Shown piece by piece: positions 1-64,000 of a stretch of 64,000 nt of DNA. The notes below the pieces were generated by a model. It saw nothing but the letters and a program-made list of their open reading frames with translations. It was not told the DNA's origin and searched no databases. Both the position numbers and the translations under genes were made by a program. This stretch comes from Catenovulum agarivorans DS-2 (GTDB taxonomy: Bacteria; Pseudomonadota; Gammaproteobacteria; Enterobacterales; Alteromonadaceae): positions 22,226-86,225 of the forward strand of contig NZ_ARZY01000022.1 of assembly GCF_000568405.1 (NCBI RefSeq). The letters are read 5' to 3'. Within the stretch, counting starts at the first letter, position 1. Each line of letters begins with the position of its first letter.

Positions 1-667
1 ACCACTCAATCTCATCTGTCATAAAGTTAATTTCACCTAGCAAACGAGAGTAATAGACAGCTTGTTGGGTCTGAGATTGATAAACAACCCCTGCGCCATC
101 GTTTTCAGGTGTCGTGGCAAACGCAAATTTATCAATTGGAGCATCACTGTCAATTGATAAGCCCGCCTTGCCAAACGGAAAATCAATTCTTGGCTCTATT
201 GTGCGACGATTATTAGCGAAGCCAATTTTAAAACTCGGCTTGATAATCACCACCGAATTATTAGCGAATGCATAAGCAAACTGCTTAACGTGCGGCATTG
301 CTTTAGCAAACGCGGTAATTTCACTATCATTGTTGATTTCAAACTGCTTAATCAACTTTGTTTTATCAGCACCATGCAATTGGTAATACTCCAAAGCTGG
401 TTCACTGGTTAAACGATAAGCGGTTTCTACATGATCATCTGTACCTAAAGCAAGCGTTTTATGCTCATCATCAAGTGCGATGGTTAAAGTTGGTTCGATA
501 GAGACATCTTCGAATATAGGTTGTACAACATACAACAAATAGAAAAAGATCATCAAAAGTGCGACTAACACCATGATACCGCCGGTAGCGACACCATACT
601 TGGCAAAGCGATCTTTAAACTTTCTTATCGCATGCTGTTTGTTTGGTAAAGTGTTTGACTGATACAT
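1..667 (-). CDS. pstC: Phosphate ABC transporter permease PstC, long form (5' part only)
   Basis: Only the first ~222 residues are present; the gene runs off the left edge. The product is the inner-membrane permease of the high-affinity phosphate ABC transporter. The N-terminus is basic (HAIRKFKDRFAKYG), followed by one membrane helix at about residues 28-50 and then a long non-membrane, periplasm-like segment. This matches the extended PstC of Shewanella, Vibrio and Alteromonas, where a large extracytoplasmic domain precedes the permease helices; that domain is not found in E. coli PstC. The start is the ATG at 667. A Pho-box-like site lies about 35 bp upstream and a terminator of the preceding gene further up, so this is probably the first gene of a phosphate-starvation pst operon. 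The identity is recalled from the family, and the permease core itself is not visible. Confidence 0.75.
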   Translation of the reverse strand, partial: MYQSNTLPNKQHAIRKFKDRFAKYGVATGGIMVLVALLMIFFYLLYVVQPIFEDVSIEPTLTIALDDEHKTLALGTDDHVETAYRLTSEPALEYYQLHGADKTKLIKQFEINNDSEITAFAKAMPHVKQFAYAFANNSVVIIKPSFKIGFANNRRTIEPRIDFPFGKAGLSIDSDAPIDKFAFATTPENDGAGVVYQSQTQQAVYYSRLLGEINFMTDEIEW

Positions 668-702
668 TGAAAGCCTTAGCCTAATTGAATTGCGCGCAGT
701 AT

Positions 703-720
703 ATGATATTTTTATGACAG
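703..720 (-). promoter_or_regulatory. Pho box upstream of pstC
   Basis: On the minus strand the site reads CTGTCAT-AAAA-ATATCAT. This is two 7-bp half-sites spaced by 4 A/T bases, close to the PhoB consensus CTGTCAT-N4-CTGTCAT. It sits 36 bp before the pstC start and is oriented with it. PhoB control is inferred. Confidence 0.7.
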
Positions 721-776
721 TTATGTTACACAGGTCGTAATATTACAAAACTGTCATTTATGCAATTTTCGCGTAC

Positions 777-803
777 AAAAAAGGCTTCCGAAGAAGCCTT
801 TTA
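777..803 (-). terminator. Rho-independent terminator after pit
   Basis: The inverted repeat AAGGCTT / AAGCCTT has a short loop. On the minus strand it is followed by a run of T. It lies about 22 bp after the pit stop codon and separates pit from the pstC promoter. Confidence 0.75.
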
Positions 804-824
804 CAGTTCGAAATTCTCAGCGAA

Positions 825-2102
825 TTATAGAAGGATACTGGTTAGAATCAAGTAAGCGATTATCGCTAAACCAGCACCGGCAGGAAGGGTAACAACCCAA
901 GAAACAACAATATTTCTAACAGTCCCTAAATTCAATGCAGCAATACCACGTGCAAAACCAACACCTAATACAGCGCCAACTAATGTCTGCGTAGTTGAAA
1001 TAGGTAAACCTGTGCCCGAAGCGATAACAACGGTAGTCGCCGCTGCTAATTCTGCAGCAAAACCACGGCTAGGTGTTAAGTGAGTGATACCCTTACCTAT
1101 GGTTGCCATAACTCGATGACCAAACAAAGCTAAACCAGCAACAATACCAACTGCACCTAAAGGCAATATCCACCATGCTAGCGCTGCTTTAGCACCTATC
1201 ACACCATCATTGTCTACCACACTAACAACAGCAGCTAACGGACCAATGGCGTTAGCGACATCATTTGAACCATGTGCAAAAGCCATACAACACGCTGTCA
1301 CAATCATCAAAATTGCAAATATTTTTTCTACATTGTTGAACTGCATTTCTTTGTCTGCTTGCTCATCAATTTTTAAACGAGCAATAAAGAAACTCCCGAT
1401 AAACGCAACGATTATTCCAACCAATGCCGCATACATATAAGCTTCGGTTGTGCTTAAGCTAATTGAAGCATCTTTAAAAACGTGTTTTAACCCTTTTTTA
1501 ATGGTAACAAGAGCTAAAACAAAACCGCCTAATGCCATATAAACTGGCACATATCTTTTGGCGTTTTTAATCGGGTTATCTGTGTCAAATATAAACCGCT
1601 GCGCGCTCATAAAGATAATATACGCTAGCACACCAGATAGGAGCGGCGTGACCACCCAACTACCAACAATACCACCTACTTTTGCCCAGTTAATTGCTTC
1701 GGTACCTGCTGCGATCACTGCAAAACCGATAATAGCCCCAACAATCGAGTGCGTTGTTGATACCGGCCAGCCCATGTATGAAGCTACAGCTAACCAAGTA
1801 CCTGCTGCAATCAATGACGAAATCATACCAATTACAAACAATTCTGGAACTTGCATAAAGGGTTCTGAATCGATTATCCCCTTACGAATAGTAGAAGTTA
1901 CTTCGCCACCGGCAAGATACGCACCAGCAAACTCAAAAATCATCGCAATGATAATTGCTTGTTTAATTGTTAAAGCTTTCGATCCAACTGAAGTGCCCAT
2001 TGCATTTGCAACGTCGTTGGCGCCAATCCCCCACGCCATAAAAAAGCCGACAACGGCCGCAAAAATAACCAGCATTACGCCGTAAGTAGTTAAAATATCC
2101 AT
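825..2102 (-). CDS. pit: Low-affinity inorganic phosphate transporter (PiT family)
   Basis: This 425-residue inner-membrane protein belongs to the PiT (PF01384) phosphate:cation symporter family. The two diagnostic inverted-repeat motifs are visible: GANDVANAMGTSVGSKALT near residues 27-45 and GSNDVANAIGPLAAVVS near 280-296. About ten hydrophobic helices surround them, and an ISTTQTLVGA segment mirrors the earlier VSTTHSIVGA. The length is typical of short bacterial Pit proteins without a large cytoplasmic insert. The gene follows the DUF47 gene by about 28 bp on the same strand, the usual pit-associated pair. No Pho box was seen for this pair, unlike its neighbours, so it may be constitutive. 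A symport role is known for the family; metal-phosphate specificity cannot be read from sequence. Confidence 0.9.
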   Translation of the reverse strand: MDILTTYGVMLVIFAAVVGFFMAWGIGANDVANAMGTSVGSKALTIKQAIIIAMIFEFAGAYLAGGEVTSTIRKGIIDSEPFMQVPELFVIGMISSLIAAGTWLAVASYMGWPVSTTHSIVGAIIGFAVIAAGTEAINWAKVGGIVGSWVVTPLLSGVLAYIIFMSAQRFIFDTDNPIKNAKRYVPVYMALGGFVLALVTIKKGLKHVFKDASISLSTTEAYMYAALVGIIVAFIGSFFIARLKIDEQADKEMQFNNVEKIFAILMIVTACCMAFAHGSNDVANAIGPLAAVVSVVDNDGVIGAKAALAWWILPLGAVGIVAGLALFGHRVMATIGKGITHLTPSRGFAAELAAATTVVIASGTGLPISTTQTLVGAVLGVGFARGIAALNLGTVRNIVVSWVVTLPAGAGLAIIAYLILTSILL

Positions 2103-2130
2103 TGGATTTCCTGGTATTTATCTGAGTAAT

Positions 2131-2808
2131 TTATTTAGCTAAAAGAAGTTCTAATCGACCACCAACAGACTCAGCACGGTCTGCCAAATCGCCTACCCAC
2201 TCGATTACGTCATACAAGAATATTGCATCAATCGGATTCATTTCTGATTCAGCTGTTCTGACAGATTGACGCAAACCAACTTGTAGTTTGTCAGTATCTT
2301 CTTCGATTTCTGCTACTTTAGAGATGATTTTTTCGACTAAATCGACTTCACGACCTCTAAATCCAGTTTCGAGCAACTCGTCCAATTCGTTAATTGCCTT
2401 TGCAGCCAAATCGACAGCGTCGATGCAGCGATTAAGGTAGACCATAAAATCGGTCTGTAACTTTCGCGGAATTGCTAGCTCTCGTCCTATCACTCGGCCG
2501 GCGATATCTTTGGCCTTGTTAGCAATCTTGTCCTGCTGAACTAACAGCTCTAACAAGTCAGCACGATCAACTGGTAAGAATAGCCCCTTAGGCAACTGAG
2601 TACGCAAATCACGCTTAATTGCGTCGGCTTGCTTCTCAGACTTAGAAATTTCATCACGAACCTGCTGAGCAGTTGTCCAATCTGAATTAAACACAGCTTC
2701 AAAGAATACTGGAAGCTTGTCGGCTGTTGCTTTTACAACATCGATATGTGTTTCAAGCGCTTTAAATGGCGACTTACCGAATACACCTAAAAAAGAATTT
2801 CCTGACAT
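2131..2808 (-). CDS. DUF47 / PhoU-like Pit accessory protein
   Basis: This 225-residue soluble helical protein belongs to the TIGR00153/DUF47 family (PF01865), distantly related to PhoU. It is rich in amphipathic helices, with acidic and basic patches such as RDEISKSEKQADAIKRDL (about residues 51-68) and EIEEDTDKLQVGLRQSV (about 166-182), consistent with the PhoU-type three-helix bundles. It is first in a two-gene unit with pit. In other bacteria DUF47 proteins next to pit are thought to modulate phosphate uptake, but no catalytic residues are known, so only an accessory or regulatory role can be inferred. Confidence 0.85.
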   Translation of the reverse strand: MSGNSFLGVFGKSPFKALETHIDVVKATADKLPVFFEAVFNSDWTTAQQVRDEISKSEKQADAIKRDLRTQLPKGLFLPVDRADLLELLVQQDKIANKAKDIAGRVIGRELAIPRKLQTDFMVYLNRCIDAVDLAAKAINELDELLETGFRGREVDLVEKIISKVAEIEEDTDKLQVGLRQSVRTAESEMNPIDAIFLYDVIEWVGDLADRAESVGGRLELLLAK

Positions 2809-2914
2809 AAATAAACCTATTAATTTACTTTGCTGGCGCGCGGATTCTACACTAAATCACAGCTATGTGACCAAGTTTCCATAAATTTTCTCGACATAAA
2901 TCATAACCGTGCAT

Positions 2915-4876
2915 CTAGTAAGCCATCTGTATGTCATTATTGCTCGCAAGCGTCTTCATTATGTTTGATGCTTGCAGCTGAGTACTTTGGCTGACTTTAT
3001 TGGTTTTTTCTCGGGTCTGCTCTATCTGCAATTGAACTTGAGCAATCGCTTTTTCAAACGCATCAATATGCTGTAGCTGGTCGCTTGCGTTGTGGACACT
3101 CTGCAGGGCTGCACTGGCAGATTCTTGCGCTTGTGCTCTAACCACTTGGGCATTTTCGTAAAGATCTATCGCGGTCTGTTTTTGGTCACTCGACAAACTG
3201 TCTATTTGTTTAACCACATCGACCAGTTCATCAGATGATGAACGCAGCAGTTCTAATATAGAAGAAATATCAGATAAAGATTCTTGCGTGCGCTGAGACA
3301 GATTGCGAACTTCATCCGCAACCACGGCAAACCCTCGGCCATGCTCACCAGCTCTTGCGGCTTCAATTGCGGCATTTAACGCCAATAAATTAGTTTGCTC
3401 AGCAACACTGCCGATGGTGTCGACAATCGTGCTCGCTTTGTCTACCGAGTTCAGTAACAACTCAACAGACTTGTAACTTGTTTGTGTTGCACTAAAAATT
3501 TTCTCGGCGCTGTCGGTCACCAAATTAATTTTCTTGTTACTGTCGGCGATAAAGGTCTCAGTTTGTTGTGCATTTTTTTGCACTGTCTCAGCACCGGTAT
3601 AAACTTCTTGAGCTAAGTCAACTAGTTCTTTCATTATGTGTAATTGACCTTGCATCTTGCCGTGAACTTCACCCGTTTTCGATTCAATATCTTTGCTCTC
3701 ATGTACTAGGCCATCAAGCGTATTGGAGATTTGCGACAAGGTCTGGTTTTTGTTTTCGTTTTCTTGTTCAATTTGATCTATCAATTGATTAAAACATTGA
3801 GCCACTTGGTCTATTTCAGTGTTGCTTTTCGAAACAATCAAACGCTCAACTTCACCAGTGGTAACCAAACGACGAAAACTCTTGCGTAATTTGCGCACTG
3901 GTTTAACTATCCAAGCATATTGAAATACCATCAGTACAATCGCCACCAGCATTAGCACAATGGCAGCGCTGTACAATACAGTTTTGGTTTGGCTGTCGAC
4001 TTGGTGTTGATGATCGAGCAACGCCGATTCTAAACGCAGGTAATCTGCCTCAAAATTTTCAACCTGGCGACGCAAGTCTTGGTATGAGTTTTCAACAAGT
4101 CTTAATGAGTTTTGCGTATTGGCAACTTCTTTTGGGTAGCGGTTGATCAGGTTTCGAATTGAAGCAATCACTTCATCACCGACTTCATCGTCCGCCACTT
4201 CAAGGCCTAATGAAAATTCGTACTCTTCCTCTTCTGATTCTGGATAAATCTCAAAGCGAGGCAATTGATTGAGCTGCTCAGCAACAGACTTAATTTCTTC
4301 AACTTTGCTGTATAGTAAATTTGCATCTGAGCCGCCGTCAGCGCCAAATGTGCGCTCTCGACGATAAGATAATTCGGCAACAAGATTTGCCAATTCAATT
4401 GACAACGGATAATACTGGTTTGCAAGTTCGCCGCGTGTTGAAGCACCTTCATTGATATACTCAGCTAAACTTTGGCTATCTGACTGTAAGCTTTTTTCCG
4501 CAAACTGCAGCAGCGCTTCACTATTGGCCCCAAGCTTACCTGCGGCCCGAACATCTTCTTCAATAAACTGAACCAACTGTTCGATTTGACCAACCAAAGC
4601 ATTATAAGAAGGATTGCTGCTGTTGCGCAGTGTTGTACCGATTGCTTGCAACGTTTCTTTCGAGGCACTCAACTCTAAAGAGTCGCTGGTCATTAAATAA
4701 CGATTGACTTGATTCTTGAATATTTGAGTAAGCTGATTCTTAGTCTTTTGGTATTCAGCTAGGTCCTGTTTAACCTGTTGTTGTTGAACATTAGACCAAA
4801 TTAAAAGAGAAATAAGCCCTAACCCAATTAATATCAGTACAACAGAGGAAAGAATAGAAAAACGCGAAATGTTCAT
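2915..4876 (-). CDS. Methyl-accepting chemotaxis protein
   Basis: This 653-residue transmembrane chemoreceptor has an N-terminal membrane helix at about residues 9-29 and a long, mostly helical periplasmic sensor region to about 300. A second helix (about 302-324) is followed by a HAMP linker and the cytoplasmic signalling coiled coil. The highly conserved hairpin tip is visible as [20 protein letters not shown] followed by [15 protein letters not shown]. The sensor contains paired helices rather than a recognisable PAS/Cache fold, so the ligand cannot be named. No pentapeptide tether for CheR is seen at the C-terminus. It lies between phosphate genes and has a Pho-box-like site upstream, so induction under phosphate limitation is plausible. 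Confidence 0.93.
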
Positions 4877-4925
4877 TGCAACTTAAATATGTCAATATCT
4901 TTGAGCGTCAAGCTAACAGCTTTTG

Positions 4926-4943
4926 ATGACATTTTTGTTACAG
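4926..4943 (-). promoter_or_regulatory. Pho-box-like site upstream of the chemoreceptor gene
   Basis: On the minus strand the site reads CTGTAAC-AAAA-ATGTCAT, with the same spacing and A4 linker as the pstC site. It lies 50 bp before the chemoreceptor start. The first half-site matches the consensus at 5 of 7 positions and the second at 6 of 7. Confidence 0.55.
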
Positions 4944-5097
4944 CTGTCATATTTGTTGTTTTTCCGCACGCCCTCATTCAATATGTAACGAAAACCACCA
5001 GCAAGGGTAAACAAGTCTTGGGGTCGGTTGATCTTTGTAAGATCTGTACCCTATACTGACAATTAACCAGCAAGCAACTGATATAGCGATTATTTTT

Positions 5098-5610
5098 ATG
5101 CAAAACCAACTTATTATTTCGATTATTTCCGCTGACAAGCCAGGCATCATTGAATTGCTATCTAAAACCATAAGAGCAAACCATGGTAACTGGTTGGGCA
5201 GTAATTTTTGCCGTTTATCAGGCCAATTCGCAGGTATTGTTGAAATAGGTGTTGTACATGAACATCAACAAAACCTAATTGCAGCAATCAAAAACTTAAC
5301 GCAACACAATATCCAATTGCACATTGCCGAAGGCACCAAAGATAAAGAGCAACAATGTAAGTTAGCCACATTAACCGTTGTTGGCAACGACAAGGCTGGC
5401 ATAATAAATCAAATTTCAACTCGGCTTGCTGAACATCAAGTTAATTTACTTAACTTAAAATCAAGTTGTGAAAGCGCCCCTAATTGGGGAAGCTTGCTAT
5501 TTAAAGCTGAAGCCACTTTGGAGCTACCTACCAATATCGATATTGACGACATTCAAGAGGCGCTTGAAGACATAGCTAACGACCTAGTGGTTGAGATTAA
5601 CCTTGAATAA
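5098..5610 (+). CDS. GcvR-like double ACT-domain regulatory protein
   Basis: This 170-residue protein has two ACT domains, at residues ~5-75 (IISIISADKPGIIELLSKTI) and ~88-165 (TLTVVGNDKAGIINQISTRL). This is the architecture of GcvR, which in E. coli binds GcvA and represses the glycine cleavage operon when glycine is scarce. The length is close to that of E. coli GcvR. No DNA-binding domain is present, as expected. Its neighbours (chemoreceptor, ppk) give no link to glycine metabolism, so the exact regulatory partner is uncertain. It is divergent from the chemoreceptor gene. Confidence 0.75.
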   Translation: MQNQLIISIISADKPGIIELLSKTIRANHGNWLGSNFCRLSGQFAGIVEIGVVHEHQQNLIAAIKNLTQHNIQLHIAEGTKDKEQQCKLATLTVVGNDKAGIINQISTRLAEHQVNLLNLKSSCESAPNWGSLLFKAEATLELPTNIDIDDIQEALEDIANDLVVEINLE

Positions 5611-5631
5611 TCTATGAATTAAATATGACAA

Positions 5632-5649
5632 CTGTAATATTAATGTCAT
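5632..5649 (+). promoter_or_regulatory. Pho box upstream of ppk
   Basis: The site reads CTGTAAT-ATTA-ATGTCAT, two PhoB half-sites with a 4-bp A/T linker. It lies about 30 bp before a TATAAT -10 element (5679-5684) and 52 bp before the ppk ATG, taking the place of a -35 box as PhoB sites usually do. Confidence 0.7.
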
Positions 5650-5678
5650 AGATAAATTATCTAATGACTTTAGATCAG

Positions 5679-5684
5679 TATAAT
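5679..5684 (+). promoter_or_regulatory. -10 element of the ppk-ppx promoter
   Basis: This is a perfect TATAAT hexamer 17 bp before the ppk start codon, downstream of the Pho box and with no good -35. That is the layout expected of a PhoB-activated promoter. Confidence 0.55.
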
Positions 5685-5700
5685 AAAGAACTCTAATTTC

Positions 5701-7767
5701 ATGGCAAAAGACAAATTATTTGTTGAAAAAGAACTCAGCTGGCTTTCTTTTAACGAGCGAGTTCTTCAAGAAGCTGCAGACAAAACCGTTCCTGTTGTTG
5801 AACGCGTGCGCTTTTTAGGTATATTTTCCAATAATCAGGATGAGTTTTTTAGAGTGCGCGTAGCAGATGTTCGACGCAGATCTTTGCTTGAAAAAGAACA
5901 CAATGATGAACGCGCCACTAAATTACTCGCGAACATTCAAGAAAAGGTTATTGCACTTCAAACTAAATTTGACGCTATATACAAAGAAGTTGTACGTGAA
6001 CTAGCTCGACATAAAATATATTTTGTTGACCATACTAATTTATCCAAGTTTCACGATGAGTGGTTAACCAATTTTTTTCAACAGCAAGTCATTAAACATG
6101 TTAGGCCGCTTATACCGTCTAAAACACGTAAATTGATCGATTTAATCGAAGACAACACAACTTACTTTGCAGTACAAATGATTAAAGGCGACTCAGTCGA
6201 GTATGCTGTTGTTGAAGTACCAACAAATGAAGTCTCACGCTTTATTTTGCTGCCGCCAGAAAAAAGTAAAGTCAAAAAAGAAGTCATTCTGCTAGACGAC
6301 GTCATGCTGCACAATTTGTCAGCCATTTTCAGAGGTTTTTTCGAATTTGACGAAATCAATGCCTATAGCTTCAAAATGACCCGAGATGCCGAGTATTACG
6401 TCGAAGATGAAATCGATCAAAGCTTGGTTGAGCAAATGTCAGAAAGTTTAAAACAGCGCTTCACAGCCGATCCTACTCGCGTTGTTTACGACCGAGACAT
6501 GCCAAGTGCAATGCTGAAGTTTTTAAAGAAACATCTACAAATATCTGATACCAACGAAGCGCTGCTACCTGGTGGTAAATACAGAAACTTTAAAGACTTT
6601 ATTGGCTTTCCAAATTTTGGCAGAAAATACCTAGAAAACCCCAAACTACCTGCGCTGTTTAATGCACAGTTTTCCTCCTTTGATAGCGCATTTGAAGCGA
6701 TCCGCCATCAAGATATATTGTTATATTATCCGTACCATACATTTGATCACTTTACTGAGTTGGTCAGACAAGCTGCGTTTGACCCAGCCGTTACCAGTAT
6801 TCGTTTAAACATTTATCGAGTAGCAAAAAATTCCCGCATCATCCACTCGTTAATTGACGCGGTAAAAAATGGTAAAAACGTTCACGTTGTGGTGGAGCTG
6901 AAAGCACGTTTTGACGAAGAAAATAACATCGAGTGGTCGCGAGTAATGACGGACGCTGGCATTCGCGTTTCTTTTGGCATTCCAACCTTAAAAATTCACT
7001 CTAAACTGTGTCTCATTCATCGCAAAGAAGGCGATGTCATCAATAGATATGCGCACTTAGGCACAGGTAATTTCCACGAAAAAACCGCCAAAATATACAC
7101 TGATTTTAGTTTATTTACCTGTCATCCAGAAATTACCCGCGAAGTTGAAAACGTATTTGATTTCATAGAGTACAGCTACAAGCGCTACAAGTTTTACCAT
7201 TTACTGGTGTCGCCAATTAATACACGTCTGTCTATTACACAAATGATAGACCAAGAAATTCAAAACGCCCGCTCTGGCCAACCAAGCGGTATCGCAGTTA
7301 AAGTAAACAACTTGGTGGATGAGCCTATAATCCAAAAACTTTACGAAGCAAGTCAGGCTGGTGTAAAAATCCGCTTAATAATTCGTGGCATGTGTAGCTT
7401 GGTGCCCGGTATAAAAGGTGTCAGTGAAAACATTAAAATTATCAGCATTGTCGATCGATTTTTAGAGCACCCAAGGGTAATGGTGTTTGAAAATGGTGGT
7501 GACAAAAAAGTATATATTTCATCTGCTGACTGGATGACTCGCAACATTGAGCATAGAATTGAAGTAACTTGTCCAATTTACGACGAAAAGTTAAAACAAA
7601 GAATCGTTGACATTTTTGAATTACAATTCAAAGATACAACTAAAGCACGTGTTATCGATGCAGAGCAGAAAAACGACTACGTCCCGCGTGGTAACCGTAA
7701 AAAACTACGCTCACAAGTTGAAACATATAATTATATTAAAAAGTTAGAGGAAAACTATATTCCCTAA
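5701..7767 (+). CDS. ppk: Polyphosphate kinase 1
   Basis: This 688-residue PPK1 reversibly polymerises the gamma phosphate of ATP into inorganic polyphosphate. It starts with the typical N-terminal segment (ELSWLSFNERVLQEA, SNNQDEFFRVRVADVRRR). The first phospholipase-D-like catalytic half carries the autophosphorylation histidine in LKIHSKLCLIHR, and the HLGTGNFHEKTAKIYTD block follows. The second half contains IIRGMCSLVPGIKGVSENI and ends with the conserved YISSADWMTRNIEHRIEV. Length matches the family (~690). It is followed after 20 bp by ppx, forming the classic ppk-ppx operon, and preceded by a Pho box. The ATG at 5701 is used; the ribosome-binding site is weak. Confidence 0.97.
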   Translation: MAKDKLFVEKELSWLSFNERVLQEAADKTVPVVERVRFLGIFSNNQDEFFRVRVADVRRRSLLEKEHNDERATKLLANIQEKVIALQTKFDAIYKEVVRELARHKIYFVDHTNLSKFHDEWLTNFFQQQVIKHVRPLIPSKTRKLIDLIEDNTTYFAVQMIKGDSVEYAVVEVPTNEVSRFILLPPEKSKVKKEVILLDDVMLHNLSAIFRGFFEFDEINAYSFKMTRDAEYYVEDEIDQSLVEQMSESLKQRFTADPTRVVYDRDMPSAMLKFLKKHLQISDTNEALLPGGKYRNFKDFIGFPNFGRKYLENPKLPALFNAQFSSFDSAFEAIRHQDILLYYPYHTFDHFTELVRQAAFDPAVTSIRLNIYRVAKNSRIIHSLIDAVKNGKNVHVVVELKARFDEENNIEWSRVMTDAGIRVSFGIPTLKIHSKLCLIHRKEGDVINRYAHLGTGNFHEKTAKIYTDFSLFTCHPEITREVENVFDFIEYSYKRYKFYHLLVSPINTRLSITQMIDQEIQNARSGQPSGIAVKVNNLVDEPIIQKLYEASQAGVKIRLIIRGMCSLVPGIKGVSENIKIISIVDRFLEHPRVMVFENGGDKKVYISSADWMTRNIEHRIEVTCPIYDEKLKQRIVDIFELQFKDTTKARVIDAEQKNDYVPRGNRKKLRSQVETYNYIKKLEENYIP

Positions 7768-7787
7768 CCTATTTAGAAGGTCTATTT

Positions 7788-9290
7788 ATGAATCAAGCCT
7801 CAACAAATGAACGTGAAGTAATAGCCGCGTTAGATATAGGCTCAAACAGTTTTCATTTGATTGTGGCTCGCATTGTCGATGGCTCTTTACAAACCCTGCA
7901 CAAAGTTAAACAGAGAGTTAGACTCGCGCAGGGATTGTCTGCCGATGGTACCCTGAACCAAGCGGCAATTGATCGAGCCAAAGACACCCTCAAACAAATG
8001 GCGCAAACGCTGCAAGATGTTCCTGAATCAAACGTGCGAGTAGTTGCCACCTATACCCTGCGTAAAGCCAAAAACGTCCAAGATTTTCTTAACCAAGTCG
8101 AAAGTGTTTTTCCCTACCCGATTGAAATCATTCCAGGCAAAGAAGAAGCGCGTTTAATCTACCAAGGTATCGCACATACTGTCGCTGGAGATGACAATAG
8201 ACTTGTGGTTGATATTGGTGGTGGTAGTACCGAATTTATTATAGGCCACCATTTTACACCGCTTAAACTCAACTCCAGATCTATGGGGTGTGTGAGTTTT
8301 ACCGAACAATACTTTCCGCAAGGTAAAATTACCGAACGTCACTTTCAAAAAGCAATACTGGCAGCAGAGCAAGAGCTTGAGCATATTGCCGATGAATACA
8401 AAGCTGTAGGTTGGAAGCAAGCACATGGCACTTCAGGTACCATCAAGGCGATAAGAGAAGCCATCATCCAAAATGGCTGGAGTGACGGTGATATTCACGC
8501 AAAACACTTAGAAAAACTAAAACAAACACTGATTACATTTGAAAATATTAACAACATTAATATTCCAGGCGTGAGCGAGCACCGCCGACCCGTTTTAGCA
8601 GGCGGTCTAGCAGTGTTAATTGCCGCATTTGACAGTTTAAATATCCGTAGTATGCGTTACGAAGATGCAGCACTGCGCGAAGGTGTACTGTACGAAATGG
8701 AAGATAGATTTCAACACGAAGATATCAGAGAACGTACAGTGGAAAGCCTTAGTCAAAGATATGCAATAGACACACAGCAAGCGGCACGAGTGCATACTTC
8801 GGCAAATTATATATTTGAACAAGTTGCCAATGAGTGGCAGCTCAACAAAAAGGATTTTCAACAACTATTAGGTTGGGCTGCGCAATTGCACGAAGTTGGA
8901 TTACACATTCATTCAACCGGTTACCATAAACACAGTGCATACATTCTAGAACATACTGATATGCCAGGGTTTAATGTTGAGCAACAACAGGCAGTCGCGA
9001 CCCTAGTCCGTTACCATAGAAAAAAATTAAAACCGACTGAATTAACAAACTTTAATTACTACAAAACGCAGAAAATCTTACGCTTGGTCCGTATTTTACG
9101 TATTGCAACTATGCTTAATTTACGTCGTATTGAAGGGTATTTGCCTAAATATAAAGTCGCTGTGACCAACGAAGCTTTATCGATTGATTTTCCAAAAGCA
9201 TTTTTACAACAACACCCTCTACTAGAAGCTGATTTGATGACAGAAGCAACCATGCAAACAGATGCTGGTTTCGAGTTTACATTTAGCTAG
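7788..9290 (+). CDS. ppx: Exopolyphosphatase / guanosine pentaphosphate phosphohydrolase
   Basis: This 500-residue Ppx/GppA-family enzyme removes terminal phosphates from polyphosphate and may hydrolyse pppGpp. The actin-like ATPase-fold signatures are visible: AALDIGSNSFHLIVAR (residues ~9-24) and VVDIGGGSTEFIIG (~139-152). The C-terminal half (about 310-500) is the HD-like helical domain, with HEVGLHIHSTGYHKHSAYIL and VRYHRKKLKP. It is the second gene of the Pho-box-controlled ppk-ppx unit, preceded by AGAAGG-type spacing to its ATG. Ppx and GppA cannot be fully separated by sequence alone; position next to ppk favours Ppx. Confidence 0.95.
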   Translation: MNQASTNEREVIAALDIGSNSFHLIVARIVDGSLQTLHKVKQRVRLAQGLSADGTLNQAAIDRAKDTLKQMAQTLQDVPESNVRVVATYTLRKAKNVQDFLNQVESVFPYPIEIIPGKEEARLIYQGIAHTVAGDDNRLVVDIGGGSTEFIIGHHFTPLKLNSRSMGCVSFTEQYFPQGKITERHFQKAILAAEQELEHIADEYKAVGWKQAHGTSGTIKAIREAIIQNGWSDGDIHAKHLEKLKQTLITFENINNINIPGVSEHRRPVLAGGLAVLIAAFDSLNIRSMRYEDAALREGVLYEMEDRFQHEDIRERTVESLSQRYAIDTQQAARVHTSANYIFEQVANEWQLNKKDFQQLLGWAAQLHEVGLHIHSTGYHKHSAYILEHTDMPGFNVEQQQAVATLVRYHRKKLKPTELTNFNYYKTQKILRLVRILRIATMLNLRRIEGYLPKYKVAVTNEALSIDFPKAFLQQHPLLEADLMTEATMQTDAGFEFTFS

Positions 9291-9298
9291 GCGGGTAT

Positions 9299-10645
9299 TT
9301 ACGCAATCTGCTGAGATTTTCGAGCTCGTCGTTGGCGGGCAACGACTAATTCTGACGGGAAGCTAAACGAAAAACAGCTTCCTTCATCCACCTTGCTCTG
9401 AATTTCAAGTTGGCTATTGTGATGGGCCAATACATGTTTGACAATTGATAAACCTAAACCAGATCCACCTGTAGTACGCGAGCGAGCTTTATCAACTCGG
9501 TAGAAACGCTCAGTCAATCGTGATAAATGTTGTGGTTCAATACCGTCACCATCGTCAGTCACACTGAATACAGCACAACCACTACGTTTAAACCATTTAA
9601 CGTCTATAATACCACCCGCGGGTGTGTAACGAATGGCATTTTTAACTAAATTGGTAAAGGCACTGCGCAGTTCATCCTCTATCCCATGCATCAGTAAATC
9701 ATGATCGATGTCAAACCGAATAGTATGATTCACTTGTACATTCAACTGTTCAGCTTCTTTTTCAATAACCAACATTATCGCTGGTACATCAACAATGTGA
9801 TCGTAAATATTTTCTTGATTTGCTTCAATGCGAGACAATACCAATAGCTGATTGACTAAACTGAACATACGTTCACACTGCTCAGACATCATCCCAACGG
9901 CTTTAGTGTTGGGCACAGCTTGGGCCATATCAGGATCTTGCATCATTTCTAAATATCCCTGCAACACGGTCAATGGCGTGCGCAGTTCATGCGAAACATT
10001 AGCAATAAAGTCTTTGCGCATTTGATTTAAACGCTGAGTTTGTGTGACATCTCGACCCAAAATTAGAACCTGCCCCAATGCATAAGGCACCATTCTAATT
10101 TCGATAATGCTATCGCGTTCAACAGGTGACGGGATCAAAATATAATCGCCCGTCGACTCCTTGTCTTTGGCGTGTTGGCCGAAATGCTCAATAAAAGCGG
10201 GATAACGAATAAGGTTGGTTATCAGCAGGCCTGAATCTTCAGGCCATTTAAGCCCAAACACAAACAATGCAAGCTTGTTACACCAGATTATTTGCCCAGT
10301 ATCTTCAACCACAACAGCAGCATCTGGTAGGGCTTCGGCACCGTCCCTAAAGCGTTTTAACACCTGACCCAACTCTTTTCGGCGTTGGCGGTTTTTTCTT
10401 TGTAGTCGATATATCCCATCAAATATTTCAGACCATAAGCCATTACTTGACGGTGGGTATAGATTCTTCTTTGAGGTCAACCAATCATTGAGTCGGTTTA
10501 GATTGTAGGTATACCAAACCAGCAAAGAAAGTAATAAAAGAACAACACATACCGCGATTTCATCAATTAGATATCCTATCAAAACAGCAACCGACAACAG
10601 CAAGATAAATCGACTAATAGCTCTAATGTATTGTTCTTGGATCAT
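9299..10645 (-). CDS. phoR: Phosphate regulon sensor histidine kinase PhoR
   Basis: This 448-residue membrane histidine kinase senses phosphate sufficiency through PstSCAB/PhoU and phosphorylates PhoB. Two closely spaced N-terminal helices lie at residues ~10-45 with almost no periplasmic loop, as in E. coli PhoR. A PAS domain follows (about 95-190, ALPDAAVVVEDTGQIIWCNK), then the dimerisation helix with the phospho-acceptor histidine in FIANVSHELRTPLTVLQGY. The ATPase boxes are VKNAIRYTPAGG (N), DDGDGI (G1) and GGSGLGLSIVKH (G2). It lies 3 bp after phoB on the same strand. Confidence 0.96.
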   Translation of the reverse strand: MIQEQYIRAISRFILLLSVAVLIGYLIDEIAVCVVLLLLSLLVWYTYNLNRLNDWLTSKKNLYPPSSNGLWSEIFDGIYRLQRKNRQRRKELGQVLKRFRDGAEALPDAAVVVEDTGQIIWCNKLALFVFGLKWPEDSGLLITNLIRYPAFIEHFGQHAKDKESTGDYILIPSPVERDSIIEIRMVPYALGQVLILGRDVTQTQRLNQMRKDFIANVSHELRTPLTVLQGYLEMMQDPDMAQAVPNTKAVGMMSEQCERMFSLVNQLLVLSRIEANQENIYDHIVDVPAIMLVIEKEAEQLNVQVNHTIRFDIDHDLLMHGIEDELRSAFTNLVKNAIRYTPAGGIIDVKWFKRSGCAVFSVTDDGDGIEPQHLSRLTERFYRVDKARSRTTGGSGLGLSIVKHVLAHHNSQLEIQSKVDEGSCFSFSFPSELVVARQRRARKSQQIA

Positions 10646-10648
10646 ATA

Positions 10649-11338
10649 TTAAACTTTTGCTGAGAATCGGTAGCCCGCACCACGTACGGTTTGGATCATT
10701 TTGTCATGTCCATGCAACGAAATCGCTTTACGCAAACGACGAATGTGTACGTCAACGGTGCGATCTTCTACATAAACGTTGGTCCCCCAAACGTGATCAA
10801 GCAATTGCTCTCGACTGTATACACGCTCTGGGTGTGACATGAAAAAATGCAGCAATTTAAACTCAGTTGGCCCCATATCTAGGCCTTCTTCATTTGCAGT
10901 CACTCTGTGCGATACAGGATCGAGCTTAAGCCCTTGAACCTGAATCATTTCTTCAACACTCGTTGGTGCTGAGCGACGCATTACAGCTTTAATCCGCGCT
11001 AATAATTCTTTTGGTGAAAAAGGCTTAGTCATATAGTCGTCGGCGCCAACTTCTAAACCACGAATTTTATCTTCTTCTTCACCACGCGCTGTTAGCATAA
11101 TAATTGGAATTTGGCGAGTGTATTCATTTTGTTTCAGCTGTTTAGCTAATTGAATACCACTACCACCTGGTAACATCCAATCTAAAAGGATTAAGTCTGG
11201 GTAAGGCTCAACAATTTTTTCAATCGCTTCGCCAAAAGTTTCTGCTTCTAAGGTGTAATAACCTTTTTGCTCTAAAGCAAATACCAACATATCGCGAATT
11301 GGCATTTCGTCTTCAACAACAAGTATACGGCTTGACAT
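10649..11338 (-). CDS. phoB: Phosphate regulon response regulator PhoB
   Basis: This OmpR-family response regulator activates phosphate-starvation genes by binding Pho boxes. The receiver domain begins [15 protein letters not shown]; the phosphorylated aspartate sits in [13 protein letters not shown], and the conserved lysine in [12 protein letters not shown]. The winged-helix output domain follows, with [20 protein letters not shown] and [16 protein letters not shown] chose the ATG at 11338, giving [11 protein letters not shown] as in E. coli PhoB. In-frame starts at 11353 (ATG) and 11365 (GTG) would add an unmatched N-terminal tail. A Pho-box-like site lies about 50 bp upstream, fitting autoregulation. 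Confidence 0.96.
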
Positions 11339-11389
11339 ATTTTTGGTTCTCATCTTACTGTCCACTGTAATTGATTATCTTGCTTTAAT

Positions 11390-11407
11390 TTGACATTTTT
11401 ATGAACG
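11390..11407 (-). promoter_or_regulatory. Pho-box-like site upstream of phoBR
   Basis: On the minus strand it reads CGTTCAT-AAAA-ATGTCAA. Each half-site matches CTGTCAT at 5 of 7 positions with the 4-bp A linker. Its position before phoB suggests positive autoregulation. Confidence 0.5.
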
Positions 11408-11560
11408 TCATGCCAAATATAAGACAAATTTGCAATATTTTTGTCACCCAGAAACTTTAAAGCCATTCCAACCCCTAGAATTACATGACTTTTTAATCGA
11501 TTAAGCAAAAACACGATTATTACACCAAAACTCATACCGTCACATACTTGTAATAATAGG

Positions 11561-13057
11561 CTATTTTTTCCCTTTGTAGTACTTCATCATGCGACGACGG
11601 TTTCGAACTTGGCTTAGTGTTAATTTATTTCTTCGACCCGCATATGGATTACCACCTTCTCTAAATTCGATTCGAATTGGCGTCCCCATCATATCTAACG
11701 CTTTGCGGTAATAGTTCATTAAATAACGTTTGTATGAATCTGGTAGGTCATCTACTTGATTACCATGGATTACGATAATCGGCGGGTTATGTCCACCTGC
11801 GTGAGCATATTTTAGTTTAACGCGGCGACCTTTTACTAATGGCGGCTGATGGTCATCTTGCGCAGCTTCCATAATACGTGTCAACAATGCTGTAGATAAT
11901 TTGCGTGTCGCTGATTCAAATGCTTCTGTTACAGATTCAAATAAATGGCCAACACCCGTACCGTGTAAAGCAGAAATAAAATGTAAACGGGCAAAATCTA
12001 AAAAGCCTAAACGACGATCAATTTCAGACTTAATGCGGTCTTTAACATCTGTATCTAGACCGTCCCATTTATTAACAGCTAACACAATTGAACGACCTGC
12101 ATTCAGGGTAAAGCCTAATAAACTTAGATCTTGGTCACTCAAGCCTTCACGTGCATCAATTACAATTAACACAACATGCGCATCTTCGATTGCTTTTAGT
12201 GTTTTAATAACCGAGAATTTTTCAACTGTTTCATTGACCTTTTTACGACGACGCACACCAGCTGTATCTATTAATACATATTCTTGGCCATCGCGTTCCA
12301 TAGGGATATAAATACTGTCACGCGTTGTCCCGGGCATGTCATAAACTATTACCCTGTCTTCGCCTAAAATACGATTGGTTAGGGTTGATTTACCCACATT
12401 CGGTTTACCAACAATAGCTAACTTAATTTTGTCGGCATATTCATCTGGCGCTTGTTCTTCAGCTTCCGCTTCTTGTGCTCTTTCTTTTGCTAATAAAGCT
12501 TCGTAGTCAAGGTCATCTGTATCATCAACTTCTGCTTCTTGCTCAACGACTGCATCAGGAAATTCAGCTAAAATGGGTTCGAAGGTTAAATCTAACAATG
12601 CACTAACACCACGCCCATGCGCAGCAGCTATTTGATACACAGGCCCTAGTGCTAAACTGTAAAATTCCGCAGTTGCAGAATCAGCGTCAATGCCGTCAGT
12701 TTTATTCGCAACTAAATAAACTGGTTTAGTCAATCGGCGTAAATGGTCCGCCAGTAATTGGTCAGCAGCACATACACCATCACGAGCATCAACCAAAAAC
12801 ATGACAATATCAGCTTCTTCTATTGCCTGCATAGACTGTTGAGCCATTTCAGCATCTATGCCTTGCTCGTCGCCAGTAATACCGCCAGTGTCAATTACGA
12901 TAAATTGATAACGACCATACGCAGCTTGGCCATATTGCCTATCTCGAGTTAAACCTGGAAAGTTCGCCACTAACGCATCGCGACTACGTGTAAAACGGTT
13001 GAATAAGGTTGATTTACCAACATTCGGTCTGCCCACAAGAGCTACCACTGGCATCAT
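11561..13057 (-). CDS. der: Ribosome-assembly GTPase Der (EngA)
   Basis: Der is a double-GTPase needed for 50S subunit maturation. Two G domains are visible. The first begins [19 protein letters not shown] and has VIDTGGI and NKTD motifs. The second has [20 protein letters not shown] and NKWDGLD motifs. They are joined by an acidic linker ([18 protein letters not shown], then [11 protein letters not shown]), followed by the KH-like C-terminal domain ([20 protein letters not shown]). I take the ATG at 13057, which follows a GGAG by 9 nt and gives [11 protein letters not shown] as in other Der proteins. An upstream in-frame GTG at 13072 overlaps that ribosome-binding site. Confidence 0.97.
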
Positions 13058-13190
13058 AATTTTGTACTCCACTTAAGTGCGTTAACGACGGCTGCTAGCA
13101 TAAAGGGGACTGACTAAACCCTAACTCGGCGCTAGCGGGCGCGGATTATAACACAGCTTTCTTAAAGCTTAATGCTTTATGTTAATACGA

Positions 13191-13928
13191 CTAACTTGTA
13201 ACTAATGGAAAAGAATTCAGTAAAAAGCCATCTTGATTCACTTCCAATACACTGCCCTGTGTATACCAGTCGCCCAACACAATGCGCGTGCCTCTGTGCA
13301 ACCTTCGTGCATTTCTATGGATATTCGGTCTATGGGTATGACCATGTATCATTAAATCCACTTGGTAGGCATCCATCAGTTGACTAACCGCAGTTTGCGT
13401 TACATCCAAAATTTGCATATCCATCACTTGCTGCTGTTTATGTTTACTTTGCTCACGCCCTTTAGCAAAAATATTAAAACGCATTTTTAGCGGCAAACAT
13501 AAGAACACAAATTGCACAAACTTATTACGGACAATTTTTCTAAACTTCTGATAACCTTCATCCTGCGTGCACAAGCTGTCACCATGTAAAATCACCACAC
13601 GCTGGTTATTCAATTCAATCACACTGGGTTCTTCTAGAAGCATAACGCCCGTTTCCCGCGCAAACCTTTGACCAATCAAAAAATCGCGGTTGCCATGAAT
13701 AAAGTATATTGGGCAAATATTGTGGCTCGTATTTTTTAATGCAGACTTTATTGGCAAGAGCCACGAAGAGGGGTCATCATCTCCCACCCAATACTCAAAG
13801 AAATCACCCAAAATATATAAAGCGGTCGTTTGTTCACTTAATGACTGAATAAAGTCGAGAAACGCTTGGGTAATATCGGGCCGACTTTCACTTAAATGCA
13901 AATCAGCAATAAAAAATACAGACATCAA
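13191..13928 (-). CDS. lpxH: UDP-2,3-diacylglucosamine pyrophosphatase LpxH
   Basis: This 245-residue peripheral enzyme converts UDP-2,3-diacylglucosamine to lipid X in lipid A synthesis. The metallophosphoesterase motifs are all present: ADLHLSE near the N-terminus, LGDFFEYWVGDD, HGNRDFLIG, LHGDSLCT and MIHGHTHRPNIH. Length matches E. coli LpxH (240). It is preceded by ppiB on the same strand with a gap of about 90 bp, an arrangement (ppiB-lpxH next to cysS) common in gammaproteobacteria. Confidence 0.95.
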   Translation of the reverse strand: MMSVFFIADLHLSESRPDITQAFLDFIQSLSEQTTALYILGDFFEYWVGDDDPSSWLLPIKSALKNTSHNICPIYFIHGNRDFLIGQRFARETGVMLLEEPSVIELNNQRVVILHGDSLCTQDEGYQKFRKIVRNKFVQFVFLCLPLKMRFNIFAKGREQSKHKQQQVMDMQILDVTQTAVSQLMDAYQVDLMIHGHTHRPNIHRNARRLHRGTRIVLGDWYTQGSVLEVNQDGFLLNSFPLVTS

Positions 13929-14015
13929 ATTAGGCTATGGTTGAGGTTTTCAAGATTGAGGTTGGATTTGCTGTAACAAGCGACAACAAATCCAAATAAT
14001 TCAGCCAGCAGAAAA

Positions 14016-14510
14016 TTATTCTTCTACTTTAGTCGCTGTAATCACGATATCTTCAACAGGAACATCTTGATGCATACCATGATTACCTGTTTTAACTTCT
14101 TTGATTTTGTTAACTACATCCATGCCTTCAACAACTTCACCAAATACACAATAGCCCCACCCGTCCATCGACTCACCGCGGAAATCTAAAAAGGTGTTGT
14201 CAGCGACATTGATAAAAAATTGTGCAGTTGCTGAGTGCGGGTCCATCGTACGTGCCATTGCAAGCGTACCCACTTTATTACTGACACCATTGTTCGCTTC
14301 ATTCTTGATTGGCGCACGTGTTTGTTTTTCAGCCATACCTGCTTCCATACCGCCGCCTTGGATCATAAAACCATTAATCACTCGATGGAAAATAGTATTG
14401 TTGTAAAAACCATCTTTAGCGTACTGAAGAAAATTTGCTGCGGTTTCTGGTGCTTTGTCAGTTAAAAGATTAATTTTAATGTCACCAAAATTCGTCGTAA
14501 AAGTAATCAT
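14016..14510 (-). CDS. ppiB: Cytoplasmic peptidyl-prolyl cis-trans isomerase B (cyclophilin)
   Basis: This 164-residue cyclophilin without a signal peptide catalyses proline isomerisation during folding. Core motifs are visible: [13 protein letters not shown] (catalytic arginine in FHRV), [22 protein letters not shown] and [13 protein letters not shown]. It is divergent from cysS, as in many gammaproteobacteria, and lies upstream of lpxH. Confidence 0.96.
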
Positions 14511-14671
14511 AATAAATATCTCAATGTGTTGGGATAAAAGATTATTCTATTGTATACCCAGAAGGCCAAGGTATAAAACAAAAACAAAAGTTTTAACTTT
14601 TTCGGCAACAACAGGTAAAATGCCGCCTCAATTTAGATTGTTAACCTCTAAAACGGATAATTAAACGACCT

Positions 14672-16063
14672 ATGATACAGATATATAATACGCTCAGTCG
14701 CGAAAAACAAACCTTCACACCAATTACTCCAGGAAAAATTGGTTTATATGTCTGCGGCGTAACTGTATATGATCTGTGCCACATTGGTCATGCCCGAACC
14801 TACTTAGCCTTCGACAATATGGTGCGCTATTTTCGCTTCAAGGGTTTTGATGTCAATTATGTGCGCAATATTACCGATGTTGACGATAAAATTATTGCAA
14901 GAGCATTAGAGAATGGTGAATCTTGTGCCGACTTAACCGAACGAACAATAGCAGACATGCATCAAGATTTTGATGCACTTAATTTATTGCGCCCTGACGT
15001 TGAACCACGCGTTACGGCTCATATGCAAGATGTGATCGCTATGGTCGAAAGGTTAATTGAAAAACAACACGCATATGTTGCCGAAAATGGCGATGTGATG
15101 TTTGATGTTGCCAGCTACCCAGATTACGGCAAGCTAAGCAAACAAGACTTAAGCCAATTGCAAGCGGGAGCTCGCGTTGAGTTAGACAATAATAAACGCA
15201 ACCCACTCGACTTCGTATTATGGAAAATGGCTAAATCAGGCGAGCCAAGTTGGTCGTCACCTTGGGGTGAAGGTCGTCCAGGCTGGCATATTGAATGTTC
15301 AGCAATGAACAGCCAAGTATTAGGCGCCCATTTCGACATTCACGGTGGCGGCTCTGACTTAGCGTTTCCACACCATGAAAACGAAATTGCGCAGTCGTGC
15401 TGCGCACTTGATACGCCATACGTTAACTACTGGATGCACTCTGGTATGGTTCAAGTTGACCAAGTAAAAATGAGTAAATCATTGGGTAACTTTTTTACTA
15501 TACGTGATGTGCTAGAAAAATATTCTGGCGAAACCGTTCGTTACTTCTTGGTTTCTGGCCATTATCGCAGCCAATTAAATTATTCAGATGAGAACTTAAA
15601 TCAAGCGCATGCAGCATTAGAGCGTTTATATACTGCTCTGCGTGGTTTAGATGCACAAGCAACCACCGAACTTGATTTACAAGATGAAAAAGTTGCCGCT
15701 TTCTGCCAAGCAATGGACGATGACTTTAATACGCCCGTTGCATTGTCTGTATTGTTTGAATTGGCGAAAGAAATTAACGCGATAAAAAATACAGACACTA
15801 CAGCCGCCAAAGCCAAAGCTCAAGTGCTGGTTAGCCTTGCCAATTTATTAGGTATTTTGCAGCAATCACCTGAAGATTTCTTCAAAGGCGGTGTAGATGC
15901 TCAAGATGATGAAGTTGCTGAAATCGAAGCACTCATCGAACAAAGACTACAAGCCAGGAAAGACAAGAACTGGGCGCTTGCCGATGAAGCGCGTGACAAA
16001 TTAACCGCGATGGGCATTGTATTGGAAGACGGACCATCAGGAACTCAGTGGCGTCGAAAATAA
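14672..16063 (+). CDS. cysS: Cysteinyl-tRNA synthetase
   Basis: This 463-residue class I aminoacyl-tRNA synthetase charges tRNA-Cys. The HIGH signature is in [14 protein letters not shown]. Zinc ligands include the cysteine of YVCGVTVYD and the C/H cluster around [11 protein letters not shown] and [11 protein letters not shown]. The KMSKS loop is [12 protein letters not shown], and the C-terminal helical tRNA-binding domain ends in GTQWRRK. Length equals E. coli CysS (461). The start ATG at 14672 gives [13 protein letters not shown], the standard N-terminus. Confidence 0.98.
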
Positions 16064-16068
16064 CCAAA

Positions 16069-16983
16069 CTACGGCGCACAGTACATTTGTGCAATTAAAT
16101 CAAATACTCTGCGCACTCTTAAACTAGTGCGCAGTTCTTGATGGCATACTAACCATACGTCCAATGTCATTATCGGCCCCATATCTGCAAATGCTTTAAC
16201 CAGCTCAGTTTCCCGTTGAGCTATATCTTCCGGCATAAACATTAGTCCTAGCCCTTGTTTGCATAACTCCAATTGCAAAGGTTGAAATGAACTAACCAAG
16301 GCAAAATTTTTTGCACTGAGTGACCAGCCCTGGGCATTAAGAATATCGATAACTGTAGTCGAACTATCAAAGCCGATAATCTGAATATCCGTTAACTGAG
16401 CCAACTTATCAAACCGCGCAAACTGCTGGAGATAATCGGCGGTTCCATATAACCAAATAACTTCTTCGGTGAGCTTTTTAACAATTAAATCAGGCTGTTT
16501 TGGACAAAAACTTCGAATGGCGATATCAGCTTCACGTTTTTTCAAGTCACTCGACTCATTGGTGACGACAACTTCAATATGTATACCCGGCTCGGCCGTT
16601 CGAATTTTTGCAAGTATTTTTGGTAATACATGGGTTGCCGTTAGCTCACTAACTGATAAGGTCACTGTCCCTTCAAGTTGCTGTGACTGCCCGGTTGCTG
16701 CCAATGAAAGATTAAAAGCTTGATCGCCCATGGCTCTAGCATGTTGTAACAATTCAACGCCACTAGCAGTGAGAACTAACCGCTGGCCAACACGCTCAAA
16801 CAGTTTGACCTTAAGTCCTGATTCTAATGCCTGAATTTGCCGACTTAACGTAGGTTGCGTTAAACCCAAAACGTGAGCCGCAGCTGACAGCGAGCCTTCT
16901 TCGGCCGTTGCTAAAAACGAGCGTATATGATTCCAGTCAAACTTTATGGCATTCCAATTCATACGTTTTTGTATACCTAACAT
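16069..16983 (-). CDS. LysR-family transcriptional regulator
   Basis: This 304-residue LysR-type regulator has an N-terminal winged helix-turn-helix (about residues 17-75: IRSFLATAEEGSLSAAAHVL then TQPTLSRQIQALE) and a substrate-binding effector domain (about 105-295). It is transcribed divergently from the NAD(P)-binding protein at 17056, separated by 72 bp. This is the usual layout when a LysR protein controls its neighbour. The effector is unknown. An alternative ATG at 16962 would trim seven residues and still leave the helix-turn-helix intact. Confidence 0.9.
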   Translation of the reverse strand: MLGIQKRMNWNAIKFDWNHIRSFLATAEEGSLSAAAHVLGLTQPTLSRQIQALESGLKVKLFERVGQRLVLTASGVELLQHARAMGDQAFNLSLAATGQSQQLEGTVTLSVSELTATHVLPKILAKIRTAEPGIHIEVVVTNESSDLKKREADIAIRSFCPKQPDLIVKKLTEEVIWLYGTADYLQQFARFDKLAQLTDIQIIGFDSSTTVIDILNAQGWSLSAKNFALVSSFQPLQLELCKQGLGLMFMPEDIAQRETELVKAFADMGPIMTLDVWLVCHQELRTSLRVRRVFDLIAQMYCAP

Positions 16984-17055
16984 GCATTTTTAAGCGTATT
17001 AATTACATTATTGTATAGGTAAAGTATCCGAAGTAAACAATATAGAGAGACGAAT

Positions 17056-17784
17056 ATGACCACATTAGTTGTTGGTGCAAGCGGGGCGACCGGCAGATTA
17101 GTCGTAGAAAAATTGTTGGCTGACGGTGAAGCAGTTCGAATTATCGTTCGCTCAACAGAGTATCTACCAAACAAACTAAAAACGCACCCTAAGTTAAGCA
17201 TCACACAAGCAAGTTTGCTTGATTTAACCGATAAAGAATTACAGTCACAAGTACTGGGTTGCCGAGCAATCGTTTGTTGCCTAGGACACAACATGACTTT
17301 AAAAGGTATATACGGTCAGCCACGTAAATTGGTTACAGACGCGGTAGCACGCTTGTGCACAGCAATAGAACGCTGTGACAAAAGCAATCACGACCATACA
17401 ACAAAATTTATCCTAATGAGCTCATCTGGCGTGCAAAACCCGCAAACAAACGAAAAAGTGCCACTATCTCAAAAAATTGCGGTCAAGCTGATTCGCTGCT
17501 TAGTGCCGCCCCATAAAGATAATGAAACGGCTGCTGAGTATTTACAATCAAATTACCCAGACCACCAAGATACAATAGAATGGGTTGCAGTTCGTCCTGA
17601 TTCACTCACAAATGAAATTAAAGCCAGTGCGTACGATGTATCGCCAACGCCCGTGCGAAATGTTATTTTTGATGCTGGCGCTAGCAGCAGAATTAATGTA
17701 GCGTATTTTATCGCGTCATTAGTTAACCAAGCAGACCTTTGGAACCACTGGAAAATGCGCATGCCGGTCATCTATAACCGCTAA
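17056..17784 (+). CDS. NAD(P)-binding atypical short-chain dehydrogenase
   Basis: This 242-residue Rossmann-fold protein belongs to the NAD(P)H-binding NmrA/SDR_a5-type group (PF13460). The N-terminal dinucleotide motif is VVGASGATGRLVVEKL, and a FILMSSSGVQNP strand carries the serine usually placed near the cofactor. The canonical YxxxK pair is not evident, as is usual for this atypical group. A GAGAGACG ribosome-binding site precedes the ATG at 17056. It is probably controlled by the divergent LysR regulator. The substrate is unknown; family members include flavin reductases and sugar-nucleotide-like epimerases. Confidence 0.8.
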   Translation: MTTLVVGASGATGRLVVEKLLADGEAVRIIVRSTEYLPNKLKTHPKLSITQASLLDLTDKELQSQVLGCRAIVCCLGHNMTLKGIYGQPRKLVTDAVARLCTAIERCDKSNHDHTTKFILMSSSGVQNPQTNEKVPLSQKIAVKLIRCLVPPHKDNETAAEYLQSNYPDHQDTIEWVAVRPDSLTNEIKASAYDVSPTPVRNVIFDAGASSRINVAYFIASLVNQADLWNHWKMRMPVIYNR

Positions 17785-17811
17785 ATCTATAAATGTGAAT
17801 GGAGAATTCTT

Positions 17812-18300
17812 TTGAATAAAATTATCATTTTTGGCAACTCTGGCTCTGGCAAATCAACGCTTGCTAAACGCTTGTCCAATTTACATGGCCTAGCAAATTT
17901 AGATTTAGACACAATTGCTTGGTTAGATACAAACCCGCCACAGCGTATGCCATTGGAGCAATCAGTTAAAGTTATCGATGATTTTTTACAGCAAAATACC
18001 CATTGGGTTATTGAAGGCTGCTACGCTGATTTACTTGAATATGTAGCGCCGAAAGCCAGCAAGCTGATATTTTTGAATTTACCCGTTAATATGTGTATTG
18101 ATAATGCTAAAAAGCGCCCGTGGGAGCCACATAAATACCCGAGCAAACAAGCACAAGACCAAAATTTATCCATGCTAATTGATTGGATAAAACAATATCC
18201 AACACGTAATGATACATTTTCGCAAAAAGCACACGAAAAACTATATCAAGAGTTTGAAGGCCATAAAGAAATTCTGGCCGAAAATGCTAGGTTGGAATAA
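17812..18300 (+). CDS. Small P-loop kinase / AAA-type nucleoside-kinase-like protein
   Basis: This 162-residue protein starts with a Walker A motif (IIFGNSGSGKSTLAKRLS) and continues with LDLDTIAW and an IEGCYADLL segment. These are typical of the adenylate-kinase-like 'topology modulation' (FlaR-like) P-loop proteins, whose substrates are mostly unknown. The start is a TTG at 17812, chosen because GGAG lies 7 nt upstream and the P-loop begins seven residues in. It follows the SDR gene by 27 bp, so co-transcription is likely. Confidence 0.75.
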   Translation: MNKIIIFGNSGSGKSTLAKRLSNLHGLANLDLDTIAWLDTNPPQRMPLEQSVKVIDDFLQQNTHWVIEGCYADLLEYVAPKASKLIFLNLPVNMCIDNAKKRPWEPHKYPSKQAQDQNLSMLIDWIKQYPTRNDTFSQKAHEKLYQEFEGHKEILAENARLE

Positions 18301-18322
18301 GCCTAGGTGAATCCCAACGTGG

Positions 18323-18727
18323 TTAAACTTCGGTGCTCATAAGTTTGTTGCTGCCTGAAAAACCAAACTTTTCATACAAACCATGTGCGTCGTCTGTCAC
18401 TAAAAACTGAAATTTAGTGCGCCAGCGAGCATCACAATGGATAATTTCAAACATCCATTTTCCAATGCCTGCTCCACGATGATCTGGATGAATGATTAAA
18501 TCTGCGATATAAGCGACTGACGCAAAATCTGTGACCACTCTGGCAAATCCAACCTGTACATTTTGATAGAAAAGACCAAAACACACGCTGTTATCAATGG
18601 ATTGCTTAATTGTGTCTACAGGTCTTTCCTTGGCCCAATAAGACAACCTTAAAAGCGCTACGACTTGATCAAACTGAATGTCAGTTCGGTCATCGCTCAA
18701 ACGATAATTTCCATTTTTATAATTCAT
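18323..18727 (-). CDS. GNAT-family N-acetyltransferase
   Basis: This ~134-residue GNAT protein has the acetyl-CoA-binding motif A as ADLIIHPDHRGAGIGKWMFE, followed by YEKFGF near the C-terminus. It resembles the small stand-alone acetyltransferases whose substrates are often unknown. I place the start at the ATG at 18727 (MNYKNGNYRL), preceded by GAGAAAAAT. An upstream in-frame ATG at 18790 would add 21 residues without similarity. It is convergent with the P-loop kinase gene. Confidence 0.8.
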   Translation of the reverse strand: MNYKNGNYRLSDDRTDIQFDQVVALLRLSYWAKERPVDTIKQSIDNSVCFGLFYQNVQVGFARVVTDFASVAYIADLIIHPDHRGAGIGKWMFEIIHCDARWRTKFQFLVTDDAHGLYEKFGFSGSNKLMSTEV

Positions 18728-18960
18728 ATTTTTCTCATGTAACAATAGATGCTTTGTGCCAAAAGCAGAAACTGGTTTATCAATTTTCAATGTCAGCTAA
18801 CTGACGACAAGCTAACATTCAAACAACTCAAATTTTGCATCAGTAGTAGGTCTGGTAAGCCAGAGGCACACCTGACAATGTCATTATAAGCCAAAGGCTC
18901 ACTTGGGTAATCGCCACTGCCCTGTCTGTCTGCACCAAACAACACTGGTACTGCCTGCTG

Positions 18961-19191
18961 GGGCGTTCAACGCAAAAACTCAGCGATAAAATAAAAACCA
19001 AAAGAGACAGCCCACAAGTTCGACGAGAATATAGTAAACGGCAGGGCTGGATTGAACCTGTATTTGACAATATTACCAAAAATAAAGGGATGGATTACTT
19101 CACTTTACGCGGAAAAACTAAAGTAAATGCACAGTGGCAAATGTATTGTTGAGTTCACAACATCGAAAAACTTAGAAATAGCCTGCAATGA
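18961..19191 (+). pseudogene. Remnant of an IS1182-like transposase (C-terminal end)
   Basis: In one frame the DNA translates to a fragment ending a DDE transposase of the IS1182 group: VRREYSKRQGWIEPVFDNI, KNKGMDYFTLRGKTKVNAQW, then QMYC-stop-VHNIEKL. The pattern matches the conserved C-terminal tail of those transposases. In-frame stops at about 18992 and at 19150 and the missing N-terminal two-thirds show it is dead. No clear terminal inverted repeats were found. It marks a past insertion between the housekeeping and accessory parts of the window. Confidence 0.7.
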
Positions 19192-19370
19192 GGCCAAAAA
19201 TGCGCCTTTAAGCAAAATAATGCCAATTAGTGGTCATCATTTCATTCTGAACGGATAAACCATCTTAAATATGCGTGAAAAATGAATAAGATAAAAGTGA
19301 TAAAAATCAGGTAAGAATATGTGTGTTTTACAGCATAAGTAACTCAAAAAATGAGTAATTCTACAGCCTA

Positions 19371-19463
19371 AACGCCCTGTTAATGGGCTTAGTAAGCTTG
19401 GCTAAACTTTGCGACGAAGGAGCGTAAGCCAAGCGTGATACGTCCTTTTAAGCAACTTGTTAT
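19371..19463 (-). repeat. attC-like integron recombination site (59-base-element-like)
   Basis: Read on the minus strand, the ~93 bp begin ATAACAAGTTGCTTAAAAGG and end CCCATTAACAGGGCGTT. The outer boxes resemble the R''/L'' and L'/R' boxes of attC sites from Vibrio, Shewanella and Alteromonas. An internal perfect 8-bp stem, GCTTGGCT / AGCCAAGC, forms the variable terminal structure. The R' box reads GTTTAGG rather than GTTRRRY, so the site may be decayed. It directly follows the stop of the small gene at 19460-19738 on the same strand, exactly where a cassette's own attC belongs. Confidence 0.6.
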
Positions 19464-19738
19464 ATTTCGGGAGGCTTTTTGAACAATATGCCATTATCTT
19501 CTAGCTCACCTAGTTTTATAGATTTCCACGTAGCCCAATAAATAACGCCATAACATAGTAACCCTATAGAAATGACTATGAAAGAAACGCCTTTTATAAT
19601 ATTTACTAATTCAAAATCACTCCCGCGAAAAAATGAAGCTATAAAAACAACAACGATCGTAAAACAGGACAAGTACCGCCATGTTTCAAATGAGCTTTTT
19701 AGATACAATTCATGGCTTGTTTTAATACTTTTTTTCAT
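19460..19738 (-). CDS. Small membrane protein, probable integron cassette gene
   Basis: This 92-residue protein has a basic N-terminus and two hydrophobic helices at about residues 22-40 and 47-69 (VNIIKGVSFIVISIGLLCYG), ending in a hydrophilic tail. No family is recognised. Its stop codon is immediately followed by an attC-like site on the same strand, the structure of a mobile integron gene cassette. No integrase gene or second attC is visible in the window, so it would be a lone cassette integrated or left behind outside an integron. Confidence 0.6.
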   Translation of the reverse strand: MKKSIKTSHELYLKSSFETWRYLSCFTIVVVFIASFFRGSDFELVNIIKGVSFIVISIGLLCYGVIYWATWKSIKLGELEDNGILFKKPPEI

Positions 19739-20071
19739 ATTACTTCAAAGAAATATAACAGCTTATTGATCAGGATTCACAGTATCCAAATTGATTTCGA
19801 ACCGTAAACCCATCAATAAAAAATAATTAATTTCAGAAACTTAATTTAATTAAAATTTATGTCAACCTCAATATTTTACTGTAGAAAGCAAGACAGTAAT
19901 TAATCGTAAATCGACTGGCCTATTATGTATTTTCTTAAATTGAATAAAATCACACCCTTAGTGTAATAATTGTATAAACCGTCAGAGCTGTAATTAGAAC
20001 TCGACATTACAGTGACCAAACTGAAAATCGCATTTGTACTGGATTAGATTATTTATCTATTCACCGCGTAG
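19739..20071. other. Non-coding A/T-rich gap of 333 bp
   Basis: No convincing gene, structured RNA or repeat was seen. The stretch is A/T-rich and lies between the cassette-like gene and the unknown protein at 20072. Confidence 0.5.
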
Positions 20072-20986
20072 TTAACCAGCATCAATTTCAGCAAACAACA
20101 CTTTCAGCCACCTCAAATCTTCTGGCCCTAGCTGGGCAGCTTGGTGCTTTTTGGGGTCGTTTATAATATCTGCGTATAAATGAGCTAATGCAGTTATCGT
20201 TAGCTTACGCCAACTGCCACCGTCTTCTTCACTAATAGCCAATGCAGACAAATCAAAATCAAATAAGGGGTCATGCTCTGCTTCATTAGTATTAAGCGCT
20301 AAGTTTAGTTCTTGTAATATTGGGTTGTAAATTTTCAGAGTATTGCCCGCTGCAAAATCACGCTGTACATTCGTTTTGGCTTGGTCTATTTGCGATTTTA
20401 ACTGTGCTTGAGTAAGTTTTTCGCCTATTGGCCTTAGCCCATTTTTATTGAGCAAACCTGAAGCACTCGGTAGTAAAGCTTTGGCAGCTATTGAAGCGCC
20501 CAATAAAGGGTTAACTAATGCAGACAATCCACCCACCAACAAAAGCCCATAGGTTAATTTATTGTCTAATTTATCAATATCATTGGCTAATTTTTCTAAA
20601 CTGCTTACCTGTCCTTGGTGTTGATTTTTCACTGTATCTTCTACTTGGGCTAGCAGTAGATGTTTTAGTTGATGCTCGCTGTGCTCATCAACAAAGTGAA
20701 ATACGCGTCTTTTAGGCAGGTCGTTAATTTCTGGCACACCGTCAGGTAAACAACGCATTGTATGCAAAGCAATGCCATGTTCAGAAAGTTTATAGGGTAC
20801 GACAAAATAGTGTTTTTCGTCATACTGACAGTTCGCTGATTTTTCTGCAGAAGCAATAAATGGCATACCATTTACGACCTCGGTTACTACAGATAATTTA
20901 GCGCTAATTTCTGAGACTAGCTCGGCGTAGCTTTGAGCTGTTTGCGTTTGAATAGCATTAATTTTTTGCTTGATAAAATCTTTCAT
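20072..20986 (-). CDS. Unknown 304-residue protein with a central hydrophobic segment
   Basis: I do not recognise this family. The N-terminal half is mixed alpha/beta and hydrophilic. A coiled-coil-like stretch (SSLEKLANDIDKLDNKLTYG) leads into a hydrophobic, small-residue segment at about residues 145-175 (LLLVGGLSALVNPLLGASIA), which may insert in or lie on a membrane. The C-terminal part is acidic. No signal peptide is visible. The start at the ATG at 20986 is preferred over the ATG-containing extension to 21019, because the extension overlaps a hairpin that ends the upstream lipoprotein transcript. Confidence 0.6.
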   Translation of the reverse strand: MKDFIKQKINAIQTQTAQSYAELVSEISAKLSVVTEVVNGMPFIASAEKSANCQYDEKHYFVVPYKLSEHGIALHTMRCLPDGVPEINDLPKRRVFHFVDEHSEHQLKHLLLAQVEDTVKNQHQGQVSSLEKLANDIDKLDNKLTYGLLLVGGLSALVNPLLGASIAAKALLPSASGLLNKNGLRPIGEKLTQAQLKSQIDQAKTNVQRDFAAGNTLKIYNPILQELNLALNTNEAEHDPLFDFDLSALAISEEDGGSWRKLTITALAHLYADIINDPKKHQAAQLGPEDLRWLKVLFAEIDAG

Positions 20987-21004
20987 GATTGACCAACCGA
21001 AACA

Positions 21005-21042
21005 ATTAAGCGCCTGCAATAAGATACATACAAGCGCTTAAT
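21005..21042 (-). terminator. Hairpin after the lipoprotein gene
   Basis: Perfect 9-bp arms ATTAAGCGC / GCGCTTAAT with a 20-nt loop begin about 10 bp after the lipoprotein stop on the minus strand. There is no strong T-run, so termination may be partial. Confidence 0.4.
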
Positions 21043-21051
21043 CAATTTAAT

Positions 21052-21597
21052 TTATAGCGCGTGACCATCCACTATTTGTGTAACATTAGCTTGGCCATTT
21101 TCAACACGAGTTAAGATTTTTCTAGCAGCTTGGATGTACTTCTCTGGTACTTCCTTAGTTGCAGCTTTATCAATGGTGATTGTTTTCATGGTTTTCCATT
21201 CGGCAATTCGAGGATCGTTTGAATCAGCTACACCTAAGCTAATTGGGCCAAAACCAGACATATTAAATTTCAAGAAATACGACTTGCCTGCTTTTAATTC
21301 ACCTTTGGCAACGCCCCATGAACCTTGTACATAAACCATAAATGTGTGTACCCCAGGCTCTGCTTCGTATTGGAGCAGTTCACCTGCACCTAAAGTGCCA
21401 ATAAATTGGTCACCGTCCCATACTTCTACTTTTGCACCATCGCCCATAAATACCGCACGGCGAACAATATTAACCATTGCTGTATCGGGTTTAGCGTTAT
21501 CTTGAAACTGCACTTGTTTCATTGCACCTAAACCAGCACAACCACTCATCATAATGGCAGCAAACAAAACTGCCACAACTTTTATGTGTTTAATCAT
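21052..21597 (-). CDS. Small lipoprotein (DUF2846-like)
   Basis: This 181-residue protein has a lipoprotein signal (VVAVLFAAIMMSGCAGL; lipobox SGC). The body contains VEVWDGDQFIGTLGAGELL and VHTFMVYVQ segments, resembling DUF2846-type lipoproteins. These have a small beta-sandwich and often bear a conserved sequence in which an attached object is 'displayed' to the periplasm. Function is unknown. The next gene downstream on the same strand starts 66 bp later, and the two may be partly co-transcribed through a hairpin. Confidence 0.65.
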   Translation of the reverse strand: MIKHIKVVAVLFAAIMMSGCAGLGAMKQVQFQDNAKPDTAMVNIVRRAVFMGDGAKVEVWDGDQFIGTLGAGELLQYEAEPGVHTFMVYVQGSWGVAKGELKAGKSYFLKFNMSGFGPISLGVADSNDPRIAEWKTMKTITIDKAATKEVPEKYIQAARKILTRVENGQANVTQIVDGHAL

Positions 21598-21805
21598 CTA
21601 ACTTTCCTTACTAAATTATTATTAATATATCCTGTCACTTTATTATTGTGTGACCACCAACTTTTGCCAAAACTGTCTACTTTGTGTGTATATGCTTACG
21701 GTCAAAAGTTGGATAAAGGTATTCTGTTCGATGGCAAAAATCAAACATAATCACGCTCGAAACACTCTCTAGAAGGTAAGTGGTTGTCCAGAGTTCTGGT
21801 TAAAT

Positions 21806-21831
21806 AGCAAGGGCTACTTACTGCCCTTGCT
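21806..21831 (-). terminator. Terminator-like hairpin after the GH82-like gene
   Basis: Perfect 9-bp arms AGCAAGGGC / GCCCTTGCT with an 8-nt loop lie 39 bp after the stop of the gene at 21870-23996. On the minus strand it is followed by ATTTAA. Confidence 0.6.
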
Positions 21832-21869
21832 GAGATGATTGGCTATAAAAACATCGCTATATTTTGTCG

Positions 21870-23996
21870 TTATTTATAGATAAAGCTTGATGCATCACCT
21901 CCGTTTGGTAGTTGCATATCGCCTCTATACAAAATATTCGCCCTTTTGGTTTCACTTGCGCCCAAAGCTAAGCCGTCTTGCACTATGTTGGCTTGGCTAT
22001 AGTCAACACCAAAGAACCCTTCTACTGCTGATTCATCCCCTATTTCTGTAGCAGAGAGTTGCGACAAAGCCAATACGGGTGCAACTGGGAATATGTAGTA
22101 CCAACGTTCACCAGATTTATCTGTCGTTTTTGCAATATCGTTACGCGATATCTGTGTAATGCTCTTATTGGTTTGCGCCGCTAAATACTCACGGTTGGAC
22201 AAACTCAATAAATAAGTTGAGAGGTTGCCCACTTCTGCAACCGGTTGGTCGAATATGGTTTGGCGTAAAATTATATCGCCTTTAATCGACACATTATTGA
22301 TGCGCCCTCGGGTTAAATCTCGACATTCGCGCCCTTTACAGTCGTATGACCCTTTACCGATTAACAGTGCACTGCCACTATCAATTGCTTCAACATTTTC
22401 GACACTAATATCTTTCATTATTTTACTGTGGGTTTTCAGCCAAACTGCAGTAAAGCCTTTTGTCAGTTTAATGTTAGATATTTTAATTTTATTGGCTGAT
22501 GAATAATAAGGTCCAGAACGGTTTACTTTATCATTGGTTGTACCATTGCCAGCTTCTATGCGCACACCAACACCGTGAACGGCTTCAATATTGTCTATTT
22601 CCACCCAGTCGCCACCATATACCTGAACCGCACCATAACCAGTATGCACATTAATGGCTTTGATGTTTTTAATACTGCCTTTGATTGGTGTGCGACCATA
22701 GGTTGGATTGCGCTGTATAGCAAACATATCTGGGACTATATTGCCATCGTCGTCAATAAAATCACCATTGCTGTTGGTTGCTAGTGGAATATTTATTGGA
22801 TTCATTGGGTTGTTTGCGCCGCCTTGATTGTCGTATCTATCTTGTAAAAACACAGGCTTTGAACCAAAACGCCAGGCGAATGCACCGTCTTTATTATCGT
22901 GGTCGGCTGCCAATTGCACTGATACGTTTTCTGTATAGTTGTCTTGAATCACCACGTTAGAAACAGCAAAGTTGCGCGCATAACCAATTGCAAAAGAAAC
23001 AGCTCGGGTTAGGTTGACTAAACCACCACCGTTGCCACCAGTCATATTGCCATATTCAATTGGGTTATTGGTGGTTGCATCAATGGTGAAACTGCGGCTT
23101 GGGTCGGTTGAGGTTATTTCAACATTTTCCACGCGCTCGTCCAACAAATTGCCTGGGCCATTACTGCGGCCAATACTAAACAATATGTTTCTATTCACAT
23201 TGCTGGTTTCTTTGTTGCCGCGCATTTCCAAAACAACTTCTGGCTCTATTTCAATGCGCACATTGGCGGGTACTGGAATATGTGCAAGGCTAAATCTGTT
23301 ATTCGCTGTGCCTGTAGTTGCATCTGTGTTTTGTGCAACTCGCAGTATTACTACACCACCATTTTCTTCTTTACGTGCGCGGTTTAATGCACCGCTCACT
23401 CTTGCACTGTCGTCGGTATCGGCAGTAAAAGTGTGCTCTGCATATACAATTTCTGGTTCGTCATCAAATACCTTATTTTCAAAAAAACCAACTTCTTCAC
23501 CTTGATAGGCTGAAAAATCTGTATCCATTGGCCGCTCATCAGCGGGCGGTGTTGGTGTTGGTGTTGGTGTTGGTGTTGGTGTTGGTGTTGGTGTTGGTGT
23601 TGGTGTTGGTGTTGGTGTTGGTGTTGGTGTTGGTGTTGGTGTTGGTGTTGGTGTTGGTGTTGGTGTTGGTGTTGGTGTTGGTGTTGGTGTTGGTGTTGGT
23701 GTTGGTGTTGGTGTTGGTGTTGGTGTTGGTGTTGGTGTTGGTGTTGGTGTTGGTGTTGGTGTTGGTGTTGGTGTTGGTGTTGGTGTTGGTGTTGGTGTTG
23801 GTGTTGGTGTTGGTGTTGGTGTTGGTGTTGGTGTTGGTGTTGGTGTTGGTGTTGGTGTTGGTGTTGGTGTTGGTGTTGGTGTTGGTGTTGGTGTTTCAAC
23901 ACCAGTATTGTCGTCGGCATTTGTTGTGTCAACATCGCTACCACATGCCGTTAATAACGTAGCTGCAACTAAATAAGCTAAATATTTTTTAGACAT
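21870..23996 (-). CDS. Divergent GH82 (iota-carrageenase-like) lipoprotein with long Thr-Pro linker
   Basis: This 708-residue lipoprotein ([13 protein letters not shown]) has a very long (Thr-Pro)n linker at about residues 34-150 and then a right-handed beta-helix domain of ~550 residues. The segment [20 protein letters not shown], followed by [11 protein letters not shown], aligns with the GH82 core of the neighbouring carrageenase. Q458 and E481 are 23 residues apart, the spacing of Gln222 and the acid Glu245 in Alteromonas CgiA. The position of the catalytic base (Asp247) is Gly483. It may therefore have altered activity, a different sulfation preference or only a binding role. The linker could extend the domain from the outer membrane. 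It lies 75 bp after the GH82 gene in the same direction, probably in one operon. Confidence 0.75.
23548..23895. repeat. Hexanucleotide tandem repeat (GGTGTT) x58
   Basis: The 348 bp consist of 58 unbroken copies of GGTGTT on the plus strand, which encode the Thr-Pro linker on the minus strand. The unit is a multiple of three, so slippage would change linker length without frameshifting. The assembled copy number may not be exact, because such tracts collapse or expand in assemblies. Confidence 0.97.
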
Positions 23997-24071
23997 AAAT
24001 TACTTCTTAATTTTTAAATCGAAGGAAGAGCGATTGTTACAACAACCGCTCTTTAAGCTGAATGAAGTGAC

Positions 24072-27000
24072 TTACCAGCGACTATCTGGGCAAGCTTGCA
24101 TACCGTAGTAATTACACACTCGAGATGTGGCGGTATCACCATTAACGAAATCTAGTTTAGGTGTTGCAAAATCAACCATATTTAAATTGTAAATATTGAT
24201 ATTGAAGTTGTAATCAACACCCAATTTATTTTCATCAAGCACACCACCAATTGACGGACCAATATAAATTTGCCCTTGTCGTGACCATTGCTCGTTTGTT
24301 GGTAAACAAACATTGGCACAGGTTTGGTTAGTGGTTGTGAAATAATCTAACTGATCTTGTTTTAAGTGCGCATCAATACCATTAATGGCTGTTACGTTGT
24401 ACACGTGCGATTCAGCAAACCAACCTGGTTTTAAACCGTATCTTCGGTGCGCTTCATCTAAACAGGCTTTAGTTGGGGTAATACGTGATGCCCATTGGTT
24501 GTTGCCACGCGCGTATGGTTGCTGAGCACAACCTTCACCTATTTCTGCATTAACAGCATCTCTCCAACTTTGGCGTGTATGCGTTTCACCAGCAGGACTA
24601 AACAATTCGACAAAGCCGCCGTCTACACGTACAGCAAAACCACAACCATTAGACACAACACCATTAACCTGAACCGAACCATTTTGTTGGAAATGTGGCC
24701 CAAACATCACAGGAGATAAACAATCTGTACCGCGAATATCTTCTGCAAATATGTTGCGAATCCCCCCTTTGCCATAGTCTTTCATGGTCAGGTTATCGGT
24801 TTCCATACGTAAGGTGATACCACCTTCACTATGTAAGTTGCGGAATAAGATATTGTCTGCACCGTACATTTGTACTAAACCATAACCAAACAATGAATTG
24901 CTCTGGTCAATGTTTTCGATAATGCCGTTCACAGGCCAGAAAATATCATTATCGCGTTCAACAATCCCGACTAGGAAAGATGCAAAAATGGTTTTGTTAT
25001 CTTCAATTTTGAAGTTAGAGAACTTAAAGTTTTCAATATCACCCATTTTGAATACCGCAGTTCTTTCGTTTGGTGCATCGCGTAAATCAACTGTAAAACC
25101 ATTGCCTAAACCAACTAAGCTGAAGTTTTCTGCTTTGCTTTGGTTGCCCATTTCAAACATCCACACGTTATAGCCACCACCTGGTGTAATGTGGAATACT
25201 GCACCTTCGTCAACTTCTAAATGTACGTTTGAACGCATATGCAAACTTCTAAAGTAGTAATGGCCAGCAGGCATATACAGTTTACCACCGTTTTGCTCGG
25301 CACTGATTTGGTCTAATGCTAACTGCATAGACGCAGTATCATCTTCAGTATCCGTGTTATTAACCGCAAAGTCAGTTACGGCATTTTTCTCAACACCATA
25401 TTGAGTTGGAGGAATATAAAAATCAGTATCCACTACAGGTAAAGGTGTTGGACGAGGGTTACTTGTGTAAGTGCCGCTACCATCATGTAAACCATAGTCG
25501 TGCTCTGGCTCTTCGTTAACAATAGCGCCGCTGCGTGCAAGTGCGTTATCACCAGTTAATACATAATCGTCAATAATAACTTTGTCGCCTACTTCCAAAC
25601 CACCAAAGAAGAACGAAGGTAATACATCTACTATGTCGCTGCCATTGGTTAAAATCCAACTATCAGGAATCGAGAATGATTGAGCGTTAGTATTAGCGTC
25701 AACAAAAGTCACCTCGACCCAATTTTCAAAATCAGCCGAATTAATACTTGCTGTATAGTCTGCGGTTACCGCTTTAGCAGCTTCAACTTTACCAAATTTA
25801 CCGCCATCCAATGTGACGTTCCAAGGCAATAAATGATGTTTAATCGTTACCGGCTCGGTACCAAGATTACCCTCACCCTTTTCAACTTTTATTAGCAAGG
25901 TCACAGATTGAATTTCAGTTTCAATTTTACCGCCGCCAAATGCTTGGCTCCATGGGTTGGCATTGCCCCATTTGTGCCATAACAATGACTGGTTATCTAT
26001 GTTGGTTGCAGCATTGCTGTCTGTATAAGAAATTGCATTGCTGTTTTGATACCCACTGCCTTCTTCAAGACCAATGGTGCCGAAACCTGCTAAAACAAAA
26101 CCCCAACCGCCATTTTGTGCAACGGTTGCATCATTAAAATCATATTCGATGGTGAAGTCAGTTGGAATAGGCAGTGGTTCGCCTACTTCGGTTAACACTT
26201 CATAATCGTCAAGGTAGATTTTGTCACCAACTTCAGTGTTGCCGAATTTAAATTCAGGGTAGATATTTAAATCGCCATTGTTATAACCAAACCAAGTTGA
26301 AGGAATAATAAACTGATTTGACTCTTGGTCTTGTAATTCTAGATTAATCTCAACCCAACCGGTTGAACCCGCTGGCACTACACCTACATATTTAGGCGCT
26401 GCAGCAACGGCCGCAGGATAGTTATTGCGCTTATTACCACTGACTAAACCATAAGGTAATAAGTAGTGAATAACTTCAATGTCTTTTTCTGTTGTGAGCT
26501 CTGTTTTAACCCAAACTTTGACACTTTTAATAATATGTCCATGATTAGCAAACCTCGCGGTGAATTCGCTGTCACGCCATTTTTGTAAATAAATACCGTT
26601 TTGTTCTGGATTAACATTAACGCTGGTATCTGTATATGAAAGTGCTGCACCACTGCGGCCTAACCCATCTTCAAATGCCATAGCTCCACGATCAATTACG
26701 CTATAAATCCAACCTTGACTACCTTGGTTTTCTGCCACTTCATTGCTGTCAAAACTGTAGTTAAACACCAATTGGTCGCCTAGATTATATTCAGGTTCTT
26801 CAACCCCGCTGTTGTTGCCACTTCCGCCAGTGTCGTCGCCAGTATTTCCATCAGAGCCACCGCCTGTACCAGTGTCATCTTCTACTGGCTCACAGCACGC
26901 ATTTTCTAGTGGCGCGCCAATTTTATAGTTATCAACATATACTTTGTCGCCTATCTCTAAACCATCAAATAAAAATTGTGGATATACCTGAATGTCAGAT

Positions 27001-27926
27001 TCACCATCGTAGTGAACCCAAGTTTCAGGAATGGTGAATTGTTTTAAGCCTGTTTTAGTATCAACAAACTCAACTTGTACCCAAGTATTATTGGCTGATG
27101 CTGGAATAACCATTTCATATTGCGGGCCTAAGTCGATACCCGCATTTATAGTTGGGCCTTTTTTGTCGTCAATTACAGGAAAAGGCACTAGGTTGTGGCG
27201 CACAGTTACATTGCCTGCCACCGCTTTTTCAACTTTAACCCACAGTGAAACAGACTCTAAGGTTTCGCCATATGCTGTCGCTAGTGCATCAGTCCATGGG
27301 TTAATATTTTTTTTATTGGTACGGTTATTAAATCGAATACCATTTTGTGTAATGTTGGTATTAGTGCTGGTATCCGTGTATGAAAATGCAGCACTACCAT
27401 CAGCGCCAGCAGTGTCTTCAAATGCCATCACACCACGATTTCTGGTGGGGTAAACCCAACCTTCCCAGTTGTTATTTTCTGTTTGAATATCTTCGATAGA
27501 ATTAAAATCGTAACCAAAGCTAAACACTTCGGGTTCAGCTAATACGTATTGTTGTAATTCTGCGTTATAAGAAAATGCGGCACGTTTCATTGCGAAGTTG
27601 ATTTGCAATGAATCGGTTATCTTGTTTAGGTTGAAATAAGGTTGATTACTGGCGGTTAAGCCGTCTGCGTCTAATACATTGTGGCTTGAATCAGTTACAA
27701 CTATACGCAACTGCTCTGACAATTCGGTATTTTCAGGTACTGATACAGTATTAAAAGTATAATAACCAACCCGGCGTTTAGTATATCGAGCACTTTGTTC
27801 AATAGTTGCTGAGTCTACCGTTACCCAAGAACCATCCTCTTGAGCATAAGCATAATTTACCGAACCGCAAGCAAGTGTTAGCGCAGCAAATTTTGCTAAT
27901 TTAGGGATTAAATTGGATATACCCAT
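24072..27926 (-). CDS. Modular GH82 iota-carrageenase with three N-terminal binding-like modules
   Basis: This 1284-residue secreted enzyme has a signal peptide ending NYAYAQ. After a short N-terminal domain come three repeats of a ~210-residue module (about residues 118-345, 380-590 and 595-800). Each contains a YDFN/YSFD start, an H-x-LLP/LVP motif and an ending like VYPQFLFDGLEIGDKVYVDNY. The C-terminal beta-helix (about 850-1284) is GH82: Q1019, E1042, D1044 and H1078 reproduce the exact spacing of Gln222, Glu245, Asp247 and His281 in Alteromonas fortis CgiA (GYGLVQMYGADN, ITLRMETDN, MFGPHF). This predicts an active inverting endo-enzyme on iota-carrageenan. The known GH82 enzymes are ~490 residues, so the modules are an extension. 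A Gly/Asp-rich linker (GTGGGSDGNTGDDTGGSG) separates modules 1 and 2. Confidence 0.9.
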   Translation of the reverse strand: MGISNLIPKLAKFAALTLACGSVNYAYAQEDGSWVTVDSATIEQSARYTKRRVGYYTFNTVSVPENTELSEQLRIVVTDSSHNVLDADGLTASNQPYFNLNKITDSLQINFAMKRAAFSYNAELQQYVLAEPEVFSFGYDFNSIEDIQTENNNWEGWVYPTRNRGVMAFEDTAGADGSAAFSYTDTSTNTNITQNGIRFNNRTNKKNINPWTDALATAYGETLESVSLWVKVEKAVAGNVTVRHNLVPFPVIDDKKGPTINAGIDLGPQYEMVIPASANNTWVQVEFVDTKTGLKQFTIPETWVHYDGESDIQVYPQFLFDGLEIGDKVYVDNYKIGAPLENACCEPVEDDTGTGGGSDGNTGDDTGGSGNNSGVEEPEYNLGDQLVFNYSFDSNEVAENQGSQGWIYSVIDRGAMAFEDGLGRSGAALSYTDTSVNVNPEQNGIYLQKWRDSEFTARFANHGHIIKSVKVWVKTELTTEKDIEVIHYLLPYGLVSGNKRNNYPAAVAAAPKYVGVVPAGSTGWVEINLELQDQESNQFIIPSTWFGYNNGDLNIYPEFKFGNTEVGDKIYLDDYEVLTEVGEPLPIPTDFTIEYDFNDATVAQNGGWGFVLAGFGTIGLEEGSGYQNSNAISYTDSNAATNIDNQSLLWHKWGNANPWSQAFGGGKIETEIQSVTLLIKVEKGEGNLGTEPVTIKHHLLPWNVTLDGGKFGKVEAAKAVTADYTASINSADFENWVEVTFVDANTNAQSFSIPDSWILTNGSDIVDVLPSFFFGGLEVGDKVIIDDYVLTGDNALARSGAIVNEEPEHDYGLHDGSGTYTSNPRPTPLPVVDTDFYIPPTQYGVEKNAVTDFAVNNTDTEDDTASMQLALDQISAEQNGGKLYMPAGHYYFRSLHMRSNVHLEVDEGAVFHITPGGGYNVWMFEMGNQSKAENFSLVGLGNGFTVDLRDAPNERTAVFKMGDIENFKFSNFKIEDNKTIFASFLVGIVERDNDIFWPVNGIIENIDQSNSLFGYGLVQMYGADNILFRNLHSEGGITLRMETDNLTMKDYGKGGIRNIFAEDIRGTDCLSPVMFGPHFQQNGSVQVNGVVSNGCGFAVRVDGGFVELFSPAGETHTRQSWRDAVNAEIGEGCAQQPYARGNNQWASRITPTKACLDEAHRRYGLKPGWFAESHVYNVTAINGIDAHLKQDQLDYFTTTNQTCANVCLPTNEQWSRQGQIYIGPSIGGVLDENKLGVDYNFNINIYNLNMVDFATPKLDFVNGDTATSRVCNYYGMQACPDSRW

Positions 27927-28027
27927 TTATCCTCTCCAAATTTTAATAAGTTGTGTTTTCAACAATGTGGCGATTGTTAAATGTGTTTGATTAGAAAATG
28001 CGCTGTGGCATGCGCACCGTCAACCTG

Positions 28028-28660
28028 TTAGGCAGCGCTCAATTTTTTACGTACGCTTAAACCTGCAAGTCCCAATGCAAAAATGGCAAAAGTTGTTGGT
28101 TCGGGTACAGGTACACTGCTAATAGAAATGTTAGAAACGGTAAGACTGTCGCCTAAGCTAAAATCACCATCTAGCACTCCAAAATAAAGTGCAATTTCAG
28201 AACCTGCGTAGGCGCTAATATCAGTACTTAACCCGTCGATGGTAAAGTCGTGTAATAAGTCAAAGTTTTGATCAACCAAAGACACTTGAAAAAGGTCGTC
28301 TAGTGGCTCTGTTAGAAAAGTTGAGTATTCCAATGACAATACTGCAGAGTTTGCTGCAACTTCAAATTGCTGGAAAAGATAAATACCATAGTATTCGTTA
28401 TCTTGGTCAGCAGATGTTGTTAAAGTAACGCTATTGCCCGCTGTTGCAAAATTAGCTGTATAGTCACCAACATTAACGTTATATTCTTCAAAAGTGCTGT
28501 CTGTCGCATATTCATAAATGAATACGTCACCTTCCCAGCCATTCAGATCATTACTGAAATCTGCATTGATTAAGCCAGCAAACGCGGTTGAACTAAGTGC
28601 CATACCAGCCATGAACACGACCGATTTAAAGTAGGTTGTAAATTTCTGTTGTAGTTTCAT
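28028..28660 (-). CDS. PEP-CTERM secreted protein
   Basis: This ~210-residue exported protein has a signal peptide (VVFMAGMALSSTAFA), a beta-rich domain resembling lectin/CBM-like jelly rolls (INADFSNDLNGWEGD, then VLSLEYSTFL), and a C-terminal PEP-CTERM sorting signal, VPEPTTFAIFALGLAGLSVRKK. Such proteins are processed by an exosortase, which is not in this window. The start at the ATG at 28660 follows GAGG. It is the first gene before the GH82 pair on the same strand, with an AAACAT-type operator upstream, so it is probably part of the carrageenan response, perhaps as a substrate-binding or matrix protein. Its function is unproven. Confidence 0.8.
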   Translation of the reverse strand: MKLQQKFTTYFKSVVFMAGMALSSTAFAGLINADFSNDLNGWEGDVFIYEYATDSTFEEYNVNVGDYTANFATAGNSVTLTTSADQDNEYYGIYLFQQFEVAANSAVLSLEYSTFLTEPLDDLFQVSLVDQNFDLLHDFTIDGLSTDISAYAGSEIALYFGVLDGDFSLGDSLTVSNISISSVPVPEPTTFAIFALGLAGLSVRKKLSAA

Positions 28661-28764
28661 CTTGTAGTGCCTCAATTATTAGAAACAAAGTTTAAGTTGG
28701 TGCGTTTATCCCTAACGAATCCAACTAAAAACATATATAATCTACTATATTGTTTAACTTGTGT

Positions 28765-28779
28765 AAACATCATACGTTT
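28765..28779. promoter_or_regulatory. AAACAT-N3-AYGTTT operator copy 1 (PEP-CTERM/GH82 unit)
   Basis: The sequence is AAACATCATACGTTT, a near-palindrome shared with six other sites before carrageenan-locus transcription units. It lies 105 bp upstream of the PEP-CTERM start. Confidence 0.6.
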
Positions 28780-28907
28780 TAATTATTAACGATTATTTTA
28801 CTTTTAACACTTAAGGTTAATAAATCGAAGCGGCCGCAACAGAAGTTGCATTCTAGTATTGGCTGGGGTTAAATTCGCGCTTTAGAATACTTGCAGGCAT
28901 TTAAACC

Positions 28908-29450
28908 ATGGTGTGTAACTTTGTTTTATTAAACCCGAGAAACCGTGAAAATTTAGCCACGGTTATGCGCAGTGGACAAAATTTTGCAGTGTCTTCAGTT
29001 ATTGTAATTGGTGGATTTATTGCGGATAAATATAAAGGCAACATTCATAAATTTACCCACCAAATGGACACGCAAGATGGTATGTCTAATTTAACGGTGT
29101 TGTATTTCGAAACTCTTGCAGACTTTTTAAAACACTTGCCTGCTAAAACCACTTTAGTGGTGGTTGAAATGGAAAAAGATGCCAAATATCTAGAAACTTA
29201 CCAACACCCAGAAAACGCCACATATATTTTTGGCCCTGAGCTTAAAGGTTTTAGCCAAGCTGAACTTAGCACAATAAAACACCACTTTGCTGAGCTAAAC
29301 AAGGATATACCGGCAGAGCATTTGGCCGGCAATAAACACACAGCCCATTTAGATTTTGTAAAAATTGCTATGGATAATTCGTTAAACGTCGGTGTGTGTA
29401 GCTCGATAGTCATGTATGACAGGCATGCAAAAACTTTCAAATCTATATAG
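28908..29450 (+). CDS. SPOUT-type (TrmH-like) RNA methyltransferase homologue
   Basis: This 180-residue protein resembles the SpoU/TrmH catalytic domain. The N-terminal LLNPRNRENLATVMRSGQNF stands in for the motif-1 'NPxNxGxxxRT' region, YIFGPELKGFSQ stands in for the motif-2 'GxExxG' loop, and NVGVCSSIVMYDR for the C-terminal knot motif. The S-adenosylmethionine-dependent trefoil-knot fold is inferred. It has no N-terminal RNA-binding extension. It lies between the PEP-CTERM unit and a SEC-C protein gene and looks like a housekeeping gene now embedded in the polysaccharide locus. Confidence 0.7.
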   Translation: MVCNFVLLNPRNRENLATVMRSGQNFAVSSVIVIGGFIADKYKGNIHKFTHQMDTQDGMSNLTVLYFETLADFLKHLPAKTTLVVVEMEKDAKYLETYQHPENATYIFGPELKGFSQAELSTIKHHFAELNKDIPAEHLAGNKHTAHLDFVKIAMDNSLNVGVCSSIVMYDRHAKTFKSI

Positions 29451-29514
29451 CTAAATTAGTTTCAGCTGATTAGGTCAATTTATACTTGTCTAGCGATAGG
29501 GTATAATCCAGCAC

Positions 29515-30516
29515 ATGAATGCCCACCAGACTAAACAGATGAACTTAGAACAAATTTTACAGGCCTTGGCAAGTACAGAAAACGACTCATTGCCATTAGA
29601 TGGCATCAAACAAGCAAAGGCGCATTGGTCTGTCGTCTGTCCTGAGATCCTCAATACAATTGATAAATTTATTGCAGATCCTGCTCAGTTAACCCCACAA
29701 CAACAAAGCACGTTATTTTATGGTACGTTTTTGCTGGCTGAAATGAAGCATAGTCAAGCGTTTGATAAGATTCTTGAGTTATTCTCCTGCCAAGACACTT
29801 TTTTAACCCCTATTGAAAGTGTTTTTGGCGATACACTGACAGAATTGATCCCAAGCGTATTTTATATCTTAGCCGACGGAAACCCCGAAATACTCTCTGA
29901 CTACATTTTAGATAGTCACTCGGCTATGTATGGCAAAGGTTCGGCAATTGAGGTGGTATTTGCCCAGTATGAAGCAGGTGCTGTTTCAAGAGCTCAATTG
30001 TTTGAATATGTCTCTTACTGGAAAAGCACCTTTTTAACAAACCTGAGCTTAAGTAATCGTTATTTGCTTAGCGTTCTGGCAACATCATGTATTGATTACC
30101 AACTGGATGAATTTAAAAACGAGTTTATTGCCCTTTGCAGCAAAGATGTGTTTGATGAAGATCGCGCACCTAAAGACGAAATTAAAGCATGGGATCATGC
30201 CAAAGGTATCAAACAAATAGAATCCGGCTTAATTTATACAGAGTTTAACTTAGCTGAGGTTTTTGCGACTTGGCAAACAGCTGATAATGTTGCTGGCGAC
30301 GGCCATCAGCAACAGCAGCACCAACAGCAAATGGATGACGAAATAAATCAGCTTATGGCGCAAGCAACAGATCAGTTGCGCAGCAATACTTTATTTGGTG
30401 AAGAATACATTTTGCAAAACAGTGTACCTGTTAGCAGCTTAACCGCCAAGGTTGGCCGTAATGATCCTTGCCCTTGTGGTAGCGGCAAAAAATATAAAAA
30501 ATGTTGTTTGCATTAA
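29515..30516 (+). CDS. DUF1186 protein with C-terminal SEC-C zinc motif
   Basis: This 333-residue protein has a helical repeat-like body (about 1-260) of the DUF1186 type. A glutamine/histidine-rich linker ([14 protein letters not shown]) follows, and the protein ends with the zinc-binding SEC-C motif, [21 protein letters not shown]. The motif is the one found at the C-terminus of SecA and on many proteins that associate with ribosomes or the SecYEG machinery. No enzymatic residues are evident. It follows the methyltransferase homologue by 64 bp. Confidence 0.75.
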
Positions 30517-30531
30517 AATTGTTAATTGAAG

Positions 30532-30562
30532 AAAGGCCAGCGCTTACGCAACTGGCCTTTTG
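30532..30562. terminator. Bidirectional terminator between SEC-C gene and sulfatase
   Basis: Inverted repeat AAAGGCCAG / CTGGCCTTT with an 11-nt loop and T-rich flanks lies between the convergent ends at 30516 and 30600. It can serve both genes. Confidence 0.7.
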
Positions 30563-30599
30563 GTAAACAAGCAGGTTCAACGAGTCAACAAACTCTCGC

Positions 30600-32096
30600 C
30601 TAATTCGCCCTGTCTATTGCGAAAGTTTCGTGAAATCTTGGCATTGATTTTTCACGCCAATCAAAACCTTCTTTGTGAATATGGAACCATTTCGGCTTAG
30701 CATGCTGCCAGCTCCATATTTCACCATCTTCAACTAACTCACGTAATAAGATGGGATATTGTGCAGCCAAGTCAGTGGTTTCTGCAGGGTCGTTATGTAC
30801 ATCAAACAACTTCCATTGGCCATTTCCGTACAATTGCGCTTTAAAGTTGTCACGACGAATAGATACATCGCTGTAACCGTATCTATGGCGCATCGCAAAC
30901 AAGCTTTTACCTGGTCGCGCACTTTCACCTTTAGTAAAGGCAGGCCACAAGTTAACGCCGTCCACTTTCTTTTCTGCTGGAATTGCTGCGTTGGCTAAAT
31001 GAGCAAACGTTGGGTAGAAATCTAGTGCAGAAATAACATGATGATAAGTATCACCACCTTTAATTTGCTGAGGCCAGTGGAAAAACATAGGTGTTCTAAA
31101 TCCACCTTCTAATGTATCACCTTTACTACCTTTTAGCGGGTGGTTATTGGCACCAGCTTTGGTTTTACCACCATTGTCACTGAAAAATACAATTAAGGTA
31201 TTTTCATATTGGCCTGTTTGTTTTAACGTTTCAACAATTTGCCCAACACCACGGTCTACAGCGTACACCATACCTGCATAGATTTTACGTTTTTTGTTTT
31301 TAATATGAGGAAACTGAGCCATATCTTCTTCGGTTGCTTCTAACGGTGTATGCGGCGCGTTATAAGCTAGATATAAGAAGAATGGTTTATCAACTTTACT
31401 CGATTCAGTAATAAAACGTGACGCCTTATCTGACAAGTCATCTGTTAAGTATTTAGTTACCTCGACTTCTTTACCATTATGCTCCAAAGGGCGTAAATAC
31501 TGAAAAATCGTATTGTCGCGACCTTGAGCTCGCAGGTTGTTATACGTTTTGACAAACTTTTCTGGAAAGTAAGAATGGCCGCCATTTAAGAAACCATAAA
31601 AATCGTCAAACCCACGATTGTTTGGATGATACTCAGGCGCTTCACCTAAATGCCATTTACCAACTAAACCAGTTCGATAACCCGCAGATTGCAACACGCT
31701 ACTCATATAGGTTTCTTCAACTGGAATACCTAAACCAGCGGAATCTTTATTGGTTGGTAAATTAAATTGCGAACCAAACATATGTGGATAACGACCTGTC
31801 ATTAACCCTGCTCGGCTAGGCCCACAGAATGGATGTGCCGTATAAGCAGAAGTCATTACCGTGCCGCCTGCTGCCAATTGGTCTAAATTAGGCGTTTTAA
31901 TATCTGGTGAACCGTTAAAACCAACATCGGCATAACCCATATCGTCGGTTAAGATCACCAATATATTGGGTCTTTCATCTACGCGTTTCGCAGTTTTAGC
32001 AGTTGTTTCAGCACAACTGCTAAGTGTTGCCGCCATAACAGTTAAAGCTATGGCACTTTTAATCATTTGTGTAACTTTGTGGCTTAAAGTTTTCAT
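30600..32096 (-). CDS. S1-family sulfatase lipoprotein (candidate S1_19 carrageenan sulfatase)
   Basis: This ~498-residue arylsulfatase-fold protein has a lipoprotein-type signal (ALTVMAATLSSCAE). It contains the metal-binding ILVILTDDMGYADVGF, the formylglycine motif C91-GPSR (numbered from the ATG at 32096), GLVGKWHLGE, and the FFSDNGG loop. The cysteine must be converted to formylglycine by an FGE-type enzyme not seen here. It is the last gene of the MR-ALDH-sulfatase unit. The sequence resembles the S1_19-type sulfatases of carrageenan loci, which act on galactose-4-sulfate, but the subfamily and regiospecificity are inferred. The start follows a GGAA ribosome-binding site; an upstream extension to 32132 would remove a proper signal peptide start. 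Confidence 0.88.
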   Translation of the reverse strand: MKTLSHKVTQMIKSAIALTVMAATLSSCAETTAKTAKRVDERPNILVILTDDMGYADVGFNGSPDIKTPNLDQLAAGGTVMTSAYTAHPFCGPSRAGLMTGRYPHMFGSQFNLPTNKDSAGLGIPVEETYMSSVLQSAGYRTGLVGKWHLGEAPEYHPNNRGFDDFYGFLNGGHSYFPEKFVKTYNNLRAQGRDNTIFQYLRPLEHNGKEVEVTKYLTDDLSDKASRFITESSKVDKPFFLYLAYNAPHTPLEATEEDMAQFPHIKNKKRKIYAGMVYAVDRGVGQIVETLKQTGQYENTLIVFFSDNGGKTKAGANNHPLKGSKGDTLEGGFRTPMFFHWPQQIKGGDTYHHVISALDFYPTFAHLANAAIPAEKKVDGVNLWPAFTKGESARPGKSLFAMRHRYGYSDVSIRRDNFKAQLYGNGQWKLFDVHNDPAETTDLAAQYPILLRELVEDGEIWSWQHAKPKWFHIHKEGFDWREKSMPRFHETFAIDRAN

Positions 32097-32135
32097 AGTT
32101 AATTTCCATGCGGGATTTGCACACCCCGCCAAAAC

Positions 32136-33563
32136 CTAATCGTTAACCAATACAGAAACACGTTTAAGGGTTAAATATTCCTGCAAGCTATATCGAGAAC
32201 AATCTTTACCCACACCACTTTGTTTCAAACCGCCGTGTGGTAATTGCACAGAATAATGCGCTTCATTAATACACACACTACCCGCTTCAATTTGCTGTGC
32301 AGCCTGCATACCACGTTGTAAATTAGTGGTATAAACATAAGCAGACAAGCCATATTCATTATCATTTGCCAATGCGATAATGTCGTCGCTGTCATCAAAC
32401 GGAATAACCGCCATTACTGGGCCAAAGATTTCATCAGCAACAATCTTCATATCTAAATTAACGTTAGACAAAATTGTCGGTTGTAAATAATAACCGGCTT
32501 GCTCCGGCTTCTTGCCACCAGTTTCTAATTGAGCACCGTTGGCAACGGCGTCTTCAATTAATCCGATAACACGCTCACGTTCTTTCGGGCTCATCATAGG
32601 GCCCATAGTATGACCTTCAGCATAACCCGGTGCTAATTTGATACCACCTGCGATATCTTTCGCTTTGGCTAAGAAAGATTCATATACTGATTTATGCACA
32701 AATACACGGTTTGGTGATACACACACCTGCCCTGTATTAGCAAATTTTAAGTTAGTAATGTCAGTAGCTGCTTTTTCAACATCTGCATCGTCATAAACAA
32801 TCACTGGTGCGTTGCCACCCAACTCCACAGAGAAATGTTTAACATTAGTACAAGCGGTGCGCATTGCGCCAACACCTGCGCGGGTTGAACCTATCATGGT
32901 GAATAATTTAGTTTTGTCTGATGTTAATAATGGATCAGTAATGTCATAGTTATTACTGCTTATTACGTTTAAAACACCCGCTGGTACACCCGCTTCAATC
33001 GCTAATTCAGCAACTTTTAAAGATGCTAACGGTGTTACTTGAGATGGCTTAATAATCGCAGCACAACCAGCAGCTAATGATGGGCCAATTTTGTAACCCA
33101 CGTTTAATAACGGGAAGTTCCATGCCAAATAACCCACAACAACACCTAAAGGTTGGCGAGAAATAAAGTGGTGGAAACGTCCATCAGGATCATTAATTAC
33201 CGGTTGGTCTAAACGCTTGGCTTCTTCAATGAAAAATTTTAAGCAAGTGGTTAACATACCAAAGTCGTATTCTGCATTGTCGGCAGGTTTACCTGTCTCA
33301 GCGATTAAAATATCGATAATTTCTTTTTTATTCGCTTCTAAAACATCTACATACTTTAAGATGATTGCTTCACGCTTAGCCAAAGACATTTTCGACCAAG
33401 ATTGAAACGCTGTGTCTGCAGATTCTAAAGCAAGCTCAATGTGCTTAGGTTCAGCATCTGGAACATGAGCGATGACTTCTTCAGTTGCAGGGTTAACTAC
33501 AGGAAAAGTCGTTTCGGCGCCAACAAGCTCGCCATTAATTAACATTTTAAATTCAGTCGTCAT
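32136..33563 (-). CDS. Aldehyde dehydrogenase, candidate 3,6-anhydrogalactose dehydrogenase
   Basis: This 475-residue NAD(P)-dependent aldehyde dehydrogenase is without a signal peptide. Catalytic Cys281 lies in FANTGQVCVSPNRVF, general-base Glu247 in VELGGNAP, and the Rossmann motif in IGSTRAG. Enzymes of this family oxidise 3,6-anhydro-D- or L-galactose to the anhydrogalactonate in carrageenan and agar catabolism. The overlap with the racemase-family gene (stop and start share one base, TAATG) implies translational coupling. The D-anhydrogalactose assignment rests on the carrageenase context, not on sequence. Confidence 0.85.
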   Translation of the reverse strand: MTTEFKMLINGELVGAETTFPVVNPATEEVIAHVPDAEPKHIELALESADTAFQSWSKMSLAKREAIILKYVDVLEANKKEIIDILIAETGKPADNAEYDFGMLTTCLKFFIEEAKRLDQPVINDPDGRFHHFISRQPLGVVVGYLAWNFPLLNVGYKIGPSLAAGCAAIIKPSQVTPLASLKVAELAIEAGVPAGVLNVISSNNYDITDPLLTSDKTKLFTMIGSTRAGVGAMRTACTNVKHFSVELGGNAPVIVYDDADVEKAATDITNLKFANTGQVCVSPNRVFVHKSVYESFLAKAKDIAGGIKLAPGYAEGHTMGPMMSPKERERVIGLIEDAVANGAQLETGGKKPEQAGYYLQPTILSNVNLDMKIVADEIFGPVMAVIPFDDSDDIIALANDNEYGLSAYVYTTNLQRGMQAAQQIEAGSVCINEAHYSVQLPHGGLKQSGVGKDCSRYSLQEYLTLKRVSVLVND

Positions 33564-34714
33564 TACTTAGTTTCCGTTTGTTTAACAGTAAATTTCTTCA
33601 ACGCGTCGCGATTAATTTCGACACCTAAACCAGCTGCAGTTGGTACATTTGCTTTACCTTGCTCTACCTTAACCATGACATCGTACATTTCATCGCGTAA
33701 TGGATTTTCAGTGCGATCATATTCTAATAATAGCTTTTTAGGTTCGGCTCTGCCTGGCTCGTGATAGGCACTGGCCAAAAAGTGTGTTGCAGCAGCTAGG
33801 TTTAGCTGGGTGCCCCAAACGTGTGGGATAACATTTACACCATTAGCAGAGGCCATAGCACGAATTTTTAGTGCTTCAGATGGGCCACCACAATAAGCCA
33901 AATCAGGTTGCAATAAATGCACTGAGTTAGATTGAATTAAGCCGTTGTAAGCAAAACGAGTTTGCACGCACTCACCTGTTGCCAAACAAATATCCAACTT
34001 GTCGTGCAAGTTTTTGAATAAGTGCAAATGCTCTGGGGCCAACGGCTCTTCAAACCAATCGTATTTATATTCTTCCAAAACTCGACCAACTCTAATCGCC
34101 TCTGGTAAATCAAACGCATGGTTTGAATCAGCCATCAAAGCAGTTTCAGGCAATGCTTCGCGTAAAGCTTTGATAAACCGCTCATCAAATGGCACGTTTT
34201 TGCCCACTTTAATTTTCATGGCTTCAAAACCTTGATTGGCGTAACCAACACCTTCCTCAACTAAAGATTCAAGCAATTGTTCTTCTGGTAAATCAGTGTA
34301 GTACATACCTGTTGCATAACACGGAACTTGGTCTCGGTTGCGTCCACCCATCAACTCTGAAACACTTAAACCCAAAGCTTTACCTTTTAAGTCCCATAGT
34401 GCCATGTCAATACCAGACATAGCCGACATCATTACGCCAGAGCGAGCAAAATCTAGTGATGAGCGCCACATGTGCTGCCAAATCGCATCTGTAGATAACG
34501 CATGCATCTTCAAAATACGCGGTGCATAAAACTTCTCGACAGCCCCTTGGATTACATCAGCCGGGCCATAACACTCACCCCAACCAGTTACACCACATTC
34601 GGTTACGACCTCAATAAGCAACACATTGCGTTGGTCATAAAACCATTGTGAAAATCCAAATGGTGTATCTAATTGGCATCTTACATGATGGGTTCTTACA
34701 CATGCTATTCTCAT
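33563..34714 (-). CDS. Mandelate racemase/enolase superfamily enzyme, candidate anhydrogalactonate cycloisomerase
   Basis: This 383-residue enolase-superfamily protein shows the full MR-subgroup active site: K167-x-K169 (MKIKVGK), metal ligands D196 (ADSNH), E222 (WFEEP) and E248 (TGE), and the D271-H298 dyad (PHVWG). Numbering is almost identical to mandelate racemase. With the dehydrogenase coupled behind it, the best fit is the cycloisomerase that opens 3,6-anhydrogalactonate to 2-keto-3-deoxy-galactonate. A galactonate-type dehydratase is the main alternative. It is the first gene of the MR-ALDH-sulfatase unit and has an operator copy upstream. Confidence 0.85.
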   Translation of the reverse strand: MRIACVRTHHVRCQLDTPFGFSQWFYDQRNVLLIEVVTECGVTGWGECYGPADVIQGAVEKFYAPRILKMHALSTDAIWQHMWRSSLDFARSGVMMSAMSGIDMALWDLKGKALGLSVSELMGGRNRDQVPCYATGMYYTDLPEEQLLESLVEEGVGYANQGFEAMKIKVGKNVPFDERFIKALREALPETALMADSNHAFDLPEAIRVGRVLEEYKYDWFEEPLAPEHLHLFKNLHDKLDICLATGECVQTRFAYNGLIQSNSVHLLQPDLAYCGGPSEALKIRAMASANGVNVIPHVWGTQLNLAAATHFLASAYHEPGRAEPKKLLLEYDRTENPLRDEMYDVMVKVEQGKANVPTAAGLGVEINRDALKKFTVKQTETK

Positions 34715-34731
34715 ACTAATATCACTTATTG

Positions 34732-34746
34732 TTACATACTACGTTA
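34732..34746. promoter_or_regulatory. AAACAT-N3-AYGTTT operator copy 2 (MR-ALDH-sulfatase unit)
   Basis: The sequence is TTACATACTACGTTA, weaker at the outer bases but with the same ACAT-N3-ACGTT core. It lies 18 bp upstream of the cycloisomerase gene start. Confidence 0.5.
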
Positions 34747-34764
34747 AGACCAAAAGATAAAAAC

Positions 34765-34783
34765 AGGCGGCATCGGGCCGCCT
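34765..34783 (-). terminator. Terminator after the second sulfatase gene
   Basis: 7-bp arms AGGCGGC / GCCGCCT on the minus strand are followed by GTTTTTATC. It lies 9 bp after the sulfatase stop and before the next unit's operator, so it closes the GH127-sulfatase unit. Confidence 0.75.
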
Positions 34784-34791
34784 TTGCGTTT

Positions 34792-36351
34792 TTACTTCAA
34801 AATATCACGAAAATGAATGCGGAACTTCTCTAAAGACGGGTCTTCAGTCCTAGCTAATTCTGCATCTAACATTTTCACGTGCTCAGCAATTTGAGCTTTG
34901 TGTTTTTCACTTTTTATTAAGTTAGTCATTTCATACGGGTCGTTTTTAAGGTCGTAGAATTCATCTACCGATTCACCCGGATTCCAGACAAATTTAAATT
35001 CAGGCGTACGCAACGCTTTAATCCCATACCAAGCGCCGTTATACCACTCATAAGCGTATAGTGCTGTATCAGGTTGACCTGCTTCCGCTACGTCACCTTT
35101 TTCCATCAGTGGTAACAAACTATGACCGTCTACGTCACCGTCATTGGGTAAACTCAATAATTCACCTAAAGTCGGCGCGACATCGATCAAAGAGACTTGG
35201 CGCGTGACAATTTTAGGCTCAGTGCCAGGCGCTTTGATTAACAATGGAATTCGCATCAATTCATCATACGCATATGGCATTTTGTCAAATAAACCATGCT
35301 CACCAAGCATGCTCCCTTGGTCGCCGACCAACACTATGGTTAAATCTTCGTATAAACCGTTTTCTTTAGCTGATTGAATAAGTTCACCCACTACGCGGTC
35401 AACCATAGCAATCGCGCCGTAATAAAATGAATGCGCTTTACGCCAATCCATTTCTGTCATGTGAGAAACATCGTGCCATGGCCATAAAACTCGGTTTTGC
35501 CCCAACGGTTTACCTTCGTTTGATGCCATAAAGTTAGGTGGCAACTTAATTTTATTCGGATCAAACATGCTCGCATACGGTTCAGGTACACGATACGGTG
35601 GATGAGGCTGGTGGAAACTTGCTACACCAAAAAATGGTTTACCGCTGTTTTTAGCTTGTTTCATCATTTCTTCAGCTTGATGAACTAAGTGAGCTGTATG
35701 CGAAGTTTCGTAAGTGCCAGGTAAGGTTTGGTAATATGAGGTCTTTTCACCATTTTTACCTAATTTACCTTCTTTATAGGCTAAAATATCGCTTTCAGTT
35801 GAATAAGGTACCCAAGTACGTTGAAATCTTTTTGCGTGATGCTCGTGATCATCGCTAATATAATCTGCACCACGTAACGCCACACCTTGATGGCCTAAAT
35901 GCCATTTACCAACAAAACCAGTATAAAAACCAGCATCTTTCGCACGGCGAATCAGACCACCTTCGTTTGGGTTAAGCTCAAATAAACGTGTACGATAAAT
36001 ATCTAAGTTGTCGTCTAAACCCGTTTTGTGACCCCAGCGACCAGTAAAAAATGCCGCGCGTGACGGCGAACACAAACCCGTGGTCGTCATTGCATTATCA
36101 AAACGAACTGACTGTGCTGCTAAATTATCAATGTTCGGCGTATTAACAGGACCATTTCGGTACGAGAAGGTATCAAAACGCATATCATCAAACATGATGA
36201 TCAACACATTCGACTGCTTTTTGTCTGAGTTAACTTGAGCTTGTTTGTTACTCACAGACGATGTATCCGTAAGGCTACATGCTGTAAGTGCGAGCGCCCC
36301 AGCTAATGCAGCAAAAAACTTTTTAATTTTTCTGTTGTGATTTAATAACAT
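34792..36351 (-). CDS. S1-family sulfatase lipoprotein (second type)
   Basis: This 519-residue lipoprotein-type sulfatase has the signal FFAALAGALALTACSLT. Key motifs are VLIIMFDDMRFD (metal), the formylglycine motif C94-SPSR followed by AAFFTGRWGHKTG, and FVGKWHLGHQG. The C-terminal LVGDQGSMLGEHGLFDKMPYAYDE matches the choline-sulfatase/iduronate-sulfatase-like branch. It differs clearly from the sulfatase at 30600, suggesting a different sulfate position. It lies 51 bp after GH127, in one unit. The substrate is inferred to be carrageenan oligosaccharides. Confidence 0.88.
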   Translation of the reverse strand: MLLNHNRKIKKFFAALAGALALTACSLTDTSSVSNKQAQVNSDKKQSNVLIIMFDDMRFDTFSYRNGPVNTPNIDNLAAQSVRFDNAMTTTGLCSPSRAAFFTGRWGHKTGLDDNLDIYRTRLFELNPNEGGLIRRAKDAGFYTGFVGKWHLGHQGVALRGADYISDDHEHHAKRFQRTWVPYSTESDILAYKEGKLGKNGEKTSYYQTLPGTYETSHTAHLVHQAEEMMKQAKNSGKPFFGVASFHQPHPPYRVPEPYASMFDPNKIKLPPNFMASNEGKPLGQNRVLWPWHDVSHMTEMDWRKAHSFYYGAIAMVDRVVGELIQSAKENGLYEDLTIVLVGDQGSMLGEHGLFDKMPYAYDELMRIPLLIKAPGTEPKIVTRQVSLIDVAPTLGELLSLPNDGDVDGHSLLPLMEKGDVAEAGQPDTALYAYEWYNGAWYGIKALRTPEFKFVWNPGESVDEFYDLKNDPYEMTNLIKSEKHKAQIAEHVKMLDAELARTEDPSLEKFRIHFRDILK

Positions 36352-36402
36352 TGTTTACCTCAAAAAAAACAGGCACCATCCTTGGCTTCCGTCAAACAAC
36401 AA

Positions 36403-38475
36403 CTAGTGGATATGAGCCGCAGGTGATTGCCACAAAATGGGTAAAAATACCGACATTTCATTATGTTCATCACCTCTGTTAGCCCATGCGAAATAAGGGA
36501 CAAATCGTGTATCAACCGATTTAAATTCTGGTTGGGTAAGGGCACGATACATACCTTGCTTTTTGTCAGTACGAATAAACACTTGCGTATTGATGGTGTT
36601 CACTCCGCCTAAAAAACTCGTTACTTTTTCAACTTTTAGATCAGCATTGGTTGGTAAATACACATCTAATATGTCTGTATCTTTTGGGAGATCGACACTT
36701 TCCAACGCATACACAATTGGACCGCGCTTTATCGCAGCATGGTTGCGGACTTCCTCAATGCGAGGATGCCCTTCAATGAGTTGAGTTTGCATAGGCAAGC
36801 TAATTTCAATTAGATCACCTTTTTTCCAACTTCTATTTAATACCGCATACTGCCCAGCAAGCACTTGACTAGCGACAGGTTTGCCATTCACTAAGATAGA
36901 AGGTTGCTGTGCCCAACTTGGAATGCGAATGCGCATATCAAACGGTTCAGCTTTTGCTTCATCCACTTTTATTAGAATGTCACCTTGCCAAGGGTAATCG
37001 GTTGATTGAATAAGTTTTAGTGCGCTACCGTCTAACAATTTAGTATTGAGTTTATTGCCACCAAACAAGTTAACCACTACGCCATTTTCTGACAGGCTGT
37101 ATGCCCATGTAGATAAATAAGCGAGTATTTTGGCTAAATTTGGTGGACAACAAAAACTGCTAAAGTACCTTTTACGCACAGGCGTTTCATTTAAAAGATT
37201 ATCGTAATCCAGCACGCCGTTTACCTTGCGTAAGGGGTTGGTGTAAAAGAATTTAGTACCATCTAAACTAACGGCAGACAACATACTGTTGTATAAAACC
37301 AGTTCGGCGTTATCAATAAATTTTGAATCGCCCAAAATACTCATCAATTTGTAGTTGAATAACGCATTGGCAATGTTTGCACATGTTTCTGCGTAACCAC
37401 GCGCATTTGGCATCATGTAGTCGTAGATGAAACCTTCGTGTATAAAGTCGAAGTTTTCCGCAGCACCTTTGTCAATTTGGCCAATTCCGCCATGAACGAA
37501 CATCTTGCGATTATTCGCGCTGTCCCAAATTCGCGTCAGCGCCTCAATTAAACTTTTGTCACCTGTTTCAGCATATATATCTGCCGCACCTGCCCATAAA
37601 TACATACCTAAGACGGCATGCCCTACCGCATCATGTTCTTCACGCAAAGGTGTACGCTCTTGTACCATGTCTCCTTGATGTATATGGAGCACAGTTGGAT
37701 CATAGTCTCCAAACCAATCTTTCTTTTCCGGCGCTCTTAGCTCAACAAAATGGATTGCTAACTCAAGATATTTTTGTTGTTTGCTTTGGCGATACAATTC
37801 GACCAAAGCCATTATGTGAGATGGATTAAAGCCAAAGCGAGCCAGTTTTTTCGGCGTAGGCATAAAAGTCTTGTACAAGTAATCGGCATTTTTAACCGCA
37901 ATATTGTAAAAATTACTTTTTCCAGTAATACGCTTATGTAAAACACCAGCAGATATTAAGTGACCACTGTTATATAACTCATGATCATTTCGGCGAGTCC
38001 AAGGGGCTTTCCCTTTGTTTTGAATAAAACTAGACAAATAGCCATTCGGTTGTTGCGCTTTGCCAATAACTTGAATGATTTCATCTAATTCAGTAAGAAT
38101 TTCTGGGTCTTTGTTAATCGCATAAAGATATAAATTCGCTTCCATCCATTTGTAAAAGTCGCCATCTTGCCAAGCTGTGCCTTTATGTTCTCCATCTATT
38201 AAACCAGCAGCAATTTTTAAGTCAGCATACGCATGACTAATATCACTTTTTAACGTTTCCCCCATTGATGGCACAACAGCAGTTTCAGCCAAGTGAAATT
38301 TGTCAGCCCAAAAACCCTCGGTCCAAACACTATCGCCAACCTTAATCGGATGGAATTGATTAAAAGGACTAATATGGGAATGGGCATGCGCGCGCGCAGT
38401 CAAGATGACCGAAAAAGTCACTAAAACCATGAATGTTTTTGTAAACCAACGTATTGTCACTTCACTGATGCCCAT
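36403..38475 (-). CDS. GH127 enzyme, candidate 3,6-anhydro-D-galactosidase
   Basis: This 690-residue DUF1680/GH127 protein has an N-terminal signal (FMVLVTFSVILTARAHAH). The zinc-thiolate catalytic site is intact: E363-T-C365 in YAETCANIAN, and C442-C443 in FCCPPNLAK. The spacing of 77 residues between C365 and C442 is the same as between Cys340 and nucleophile Cys417 in the arabinofuranosidase HypBA1. In carrageenan loci of Zobellia and Pseudoalteromonas, GH127 members cleave the alpha-1,3-linked anhydrogalactose from the non-reducing end. The neighbourhood supports that here over arabinose release. It is first in the GH127-sulfatase unit. Confidence 0.88.
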   Translation of the reverse strand: MGISEVTIRWFTKTFMVLVTFSVILTARAHAHSHISPFNQFHPIKVGDSVWTEGFWADKFHLAETAVVPSMGETLKSDISHAYADLKIAAGLIDGEHKGTAWQDGDFYKWMEANLYLYAINKDPEILTELDEIIQVIGKAQQPNGYLSSFIQNKGKAPWTRRNDHELYNSGHLISAGVLHKRITGKSNFYNIAVKNADYLYKTFMPTPKKLARFGFNPSHIMALVELYRQSKQQKYLELAIHFVELRAPEKKDWFGDYDPTVLHIHQGDMVQERTPLREEHDAVGHAVLGMYLWAGAADIYAETGDKSLIEALTRIWDSANNRKMFVHGGIGQIDKGAAENFDFIHEGFIYDYMMPNARGYAETCANIANALFNYKLMSILGDSKFIDNAELVLYNSMLSAVSLDGTKFFYTNPLRKVNGVLDYDNLLNETPVRKRYFSSFCCPPNLAKILAYLSTWAYSLSENGVVVNLFGGNKLNTKLLDGSALKLIQSTDYPWQGDILIKVDEAKAEPFDMRIRIPSWAQQPSILVNGKPVASQVLAGQYAVLNRSWKKGDLIEISLPMQTQLIEGHPRIEEVRNHAAIKRGPIVYALESVDLPKDTDILDVYLPTNADLKVEKVTSFLGGVNTINTQVFIRTDKKQGMYRALTQPEFKSVDTRFVPYFAWANRGDEHNEMSVFLPILWQSPAAHIH

Positions 38476-38544
38476 ATAAAAGTTTCAAGCCCTACCAAAC
38501 TAATAGTTTAGCTCAAACAAATTTACCAATTATAAGATACATAT

Positions 38545-38559
38545 AAACATATGATGTTT
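38545..38559. promoter_or_regulatory. AAACAT-N3-AYGTTT operator copy 3 (GH127 unit)
   Basis: The sequence is AAACATATGATGTTT, 70 bp upstream of the GH127 start. It is the plus/minus mirror of copy 1. Confidence 0.6.
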
Positions 38560-38655
38560 ATATAGTCAATAAAAAGCACCATATGAAATTAAATTGTTGT
38601 TAACAAAGATACATGTATATCAACACAATCCATACATAGCGCTAGGCTCTGAAGG

Positions 38656-40002
38656 TTACACCTTGGTTATTGCTAGGCGCTTAAACATGATTAACGCACT
38701 ACCAGCTAACAATGCCGAAATCATGGTGCCACCCGCAAGAATCATACGCATATCTAAAATAGATGCTGCGCTTTGATTGGCACCCATTTCTGCATTAAAA
38801 CCAATAAAATTGAGCGATAAACCAGAGGTCAACATGGCTAAACTAATACAAAGCTGCATAACCATATTGTGGATTGAGACATAGACACCATTATGATTGC
38901 CATGTTGGGCGTTTTGCTCAGCCGCTACATCTGCAATCAAAGAATGAAGTAAAATTGCCATAGAAGCCCACGCAAAACAGCCTAACGCAGCGTCTATTAC
39001 TAGTAAGTATTGTCCCCCTGGCACAAATATAAACCACTTGCTCAAGCCACCAATAAATGTAATTAAGTAAACGAGTAAAAAACAATTCACGCGGCCAAAT
39101 TTGGCATTTGTTTTCAATATGATAGGTACTGCGATCAAGCCACACAATGCGTAAGCAGTCGAAAGCACACCTTTCCAGTTAGCACCAGAAACTAAATCAC
39201 CTCCCTGCATATAATAAACAATCAGGTAGTAGTCCATGCTTGCCGAATAGACTACGCCGAAAAACTGTGCGAATGTCACTACCAATAAGAGATTAAACGC
39301 TCGGTTAGACAAAACGTGACGGATATTGCTTAATAATTTTGTCGATTGAATTTGCTTAGGTTTAGCTGTGTGGTTAGTTTTATGTTGATACATCAATGCG
39401 GGCAAGACACCTGCAATGGCGATTGCAACAATTGCAATCAACCATCCGACCCATTTTACCCCAACATATAAGCTGCTAAATATCGACAGTTGGGCGAGCG
39501 GGAACGCCCATTGGTGGAATAGCGAACAGACTTTACTAATAACTGAATTAAGTGCAAACAAACTCACACGTTCACAGCTGTCTTCCGTCGCTTCATAAAC
39601 TAAGCAAGTATACGGAATAAGAAAAAACTCAGCCGCGATACAAAACGCCGTATATACCACCGCGAAATAGAGAAGCTGCATATTCGTTTGCCAGTCGACT
39701 GGCACTTGCCATATGCAACCATAAAAAACAGCGGAAATTAACGCGCCAAGCAATATAAATATTTTACGATTACCAAACTTTTGCAGGTATATATCACTTA
39801 GCTGCCCTACCCAAGGGCCAATCATTGACGCTAGGATAAGTGGCACCATCATAGCTGCAGCCAATAAGAAAGGATCGACCGCTAAACTCATTTGATAGTA
39901 GGGGATTGCCAATATGCCGACACCTTGGCGCATAAAAAATGCGCTAAAAGTGCCGGACGAAATGGCAAATTTGCTTTTGATCGATAATGAATTTTTTGTC
40001 AA
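38656..40002 (-). CDS. GPH-type MFS sugar:cation symporter
   Basis: This 448-residue protein has about 12 hydrophobic helices and the GPH (glycoside-pentoside-hexuronide) signature region (MMVPLILASMIGPWVGQLSD near residue 60; the RKIF motif after it). It probably moves the monosaccharide or small oligosaccharide released in the periplasm across the inner membrane using Na+ or H+. It is the last gene of the unit TonB receptor-lipoprotein-GH16-symporter, with gaps of about 30-110 bp. Substrate is inferred: galactose or anhydrogalactose. Confidence 0.85.
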   Translation of the reverse strand: MTKNSLSIKSKFAISSGTFSAFFMRQGVGILAIPYYQMSLAVDPFLLAAAMMVPLILASMIGPWVGQLSDIYLQKFGNRKIFILLGALISAVFYGCIWQVPVDWQTNMQLLYFAVVYTAFCIAAEFFLIPYTCLVYEATEDSCERVSLFALNSVISKVCSLFHQWAFPLAQLSIFSSLYVGVKWVGWLIAIVAIAIAGVLPALMYQHKTNHTAKPKQIQSTKLLSNIRHVLSNRAFNLLLVVTFAQFFGVVYSASMDYYLIVYYMQGGDLVSGANWKGVLSTAYALCGLIAVPIILKTNAKFGRVNCFLLVYLITFIGGLSKWFIFVPGGQYLLVIDAALGCFAWASMAILLHSLIADVAAEQNAQHGNHNGVYVSIHNMVMQLCISLAMLTSGLSLNFIGFNAEMGANQSAASILDMRMILAGGTMISALLAGSALIMFKRLAITKV

Positions 40003-40109
40003 GTGTGTTTAGCCACGTTTGTCGGTTACAATTTTAAATTGTAACCTAAATTCAACACAACATAACAAATCACCTTTAAAAAGATAATACAAATAAAAAA
40101 GTAACAGAT

Positions 40110-41225
40110 CTAATCCACTTTACGATATGAACGGATCCAATCTACTTCCATATCATTCGGATAACCTTCGCCCGTCGCTTCGCTGCGAACTGGACAACGA
40201 TTAAACCCTTCATATTCACCAGTACAGTCATAAGTTACATGTGGCGAACGCAACCCAAGTGATAAGGTAACCCGCATTGGTAAATGCCAATACTTGTTTG
40301 GTTTTTGAAATACCTGTTTGCCATCTAAAAACCAAGTTATGGTTTCTGGGGTAATCTCTGCAGCGTAAATATGAAAGTCTTCTCTTGGATCAAAATCAAC
40401 TAATAGTTTATTTTGTGCCAAATCAGAAAAATCATTGTGTGGTCGAACTTGAATTTGCTCACCATTTTCACCACGTACCACAGCATGCAAATTCATATCC
40501 ATTACTTTTTCATCATCCCATTTTGCCGTACCTGTAATACTGCTCCACTCTCGTTGCTGTAGTTCAACTATGTCTACTTCAGAATAAAATGGCTGTTCTG
40601 CTTCAGTCGGCTTCATGCCTGCCGCATCTCTATCAGCTGCATTGCTATACAACCAAAATGCTGGGCTTGCCCCTGGAAAAGTTGGATTACCCTTGATACG
40701 GGCTTCAAAATAACCATAAGTAATGGTTTCGCGTGCGCGGACTATGCCTGATTTATAAAACATATCGTTTGATATTAGTTCGCTCGTACCATTACGCGTG
40801 CCCCAACGGGTATCAGTATGAGGCTCATATCGCATGGTTAGATGCAAATGACCTTCCGCGTCTATCGATGTATTATCAGGCTCCCATGACCACGGGCCCC
40901 AATCATTAATATCGTTGTCCCATTTATTTAAATTAATCGTGGCATCATTAAACTCATCCGATAAATTCTCAACCAGCTGCCATTGTGATTTATCGACATT
41001 CTCTCTTGTCGGGAATAAATCCTCACCCGCTTGTGGAGTATCAATTTCAGGTTCTTGTTCCTGTTCCTGCTCTTGTTCCTGTTCTTGCTCTTGTTCTTGC
41101 TCTTGCTCTTGCTCTTGCTCTTGCTCTTGCTCAGACGATGATAAATTTGGCGAATCTGACGAGCCACCACAGCTGATTAATACACTAGCTAAAGCACAAA
41201 GGATTAAATTGTATTGAAATTTCAT
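40110..41225 (-). CDS. GH16 lipoprotein, kappa-carrageenase-like
   Basis: This ~371-residue lipoprotein (ALASVLISCGGSS) has an acidic Glu-Gln repeat linker (about residues 32-58) followed by a GH16 jelly roll. The catalytic E-x-D-x-x-E motif is SEVDIVEL, E216, D218 and E221 counted from the ATG at 41225. The following LQQREWSSITG and MDMNLHAVVRG segments, and WFLDGKQVFQKPNKYWHLPM, resemble kappa-carrageenases (GH16_17). It would retain endo-cleavage of kappa-type regions at the cell surface. Start choice: ATG at 41225 has GGAG 5 nt upstream. Subfamily is inferred from sequence resemblance and locus context. Confidence 0.85.
   Translation of the reverse strand: MKFQYNLILCALASVLISCGGSSDSPNLSSSEQEQEQEQEQEQEQEQEQEQEQEQEQEPEIDTPQAGEDLFPTRENVDKSQWQLVENLSDEFNDATINLNKWDNDINDWGPWSWEPDNTSIDAEGHLHLTMRYEPHTDTRWGTRNGTSELISNDMFYKSGIVRARETITYGYFEARIKGNPTFPGASPAFWLYSNAADRDAAGMKPTEAEQPFYSEVDIVELQQREWSSITGTAKWDDEKVMDMNLHAVVRGENGEQIQVRPHNDFSDLAQNKLLVDFDPREDFHIYAAEITPETITWFLDGKQVFQKPNKYWHLPMRVTLSLGLRSPHVTYDCTGEYEGFNRCPVRSEATGEGYPNDMEVDWIRSYRKVD
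41052..41132. repeat. Glu-Gln coding tandem repeat in the GH16 gene
   Basis: This 81-bp tract of TTG/CTC-type 6-bp units encodes E followed by 13 copies of Gln-Glu pairs. Unlike the hexamer tract at 23.5 kb, codon usage varies between units, showing it is older or less slippage-driven. Confidence 0.85.
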
Positions 41226-41321
41226 TAGCACTCCTATTGGGTGTTAATTATGTTTTAACAAGGGGAAAAAATGGCATAAATTGGGCCACCCAAGATTAGG
41301 GTGGCTCTGCTATGAAAGGGG

Positions 41322-43145
41322 TTATTCGGTTACTTCAACAATTGCATAATCGTCTAATAACAATACGTCACCAGGCTGCAAGCCTTCGATGTCAAAGAAT
41401 GGGAATACATGGTCGCGAATAGTCCAATTTGCAGGCACTGTCCATGCCGCTTGCAAGTCAGAGAATTTAAACTCTACAAGCTGCCAGTCTGTTGTCGCTT
41501 TTAACTCAGCTGACACTATACCTTGAGCTTCAAAACGCTTGTCAAAACCTGGGCCTGAAGGGCCATCTTGGTATGACCAAGGCAATAATCTATGGGTCAA
41601 CTTAGCGCCTGAATTAACATCGCCAGTTGCATCAGCTGGCTTCACTTTAGCCCAAACATAAAACTTAAACTTTTTACCAATTGCGCTACCAGCGTTTGCA
41701 AGTAACTCTGTGTGGTAGTTTCTTAAGTTATTCCAGACTTGGCGAACAATGGTCGTTTTGTTGCTTGGGTCGGCTTCGCCACCGTCGACAACCGTCATTT
41801 TAACAGCACCACCACCATCTAAACCTTCACCTGGCGCTTGAGTATTTGGCCCCCATGGATAGTCACCCATATTAAAATCAGATGCCCAACCGTCAGGATG
41901 CGCAGAAGCTGTTGGTTCACACCATAAGTTTTCAACTAACTCAATTTCAATGCTTTTGCTTTCAACATCATCAATACTAGTTGAGCCTGTGTAACCACTT
42001 GCAACATTAACACTAACAACTGCTGTGTTACCGACTGTATTTACATTGGTATCAGGGGTCGTAAATGCAGCTATGCCATTAAATCCAAAAGTACCAGTTT
42101 CATTTAACTTGGCTACCGTATCATCAGTACTTGACCAAGTGTAGCTGTAGTCACCTTGCAACGAGCCTTCAAATAAGTCTGGTTCAACTTCTACCGCCGC
42201 ATGAATACAGGTTGGAGACAGTTTTTTACCTGTTGGGGCACCAGAGCTGTGCAAATCACCATTAGAAATGCTCAAGGTAAATCCTGGTGTTACATTAAAC
42301 TCAGCTTGCGCACTAAATTCCGGCTTTTCAACACTGGTGACCTTAATTTGAGTTTCGCCCTTGTCAATACCTTTTACTGTGCCAGCGTTTTCATCTAACA
42401 CTTGCGCAATTGTTGAATCTAAACTTTCAAACTTTAAACCAGTATTACAAGCGTATGTTGGAATAGTAGAGGCTTTTGGTACAACAACCCCATCAACAGG
42501 GGTTTCTGCTGCAAAAATTTCTACCCCAACAACCTCATCATACTCAGCTGATATTGTTAAGTTAATAGTGCGAATTTCAGGCTCTCCTGTTACCACACCA
42601 TTTTCATCTAATGGCCAGTTGTAACCGTTATCAACTACATATTGGATTTGGTATGTAACAGATTGCGGAAAGTCTCGCTTGCCATTCGCTCCCTCAATAA
42701 CCTCATCGTTGTCATCATAACCTGACATAACATCTGTGGTATCACAGTCACGCAATACATCTTTAAAAGCATCAGTATCAACAAATAAAGTAAAACCATC
42801 TTCACTTAAACTAAATGGTGAATCTTCAATATTGTTTTCAAAGTTATCGTTACTGGTTTGTGGTGTACGAAAATCTTCATCATAACTGAAGTTAAACTCT
42901 CGAATGTAAATGGTCGATTTTTCAGGGTCAATTGGTTGACCATCCACCATAGCGCCAGCGAGTAAATCTATTTCAAACACACCACTATTTTCGTTTGTGC
43001 TTTCACTAGTCACCGCACTATCGAAAGTAACAGGGTGGCCGCCACTAAAATTAAAGTCAAAACCTTTATCTTTTTCACCGCAACCAGCTAAAACAGTTGT
43101 TATTGTAGCCGCTACGATACTTGTTTTTAGTAAGTTCATTGTCAT
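41322..43145 (-). CDS. TonB-receptor-linked surface lipoprotein with Ig-like domains and a GH82-shared binding module
   Basis: This ~607-residue lipoprotein (TIVAATITTVLAGCGEK; start ATG at 43145 after GGAG) lies 71 bp after the TonB receptor. Two Ig/BIG_2-like domains are suggested (SLDSTIAQVLDENAGTVKGI and then TWSSTDDTVAKLNETGTF). The last ~170 residues align with the modules of the GH82 protein: HRLLPW versus HHLLPW, VFPFFDIEGLQPGDVLLLDDY versus VLPSFFFGGLEVGDKVIIDDY. No catalytic residues are seen. This is the place and build of a Bacteroidetes SGBP/SusD partner, but no SusD fold is visible. Role inferred: capture of carrageenan for the receptor. Confidence 0.8.
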   Translation of the reverse strand: MTMNLLKTSIVAATITTVLAGCGEKDKGFDFNFSGGHPVTFDSAVTSESTNENSGVFEIDLLAGAMVDGQPIDPEKSTIYIREFNFSYDEDFRTPQTSNDNFENNIEDSPFSLSEDGFTLFVDTDAFKDVLRDCDTTDVMSGYDDNDEVIEGANGKRDFPQSVTYQIQYVVDNGYNWPLDENGVVTGEPEIRTINLTISAEYDEVVGVEIFAAETPVDGVVVPKASTIPTYACNTGLKFESLDSTIAQVLDENAGTVKGIDKGETQIKVTSVEKPEFSAQAEFNVTPGFTLSISNGDLHSSGAPTGKKLSPTCIHAAVEVEPDLFEGSLQGDYSYTWSSTDDTVAKLNETGTFGFNGIAAFTTPDTNVNTVGNTAVVSVNVASGYTGSTSIDDVESKSIEIELVENLWCEPTASAHPDGWASDFNMGDYPWGPNTQAPGEGLDGGGAVKMTVVDGGEADPSNKTTIVRQVWNNLRNYHTELLANAGSAIGKKFKFYVWAKVKPADATGDVNSGAKLTHRLLPWSYQDGPSGPGFDKRFEAQGIVSAELKATTDWQLVEFKFSDLQAAWTVPANWTIRDHVFPFFDIEGLQPGDVLLLDDYAIVEVTE

Positions 43146-43216
43146 CTTACTTCTCCAAAATTCTGTAACATTTGGCCAGTACATAACTGGCCAATCTAAA
43201 TCGTTCTACACTCTGC

Positions 43217-46200
43217 TTAGAAAGTTGCACGAATACCGACACGGAACTGACGGCCAGTTTTAAACTGAGCACTTGTTCTGTTGGTAGTAATGCTGCTATC
43301 TTCCATCGCGTTACCTTCGTCTAGTACAATTCGTTCTTCCCCTTCAGGTGTTGTATTAGACGCCGTATAGAAGACTCGGCGAGTATCATCTGTTAGGTTA
43401 GTTGCTTGGAAAGTTAAGCTAACTTGTTCAGTTAGCTTAAAGCTTGAACTGAAGTCCAATCTGTTTGTTGCCTCTTGCCAAGTCGCACCACCAATCATGC
43501 CTTGGTCAACCAATTGCACGCTGTTGTATCTGTTGGCAAGACGAAGCGAAATGCCGTCTTTTTCCCAAAATACAGTGGTATTAGCAGAATGCTTTGGCGT
43601 GTACGGCAATGGTAATGGCTTTAAGAATTGACCAGTTGTGCCAATTTCTTCAGCATCACGCTCAGACACTTGATATGTATAATTGACGCTTAAACCTAAA
43701 CCTGACCAAATACCCGGTAAAAAGTCGTAGTTCTGCGTATATCCCAATTCGACACCGCGCATTTCCGAGCCATCACCATTTTTATACACTTCAATTTGTG
43801 CGGTATCACAGCCTAAATTATATGGAAACGCTTGGTAGGCAACTTGTCGCTTCGGCATACAGTTTTTAACATCCCCTTCAACCATAGTGCCTGGATCACG
43901 CGCTGTGTTGTAGTCCATCAGCAAATCAGCATTGTCTAAATTGTATTCAGTTCGTACGTCTTTATAATGCATTGGTGTCAATACTGTTTCTTCGAAGTAG
44001 CGCATGTCTTTGTAGAATACCGCCGCAGACAACATGCTAGATTCGTTAAAGTACCACTCGTAAGAAATATCTAAGTTATTTGACTCCAAAGGTTTTAGAT
44101 TGATATTACCAGACTGACCATAGGTGTTGTCCCAAGGGTCTTCTGTGATTTCTAAACGAGGGTTTAATGAATCGAATTGTGGGCGAGCCATGGTTTTTGA
44201 AACAGCAAAGCGTAAAACAGTTTCTTCGTCAATTGCATAGTTAAGGTTTAAGCTAGGCAACAACAAACTAATGGTATTAGAGCCAGCGACTGGTGCGACA
44301 CGACGCGTAGTATTGTCTTGATCACCATTCGGCCCTGACCATGCTGTTGAACGGTCTATATACTGTGCCATAAAGGCAGCTGTATTAAAGTTACGGTTGG
44401 ATGTTGCGTTGCTGTTTACCGTCGAGCCATCGTGTAAATACACTTCATTGGGCAAACCACCATTAGTTATAAGTTGACCTGTTGCATAGTCATATTGAAC
44501 TAAACGGTTAACCGAATAGTCTGGGTTGCCATTGGCGTCTTTAAATAACCATTCGCCAGTCAAGTCGGTATCAGAGGTTGGATAGGTGTTTGCGTTACCT
44601 GTGACATAAGCATGGGTAATTGCCCAGTCCCAACAATCTTTGAATTTAGTGTCGAAGTCAGGATCCCCCGATACGAAACCAGGTACAGTCGGGAATCGAT
44701 CATCAACAGCAAAGTTTGGTTCTGGACACGGTTGTGAACCTTCAATATCTGCAAGTTTTCGATTAACAATTAAGTCGTATGCATCAATAAGATGCGGGTT
44801 ACGATAATAGGTTATGCCACCCACGCCTTGAGCTCTATTTTCATCTCTAACGTAACGTAAACCAATATTACCTTTTAACTGACCATCTAATAATTCAAAG
44901 TTCAACTTACCGTATAAAACTTGTGTATCCGTTTGGATATTTCGGGTGCCGAGTGGGCTTGCACTAATACCAATTGAGCTTGGGTCTTTACTGGTAAATG
45001 CTGTAATGGCTTTGTAAGCATCTAACATTGGCCAGCCAGCAAAAAACTGGTTGCTGCGAGCATCAACAACGTCTGCTAAAAAGTCATCATACGGGAAAGC
45101 TTCGCCTGACATCATGTCTGCAATACTAATAGACTGCATACCTGTACTTGAATAATCCGCACCTGGATCGGTCGCATCTATAATGGATTGACCACTGTCG
45201 ATAAATTCACTTTGGGTAAATACGTCTTTTTCACGCTCAGAGTATTTCACACCGAATTCTAAAGAAGTTAGATAGTCGCCGTCCAAATACCAATCAAAAT
45301 CTAAAAATAGTGATTTGTTAGTATCGGTTAAGTGATTGTCGCGGAAGGTAAAGCCACTTAAGTGATTTGCGTTAACATCATGCGGATTAAAACGGCTTGA
45401 GGCGAACTTCCAGCTACCATCAAATGGGTCTTGTATCGCCATTTTGGTACCTGTATAAAAACTACATTGCTCAGTACTACCTTCGGTACAGTCGTAGCCA
45501 ACAGGCTCGATTAAATCAGCATCCATGTTATTGACAATTGGGCCACCCGTGGTACCCCAAGTTGTTGCACTTAAACCAAGTGAACCCTCAGTTTCATCGG
45601 TCGTTCGTGAATAACCTGCCGTTAACTCCATCTCAAGATTATCAGTAATAGACTGCTCAATTCGAAGAGAGACAACATTAGTTTCTAATTCACGTTCACC
45701 TTGGTTACGATTGATAAAACCAGCTGCGCGGCGAAGTGATTTTTCTAACGTCATTGTCTCTTCGTCTACAACATTCCACTCGGTAGTTGGATCGTTTGGA
45801 TTCAACGTATCTTCTGGCGCGAAGTTAATGCGCAAGGTATGGTTGTCTGTTGTAACGGTTTGTGTGGTATGCGAGATATCTAACTGGATATCGGTTCGAT
45901 CAGTTGGACGAATTTGCACACCTGATGATAAAGTAAAACGCTCGCGTTTGTCGGTATTTAAACGAAAATCGGTAAAGTTACGTGCCAGCACGTGCATTTC
46001 TTCGCCATCTGCCAGTGTGATTGGCTGACCCGTTTGTAAAGACGTTGCGGTACGACCAGATGCTGCATTTGCATCCATAATCGGCAATGCATTTTCATTC
46101 CACTCTGTTTCAATACGATCTTGACGATTTTTCTGAGTGTCTTGCGAAACGGTAAATACCACACCTAAAGTATCGTTTAAAAATTTGTCGGCATAACTAC

Positions 46201-46819
46201 CAACTAATCTTTCCGTCCACTCGCCTGAAAATTCATTATAACGACCTTCGATAGTGGTTGATAAACGTCGTTTATTCAAATTGAGGGGCTTAATCGTACG
46301 CAACACAACAGTTGCACCCAAAGACCCTTCGTCTTGGTCTGCAGCTGAAGTTTTCATGACATCAATTGATGACAGGATATCAGATGAAAATGAGCTTAAG
46401 TCAACACTGTTATCTGCGCTGGCATCATCAGCACCGCCGCTAAAGCCACCAGTCAAAGCAACGCCATTCATTGAAACTTGGTTTAACGCCGCACCTGCAC
46501 CACGAACTGAAATTCGAGTGCCCTCGCCATCTTCTTCTTGAACGGTTACACCAGTCACGCGAGAAAGTGCATCACCAATGTTTTGGTCGGTTGACTTACC
46601 AACATCTTCAGCGTGAATTGAATCGCTGACCCCACTGTTAAAACGTTTAGCATTTAGTGCGCGTTGAATACTGCCTCTAAAGCCTGTTATCTCGATTGTT
46701 TCTATTTCTTCGTCTGCGGTTTTGTTTTGAGAATTTTCTTCTGCAGCATAAAGAGGTGTAGATGCAAAATTAGCCATAATGGCCACTGCAACCGCTTTAT
46801 ATTTAAAATGGTTGTTCAT
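43217..46819 (-). CDS. TonB-dependent outer-membrane receptor (large, Xanthomonas/Caulobacter type)
   Basis: This ~1200-residue TonB receptor has a signal peptide (VAVAIMANFASTPLYA), a TonB-box-like EIETIEITGFRGS, and a plug domain with DALSRVTGVTVQEEDGEGTRISVRG. A 22-strand barrel follows and ends in the aromatic residue motif RVGIRATF. It imports oligosaccharides too big for porins, using TonB energy. The start is the ATG at 46819, after GGAG at 6 nt; an in-frame GTG at 46831 overlaps the ribosome-binding site. It heads the receptor-lipoprotein-GH16-symporter unit, divergent from lacI. Confidence 0.95.
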   Translation of the reverse strand: MNNHFKYKAVAVAIMANFASTPLYAAEENSQNKTADEEIETIEITGFRGSIQRALNAKRFNSGVSDSIHAEDVGKSTDQNIGDALSRVTGVTVQEEDGEGTRISVRGAGAALNQVSMNGVALTGGFSGGADDASADNSVDLSSFSSDILSSIDVMKTSAADQDEGSLGATVVLRTIKPLNLNKRRLSTTIEGRYNEFSGEWTERLVGSYADKFLNDTLGVVFTVSQDTQKNRQDRIETEWNENALPIMDANAASGRTATSLQTGQPITLADGEEMHVLARNFTDFRLNTDKRERFTLSSGVQIRPTDRTDIQLDISHTTQTVTTDNHTLRINFAPEDTLNPNDPTTEWNVVDEETMTLEKSLRRAAGFINRNQGERELETNVVSLRIEQSITDNLEMELTAGYSRTTDETEGSLGLSATTWGTTGGPIVNNMDADLIEPVGYDCTEGSTEQCSFYTGTKMAIQDPFDGSWKFASSRFNPHDVNANHLSGFTFRDNHLTDTNKSLFLDFDWYLDGDYLTSLEFGVKYSEREKDVFTQSEFIDSGQSIIDATDPGADYSSTGMQSISIADMMSGEAFPYDDFLADVVDARSNQFFAGWPMLDAYKAITAFTSKDPSSIGISASPLGTRNIQTDTQVLYGKLNFELLDGQLKGNIGLRYVRDENRAQGVGGITYYRNPHLIDAYDLIVNRKLADIEGSQPCPEPNFAVDDRFPTVPGFVSGDPDFDTKFKDCWDWAITHAYVTGNANTYPTSDTDLTGEWLFKDANGNPDYSVNRLVQYDYATGQLITNGGLPNEVYLHDGSTVNSNATSNRNFNTAAFMAQYIDRSTAWSGPNGDQDNTTRRVAPVAGSNTISLLLPSLNLNYAIDEETVLRFAVSKTMARPQFDSLNPRLEITEDPWDNTYGQSGNINLKPLESNNLDISYEWYFNESSMLSAAVFYKDMRYFEETVLTPMHYKDVRTEYNLDNADLLMDYNTARDPGTMVEGDVKNCMPKRQVAYQAFPYNLGCDTAQIEVYKNGDGSEMRGVELGYTQNYDFLPGIWSGLGLSVNYTYQVSERDAEEIGTTGQFLKPLPLPYTPKHSANTTVFWEKDGISLRLANRYNSVQLVDQGMIGGATWQEATNRLDFSSSFKLTEQVSLTFQATNLTDDTRRVFYTASNTTPEGEERIVLDEGNAMEDSSITTNRTSAQFKTGRQFRVGIRATF

Positions 46820-46887
46820 GTGGTACTCCACTGAGTTATTGATTTGTGCTTGTCACCCATGCGTTGCGTCAAAAGTGGAAATATAAA

Positions 46888-46929
46888 CAAGGTTCTATGA
46901 GTGTTATATCCGTCACCCATAGAACCTTG
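46888..46929 (-). promoter_or_regulatory. Long hairpin in the TonB-receptor leader
   Basis: A perfect 12-bp inverted repeat CAAGGTTCTATG / CATAGAACCTTG with an 18-nt loop lies about 70-110 nt before the receptor start codon. The word GTCACCCAT is present at both 46852-46860 and 46912-46920. It could be a leader RNA structure, or an operator. There is no T-run, so simple termination is unlikely. Confidence 0.45.
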
Positions 46930-46983
46930 GAGGCCACAAAGTTGAAACACAACTTAAGTTAACAACAAAACGATTGCGCCCTT

Positions 46984-46999
46984 ACGCAAGCGCTTGCGT
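46984..46999. promoter_or_regulatory. LacI-family operator 1
   Basis: Perfect 16-bp palindrome ACGCAAGCGCTTGCGT with the central GCGC typical of LacI/PurR-family operators. It is between the TonB receptor and lacI. Confidence 0.65.
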
Positions 47000-47051
47000 T
47001 AACTCACGGTAAATATACAAAACATTTACATCACATACAACACATTTATTT

Positions 47052-47066
47052 AAACATACTACGTTT
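47052..47066. promoter_or_regulatory. AAACAT-N3-AYGTTT operator copy 4 (TonB receptor unit)
   Basis: The sequence is AAACATACTACGTTT, extended to TTTAAACATACTACGTTTAAA. It lies between two LacI-type palindromes. Confidence 0.6.
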
Positions 47067-47178
47067 AAATAAATAAAACAAAAGATTTAAAATCATAACC
47101 AATTGTATTGTAAGGGTTTTAATTGATATTGAGAGGTTAAAAATTGACTAATATTTTTTATTGTCAAATAACAAAACA

Positions 47179-47188
47179 CAAGCGCTTG
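47179..47188. promoter_or_regulatory. LacI-family operator 2
   Basis: CAAGCGCTTG palindrome, extending with one mismatch to the longer palindrome of operator 1. It is about 50 bp before the TATAAT of lacI (47235-47240), so it could support autoregulation. Confidence 0.6.
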
Positions 47189-47271
47189 CGCAAATTGTTG
47201 CAAATTTGTGTGGGTGCGATAGCATGAAGTCCGCTATAATAGCCTCAATAAAACAAAATTAGAGAGCTATC

Positions 47272-48279
47272 ATGCCAACTTTGCAAGATGTTGCTAAACA
47301 TGCGCAAGTTTCGACCTCAACCGTTTCTCGAGTATTAAGCGGCAAAGGCAAGTTTACTACTGAGGTGCAAACGCGTGTACAAAACGCCATAAAGCTACTG
47401 GACTATCAACCAAACAGCAATGCGCAAGCACTCGCTTCCAATCGAGTCAGTTTAGTCGGTTTTATCACTCCAAGTATATCTGCTCCATTTTATGGGCAAA
47501 TTGCTTCAGGTGGTGAAATAGCCGCTCGTGCGCACAAATACCGCACCTTAATTGCCAATTCTTTTAGAAACACCGACGAAGAACTTGAAGCAATTCGTTC
47601 TTTTCAAGCGCAAGGTTGTAAAAACATTATCCTGCATAGCATGTCATTCACAGACGAGCAGCTTATAGAATTAGCCAATAAAATTGACGGTCTGGTTATC
47701 TTAGGGCGTTTTGTTGAACAAATCGCCAATCGCTGTGTTTGGTTAGACAATGTAAAAGGCGGTCAAATGGCTGCCGAGTACCTAATTGCCAACGGTCATG
47801 AAGACATAGCAATATTGTCGTATGCCCAAACTCAATGTGATCCCTCCCAAAGAATAAATGGCGCTCGAATTGCTTTTGCCAATGCAGGACTGAATTTGCC
47901 ACAAGACTCGATTATTTTTAATCAGGGTCAAATTGCAGACGGGAGCTGGTCGGTTAATAAGCTTTTGGACAGCGGCAAACACTTTAGCGCAATTTTGGCT
48001 TACAACGATTTAATTGCGGTAGGCGCGTGTAAAGAGTTAATAAAAAGGGGTTACAAGGTGCCAGAGGATGTATCGGTAATCGGATTTGATAATCTGTTTT
48101 TTGCGGAGATTTGCACACCAGAGCTTACAACCGTTAATTACCCTATAAAAGAAATGGCCAGTTACGCGGTTGAACTATCAATAAAACTAACCGAGCAACC
48201 AGATGCATATGTTGAGCGCACTCATTTATTTATGCCAAGCATTGTCGAGCGCAGCTCAGTTAAGAGATTATCCAAATAA
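47272..48279 (+). CDS. LacI-family transcriptional regulator
   Basis: This 335-residue LacI/GalR protein has a helix-turn-helix (TLQDVAKHAQVSTSTVSRVLSG) with the hinge helix region, and a periplasmic-binding-protein-like effector domain (about 60-330). It is encoded divergently from the main TonB receptor, and two LacI palindromes lie between them. It is inferred to repress or activate the receptor unit in response to a carrageenan-derived sugar. Closest E. coli analogue by layout is GntR/IdnR-type. The gene ends 1 bp before the stop of the convergent mesD. Confidence 0.92.
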   Translation: MPTLQDVAKHAQVSTSTVSRVLSGKGKFTTEVQTRVQNAIKLLDYQPNSNAQALASNRVSLVGFITPSISAPFYGQIASGGEIAARAHKYRTLIANSFRNTDEELEAIRSFQAQGCKNIILHSMSFTDEQLIELANKIDGLVILGRFVEQIANRCVWLDNVKGGQMAAEYLIANGHEDIAILSYAQTQCDPSQRINGARIAFANAGLNLPQDSIIFNQGQIADGSWSVNKLLDSGKHFSAILAYNDLIAVGACKELIKRGYKVPEDVSVIGFDNLFFAEICTPELTTVNYPIKEMASYAVELSIKLTEQPDAYVERTHLFMPSIVERSSVKRLSK

Positions 48280-48280
48280 G

Positions 48281-49327
48281 TTAGGCAAAATTACCCGTTA
48301 GTTCATTGCGCACAATTTCAGCACCTTGACTTAACGCGTTCAGTTTGCCGCGTGCAATCTCTCTTGATAATGGCGCCATGCCGCAGTTGGTGCAAGGATA
48401 GAGTTTGTCTGCATCAACGAACTCTAGCGCCTGTCTTAATGTGTTTGCCACTTGCTCGGGAGTTTCTATTTGCTTGCTCGCAACGTCGATTGCCCCAACC
48501 ATGACTTTTTTCCCACGAATTAACTCAATTAGCTCCATAGGCACGTGCGAATTTTGACATTCAAGTGAAACGATATCGATATTGGATTTTTGCAGTTTAG
48601 GAAAAATCTCTTCATACTGACGCCATTCAGAGCCTAACGTTTTTTTCCAATCTGTATTGGCTTTAATGCCATAACCGTAACAAATATGTACAGCAGTTTG
48701 GCAGTTTAGACCTTCAATTGCTTTTTCTAAACATGCAATGCCCCAGTCATTTACTTCGTTAAAAAACACATTAAATGCAGGCTCGTCAAACTGAATAATA
48801 TCCACTCCGGCTTCGACCAGTTCTTTAGCTTCTTGATTGAGAATTTTGGCAAACTCCCACGCTAGTTTTTCGCGGCTTTGATAGTGCTTGTCATACAAGG
48901 TGTCAACCATTGTCATCGGGCCTGGCAGTGCCCACTTTATTGGTTGTTTGGTTTGTTGGCGTAAAAACTTGGCGTCATTAACAAAAACCGCCCTATCCCG
49001 GCTAACTGCACCAACCACACTTGGCACACTGGCTTGGTAGCGGTCTCTAATTTTCACGGTTTGCCGTTGACTAAAATCAACACCCGTTAGGTGCTCAATA
49101 AAAGTGGTTACAAAATGCTGACGGGTTTGTTCACCATCACTCACAATATCAATACCAGCTTGCTGCTGTTCATGCAAAGATACTCGCAATGCGTCCTGCT
49201 TGCCCGCCTGTAATTCTTGGTTGGATAATTTCCATTCAGACCATAGTTTTTCTGGTTCAGCCAACCAACTCGGTTTAGGTAAACTGCCCGCAGTGGCTGT
49301 TGGTAAAAGCTTCGTTAATTTGTTCAT
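48281..49327 (-). CDS. mesD: Core-MetE-type methionine synthase (MesD-like)
   Basis: This 348-residue protein comprises only the C-terminal catalytic half of MetE. The zinc site is visible as HICYG (H and C), SLECQNSH (E) and CTNCGMAPL (C), matching the His, Cys, Glu and Cys set of MetE. Stand-alone core MetE proteins paired with a DUF1852 protein were described as MesD/MesX, a folate-independent methionine synthase that needs oxygen and MesX. The gene order here, DUF1852 then core MetE with a 47-bp gap, fits that pair. It is embedded inside the carrageenan locus. Confidence 0.8.
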   Translation of the reverse strand: MNKLTKLLPTATAGSLPKPSWLAEPEKLWSEWKLSNQELQAGKQDALRVSLHEQQQAGIDIVSDGEQTRQHFVTTFIEHLTGVDFSQRQTVKIRDRYQASVPSVVGAVSRDRAVFVNDAKFLRQQTKQPIKWALPGPMTMVDTLYDKHYQSREKLAWEFAKILNQEAKELVEAGVDIIQFDEPAFNVFFNEVNDWGIACLEKAIEGLNCQTAVHICYGYGIKANTDWKKTLGSEWRQYEEIFPKLQKSNIDIVSLECQNSHVPMELIELIRGKKVMVGAIDVASKQIETPEQVANTLRQALEFVDADKLYPCTNCGMAPLSREIARGKLNALSQGAEIVRNELTGNFA

Positions 49328-49374
49328 AATAACTCTAGTAATATCAGTAAAAAATTTTGTCTGTTTAGGTCAGG

Positions 49375-50355
49375 CTACAATGCATAATTTGCCGACCAAC
49401 TATCTAACAACCTTCGGTAAGGCTTAATAAAATGTTCTTCAGCAAATTTCCCCTGCTCTATAGCCAAGCGACTGCGTTCCTCGCGGTCATACACAATCTG
49501 AGTTAACGAATGATCTTGGTTATTTAAATTTGGTTGATAGCACTGACCAGCAACAGCATTGGCATTGTAAATTTCTGGGCGGTAAATCTTTTGAAAGGTT
49601 TCCATAGTGCTAATTGTGCCTATCAACTCTAGATTGGTGTAATCCGTTAATAAATCGCCTAAGAAGTAAAAAGCCAAGGGGGCAACACTATTGGGCGGCA
49701 TAAAATAGCGCACCTGTAAGCCCATTTTCTTGAAATAGAGCTCGGTTAACGACGATTCATTTGGCTGATATTCAACCCCTAACACTGGATGCTGATTTTC
49801 AGTTCTATGGTAAATTTTATTGTCTGACACGCTTAAGCAGATAACCGGTGGTTTTGAAAAATTTTCCTTGTACGACGCAGACTGAATAAATGATTGAAAC
49901 ATTTTCCCATGCAGCTCACCAAAATTATCTGGCACACTAAATTGTTGCTGTTGCTTATTGTGCTCCATTAGCACAACGCTAAAGTCATAATCACGTACAT
50001 AAGAAGAAAAGTTGTTACCGACTATACCTTGTGTACGCTTGCCAGTTTTGTGGTCAACAATATTGGTTTTTAACACCTCTATCGTCGGAAAAGTTTGCCC
50101 ATTGCCGACTACATCAATATCCACATGAATAATTTCAAGTTCTACCGAGTAGCGATCTGCCGTTGGGTTGTCCCACGACGCCAGTGCATTAAAGCGGTTA
50201 TTGATCATGCGCAGAGCATTACGTAAATTTTGTTGTCGACTAGCACCACGAGCTAGGTTGGCAAAATTAGTGGTTATGCGCGTATTATCGGACGGTTGAT
50301 AATGCTCATCAAAACAAACACGCTTAATAATGTAAGTAAAATCTTTTTTCTTCAT
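49375..50355 (-). CDS. mesX: DUF1852 protein, MesX-like partner of MesD
   Basis: This 326-residue soluble protein of DUF1852 (MKKKDFTYIIKRVCFDEHYQ) has the family's typical length. It is known as MesX in other bacteria, where it is required with MesD for methionine synthesis without folate; its chemistry is not settled. It is the first gene of the mesX-mesD pair and divergent from a TauE-like transporter. Confidence 0.8.
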   Translation of the reverse strand: MKKKDFTYIIKRVCFDEHYQPSDNTRITTNFANLARGASRQQNLRNALRMINNRFNALASWDNPTADRYSVELEIIHVDIDVVGNGQTFPTIEVLKTNIVDHKTGKRTQGIVGNNFSSYVRDYDFSVVLMEHNKQQQQFSVPDNFGELHGKMFQSFIQSASYKENFSKPPVICLSVSDNKIYHRTENQHPVLGVEYQPNESSLTELYFKKMGLQVRYFMPPNSVAPLAFYFLGDLLTDYTNLELIGTISTMETFQKIYRPEIYNANAVAGQCYQPNLNNQDHSLTQIVYDREERSRLAIEQGKFAEEHFIKPYRRLLDSWSANYAL

Positions 50356-50548
50356 CAGCTGTCATCCAAAATTCGAGTGAAAGTAAAATCACAAGTAGCC
50401 ATTTAATCTGTGGTGCAATTTATACCCCGACTTTTAGATGAATAAAATCTAGTATATTTCACGGTTAAGTTGAATTTATTTCATGATAGAGCAATTAAAA
50501 AAGGTTAAGCTAGCGTCAGTTTTTGAATGTAATGGTTAAGGTAATTAA

Positions 50549-51355
50549 ATGAATGAACTGCTGTTGTTGTTTTTGTATTGTGCAATATTAGGCGCAGGTG
50601 TTGGTTTTTTAGCTGGATTATTAGGTATAGGTGGCGGGTTGGTTATTGTACCAATTCTAAGCAGTATATTATTGTATTTTAATAGCGTTCCACCCCACCA
50701 GGTGATCGTAACCGCGGTTGCAACTTCGTTGGCTTCAATTTTATTTACCTCAACTTCTTCGGCAATTGCTCACCATAAAAATGGCAATGTGCCTTGGCAA
50801 CTGGCACCTTGGATAATGACAGGTGTAGCGCTTGGTTCGCTCATTAGTGGTTTTATCGCCGCCGTGTTACCTGAAAAATGGGTACGTATGGTGTTTTTTG
50901 TCAGTGTAATATTAATTGCGTTAAAAATGATATTCAGTGGCAACAATACCAATCAACCAACCCGTACCATGCCAAATAAAGGATTGTTAACCGTATTTAC
51001 CAGCCTAACCGGTGGTTTATCAGCTATGATTGGCATTGGTGGAGGGGCCTTGTTGGTGCCGTTGTTAAACTTTTTCGCAATTGATATGAAAAAAGCCATT
51101 GGCTGCGCTTCTGCTTGTGGCATTGTTATCGCGCTATTTGGATCTATTGGTTATATTAGTTCTGGCAGCGCCCATTTTTCGATACAAGATGGCTTTGCGG
51201 GTTTCGTGTATTTACCTGCATTGTTTGGCATTGTCTGCACCTCATGGTTTACCGCGCCGTATGGTGCAAAAGCAACACACTACTTACCCGTTACAACCAT
51301 TAAAAAAATATTTGCCCTGTTATTGTTGGTAATGGCTGCGAATATGTTGAGGTAA
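50549..51355 (+). CDS. TauE/SafE-family anion transporter
   Basis: This 268-residue TauE/SafE (DUF81) membrane protein has about eight helices and the two inverted-repeat glycine motifs LAGLLGIGGGLVIVPIL and LSAMIGIGGGALLVPLL. Members export or import sulfite, sulfoacetate or other organic/inorganic anions. In this locus, where sulfatases release sulfate, a sulfur-related role is tempting but unsupported by sequence. Divergent from mesX. Confidence 0.85.
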   Translation: MNELLLLFLYCAILGAGVGFLAGLLGIGGGLVIVPILSSILLYFNSVPPHQVIVTAVATSLASILFTSTSSAIAHHKNGNVPWQLAPWIMTGVALGSLISGFIAAVLPEKWVRMVFFVSVILIALKMIFSGNNTNQPTRTMPNKGLLTVFTSLTGGLSAMIGIGGGALLVPLLNFFAIDMKKAIGCASACGIVIALFGSIGYISSGSAHFSIQDGFAGFVYLPALFGIVCTSWFTAPYGAKATHYLPVTTIKKIFALLLLVMAANMLR

Positions 51356-51410
51356 TGGTCGGAAGAACGGACTCGATAGCCGAATACGGCACCGAGTCTG
51401 GTTAGCTAGT

Positions 51411-53846
51411 TTAAATTGGCTTAACGGCCAATAACAACACTTGTTCAGAGTCAACCGATATCTCTGCGCCTAAAGTGTTACTGGTCATTAAATCTGTTAC
51501 TTGCATTTTTTGCCCGTTCGCAAGTTTAAGTTTAATGTTAGCAGTGTTATGTCCAACATTAATTATATTGAGCAAATAACCACCATCTGCTTGAGCTTGC
51601 ACGCGCCACATGGTTGTTTTAAATGGCTGACCATTGTCTTCAATTAGTTGAATAGCAGGCATTCGACTTGACGAAACTTGTGCAAGTGCAGCTTGCTTAA
51701 TCGCTTGAATATTTGATGTATTCAATACAATCAATTTACCCTTGCTAGCTTGCAGTTTTTGCCCGCGTGGCTGGCCATATTCGTTTAAAGCCAAACTTCG
51801 ATGTGAATCTAACACAAGCGTTCCACCTTGGTCTAAGTACGATTGCAGCGCAGAAAACTCAGCATCCGTCACATGCGAATTGTTGTACACCACTATGGTA
51901 TCCCAACTACTATTATCCTGTTTTTCAATAATATTTTTGGTAGCAAAGCCCAATGGGAACCCTTCAAAGAACAAAGATTCATAAAGCTTGTAGCCTTTGG
52001 TCATATAGTCTTTGGTATTAATTGCCGTAGTTTCTGAGTAAAACAAACGGATCGGTCTGTTTTGTTCGCGCAACGTGATAATTTCATCTGAGAAGGAGTT
52101 TAAGTCATACATGACTTGGGTAACTTCATTGGTTACGTGCGGCTGCATGTTATTTGAGCCTGCATATGCACCACCTAAACCTGGATCAAAAAAGTCTAGT
52201 TCACCTTCTAATCTATCTTCTGGTGAACCATCTGGGTCACGTGCCCAAAACCAGCCCATGTTGGCATCCATACCCAACAATGTTGCTAACCAATAAACCG
52301 CACGTACATAACTGGTACGCGTATCTAGATCACGCCATTGGCCCGAAGATAAAAAGTGTGATTCTGAATTTACGTTAATTTTGTCAGGTGCCACCGACTC
52401 TAAAAAGTCGTGGAACATTGACACACTTCCCCAATCAAAACGATATTTCTCTAACCACTCAGATGATTTGTTTGGACGAATATTTTTGCTACCAAATGAT
52501 TTTGCATCATGACCGACCATGGTGGTTAATTCACTTAATGCTTCAGTATCTATGCCTCCAGAACGTTCGTTATACATAAACATGCGTGGCATTATTTTAA
52601 TATGTGTGTCAGCATCTGGGTTTACTGCATGCAACTCATCTTGCATAAACTTAAACCATTCTGTACTGCGGTCCATATTGTAACGCGACCAATCAAACCA
52701 AATAGGTTGACCTTGCAATGCAGGATCGATAGGGATTTCAATTTGCACTTGATCAAAGCTGCTAAATTGAGTTTGCCAATTCGCATTTAACGCTGAGATA
52801 TTATTCTGGTACTTGTTTTCCAACCAACTGCGGAATTTATTTAGCGTATAAGATGATATTTCATTCATCTCTTGATATTTTTGCGTCCAATGGCCTTTTT
52901 CTGCAAACCAGTGTGGCTCATTTGCCAACACAAAACCAAGCTCAATCACTTTTTTATCTTTAGTTAGTCGACCCGTTTCTCGCAAAATTTTCCCCCAAAC
53001 GTCGCGAGCAAGTGGATTGTCGATGTCAAAACCAGTAAAGAGAGAACGGCCTTTGCGTACCTCAGGTTCTTGTGCTTCTACCCATTCAGGAATACCCATC
53101 AACCAATGAACCAAAAAACCAATATTGGTATCAGGAATACCGGTTAATTCTTTCATCAGCTCTTGATCAAAAGTGCCGTCTTCTTTAAGCAAAAATGAAT
53201 TAATTGCTCGGTCATGATCAACTGGATATAAGTTTTCGCCGCCATGGTACAAGGCACCTAAATGATCGTTATATATATCGGTATTTGTAAGGGGTTGACC
53301 AACAGTTTTAGAAAAGTAGTCGTATGGAAATACCGCCTTTCCGTCTGGATTAACAAACATATTGTCTGAGGCTTTGGCATTTTGCCAATCTACTTTACGT
53401 ACAGGGCGACGTTTTATTTCTCCACGCAATTCCTGACCTAAAACCTCAATACCTTTATCTAAAATTTGAATAACTTTTCTACGTTCAAAATCGGGCAGTT
53501 CTAGCGCCAACCTTTCTTTGTCTGCAGCATAATAACGCTCATAGCTATAGAGCTTTTCGACTGCTTGTGGGTTGGCTTCATCCCAGTTGGCAAATTTTAA
53601 AAACTGTTCAGCAAACCAAACTATCGTTTCTTCACGGGCAACATCAATGCCTTGGCTGCGTGCTGTATCCATCATCTGGTTAAGTGTGGCTAATTTTTTT
53701 CGAGCTTGCTTTTCAAGTTCGCTCATCGCTGTTATTTCTATAGCTGATTTGCCAGATAACTGTTGTTGCGGTGGTGCTTGAGTGGAACAAGCGCTGACCA
53801 ATATGGCTAAAGGCGCGAATACTGCACCTGTTATATAATTATTCAT
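51411..53846 (-). CDS. Clan GH-A exo-hydrolase lipoprotein, GH42-like/GH167 candidate (copy B)
   Basis: This 811-residue lipoprotein (LAILVSACSTQ) has an N-terminal helical region (about 35-150), a (beta/alpha)8 domain (about 170-560) and a beta-rich tail. The clan GH-A acid/base is E310 in VLANEPHWF and the nucleophile is E495 in VNSESHF. The domain after it (LRLFYSETTAIN and the following VVYNN, then YLDQGGTLVLDS) resembles the GH42 trimerisation domain. These features fit the GH167 beta-carrageenase family. It is about equally long as, and clearly paralogous to, the gene at 53922. Substrate is inferred from context; an agarase (GH50/GH86) was considered less likely. Confidence 0.75.
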   Translation of the reverse strand: MNNYITGAVFAPLAILVSACSTQAPPQQQLSGKSAIEITAMSELEKQARKKLATLNQMMDTARSQGIDVAREETIVWFAEQFLKFANWDEANPQAVEKLYSYERYYAADKERLALELPDFERRKVIQILDKGIEVLGQELRGEIKRRPVRKVDWQNAKASDNMFVNPDGKAVFPYDYFSKTVGQPLTNTDIYNDHLGALYHGGENLYPVDHDRAINSFLLKEDGTFDQELMKELTGIPDTNIGFLVHWLMGIPEWVEAQEPEVRKGRSLFTGFDIDNPLARDVWGKILRETGRLTKDKKVIELGFVLANEPHWFAEKGHWTQKYQEMNEISSYTLNKFRSWLENKYQNNISALNANWQTQFSSFDQVQIEIPIDPALQGQPIWFDWSRYNMDRSTEWFKFMQDELHAVNPDADTHIKIMPRMFMYNERSGGIDTEALSELTTMVGHDAKSFGSKNIRPNKSSEWLEKYRFDWGSVSMFHDFLESVAPDKINVNSESHFLSSGQWRDLDTRTSYVRAVYWLATLLGMDANMGWFWARDPDGSPEDRLEGELDFFDPGLGGAYAGSNNMQPHVTNEVTQVMYDLNSFSDEIITLREQNRPIRLFYSETTAINTKDYMTKGYKLYESLFFEGFPLGFATKNIIEKQDNSSWDTIVVYNNSHVTDAEFSALQSYLDQGGTLVLDSHRSLALNEYGQPRGQKLQASKGKLIVLNTSNIQAIKQAALAQVSSSRMPAIQLIEDNGQPFKTTMWRVQAQADGGYLLNIINVGHNTANIKLKLANGQKMQVTDLMTSNTLGAEISVDSEQVLLLAVKPI

Positions 53847-53921
53847 GTGTATTGCCTTGAGTGCTTAAGTTGAGGACTGTGCACTGCGTATTGCAGCGCA
53901 CAGCTGGAGTTAGAGGTTTAG

Positions 53922-56357
53922 TTAGATTGAAGTTAACCGCAGTAACATGACTCCTTTAGAATCGATATTAAAGTTTGTTGGCTGAGCGTTTTCAGTAAAC
54001 ATATCTACAACTTTAATTTTATCTGCGCCTTTTAAGCCTAAGGTAACCTTAGCTTGGTGTTTACCAATATTCAGCAAGCTGACTAAGTAGCTACCATCCG
54101 CTTGTTTCACCGCTTGCCAACGGATACCTTTGTGATCAGTTCCGTTGTCTTCAATCAAAGTAATGTCAGGCAAACCACTTTGAGCGTTTTCTAGTGCTAA
54201 CGCACGAATGTCGGCTAAGCTTTGCTGACCATCCAACACAACCAATTTACCTTTACTCGCATTTAGTTTAGTTTTATGAGCTTGGCCATATTCGTTTTTA
54301 CTTAAGCTTTGTGGGCCATCAACAATAACTGTACCGCCCTGGTCAAGATAACTTTGCAATGCAGCTAGCTCGTTAACTGTCACAAACTCAGTTTTGTAAA
54401 CAACTATGTTATCCCAAGAATCATTGTCCTGCTTTTCAATGATTTTTTGCGTTGCGAATCCCATTGGGAAACCGTCAAAGAATAATTTCTCATACATATT
54501 AAACTGCTGCGACATATGAAACTTTTTGTTAATCGCAGATGTTTCAGAGTAGAACAAACGAATTGGTCTGCGCTGTTTACGCAATTGGATAATTTCTTCT
54601 GAAAAACTGTTTAGGTCGTACATTACCTGAGTAAAGGCATTTGCAATGTGCGGTTGCTGATTAACTGAACCTGCAAACGATCCCGCTAGCGCAGGGTCAA
54701 AGAAGTTCAACTCGCCTTCAAGTCTATCTTCAAATGAACCATCCGGGTCGCGTGCCCAGAACCATGCCATATTCGCATCCATACCTTGCAAGGTTGCCAA
54801 CCAATAAACATTGTCGACATACTCAACTGAGGTATCTAAATCACGCCACCATGAAGCGGATAAGAAATGAGACTCAGAGTTAATGTGGATCTTGTTTGGT
54901 GATACTGATTCCATAAAGTCATATGAAATGGCAAGCTCTTCCCACATATAAGCGTAGTGTTCTTCCCATTTTTGTGGTTGCTTAAGATGTAAAAAGCGTT
55001 TCTCGGCTGCTTTTGCATCGTTACCTATCATAGAGGTAAGCTCAGTTAAGGCTTCTACATCTATACCATGTGAGCGACTGTTTTCGCTAAACATGTTCGG
55101 CATAATTTTAATATGAGTGTCTGCATCTGGATTACCTTTCCTAAGTTCACCCTGCAAGTGAGTAAACCAGCTGATACTTCTGTCCATATGATATCGATTC
55201 CAGTCATACCAAATAGGCGTGCCTTGAGTGTTTTTGTCTATTGGAATGGTAATCTCTACCGTGTTGAACGATTCGAAATTGCTTTGCCAATTTGCATTAA
55301 GCGCTTTGATGTCACCACTATATTTATTCGCCAACCACTCACGGAAATTATTTAAGGTGTATGACGAGATATCATTCATTTCTTGGAACCTATAGCTCCA
55401 ATGGTCGGATTCAGAGAACCAGTGTGGCTCATTCGCTAAAATATAGCCTAGCTGAGTTACCTTTTTCCCTTGAGTTAACGCACCAGTGTCTTTAGCGATT
55501 TTACCCCAAGTGTCGCGTACTAACGGATTATCTATATCATAACCGGTAAACAACGAACGGCCTTTACGAACTTCAGGCTCGCGCTTTTCAATCCACTCTG
55601 GAATACCCATGTTCCAGTATATTAAAAAGCCGACATTACTATTATCAATTTGTGTAACTTCTTTTAGTAATTCTTGATCATAAGTACCGTCTTCTTTTAA
55701 TAAGAAAGAGTTAATTGCGCGGTCATGATCAACTGGATATAGGTTTTCACCACCATGATAAATTGCCCCAAGGTGGTCATTGTAAATATCTTTATTGGTT
55801 AATGGCTGACCAACTGTTTTAGAAAAATAATCGTATAAAAAGATTGGTTTACCATTGCTTTTAAGCATATTGTCGGCAACTTCAATATTTTGCCAATCTA
55901 CTTTATTGACCGGGCGGCGTTTAATTTCGCCCTTCATCACTGCAGTTAATTCAGCGATGCCTGCGTCTAAAATTTCATTTACTTTTTGACGTTCGAAGTC
56001 AGGCAAATCTTTCGCCAACTGCTCAGCTTGATCTGTATATGGCCCATAGTAAGAAAAAGCTTTGGCAACCGCTTCTTCATTTGCTTCATCCCAATCAGCA
56101 AATTTCAAAAATTCTTTGGCAAACCAAACCACTGTTTCTTCACGAGTAACATCTATGCCTTGGCTTTGTGCTTGTTTCATTTTGCTTTCAAGTTCAGCAA
56201 TTTTTTGCTGTGCCTGTTGAACCAACACATTTTGATGCGCACTTGCTTGAACAGGTGCTGCTGTTTCGCTGCTATTTTGTCCAGCGTTATCACCGCAAGC
56301 CATTAGGCCTAGCGGCAATATACCTGCTAATACTGCATGGGATATTTTGTTTAACAT
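53922..56357 (-). CDS. Clan GH-A exo-hydrolase lipoprotein, GH42-like/GH167 candidate (copy A)
   Basis: This 811-residue lipoprotein (ILPLGLMACGDN) has the same layout and positions as its downstream neighbour: acid/base E310 in ILANEPHWF and nucleophile E495 in INSESHF. Long blocks are identical (for example FSKTVGQPLTN and YHGGENLYPVDHDRAINSF), but loop segments differ, such as residues 449-470 after NDAK. The two genes are 75 bp apart and form a tandem duplication that has diverged. An operator copy lies upstream of this first gene. The pair may act on differently sulfated oligosaccharides. Confidence 0.75.
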   Translation of the reverse strand: MLNKISHAVLAGILPLGLMACGDNAGQNSSETAAPVQASAHQNVLVQQAQQKIAELESKMKQAQSQGIDVTREETVVWFAKEFLKFADWDEANEEAVAKAFSYYGPYTDQAEQLAKDLPDFERQKVNEILDAGIAELTAVMKGEIKRRPVNKVDWQNIEVADNMLKSNGKPIFLYDYFSKTVGQPLTNKDIYNDHLGAIYHGGENLYPVDHDRAINSFLLKEDGTYDQELLKEVTQIDNSNVGFLIYWNMGIPEWIEKREPEVRKGRSLFTGYDIDNPLVRDTWGKIAKDTGALTQGKKVTQLGYILANEPHWFSESDHWSYRFQEMNDISSYTLNNFREWLANKYSGDIKALNANWQSNFESFNTVEITIPIDKNTQGTPIWYDWNRYHMDRSISWFTHLQGELRKGNPDADTHIKIMPNMFSENSRSHGIDVEALTELTSMIGNDAKAAEKRFLHLKQPQKWEEHYAYMWEELAISYDFMESVSPNKIHINSESHFLSASWWRDLDTSVEYVDNVYWLATLQGMDANMAWFWARDPDGSFEDRLEGELNFFDPALAGSFAGSVNQQPHIANAFTQVMYDLNSFSEEIIQLRKQRRPIRLFYSETSAINKKFHMSQQFNMYEKLFFDGFPMGFATQKIIEKQDNDSWDNIVVYKTEFVTVNELAALQSYLDQGGTVIVDGPQSLSKNEYGQAHKTKLNASKGKLVVLDGQQSLADIRALALENAQSGLPDITLIEDNGTDHKGIRWQAVKQADGSYLVSLLNIGKHQAKVTLGLKGADKIKVVDMFTENAQPTNFNIDSKGVMLLRLTSI

Positions 56358-56405
56358 TTACCTTCTCCGAAAAGTTGTAGCGATTCACACTCTAACTACA
56401 TATAC

Positions 56406-56420
56406 ATTCATATTATGTTT
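56406..56420. promoter_or_regulatory. AAACAT-N3-AYGTTT operator copy 5 (GH-A hydrolase pair)
   Basis: The sequence is ATTCATATTATGTTT, retaining CAT-N3-ATGTTT. It lies 49 bp upstream of the copy A start. Confidence 0.45.
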
Positions 56421-56466
56421 AAGTTTGAGAATCAAATCAACCTTAGATGTGACAAAATTGTAACTA

Positions 56467-58341
56467 TTATAGTTTAACCGTACGGTTTATCGAATTGACC
56501 GATTCAGTTAAGTGTTCGCCGTTCGACCAAGTCACTTGCACCTTCACTGTTTCATTACAATTTGCCAAACCAAAATGCACTACTGGGTTAAAGCTTTGCG
56601 AATAAGCAGCTGATGTTGCGCCCACGCGTTGCATTTGGCTATTTTCACACGCTTGTACCTTTACAACCGCCCCTAATGCACTAACGTTAGATTTAATTGA
56701 GCTAGGTACTTTAACTTGAATATAGTTGCTGTCCGCCTGCTGATTATCAAATAAATGCCACTTGCCGCGCTCATGACCAATAAGCAAATCAACTTGTCCA
56801 TCTAAGTTGTAGTCAACAGGTTCAATACCTAAACCAATCGCACCGTATTCTTTTGTAACCACTCCATGGGCTTGTTTTTTAGCAAAACTTTGTCCTTGTT
56901 GATTTAAGTAAATTAATGCTGAGTTTTCATCAACTAAATTTCCACGCTGTATAATTGCAATATCCTGATAACCATCGTTGTTGAAATCAGCTACTGCGCT
57001 AGAAGTTGTATGGCTGTGGTGTGATAAACCAACTTTATTGGTTACATTTACAAATTTACCATTGCGATTCTCCAATAGTAGATCTGGCATTTTACTCACT
57101 TCTGTTTGCTCAGAAAAACCGCTCACACCGGTAATAACACCTGTCATTGGCGACCACATATTTCCGGCTAATTGCCACTGTCCATTACCGATATAGCCGA
57201 TATACGTGCCTTTTTCGGTCAACTTATCTGGAAAACCGAGCGCATCACTATTAACAAGGCGGATATCCCGACCTGAGTGTGTTTCTCCAGGGAATTCATA
57301 TTTGTACGCTGATTCACCTATGAGTAAATCTTTAGTTGGCCATTGGCTTTGTAAGTTTTCAAAGTGAATGACATCACCGGCATAAAATGGTGGGAATTTG
57401 TGCGCACCGCGTTTCCAATAGAAACCAAGCGCCTGTTTTTGAGGATTATAAAATGTATCGCCAGCTTTAAATTCTTCACCACGCGTGATTAGTAGATCAA
57501 AGTCACCGTCGTTATCATAATCAATCTCACTGACACTGGTTGTGTGCCTAACGGTCGTAGGCAACACAGTCTTAGTTACATCTTCATAATTAAAAGCGCC
57601 ATTGGCTTGATATGCTTTAAGTGGGCCAGTTCCATATATCAATAAATCGGGCAAACCATCATTATTAAAGTCAGTTACCAAAGTTTTTTGTCCATCCCCG
57701 TGGATAGCAGGCAAACGGGCTTTTTCAACCAGTTGGCCATCTTGGCTATTTAGATACAAATAATTTTCGCTTTTACCTTTCATTTCTCTGGAGGGAAACG
57801 CAAAGTTAATTAAATCAAGCCAGCCGTCTTGATTTAAATCAACCCACTTAACCGTGCGTCCACGCATCATAGCCAGTGGTGTTGCAAACTCACCAAATTG
57901 GCTAATGCTGCGCTTTTTATCAAAACTGACAACCTTACTGTTCCGAGCATTGCTACCCGAACCACCACCACGCGAAATCACTAGATCGATAGAGCCATTT
58001 TTATCAAAATCCGCGGCTGTTAAACCATGGACATCGCCCATAATCAAATCATATGGTTTGGCAAATTTTCCTTGGTTATTCCATAATATTTTGACGCTAA
58101 AACCATGATCGTTCAGTAAAAGATCTGGGTAGCCATTTTGGTCTAAATCGGCAACCGTTGCGACATCCCATTTGCGCAAGTTTTTGTTACTGTATTTGAA
58201 AGCGTTATCGGCTGGCGTAAATATTGTTGTTGATGCGGGTTGAGCAATGACTTCATTTGTGCCCTGACATCCAACTAAAGCTAACAGTACAGCAGAGGTT
58301 AAACTTGTTGGTTTTAAAATTTTTTTGACTTGCTTGTTCAT
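56467..58341 (-). CDS. FG-GAP/VCBS-repeat lipoprotein with C-terminal ASPIC/UnbV domain
   Basis: This 624-residue lipoprotein (AVLLALVGCQGTN) carries at least six FG-GAP/VCBS calcium-binding repeats (DLDQNGYPDLLL, DFDKNGSIDLVI, DFNNDGLPDLLI, DYDNDGDFDLLI, DFNNDGYQDIAI, DYNLDGQVDLLI), typical of a beta-propeller. The C-terminal ASPIC/UnbV domain (about 545-624) ends VQVTWSNGEHLTESV. Such proteins are common in algal-polysaccharide loci; a glycan-binding role is inferred, not proven. It follows the GH16 gene in the same direction, 17 bp apart. Confidence 0.8.
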   Translation of the reverse strand: MNKQVKKILKPTSLTSAVLLALVGCQGTNEVIAQPASTTIFTPADNAFKYSNKNLRKWDVATVADLDQNGYPDLLLNDHGFSVKILWNNQGKFAKPYDLIMGDVHGLTAADFDKNGSIDLVISRGGGSGSNARNSKVVSFDKKRSISQFGEFATPLAMMRGRTVKWVDLNQDGWLDLINFAFPSREMKGKSENYLYLNSQDGQLVEKARLPAIHGDGQKTLVTDFNNDGLPDLLIYGTGPLKAYQANGAFNYEDVTKTVLPTTVRHTTSVSEIDYDNDGDFDLLITRGEEFKAGDTFYNPQKQALGFYWKRGAHKFPPFYAGDVIHFENLQSQWPTKDLLIGESAYKYEFPGETHSGRDIRLVNSDALGFPDKLTEKGTYIGYIGNGQWQLAGNMWSPMTGVITGVSGFSEQTEVSKMPDLLLENRNGKFVNVTNKVGLSHHSHTTSSAVADFNNDGYQDIAIIQRGNLVDENSALIYLNQQGQSFAKKQAHGVVTKEYGAIGLGIEPVDYNLDGQVDLLIGHERGKWHLFDNQQADSNYIQVKVPSSIKSNVSALGAVVKVQACENSQMQRVGATSAAYSQSFNPVVHFGLANCNETVKVQVTWSNGEHLTESVNSINRTVKL

Positions 58342-58358
58342 AATAGTGACTTGTTACT

Positions 58359-59393
58359 CTACTGATTAATATGTTGAGGCTTTTGCCATACGCGCACATA
58401 TTCGATTTCATAATCGACAACACCATCGTGTTTTTCACCTTCTGGGCTGTTTTTCTCCAAATCTTCTAAACTGTCTGGAATGCCATGCCAAGGGAATGTT
58501 TCTTGGTCTAGCCATAAACTAATAGGTTTAGTTGCAACGTAACCATTGTAGTCAGCTGGTACTTCACGATTCTCTCGTGCCCATTCGGTTACCTCTTCAG
58601 CTGTTACTTGGCTAAATAGTTTTCCATCAACATAATATTTAATGCCTGATTCGTCCCATTCAAAACCATATACGTGGAAGTCGTCAGCAACTCTAAAACC
58701 AAGGTCTTTTTTCTCAGTGTAAGTCGGTTTACCCCGAACAGCTGGGCTCCAATCTCGCACTGACCACCACAACTGACGATCTAAATGGTCTTTGTCTCCC
58801 TCGCGTCCATCACCAAATAATTCAAAAAAGTCGATTTCTAGTTTCTCGCCAATTGACCAAAATGCACTTGATATTTCAGCATCTGCCGCCTTCGCTTTAA
58901 TTTCAACATAGCCATAGGTAAAGAAACGCCGACCAATTAAACAGGCTGTTGTAATATTTTCGTAAGGCACAGCTTCACCGAAAACAGGTTTGTGTATTTC
59001 AGTCTCAAATGGGAAATCTGGCTCCCAACGGGTTTCTAATATTAATTTTCCATCTTCCAGTCGATAATTTCGGCCAGAGAACTGCGAAGGTGCGCGGCCT
59101 TTCCATACTTTTTTGTTTGGTTTGTCTGGATGTTTGTATACGGGTTTACCATTTTCGAATTTACCCACAACATACCATCTGTCTTCATCTAAGGTGCTAG
59201 AATCAAATTCATCACTGACTTGAGTATTTAGAATCCAGCCGGCTCGATTCTGCTGATCGCTAAAAGGCATAACCTGCCGGTTGTTGTCTGTTTGTACAGG
59301 TGCATTCATCGCGCCGCATGCACTTAATCCTAACCCCAAACCAATCGATACTACACAAGCCTTTAAATTAAAGTTTTTCAAAATTTGCATCAT
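58359..59393 (-). CDS. GH16 lipoprotein, second type (furcellaranase/beta-carrageenase/porphyranase-like)
   Basis: This ~344-residue lipoprotein (IGLGLGLSACGAM) has a GH16 domain with catalytic LEIDFFELFG (E186, D188, E191 numbered from the ATG at 59393). The scaffold (AFWSIGEKLEIDFFELFGDG and PISLWLDQETFPWHGIPD) differs from the kappa-carrageenase-like gene at 40110 and resembles the agarase/porphyranase/furcellaranase branch of GH16. It probably attacks a part of the polymer with less sulfate. Start: ATG at 59393 (or 59390); an in-frame extension to 59414 would be seven residues longer. Operator copy 6 lies 28 bp upstream. Confidence 0.8.
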   Translation of the reverse strand: MMQILKNFNLKACVVSIGLGLGLSACGAMNAPVQTDNNRQVMPFSDQQNRAGWILNTQVSDEFDSSTLDEDRWYVVGKFENGKPVYKHPDKPNKKVWKGRAPSQFSGRNYRLEDGKLILETRWEPDFPFETEIHKPVFGEAVPYENITTACLIGRRFFTYGYVEIKAKAADAEISSAFWSIGEKLEIDFFELFGDGREGDKDHLDRQLWWSVRDWSPAVRGKPTYTEKKDLGFRVADDFHVYGFEWDESGIKYYVDGKLFSQVTAEEVTEWARENREVPADYNGYVATKPISLWLDQETFPWHGIPDSLEDLEKNSPEGEKHDGVVDYEIEYVRVWQKPQHINQ

Positions 59394-59420
59394 AACCACA
59401 CCAATTAATAACATCTAAAC

Positions 59421-59435
59421 AAACATACTATGTTT
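59421..59435. promoter_or_regulatory. AAACAT-N3-AYGTTT operator copy 6 (GH16/ASPIC unit)
   Basis: The sequence is AAACATACTATGTTT. It is the best match to a perfect palindrome among the seven sites. Confidence 0.6.
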
Positions 59436-59506
59436 AGGGTATATTTCAACAAAAGTTGCGATATTTGCAAAAAATTTACAAAGAGGTGCCTTTACAAACA
59501 AAAAGA

Positions 59507-59521
59507 TTACATATGATGTTT
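59507..59521. promoter_or_regulatory. AAACAT-N3-AYGTTT operator copy 7 (second TonB receptor)
   Basis: The sequence is TTACATATGATGTTT, 109 bp upstream of the second TonB receptor and 86 bp from copy 6. The two sites could serve the divergent promoters. Confidence 0.5.
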
Positions 59522-59629
59522 ACTTTGAAGTGACTTTATAATAAATTTTATCTTAATCGTTTTAACAAAGCGATTACACAAGTTGCCACACGGAACACAA
59601 AACCAATTAATAATAATAGGAATAACAAT

Positions 59630-62512
59630 ATGCGACACAATTCATTTCGTTTATTGCCACTGAGTATCGCGGTAGCCGCTTCCTTACAGGCTCAAACAGC
59701 TTTAGCGGAGCAAACAGAAAATCCAGAAGTCATTCAAGTAAAAGGGATTAGAAGTAGTTTAACTGAATCGATGGACATCAAAAAAAATGCAGCATCGATT
59801 CAAGACAGCATAGTTGCCGAAGACATAGGTAAATTCCCAGACCAAAATGTTGCTGAATCTCTCCAGCGTTTAACAGGCGTGATGATTTCGCGTAACAATG
59901 GTGAGGGGGCACAAATTTCAGTCCGCGGTATGGGACCGAAATTTAATGCAGTCAAAGTAAATAACCGTACAATTGCGACTACTGAACGAGGTCGAGAATT
60001 TGATTTTCAGTCTGTGCCCTCTGAACTTATTGCTGGCGCAGATGTAATAAAAGCAGCAAGAGCGAATATTGCCGAAGGCAGTTTAGGTGCTTATGTTAAT
60101 ATTAATACTGCTCGCCCACTCAAATCACCCGGCTATAATGCGGTAGGTTCCATTCAAGCTACTTATAATGATTTAGCAGACGATTATGGCCATAAAATAT
60201 CGGGGATTGTCAGCAATACATTTGCAAATGACAGCTTAGGTGTGGTTGTAGGTGTATCTCGTCAAGAAACAACTAATCGAATTGATGCTGCGGGTACAAC
60301 TCACTGGGGTTCATTTCAAGCAGACAACGACGCATGGGTGAAAGCACCTGTTCTAGACAACCAAGGTAATACTGTCGATTCTGGCACAATTTGGTTTCCA
60401 GGGCGTGCTACTTATACTTTAGACACCGAAGAGCGTACGCGTACCAGCGCCAATGCAACCATGCAATGGGCTGCGACCGACGACCTCATCCACACTGTAG
60501 ACTTCTTATACACTGAATTGAGTCGACAAGCCAAAAGTAATGGTATTCAAGTGCCTTTCCAAGGTTCAGGTTGGGAAGATGTAGTCGTTAGCCAAAATTA
60601 TACTGTTTTAGAAGGCACTCGTTACCAAAAACCAATTGATATATTAATGCAAGAACGGGGGCAAGACTCAGAAACCTTCGCCTTTGGTTATAATGCTGAG
60701 ATGTATGTCGACCAATGGAAATTCAACGCTGATTTAGCCTACTCAAAATCTGAAGCGACACCAACAGCAAATACCTTGGTCGCGCATGCGGTAAACCCCA
60801 ATTATGATGATAGCTTGGCGATTGATGATCCAAATTATATAGATGGTCAAATCAAAGGAGTAACAGCGCAGGATTATATCAGTTTCGATAATCGCGGCGA
60901 TATCATGACCATTGATTCAACCATTGAATATGATAATCCAAATGCGATTCGTACTCACTGGAATGATATTCAACACAGTCAGCTCGAAGATGAAGTGTTG
61001 GAAGCCAAATTCGACGCGACCTATGAATACGACGGCGATAATATCCGCAGCATAGATGTTGGTCTTGCCTACACCGACAGAGAAAAATCTAAAGGTACCT
61101 ATAAAATCAACCATGGCTGTTTTAATACAGATTTATGGCAAGCACCAACTGCACAAAATGAAGACGAGCAATACATAATCGACAATACACAATATCCTTT
61201 CAATACATGTGGTCAACGCTTTAAACTAGATTCTGATTTATTTGCGGTTAATAACACCGACTACTTATCGGAAGAATCTGGCGACTTCCCTCGAAACTTT
61301 GTATTGTTAAAAGATTTTGATGCTTACAAACAAGCAATTGGTGAGATTCGTCAAGAGCCAAATTGGACGGACGAAACACTTCGCCCAGCTGAATCAGTTG
61401 CTAATACAGAAGAAACATTAGCGTTGTACACTCAAGTTAATTTTGAAGGTGAAACGAGCTTATTTAGGTGGTCTGGTAACGCTGGTTTACGTTATGTAGA
61501 AACGGAGACTTCATCAACCGGTCATCGTCGTACTAGAGGTAATATCAACGAGGTATATGAACAAAACGAAGGGGTTATTTTAGAGATTGATTATACTGCA
61601 CCTGAAGCAACGACAGTTTCAAAGAGCTACAATCATCTATTACCTAGCATTAACTTTAATGCTGATTTTGAAAATGGCCTATTTGTTAAATTGGCAGCAG
61701 CTAAAGTAATCACTCGACCAGCACTAGAAGACACTGGTGTTAATAGCACCTACCCCGCTAGAATTCGAGCTGACCAATACAATACTAAAAGTGGTAACCC
61801 ATACTTAGACCCATACGAAGCAACTCAATATGATCTAGCATTTGAATACTATGCTGACAATGGTGACTCGTATTCTGCAAGCTTATTCTATAAAGATATC
61901 AGTACCTTTATTTCGCAAAAAACCGTTAAAAAAGATACAGGTTACACAATTGCGCTAGAAGACTGGGGTACCTTTTACGAGTATTCGGAGGAACAAACTA
62001 ATCGTTCTGGTGGCAAGGTCAGTGGTATAGAATTAGCTGCGCTGCATTATTTCGATTATTTACCTGGTTGGTTAGACGGTTTTGGTATTCAAGCCAACTA
62101 CACCTACACGAATTCGGAAGATAAAGAAGCGCAAGCAGATGAGCTATCACGCGAGAACGTATTACCAGGCGGTAGTGGTTTAGAAGGTTTTTCAAAAACT
62201 GCGTATAACTTGATTGCATTTTACGACAAAGATGCGTTTCAAGCTCGATTAGCATACAACTGGCGCGACGATTACTTAAAACACCGTTCTGGTCCGGTAA
62301 TTGGCAGCAATGGTTTACCACAACATGTTGAAGCCTATGGTCAGTTTGATTTTAGTACCTCGTACGATATTTCAGACCAACTTACACTAAGCGCAGAAGT
62401 AATCAACTTAACCAATGAAAACATTTTGGAATACGCCGATGTGCGCGAACGTATGACGCTACTACAATACTCAGGTAGACGTTTCCAAGTGGGCTTAACG
62501 GCTAAGTTTTAA
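59630..62512 (+). CDS. TonB-dependent outer-membrane receptor (second)
   Basis: This 960-residue TonB receptor has a signal peptide (LSIAVAASLQAQTALA), TonB-box-like PEVIQVKGIRSS, and a plug (VAESLQRLTGVMISRNNGEG, then AQISVRGMGPKFN). The barrel ends in QVGLTAKF. It differs from the 1200-residue receptor in plug and length, suggesting a second oligosaccharide. It is divergent from the GH16-ASPIC unit, and two operator copies separate them. A hairpin follows the stop. Confidence 0.95.
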   Translation: MRHNSFRLLPLSIAVAASLQAQTALAEQTENPEVIQVKGIRSSLTESMDIKKNAASIQDSIVAEDIGKFPDQNVAESLQRLTGVMISRNNGEGAQISVRGMGPKFNAVKVNNRTIATTERGREFDFQSVPSELIAGADVIKAARANIAEGSLGAYVNINTARPLKSPGYNAVGSIQATYNDLADDYGHKISGIVSNTFANDSLGVVVGVSRQETTNRIDAAGTTHWGSFQADNDAWVKAPVLDNQGNTVDSGTIWFPGRATYTLDTEERTRTSANATMQWAATDDLIHTVDFLYTELSRQAKSNGIQVPFQGSGWEDVVVSQNYTVLEGTRYQKPIDILMQERGQDSETFAFGYNAEMYVDQWKFNADLAYSKSEATPTANTLVAHAVNPNYDDSLAIDDPNYIDGQIKGVTAQDYISFDNRGDIMTIDSTIEYDNPNAIRTHWNDIQHSQLEDEVLEAKFDATYEYDGDNIRSIDVGLAYTDREKSKGTYKINHGCFNTDLWQAPTAQNEDEQYIIDNTQYPFNTCGQRFKLDSDLFAVNNTDYLSEESGDFPRNFVLLKDFDAYKQAIGEIRQEPNWTDETLRPAESVANTEETLALYTQVNFEGETSLFRWSGNAGLRYVETETSSTGHRRTRGNINEVYEQNEGVILEIDYTAPEATTVSKSYNHLLPSINFNADFENGLFVKLAAAKVITRPALEDTGVNSTYPARIRADQYNTKSGNPYLDPYEATQYDLAFEYYADNGDSYSASLFYKDISTFISQKTVKKDTGYTIALEDWGTFYEYSEEQTNRSGGKVSGIELAALHYFDYLPGWLDGFGIQANYTYTNSEDKEAQADELSRENVLPGGSGLEGFSKTAYNLIAFYDKDAFQARLAYNWRDDYLKHRSGPVIGSNGLPQHVEAYGQFDFSTSYDISDQLTLSAEVINLTNENILEYADVRERMTLLQYSGRRFQVGLTAKF

Positions 62513-62539
62513 ACTTATTCAACAATAACATTCAAACTA

Positions 62540-62569
62540 ACAGGCCATTGTGATAATGCAATGGCCTGT
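62540..62569 (+). terminator. Hairpin after the second TonB receptor
   Basis: Perfect 11-bp arms ACAGGCCATTG / CAATGGCCTGT, starting 28 bp after the stop. The 3' flank ATAAAT is A/T-rich but lacks a T-run. Confidence 0.6.
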
Positions 62570-62674
62570 ATAAATATCAAATTCAATATTTTCCATTGAG
62601 CAAAGCATAAAAATCAGGCAATATCTTGCGCTTACTTACACAAATTTGCTTTATTTGCGCTAAAAGGAAAATCA

Positions 62675-63793
62675 ATGAAACCAAGCATCAAACCTGCTAA
62701 TCCTAACTTTTCTTCAGGCCCATGTACTAAACGTCCGGGCTACAGCTTAGCAGCGCTCGACACCTCTAGTTTAGGCCGTTCGCATCGCAGTAAACTAGGC
62801 AAAAACAAACTTAAATTAGCCATTGATGAAACGGCACGTTTGCTTGAATTACCTGAAGGGTATCGAGTAGGTATAGTGCCTGGTTCTGATACTGGCGCTA
62901 TGGAAATGGCCATGTGGTCTTTATTGGGCGAGCGCCCTGTTGATGTGTTCTCTTGGGAATCTTTTGGCTCTGGTTGGGCTGGTGATATTGCCAAACAATT
63001 AAAACTAGAAAATGCCCGCTCATTCACTGCCCCTTATGGTCAATTACCTGACTTTAGTCAAGCCAAAGCTGATCATGACATTGTGTTTACTTGGAATGGC
63101 ACAACATCGGGCGTAAAAGTGAATAATGCCGATTGGATCAGTGATAACCGCACAGGTTTAACTATTTGTGATGCGACCAGCGCTGTATTTGCAATGCCGA
63201 TGCCTTGGGAAAAAATTGACGTTGCCACTTTCAGCTGGCAGAAAGTTTTAGGCGGTGAAGGTGCACACGGCGTGATTATTTTAAGCCCACGTGCAGTTGA
63301 AAGATTAGAAAGTTATACACCACCTTGGCCTATGCCGAAAATTTTCTTGTTGGCAAAAGGCGGCAAGTTAATTGAGGGTATTTTCCAAGGCGCGACCATT
63401 AATACGCCTTCTATGCTATGCGTTGAAGACTACTTAGATGCGCTTAAATGGGTTGATGACATGGGTGGTTTATCTGCAGCTATTGCCAAGAGTGAAGCCA
63501 ACTTAAAAGTCTTCAGTGACTTTGTTGCAGAAAATGATTGGATAGACTTTTTAGCTGAGTCGGCAGACATTTGCTCAAACACCAGTGTATGTTTCCAGTT
63601 AAAAGCAACTGAAGATCAAGTAAAAGCCATTGTTAAGTTATTAGATGAAGAAGGTGTGGCTTTTGATATTGGTGCTTACCGTGATGCGCCTGCTGGTTTA
63701 CGTGTATGGTGTGGTGCAACGGTTGAGCAGTCGGATATTGAGGCGTTATTGCCTTGGTTGACGTGGGCGTATCAGACAGCTACAGCAGCTTAA
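62675..63793 (+). CDS. serC: Phosphoserine aminotransferase (alphaproteobacterial/archaeal-like SerC)
   Basis: This 372-residue PLP enzyme of class V aminotransferases begins [19 protein letters not shown], which is the signature of the SerC branch TIGR01365 (3-phosphohydroxypyruvate:glutamate aminotransferase in serine biosynthesis). The PLP-lysine is in [16 protein letters not shown]. The preceding ribosome-binding site is AAAAGGAAA. It differs from the ordinary gammaproteobacterial SerC; whether a second serC exists elsewhere cannot be seen. Position next to the locus is probably incidental. Confidence 0.88.
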
Positions 63794-63795
63794 TC

Positions 63796-63920
63796 AATCC
63801 CTTCATCTTTCACATTGTAAGGGTGTTGGCTGCATAATTTTGCCCCAATCACTTAGCGCACTAAGCTCATGGGGTCAAAATTACTTGCCGCCTACTTACA
63901 ATGTGAAATCTATTGGGATT
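63796..63920. repeat. Nested 125-bp palindromic element
   Basis: Four nested inverted repeats share one centre: AATCCC / GGGATT (63796-63801, 63915-63920), TTTCACATTGTAAG / CTTACAATGTGAAA (63808-63821, 63895-63908), AATTTTGCCCCA / TGGGGTCAAAATT (63836-63847, 63870-63882) and CTTAG / CTAAG (63852-63856, 63861-63865). It can form a long hairpin or cruciform after serC. It could be a terminator structure, a structured RNA or a MITE-like repeat. Confidence 0.7.
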
Positions 63921-64000
63921 AATAAATTTTGAAGTAACTAAGTTGGAATCAAAATAAAACACGCATAAGTCCGTATATGGACACCTTCACATGTGCAACC

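Follow-up and report, generated by a model that had tools for sequence, protein, structure and literature searches.

A palindrome shared by carrageenan genes of Catenovulum agarivorans DS-2 as the putative operator of a GntR/FCD repressor pair

The carrageenan region of Catenovulum agarivorans DS-2 raises the question of which regulator reads a 15-bp near-palindrome, AAACAT-N3-ATGTTT, that recurs in front of its genes. Seven copies had been reported in a first-pass annotation of 64,000 nucleotides of contig NZ_ARZY01000022.1 (the window), and all seven were recovered, each with its sequence and position. The gene content is that of a carrageenan utilization locus, with carrageenases, S1 sulfatases, a GH127 enzyme and dauA/dauB-like genes in the window and dauC/dauD-like genes on another contig (C14). 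On how Gammaproteobacteria control carrageenan digestion, the literature searched offered nothing beyond gene labels.

Counted loosely (up to three mismatches to the consensus), the motif was depleted and not enriched, with 180 matches in the window against 255 expected from shuffled sequence. Sites were ranked with a matrix trained on 91 sites of other genomes (loci L060, L064 and L065 excluded; 4 kb shared between two of the training loci), and the expectation per 64-kb shuffle was taken from 60 first-order Markov shuffles. Six of the seven sites, each of them intergenic, took the first six ranks in the window; this ranking is partly circular because the training sites were chosen with the consensus of the first-pass annotation. 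At thresholds of at least 16, 12, 10 and 8 bits, 4, 5, 6 and 7 matches were observed in the 64-kb window, against 0.07, 1.18, 3.13 and 6.45 expected, respectively. The significance of the set rests on its strong sites, six of the seven exceeding chance; the weaker sites of the window were not individually significant against the shuffles. The best match outside the carrageenan region reached only 5.1 bits (position 8072, within an ORF), so the earlier remark that no copy was noticed in the housekeeping regions holds.

Site-to-gene distances were counted from the starts of the longest ORFs, and the sites are given here in order of position. The first (AAACATCATACGTTT, 28765..28779, minus strand; 19.7 bits, rank 3) lay 90 bp before the gene start at 28675 (minus strand), with promoter-flank scores of 1.8 (minus) and -2.6 (plus) that favour the minus direction, toward a PEP-CTERM protein (28028-28675, minus) and a 1284-aa protein (24072..27926, minus). 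The C-terminal part of the latter (residues 828-1284) is an iota-carrageenase (GH82-like) domain (1h80, E 1.6e-166), in agreement with the earlier placement of this site before a carrageenan gene set. The second (TTACATACTACGTTA, 34732..34746, minus) lay 18 bp before 34714 (minus), ahead of a sulfatase gene and the genes of an enolase-superfamily (MR/MLE) enzyme, dauB-like by context (33563..34714, minus), and an aldehyde dehydrogenase, dauA-like by context (32136..33563, minus), homologues of which adjoin dauB-like genes in relatives. With 4.1 bits (rank 17) and flank scores of -0.2 (minus) and -10.9 (plus), it is at noise level by sequence alone and did not stand as an individually significant site; it is retained as a weak candidate operator solely for its position after a terminator-like hairpin (34765..34783, minus; a consensus match) between the sulfatase gene 34792-36351 and the dauB-like gene. 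Consensus matching gave 14 such hairpins in the region, against 8.7 expected. The dauB homologues of four relatives have strong sites upstream.

The highest-scoring site (AAACATATGATGTTT, 38545..38559, minus; 22.4 bits, rank 1) lay 70 bp before 38475 (minus), preceded by TTG at -10 (flank score 13.8, minus), and stands before a GH127 enzyme, 3,6-anhydro-D-galactosidase-like by family (36403..38475, minus), and an S1 sulfatase close to exo-2S-iota-carrageenan sulfatase (34792..36351, minus; 6pt4, E 1e-208). A GH16 kappa-carrageenase is encoded at 40110..41231 (minus; 1dyp, E 1.6e-53). The next site (AAACATACTACGTTT, 47052..47066, minus; 18.4 bits, rank 4) lay between a TonB-dependent receptor gene (43217..46831, minus) and a gene for a LacI-family protein (47272-48279), about 220 bp before 46831 (minus) and about 205 bp before lacI, the flank scores (9.5 minus, 1.6 plus) favouring the receptor. 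A tandem pair of GH167-like enzymes with 59% mutual identity (51411..56357, minus; genes 53922-56357 and 51411-53846), followed a site 49 bp before 56357 (minus) (ATTCATATTATGTTT, 56406..56420, minus; 10.9 bits, rank 6; flank 2.4 minus, -1.1 plus). Only 7 bp before 59414 (minus) was the site (AAACATACTATGTTT, 59421..59435, minus; 21.1 bits, rank 2; flank 0.8 minus, -18.2 plus) preceding a GH16 enzyme with 9ijc as nearest solved relative (58359..59414, minus) and an ASPIC/FG-GAP protein (56467-58341). The last (TTACATATGATGTTT, 59507..59521, plus; 13.2 bits, rank 5) lay about 110 bp before 59630 (plus), the start of a second TonB-dependent receptor (59630..62512, plus); it had no good promoter flank (-3.1 in the preferred plus direction, -9.3 in the minus). 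The spacing of 20-225 bp given in the first-pass annotation was slightly off for the sites at 34732 (18 bp) and 59421 (7 bp).

The seven copies belong to a larger set of sites that extends beyond the window. A pattern search of the draft genome found the exact consensus AAACATNNNAYGTTT in 11 places, 10 of them within three carrageenan/anhydrogalactose loci: four in the window, four in a second locus, on C27, that encodes an iota-carrageenase, sulfatases and a TonB receptor, and two on C14, both directly before the tandem gntR genes R1 and R2 and next to genes for a KDGal kinase, an aldolase and a GH127 enzyme. The eleventh (C2:203570) is a perfect site preceding a protein of no recognised kind, for which no carrageenan link was found; the gene next to this site had no homologue in the nine loci compared. 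A one-mismatch match (C11:63549) falls inside an ORF. The random genome-wide scatter that would have spoken against a regulon was thus not seen. Chance matches in A/T-rich intergenic DNA would fit the loose counts and the noise-level site at 34732, but as an account of the whole set they have a next to negligible probability and are excluded for the strong sites, given the excess at 16 bits or more, the confinement of 10 of 11 exact matches to three loci, a flank conserved at fixed offset and the retention of the motif immediately upstream of the regulator gene even where the genome has 57-64% GC.

A second regulator encoded outside the window had been postulated, and the window's contig contained none of the genome's 19 matches to the GntR helix-turn-helix. 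The best candidate is on another contig: the missing regulator is very probably the tandem GntR/FCD pair R1 and R2 (C14:97653-99392), two distant homologues of DgoR, beside the genes for 2-keto-3-deoxygalactonate (KDGal) kinase and aldolase. Both proteins scored over the cut-offs for an N-terminal GntR wHTH (PF00392) and a C-terminal FCD domain (PF07729). The best match of R2 in the PDB set was 7c7e (E 2.6e-35, residues 23-238), taken from its sequence as DgoR, the GntR/FadR-family repressor of the E. coli D-galactonate dgo operon; R2 and E. coli DgoR are 33% identical. The regulator genes form an operon-like run with those for a sugar transporter, KDGal kinase and aldolase, and linkage to KDGal kinase/KDPGal aldolase was likewise found in Pseudoalteromonas carrageenovora and Sulfitobacter. 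Four of the 11 listed DgoR pocket residues (R102, D146, H150 and H195) were kept in all nine aligned orthologues, R224 in eight, D184 in seven and T191 as S/T, while Q173, R179, W181 and S221 were replaced. A third FCD-GntR gene in these loci, R3 (C27:48135-48803), was set aside: it encodes a distant FCD protein, and among the matches listed none of 11/12 or better lay directly before it.

Sites and regulator also co-occur across genomes. R2 orthologues (E<=1e-60) were present in 9 of 394 genomes of the order, and exact AAACATNNNATGTTT sites averaged 6.8 in these nine (8, 6, 11, 9, 4, 6, 3, 7 and 7) against 0.63 in the other 385 (Mann-Whitney 5e-9, genome relatedness being ignored); the reversed pattern gave 0-2 matches in the same nine. 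All exact ATG-type sites of G213 (7), G105 (7) and G194 (11) fell in 41, 31 and 89 kb, respectively, containing the regulator gene, and six of nine in G272 lay on the regulator gene's contig; exact AYG-type sites outside the clusters numbered two in G213 and two in G194. Several sites were also found in genomes without an R2 orthologue (G375, 11; G209, 6; G211, 5; G076, 4; G226, 4). In relatives, sites preceded genes for TonB receptors, carrageenases, sulfatases, GH127 enzymes and dau genes. Upstream of the orthologous regulator genes themselves (Alpha- and Gammaproteobacteria; L068 dropped as the same gene as L060), a site of at least 11/12 was found in 19 of 25 cases and the reversed consensus in none; of the remaining six, L078 has no site, two reach 10/12 and three belong to tandem pairs as the second copy. 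Among the 37 paralogues in the matches listed, compared by alignment, none had a site of at least 11/12 and one had 10/12. Some paralogues (L118 in a variant form, L119, L124, L128 and L135) have AATCAT-N3-ATGAT(T/A) upstream, a possible sister operator class.

It is very unlikely that some other regulator binds the palindrome and that the gntR genes, which carry the site just as other genes do, are mere fellow targets. The site accompanies R2 orthologues in two classes and is missing upstream of the 37 listed paralogues. In each of five loci with a GC content of 57-64% (Nitratireductor, three of Granulosicoccus, and Albidovulum), 13-21 kb contain a single site with no more than one mismatch, and it adjoins the regulator gene; an AraC gene lies near the P. 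carrageenovora sites and a LacI gene in the window instead, so neither is constant. The LacI-family protein of the window was rejected as the regulator, and that it reads the palindrome is highly unlikely: the site at 47052 does sit between lacI and the TonB-receptor gene, but it is flanked there by two copies of a LacI-like palindrome (CGCAAGCGCTTGCG at 46985 and CACAAGCGCTTGCG at 47177) that fits much better and differs from AAACAT-N3-ATGTTT, as first noted. Moreover, the AAACAT motif tracks R2 orthologues in other genomes, and no lacI was among the genes listed for the site-bearing 40-kb stretch of P. carrageenovora, the gene table of which is incomplete.

After removal of 26 of 75 sites that had genes on both sides, TTG was found exactly 10 bases before 27 of the remaining 49 sites, compared with 2 of 49 on the mirror side and at most 3 of 49 at any other offset between -30 and -4. 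Given this fixed position, the operator seems to occupy the spacer between -35 and -10, the arrangement expected for a repressor. Among the window sites, the promoter flank was strongly positive only at 38545 and 47052. General sigma-70 scans of the window gave no more hits than shuffled sequence (31 vs 32.9; 13 vs 26.6) and are therefore not used to assign promoters. A dimer bound between the -35-like TTG and the AT-rich element that follows would be expected to exclude RNA polymerase, and the binding sites of activators are usually found farther upstream; that R1/R2 bind the palindrome but mainly activate, or need an effector to bind, is thus unlikely. Its support comes from the abstract of PMC7674646, by the wording of which DgoR binds its repeats when D-galactonate is present, unlike the release from DNA by D-galactonate that is reported in the available text of PMC12288454.

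On the strength of these sequence comparisons, AAACAT-N3-ATGTTT is very likely the operator of the GntR/FCD repressor pair R1/R2, which would keep carrageenan and 3,6-anhydrogalactose promoters shut by occupying the spacer between the -35 and -10 boxes. From the sites, their positions, their co-occurrence with the regulator and the conserved promoter-like flank, all observed, we infer binding, repression, an effector and autoregulation. The predicted regulon would comprise carrageenases, GH167, GH127, sulfatases, two TonB receptors and dauAB-like genes in the window; iota-carrageenase, sulfatases and a receptor on C27; and R1, R2, the sugar transporter, KDGal kinase and aldolase, and GH127 on C14, and sites would also link a lactonase-like gene (C2:123330) and probably C56. 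The predicted inducer is a pathway sugar acid, 3,6-anhydro-D-galactonate or 2-keto-3-deoxy-D-galactonate, which, bound in the metal-containing FCD pocket, would release R1/R2 from DNA. Carrageenan genes are split over several loci, with dauAB-like and dauCD-like genes on different contigs, and the dispersed genes would be switched on together once this breakdown product appears. Since the site precedes many orthologous regulator genes, autorepression by R1/R2 is also expected.

More broadly, and with somewhat better than even confidence, R1/R2 and their orthologues may constitute a separate family of sensors for the 3,6-anhydro-D-galactose pathway, with a CAT-N3-ATG operator built into the promoter spacer, controlling a compact monosaccharide operon in marine Alphaproteobacteria; in carrageenan-degrading Gammaproteobacteria the operator would be spread over many promoters, one monosaccharide-derived signal commanding a dispersed polysaccharide regulon. 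In many of them, the regulator message would be leaderless: transcription would begin at the start codon, which lies 9-13 nt downstream of the operator. A shared operator with a candidate regulator makes the regulon directly testable, a short matrix would suffice to list its members in any genome, and an inducible promoter/repressor pair would be offered for red-algal biomass; the regulator-operator pairing is kept across two bacterial classes.

Among known systems, DgoR resembles R2 in full-length homology, in the KDGal kinase/KDPGal aldolase neighbourhood, in the metal residues (D146, H150, H195) and R102 kept in R2 orthologues, and in the 3-nt centre between half-sites. It differs in that the palindrome core here is CAT-N3-ATG, not GT-N3-AC, and that the predicted R1/R2 targets form a polysaccharide regulon on several contigs, not one operon. 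The operator typical of the GntR/FadR (FCD) subfamily is TKGT-N3-ACMA, some FadR-subfamily members having other motifs (available text of PMC4494728); with half-sites AAACAT/ATGTTT, the palindrome keeps the spacing of 3 and has AT/AT in place of GT/AC, and it lacks the DgoR-type repeats (TTGTA...TACAA). The E. coli dgo upstream region, in which TTGTAGTACAA and TTGTACTACA were seen by eye, matched the AAACAT-N3-ATGTTT consensus at 9/12 at best. Loss of the usual arginine at helix-turn-helix position 28 (N, T, G, A or D in the 25 orthologues) was considered as the cause of the AT core and set aside as not discriminating, because the 37 listed paralogues lack Arg as well. No such operator was described in the literature searched. 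The carrageenan plasmid of P. carrageenovora carries tandem R2 orthologues (68% and 65%) beside dauABCD homologues; the palindrome recurs there upstream of the regulator, of dauABCD, and of genes for a sugar transporter and TonB receptors. The plasmid's GntR is labelled 'Galactonate operon transcriptional repressor' in a figure legend of PMC6262041, the available text of which describes neither an operator nor a regulon of this protein (the terms 'binding site' and 'palindrom' do not occur in it). In Zobellia galactanivorans, according to the available text of PMC5698469, CgrA (AraC family) is a positive regulator of the carrageenan locus, part of which is induced by D-anhydrogalactose. Control of carrageenan catabolic genes, predicted for R1/R2, is common to both systems, but CgrA is an AraC-family activator of Bacteroidetes, whereas R1/R2 are GntR/FCD proteins and predicted repressors.

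The seven 15-bp near-palindromes that the first-pass annotation had placed at 28765, 34732, 38545, 47052, 56406, 59421 and 59507 of the window (consensus AAACAT-N3-AYGTTT) were all confirmed at those coordinates. With up to three mismatches allowed, the loose consensus was not enriched in the window (180 matches against 255 expected), and significance rests on the group of strong sites, not on that consensus. Scoring was done with a matrix built from 91 non-coding site records (at least 10 of 12 matches) from 26 loci of other genomes. The top six matrix positions across the 64 kb were six of the seven sites, all intergenic, and site 34732 ranked 17th (4.1 bits); since the training sites had been chosen with the consensus of the first-pass annotation, the ranking is circular in part, a limitation that does not touch the co-occurrence and flank analyses described further on.

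The sites lie in a region that encodes carrageenan digestion. Its genes comprise a protein with a C-terminal iota-carrageenase domain (24072-27926; 1h80, E 1.6e-166), a sulfatase close to exo-2S-iota-carrageenan sulfatase (34792-36351; 6pt4, E 1e-208), a kappa-carrageenase (40110-41231; 1dyp, E 1.6e-53), two tandem GH167-like enzymes (51411-56357; matching 6ptm and 9whd) and an additional GH16 (58359-59414), together with a GH127, two TonB receptors, an MFS transporter, and an aldehyde dehydrogenase and an enolase-superfamily gene that are named from context as putatively dauA-like and dauB-like, respectively. Going by gene order, putative units are headed by sites 28765 (PEP-CTERM and iota-carrageenase genes), 34732 (weak; dauB-dauA-sulfatase), 38545 (GH127-sulfatase), 47052 (receptor, Big2 protein, kappa-carrageenase, MFS), 56406 (GH167 pair), 59421 (GH16-ASPIC) and 59507 (TonB receptor), and a terminator-like hairpin (34765-34783) stands between the GH127-sulfatase unit and dauB. 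Two LacI-type palindromes, CGCAAGCGCTTGCG (46985-46998) and CACAAGCGCTTGCG (47177-47190), flank site 47052 and precede lacI and the TonB receptor, which suggests dual control of this unit. Mid-locus, at 48281-51355, genes of methionine type (Meth_synt_2 and MesX) and one for a TauE exporter have no site. The genome holds four GH167-like paralogues (window 51411-56357; contig C27, L051:812-5732), and the copy at 53922 shares 54-59% identity with three of them.

Across the draft genome (4.57 Mb, 143 contigs), exact AAACATNNNAYGTTT occurred at 11 places: four in the window, four on contig C27, two on C14 and one on C2. Besides an iota-carrageenase gene (1h80, E 6.9e-193), C27 has two GH167-like genes and genes for sulfatases, a TonB receptor and an ASPIC protein. 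On C14 a tandem pair of FCD-GntR genes is accompanied by a sugar transporter, a KDGal (2-keto-3-deoxy-D-galactonate) kinase, a KDPG/KDPGal-type aldolase, a GH127 and four sulfatases. Sites with one mismatch were found at C2:123330, upstream of a lactonase-like gene, and at C56:11044, where a halogenase gene lies on either side. Homologues of the lactonase-like gene have a strong site in common with the sugar-transporter operon in three relatives (L149, L150, L151), and in G348, which belongs with the window's genome to one genus group, an exact site lies between a homologue of the C56 receptor and an adjoining GH167-like gene (L158:7033). A perfect site at C2:203570 (L001:1501-1515; 22.2 bits) lies upstream of a 171-aa protein with an rseB-like gene nearby, a neighbourhood in which no link to carrageenan was found.

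None of the genome's 19 GntR helix-turn-helix matches (17 above the cut-off) is on the window's contig. The candidate regulators are the tandem genes on C14, R1 (97653-98396 as longest ORF, with a conserved start near 98384) and R2 (98658-99392), each with a site directly upstream. Among solved structures R2 best matched 7c7e (E 2.6e-35), the sequence of which aligns as E. coli DgoR. Of 394 genomes sampled from the order, nine had an R2 orthologue (E<=1e-60), and these contained 8, 6, 11, 9, 4, 6, 3, 7 and 7 exact AAACATNNNATGTTT sites, against a mean of 0.63 (median 0) in the remaining 385; at least four sites were found in 8/9 genomes with an orthologue versus 5/385 without, and the reversed pattern gave counts of 0 to 2 in the nine. 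Counter to this pattern, G375, without an R2 match at E<=1e-60, had 11 exact sites, mostly AAACATTCCATGTTT (C4:44860-687084); they are mostly clustered at 650774-687084 and possibly represent another system or a repeat. ATG-type exact sites, regulator gene included, all fell within 41 kb (G213, 7 sites), 31 kb (G105, 7) and 89 kb (G194, 11), with two more AYG-type places outside the cluster in both G213 and G194, and 6/9 exact sites in G272 were on the regulator's contig. In a phylum sample of 398 genomes, the orthologue group was sharply bounded, because among the matches listed G000 and G194 were 72-100% identical and the others at most 41%.

Sites also accompanied the regulator genes themselves. 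In a set of 25 orthologous genes from 19 genomes or records, a site of at least 11/12 was present upstream of 19 (250 bp scored), versus 0/37 paralogue matches (320 bp; Fisher 4e-11, nominal since the sequences share ancestry), and the reversed consensus at this level was found in 0/25 and 0/37. Of the other six orthologues, two have a 10/12 site, three are the second copy in a tandem pair, and L078 has no site. The telling cases for this pairing are Nitratireductor, three Granulosicoccus and Albidovulum (57-64% GC), in which 13-21 kb hold just a single site with no more than one mismatch, directly next to the regulator gene, and the Roseibium, Sulfitobacter and Paracoccus plasmids, where the regulator is followed by genes annotated as ABC transporter, GMC oxidoreductase, aldehyde dehydrogenase and mandelate-racemase-like, in Sulfitobacter also by a KDGal kinase and KDPGal aldolase. 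Exact sites on P. carrageenovora plasmid pKCTC22325 are located upstream of two TonB receptor genes, the gntR pair, the dauABCD homologues and the sugar-transporter unit. Six relatives (G213, G194, G272, G064, G082, G348) have many sites upstream of homologues of window, C27 and C14 genes, as well as some site-bearing genes without such a homologue. Palindromes of the form AATCAT-N3-ATGAT(T/A) occur upstream of the DgoR-like paralogues L119, L124, L128 and L135 (a variant in L118); they have the CAT-N3-ATG core in common with the sites described here and may represent a sister class of operators.

Flanks, which played no part in site choice, were compared for 75 non-coding sites (at least 11/12, gene start within 400 bp), of which the 49 one-sided ones were aligned by gene direction. 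TTG stood exactly 10 bases upstream of the site in 27/49 (mirror side 2/49) and in at most 3 of 49 at each of the remaining offsets between -30 and -4, and AT was found at +18/19 in 31/49 (mirror 17) and at +27/28 in 29/49 (mirror 16), or 20/40 (mirror 12) without nine sites that have a start codon right there. We read this pattern as an operator lying between a putative -35 box and a putative -10 region, the latter followed by a putative start point. The flank score favoured the carrageenan-gene direction at 7/7 window sites, strongly only at 38545 and 47052. Among the 19 regulator genes with a site of at least 11/12, the start codon was 11 nt downstream of the site in nine, 9 nt in three, 13 nt in one and 31-56 nt in six, R1 and R2 of the window's genome among the last. 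By eye, the short-distance genes had no obvious ribosome-binding sequence, which suggests that their messages may be leaderless.

Searches of freely accessible journal papers on carrageenan, carrageenase and anhydrogalactose regulation gave no title or opening of an abstract that concerned this operator, and it was not found in the passages searched of PMC5698469, PMC6262041, PMC6923384, PMC6952198 and PMC12549532. In the parts consulted, Gobet et al. 2018 (PMC6262041) label the P. carrageenovora gene as galactonate-operon repressor, and a figure legend by Ficko-Blean et al. 2017 (PMC5698469) mentions GntR-like genes. The FadR-subfamily operator given in the consulted part of PMC4494728, TKGT-N3-ACMA, shares its 3-nt centre with the candidate R1/R2 operator, but the latter has CAT-N3-ATG. 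DgoR is described in the text available from PMC12288454 as a dimeric repressor that D-galactonate releases, an effect worded differently in the abstract of PMC7674646. By analogy with DgoR, and from the site geometry, repression would occur by promoter occlusion. Of the DgoR pocket residues listed in the portion seen of PMC7674646, R102, D146, H150 and H195 are kept in 9/9 aligned R2 orthologues, but Q173, R179, W181 and S221 are not kept. The effector would be a metal-bound sugar acid. D-galactonate itself is probably not the one; the shared genes would be consistent with 3,6-anhydro-D-galactonate or KDGal.
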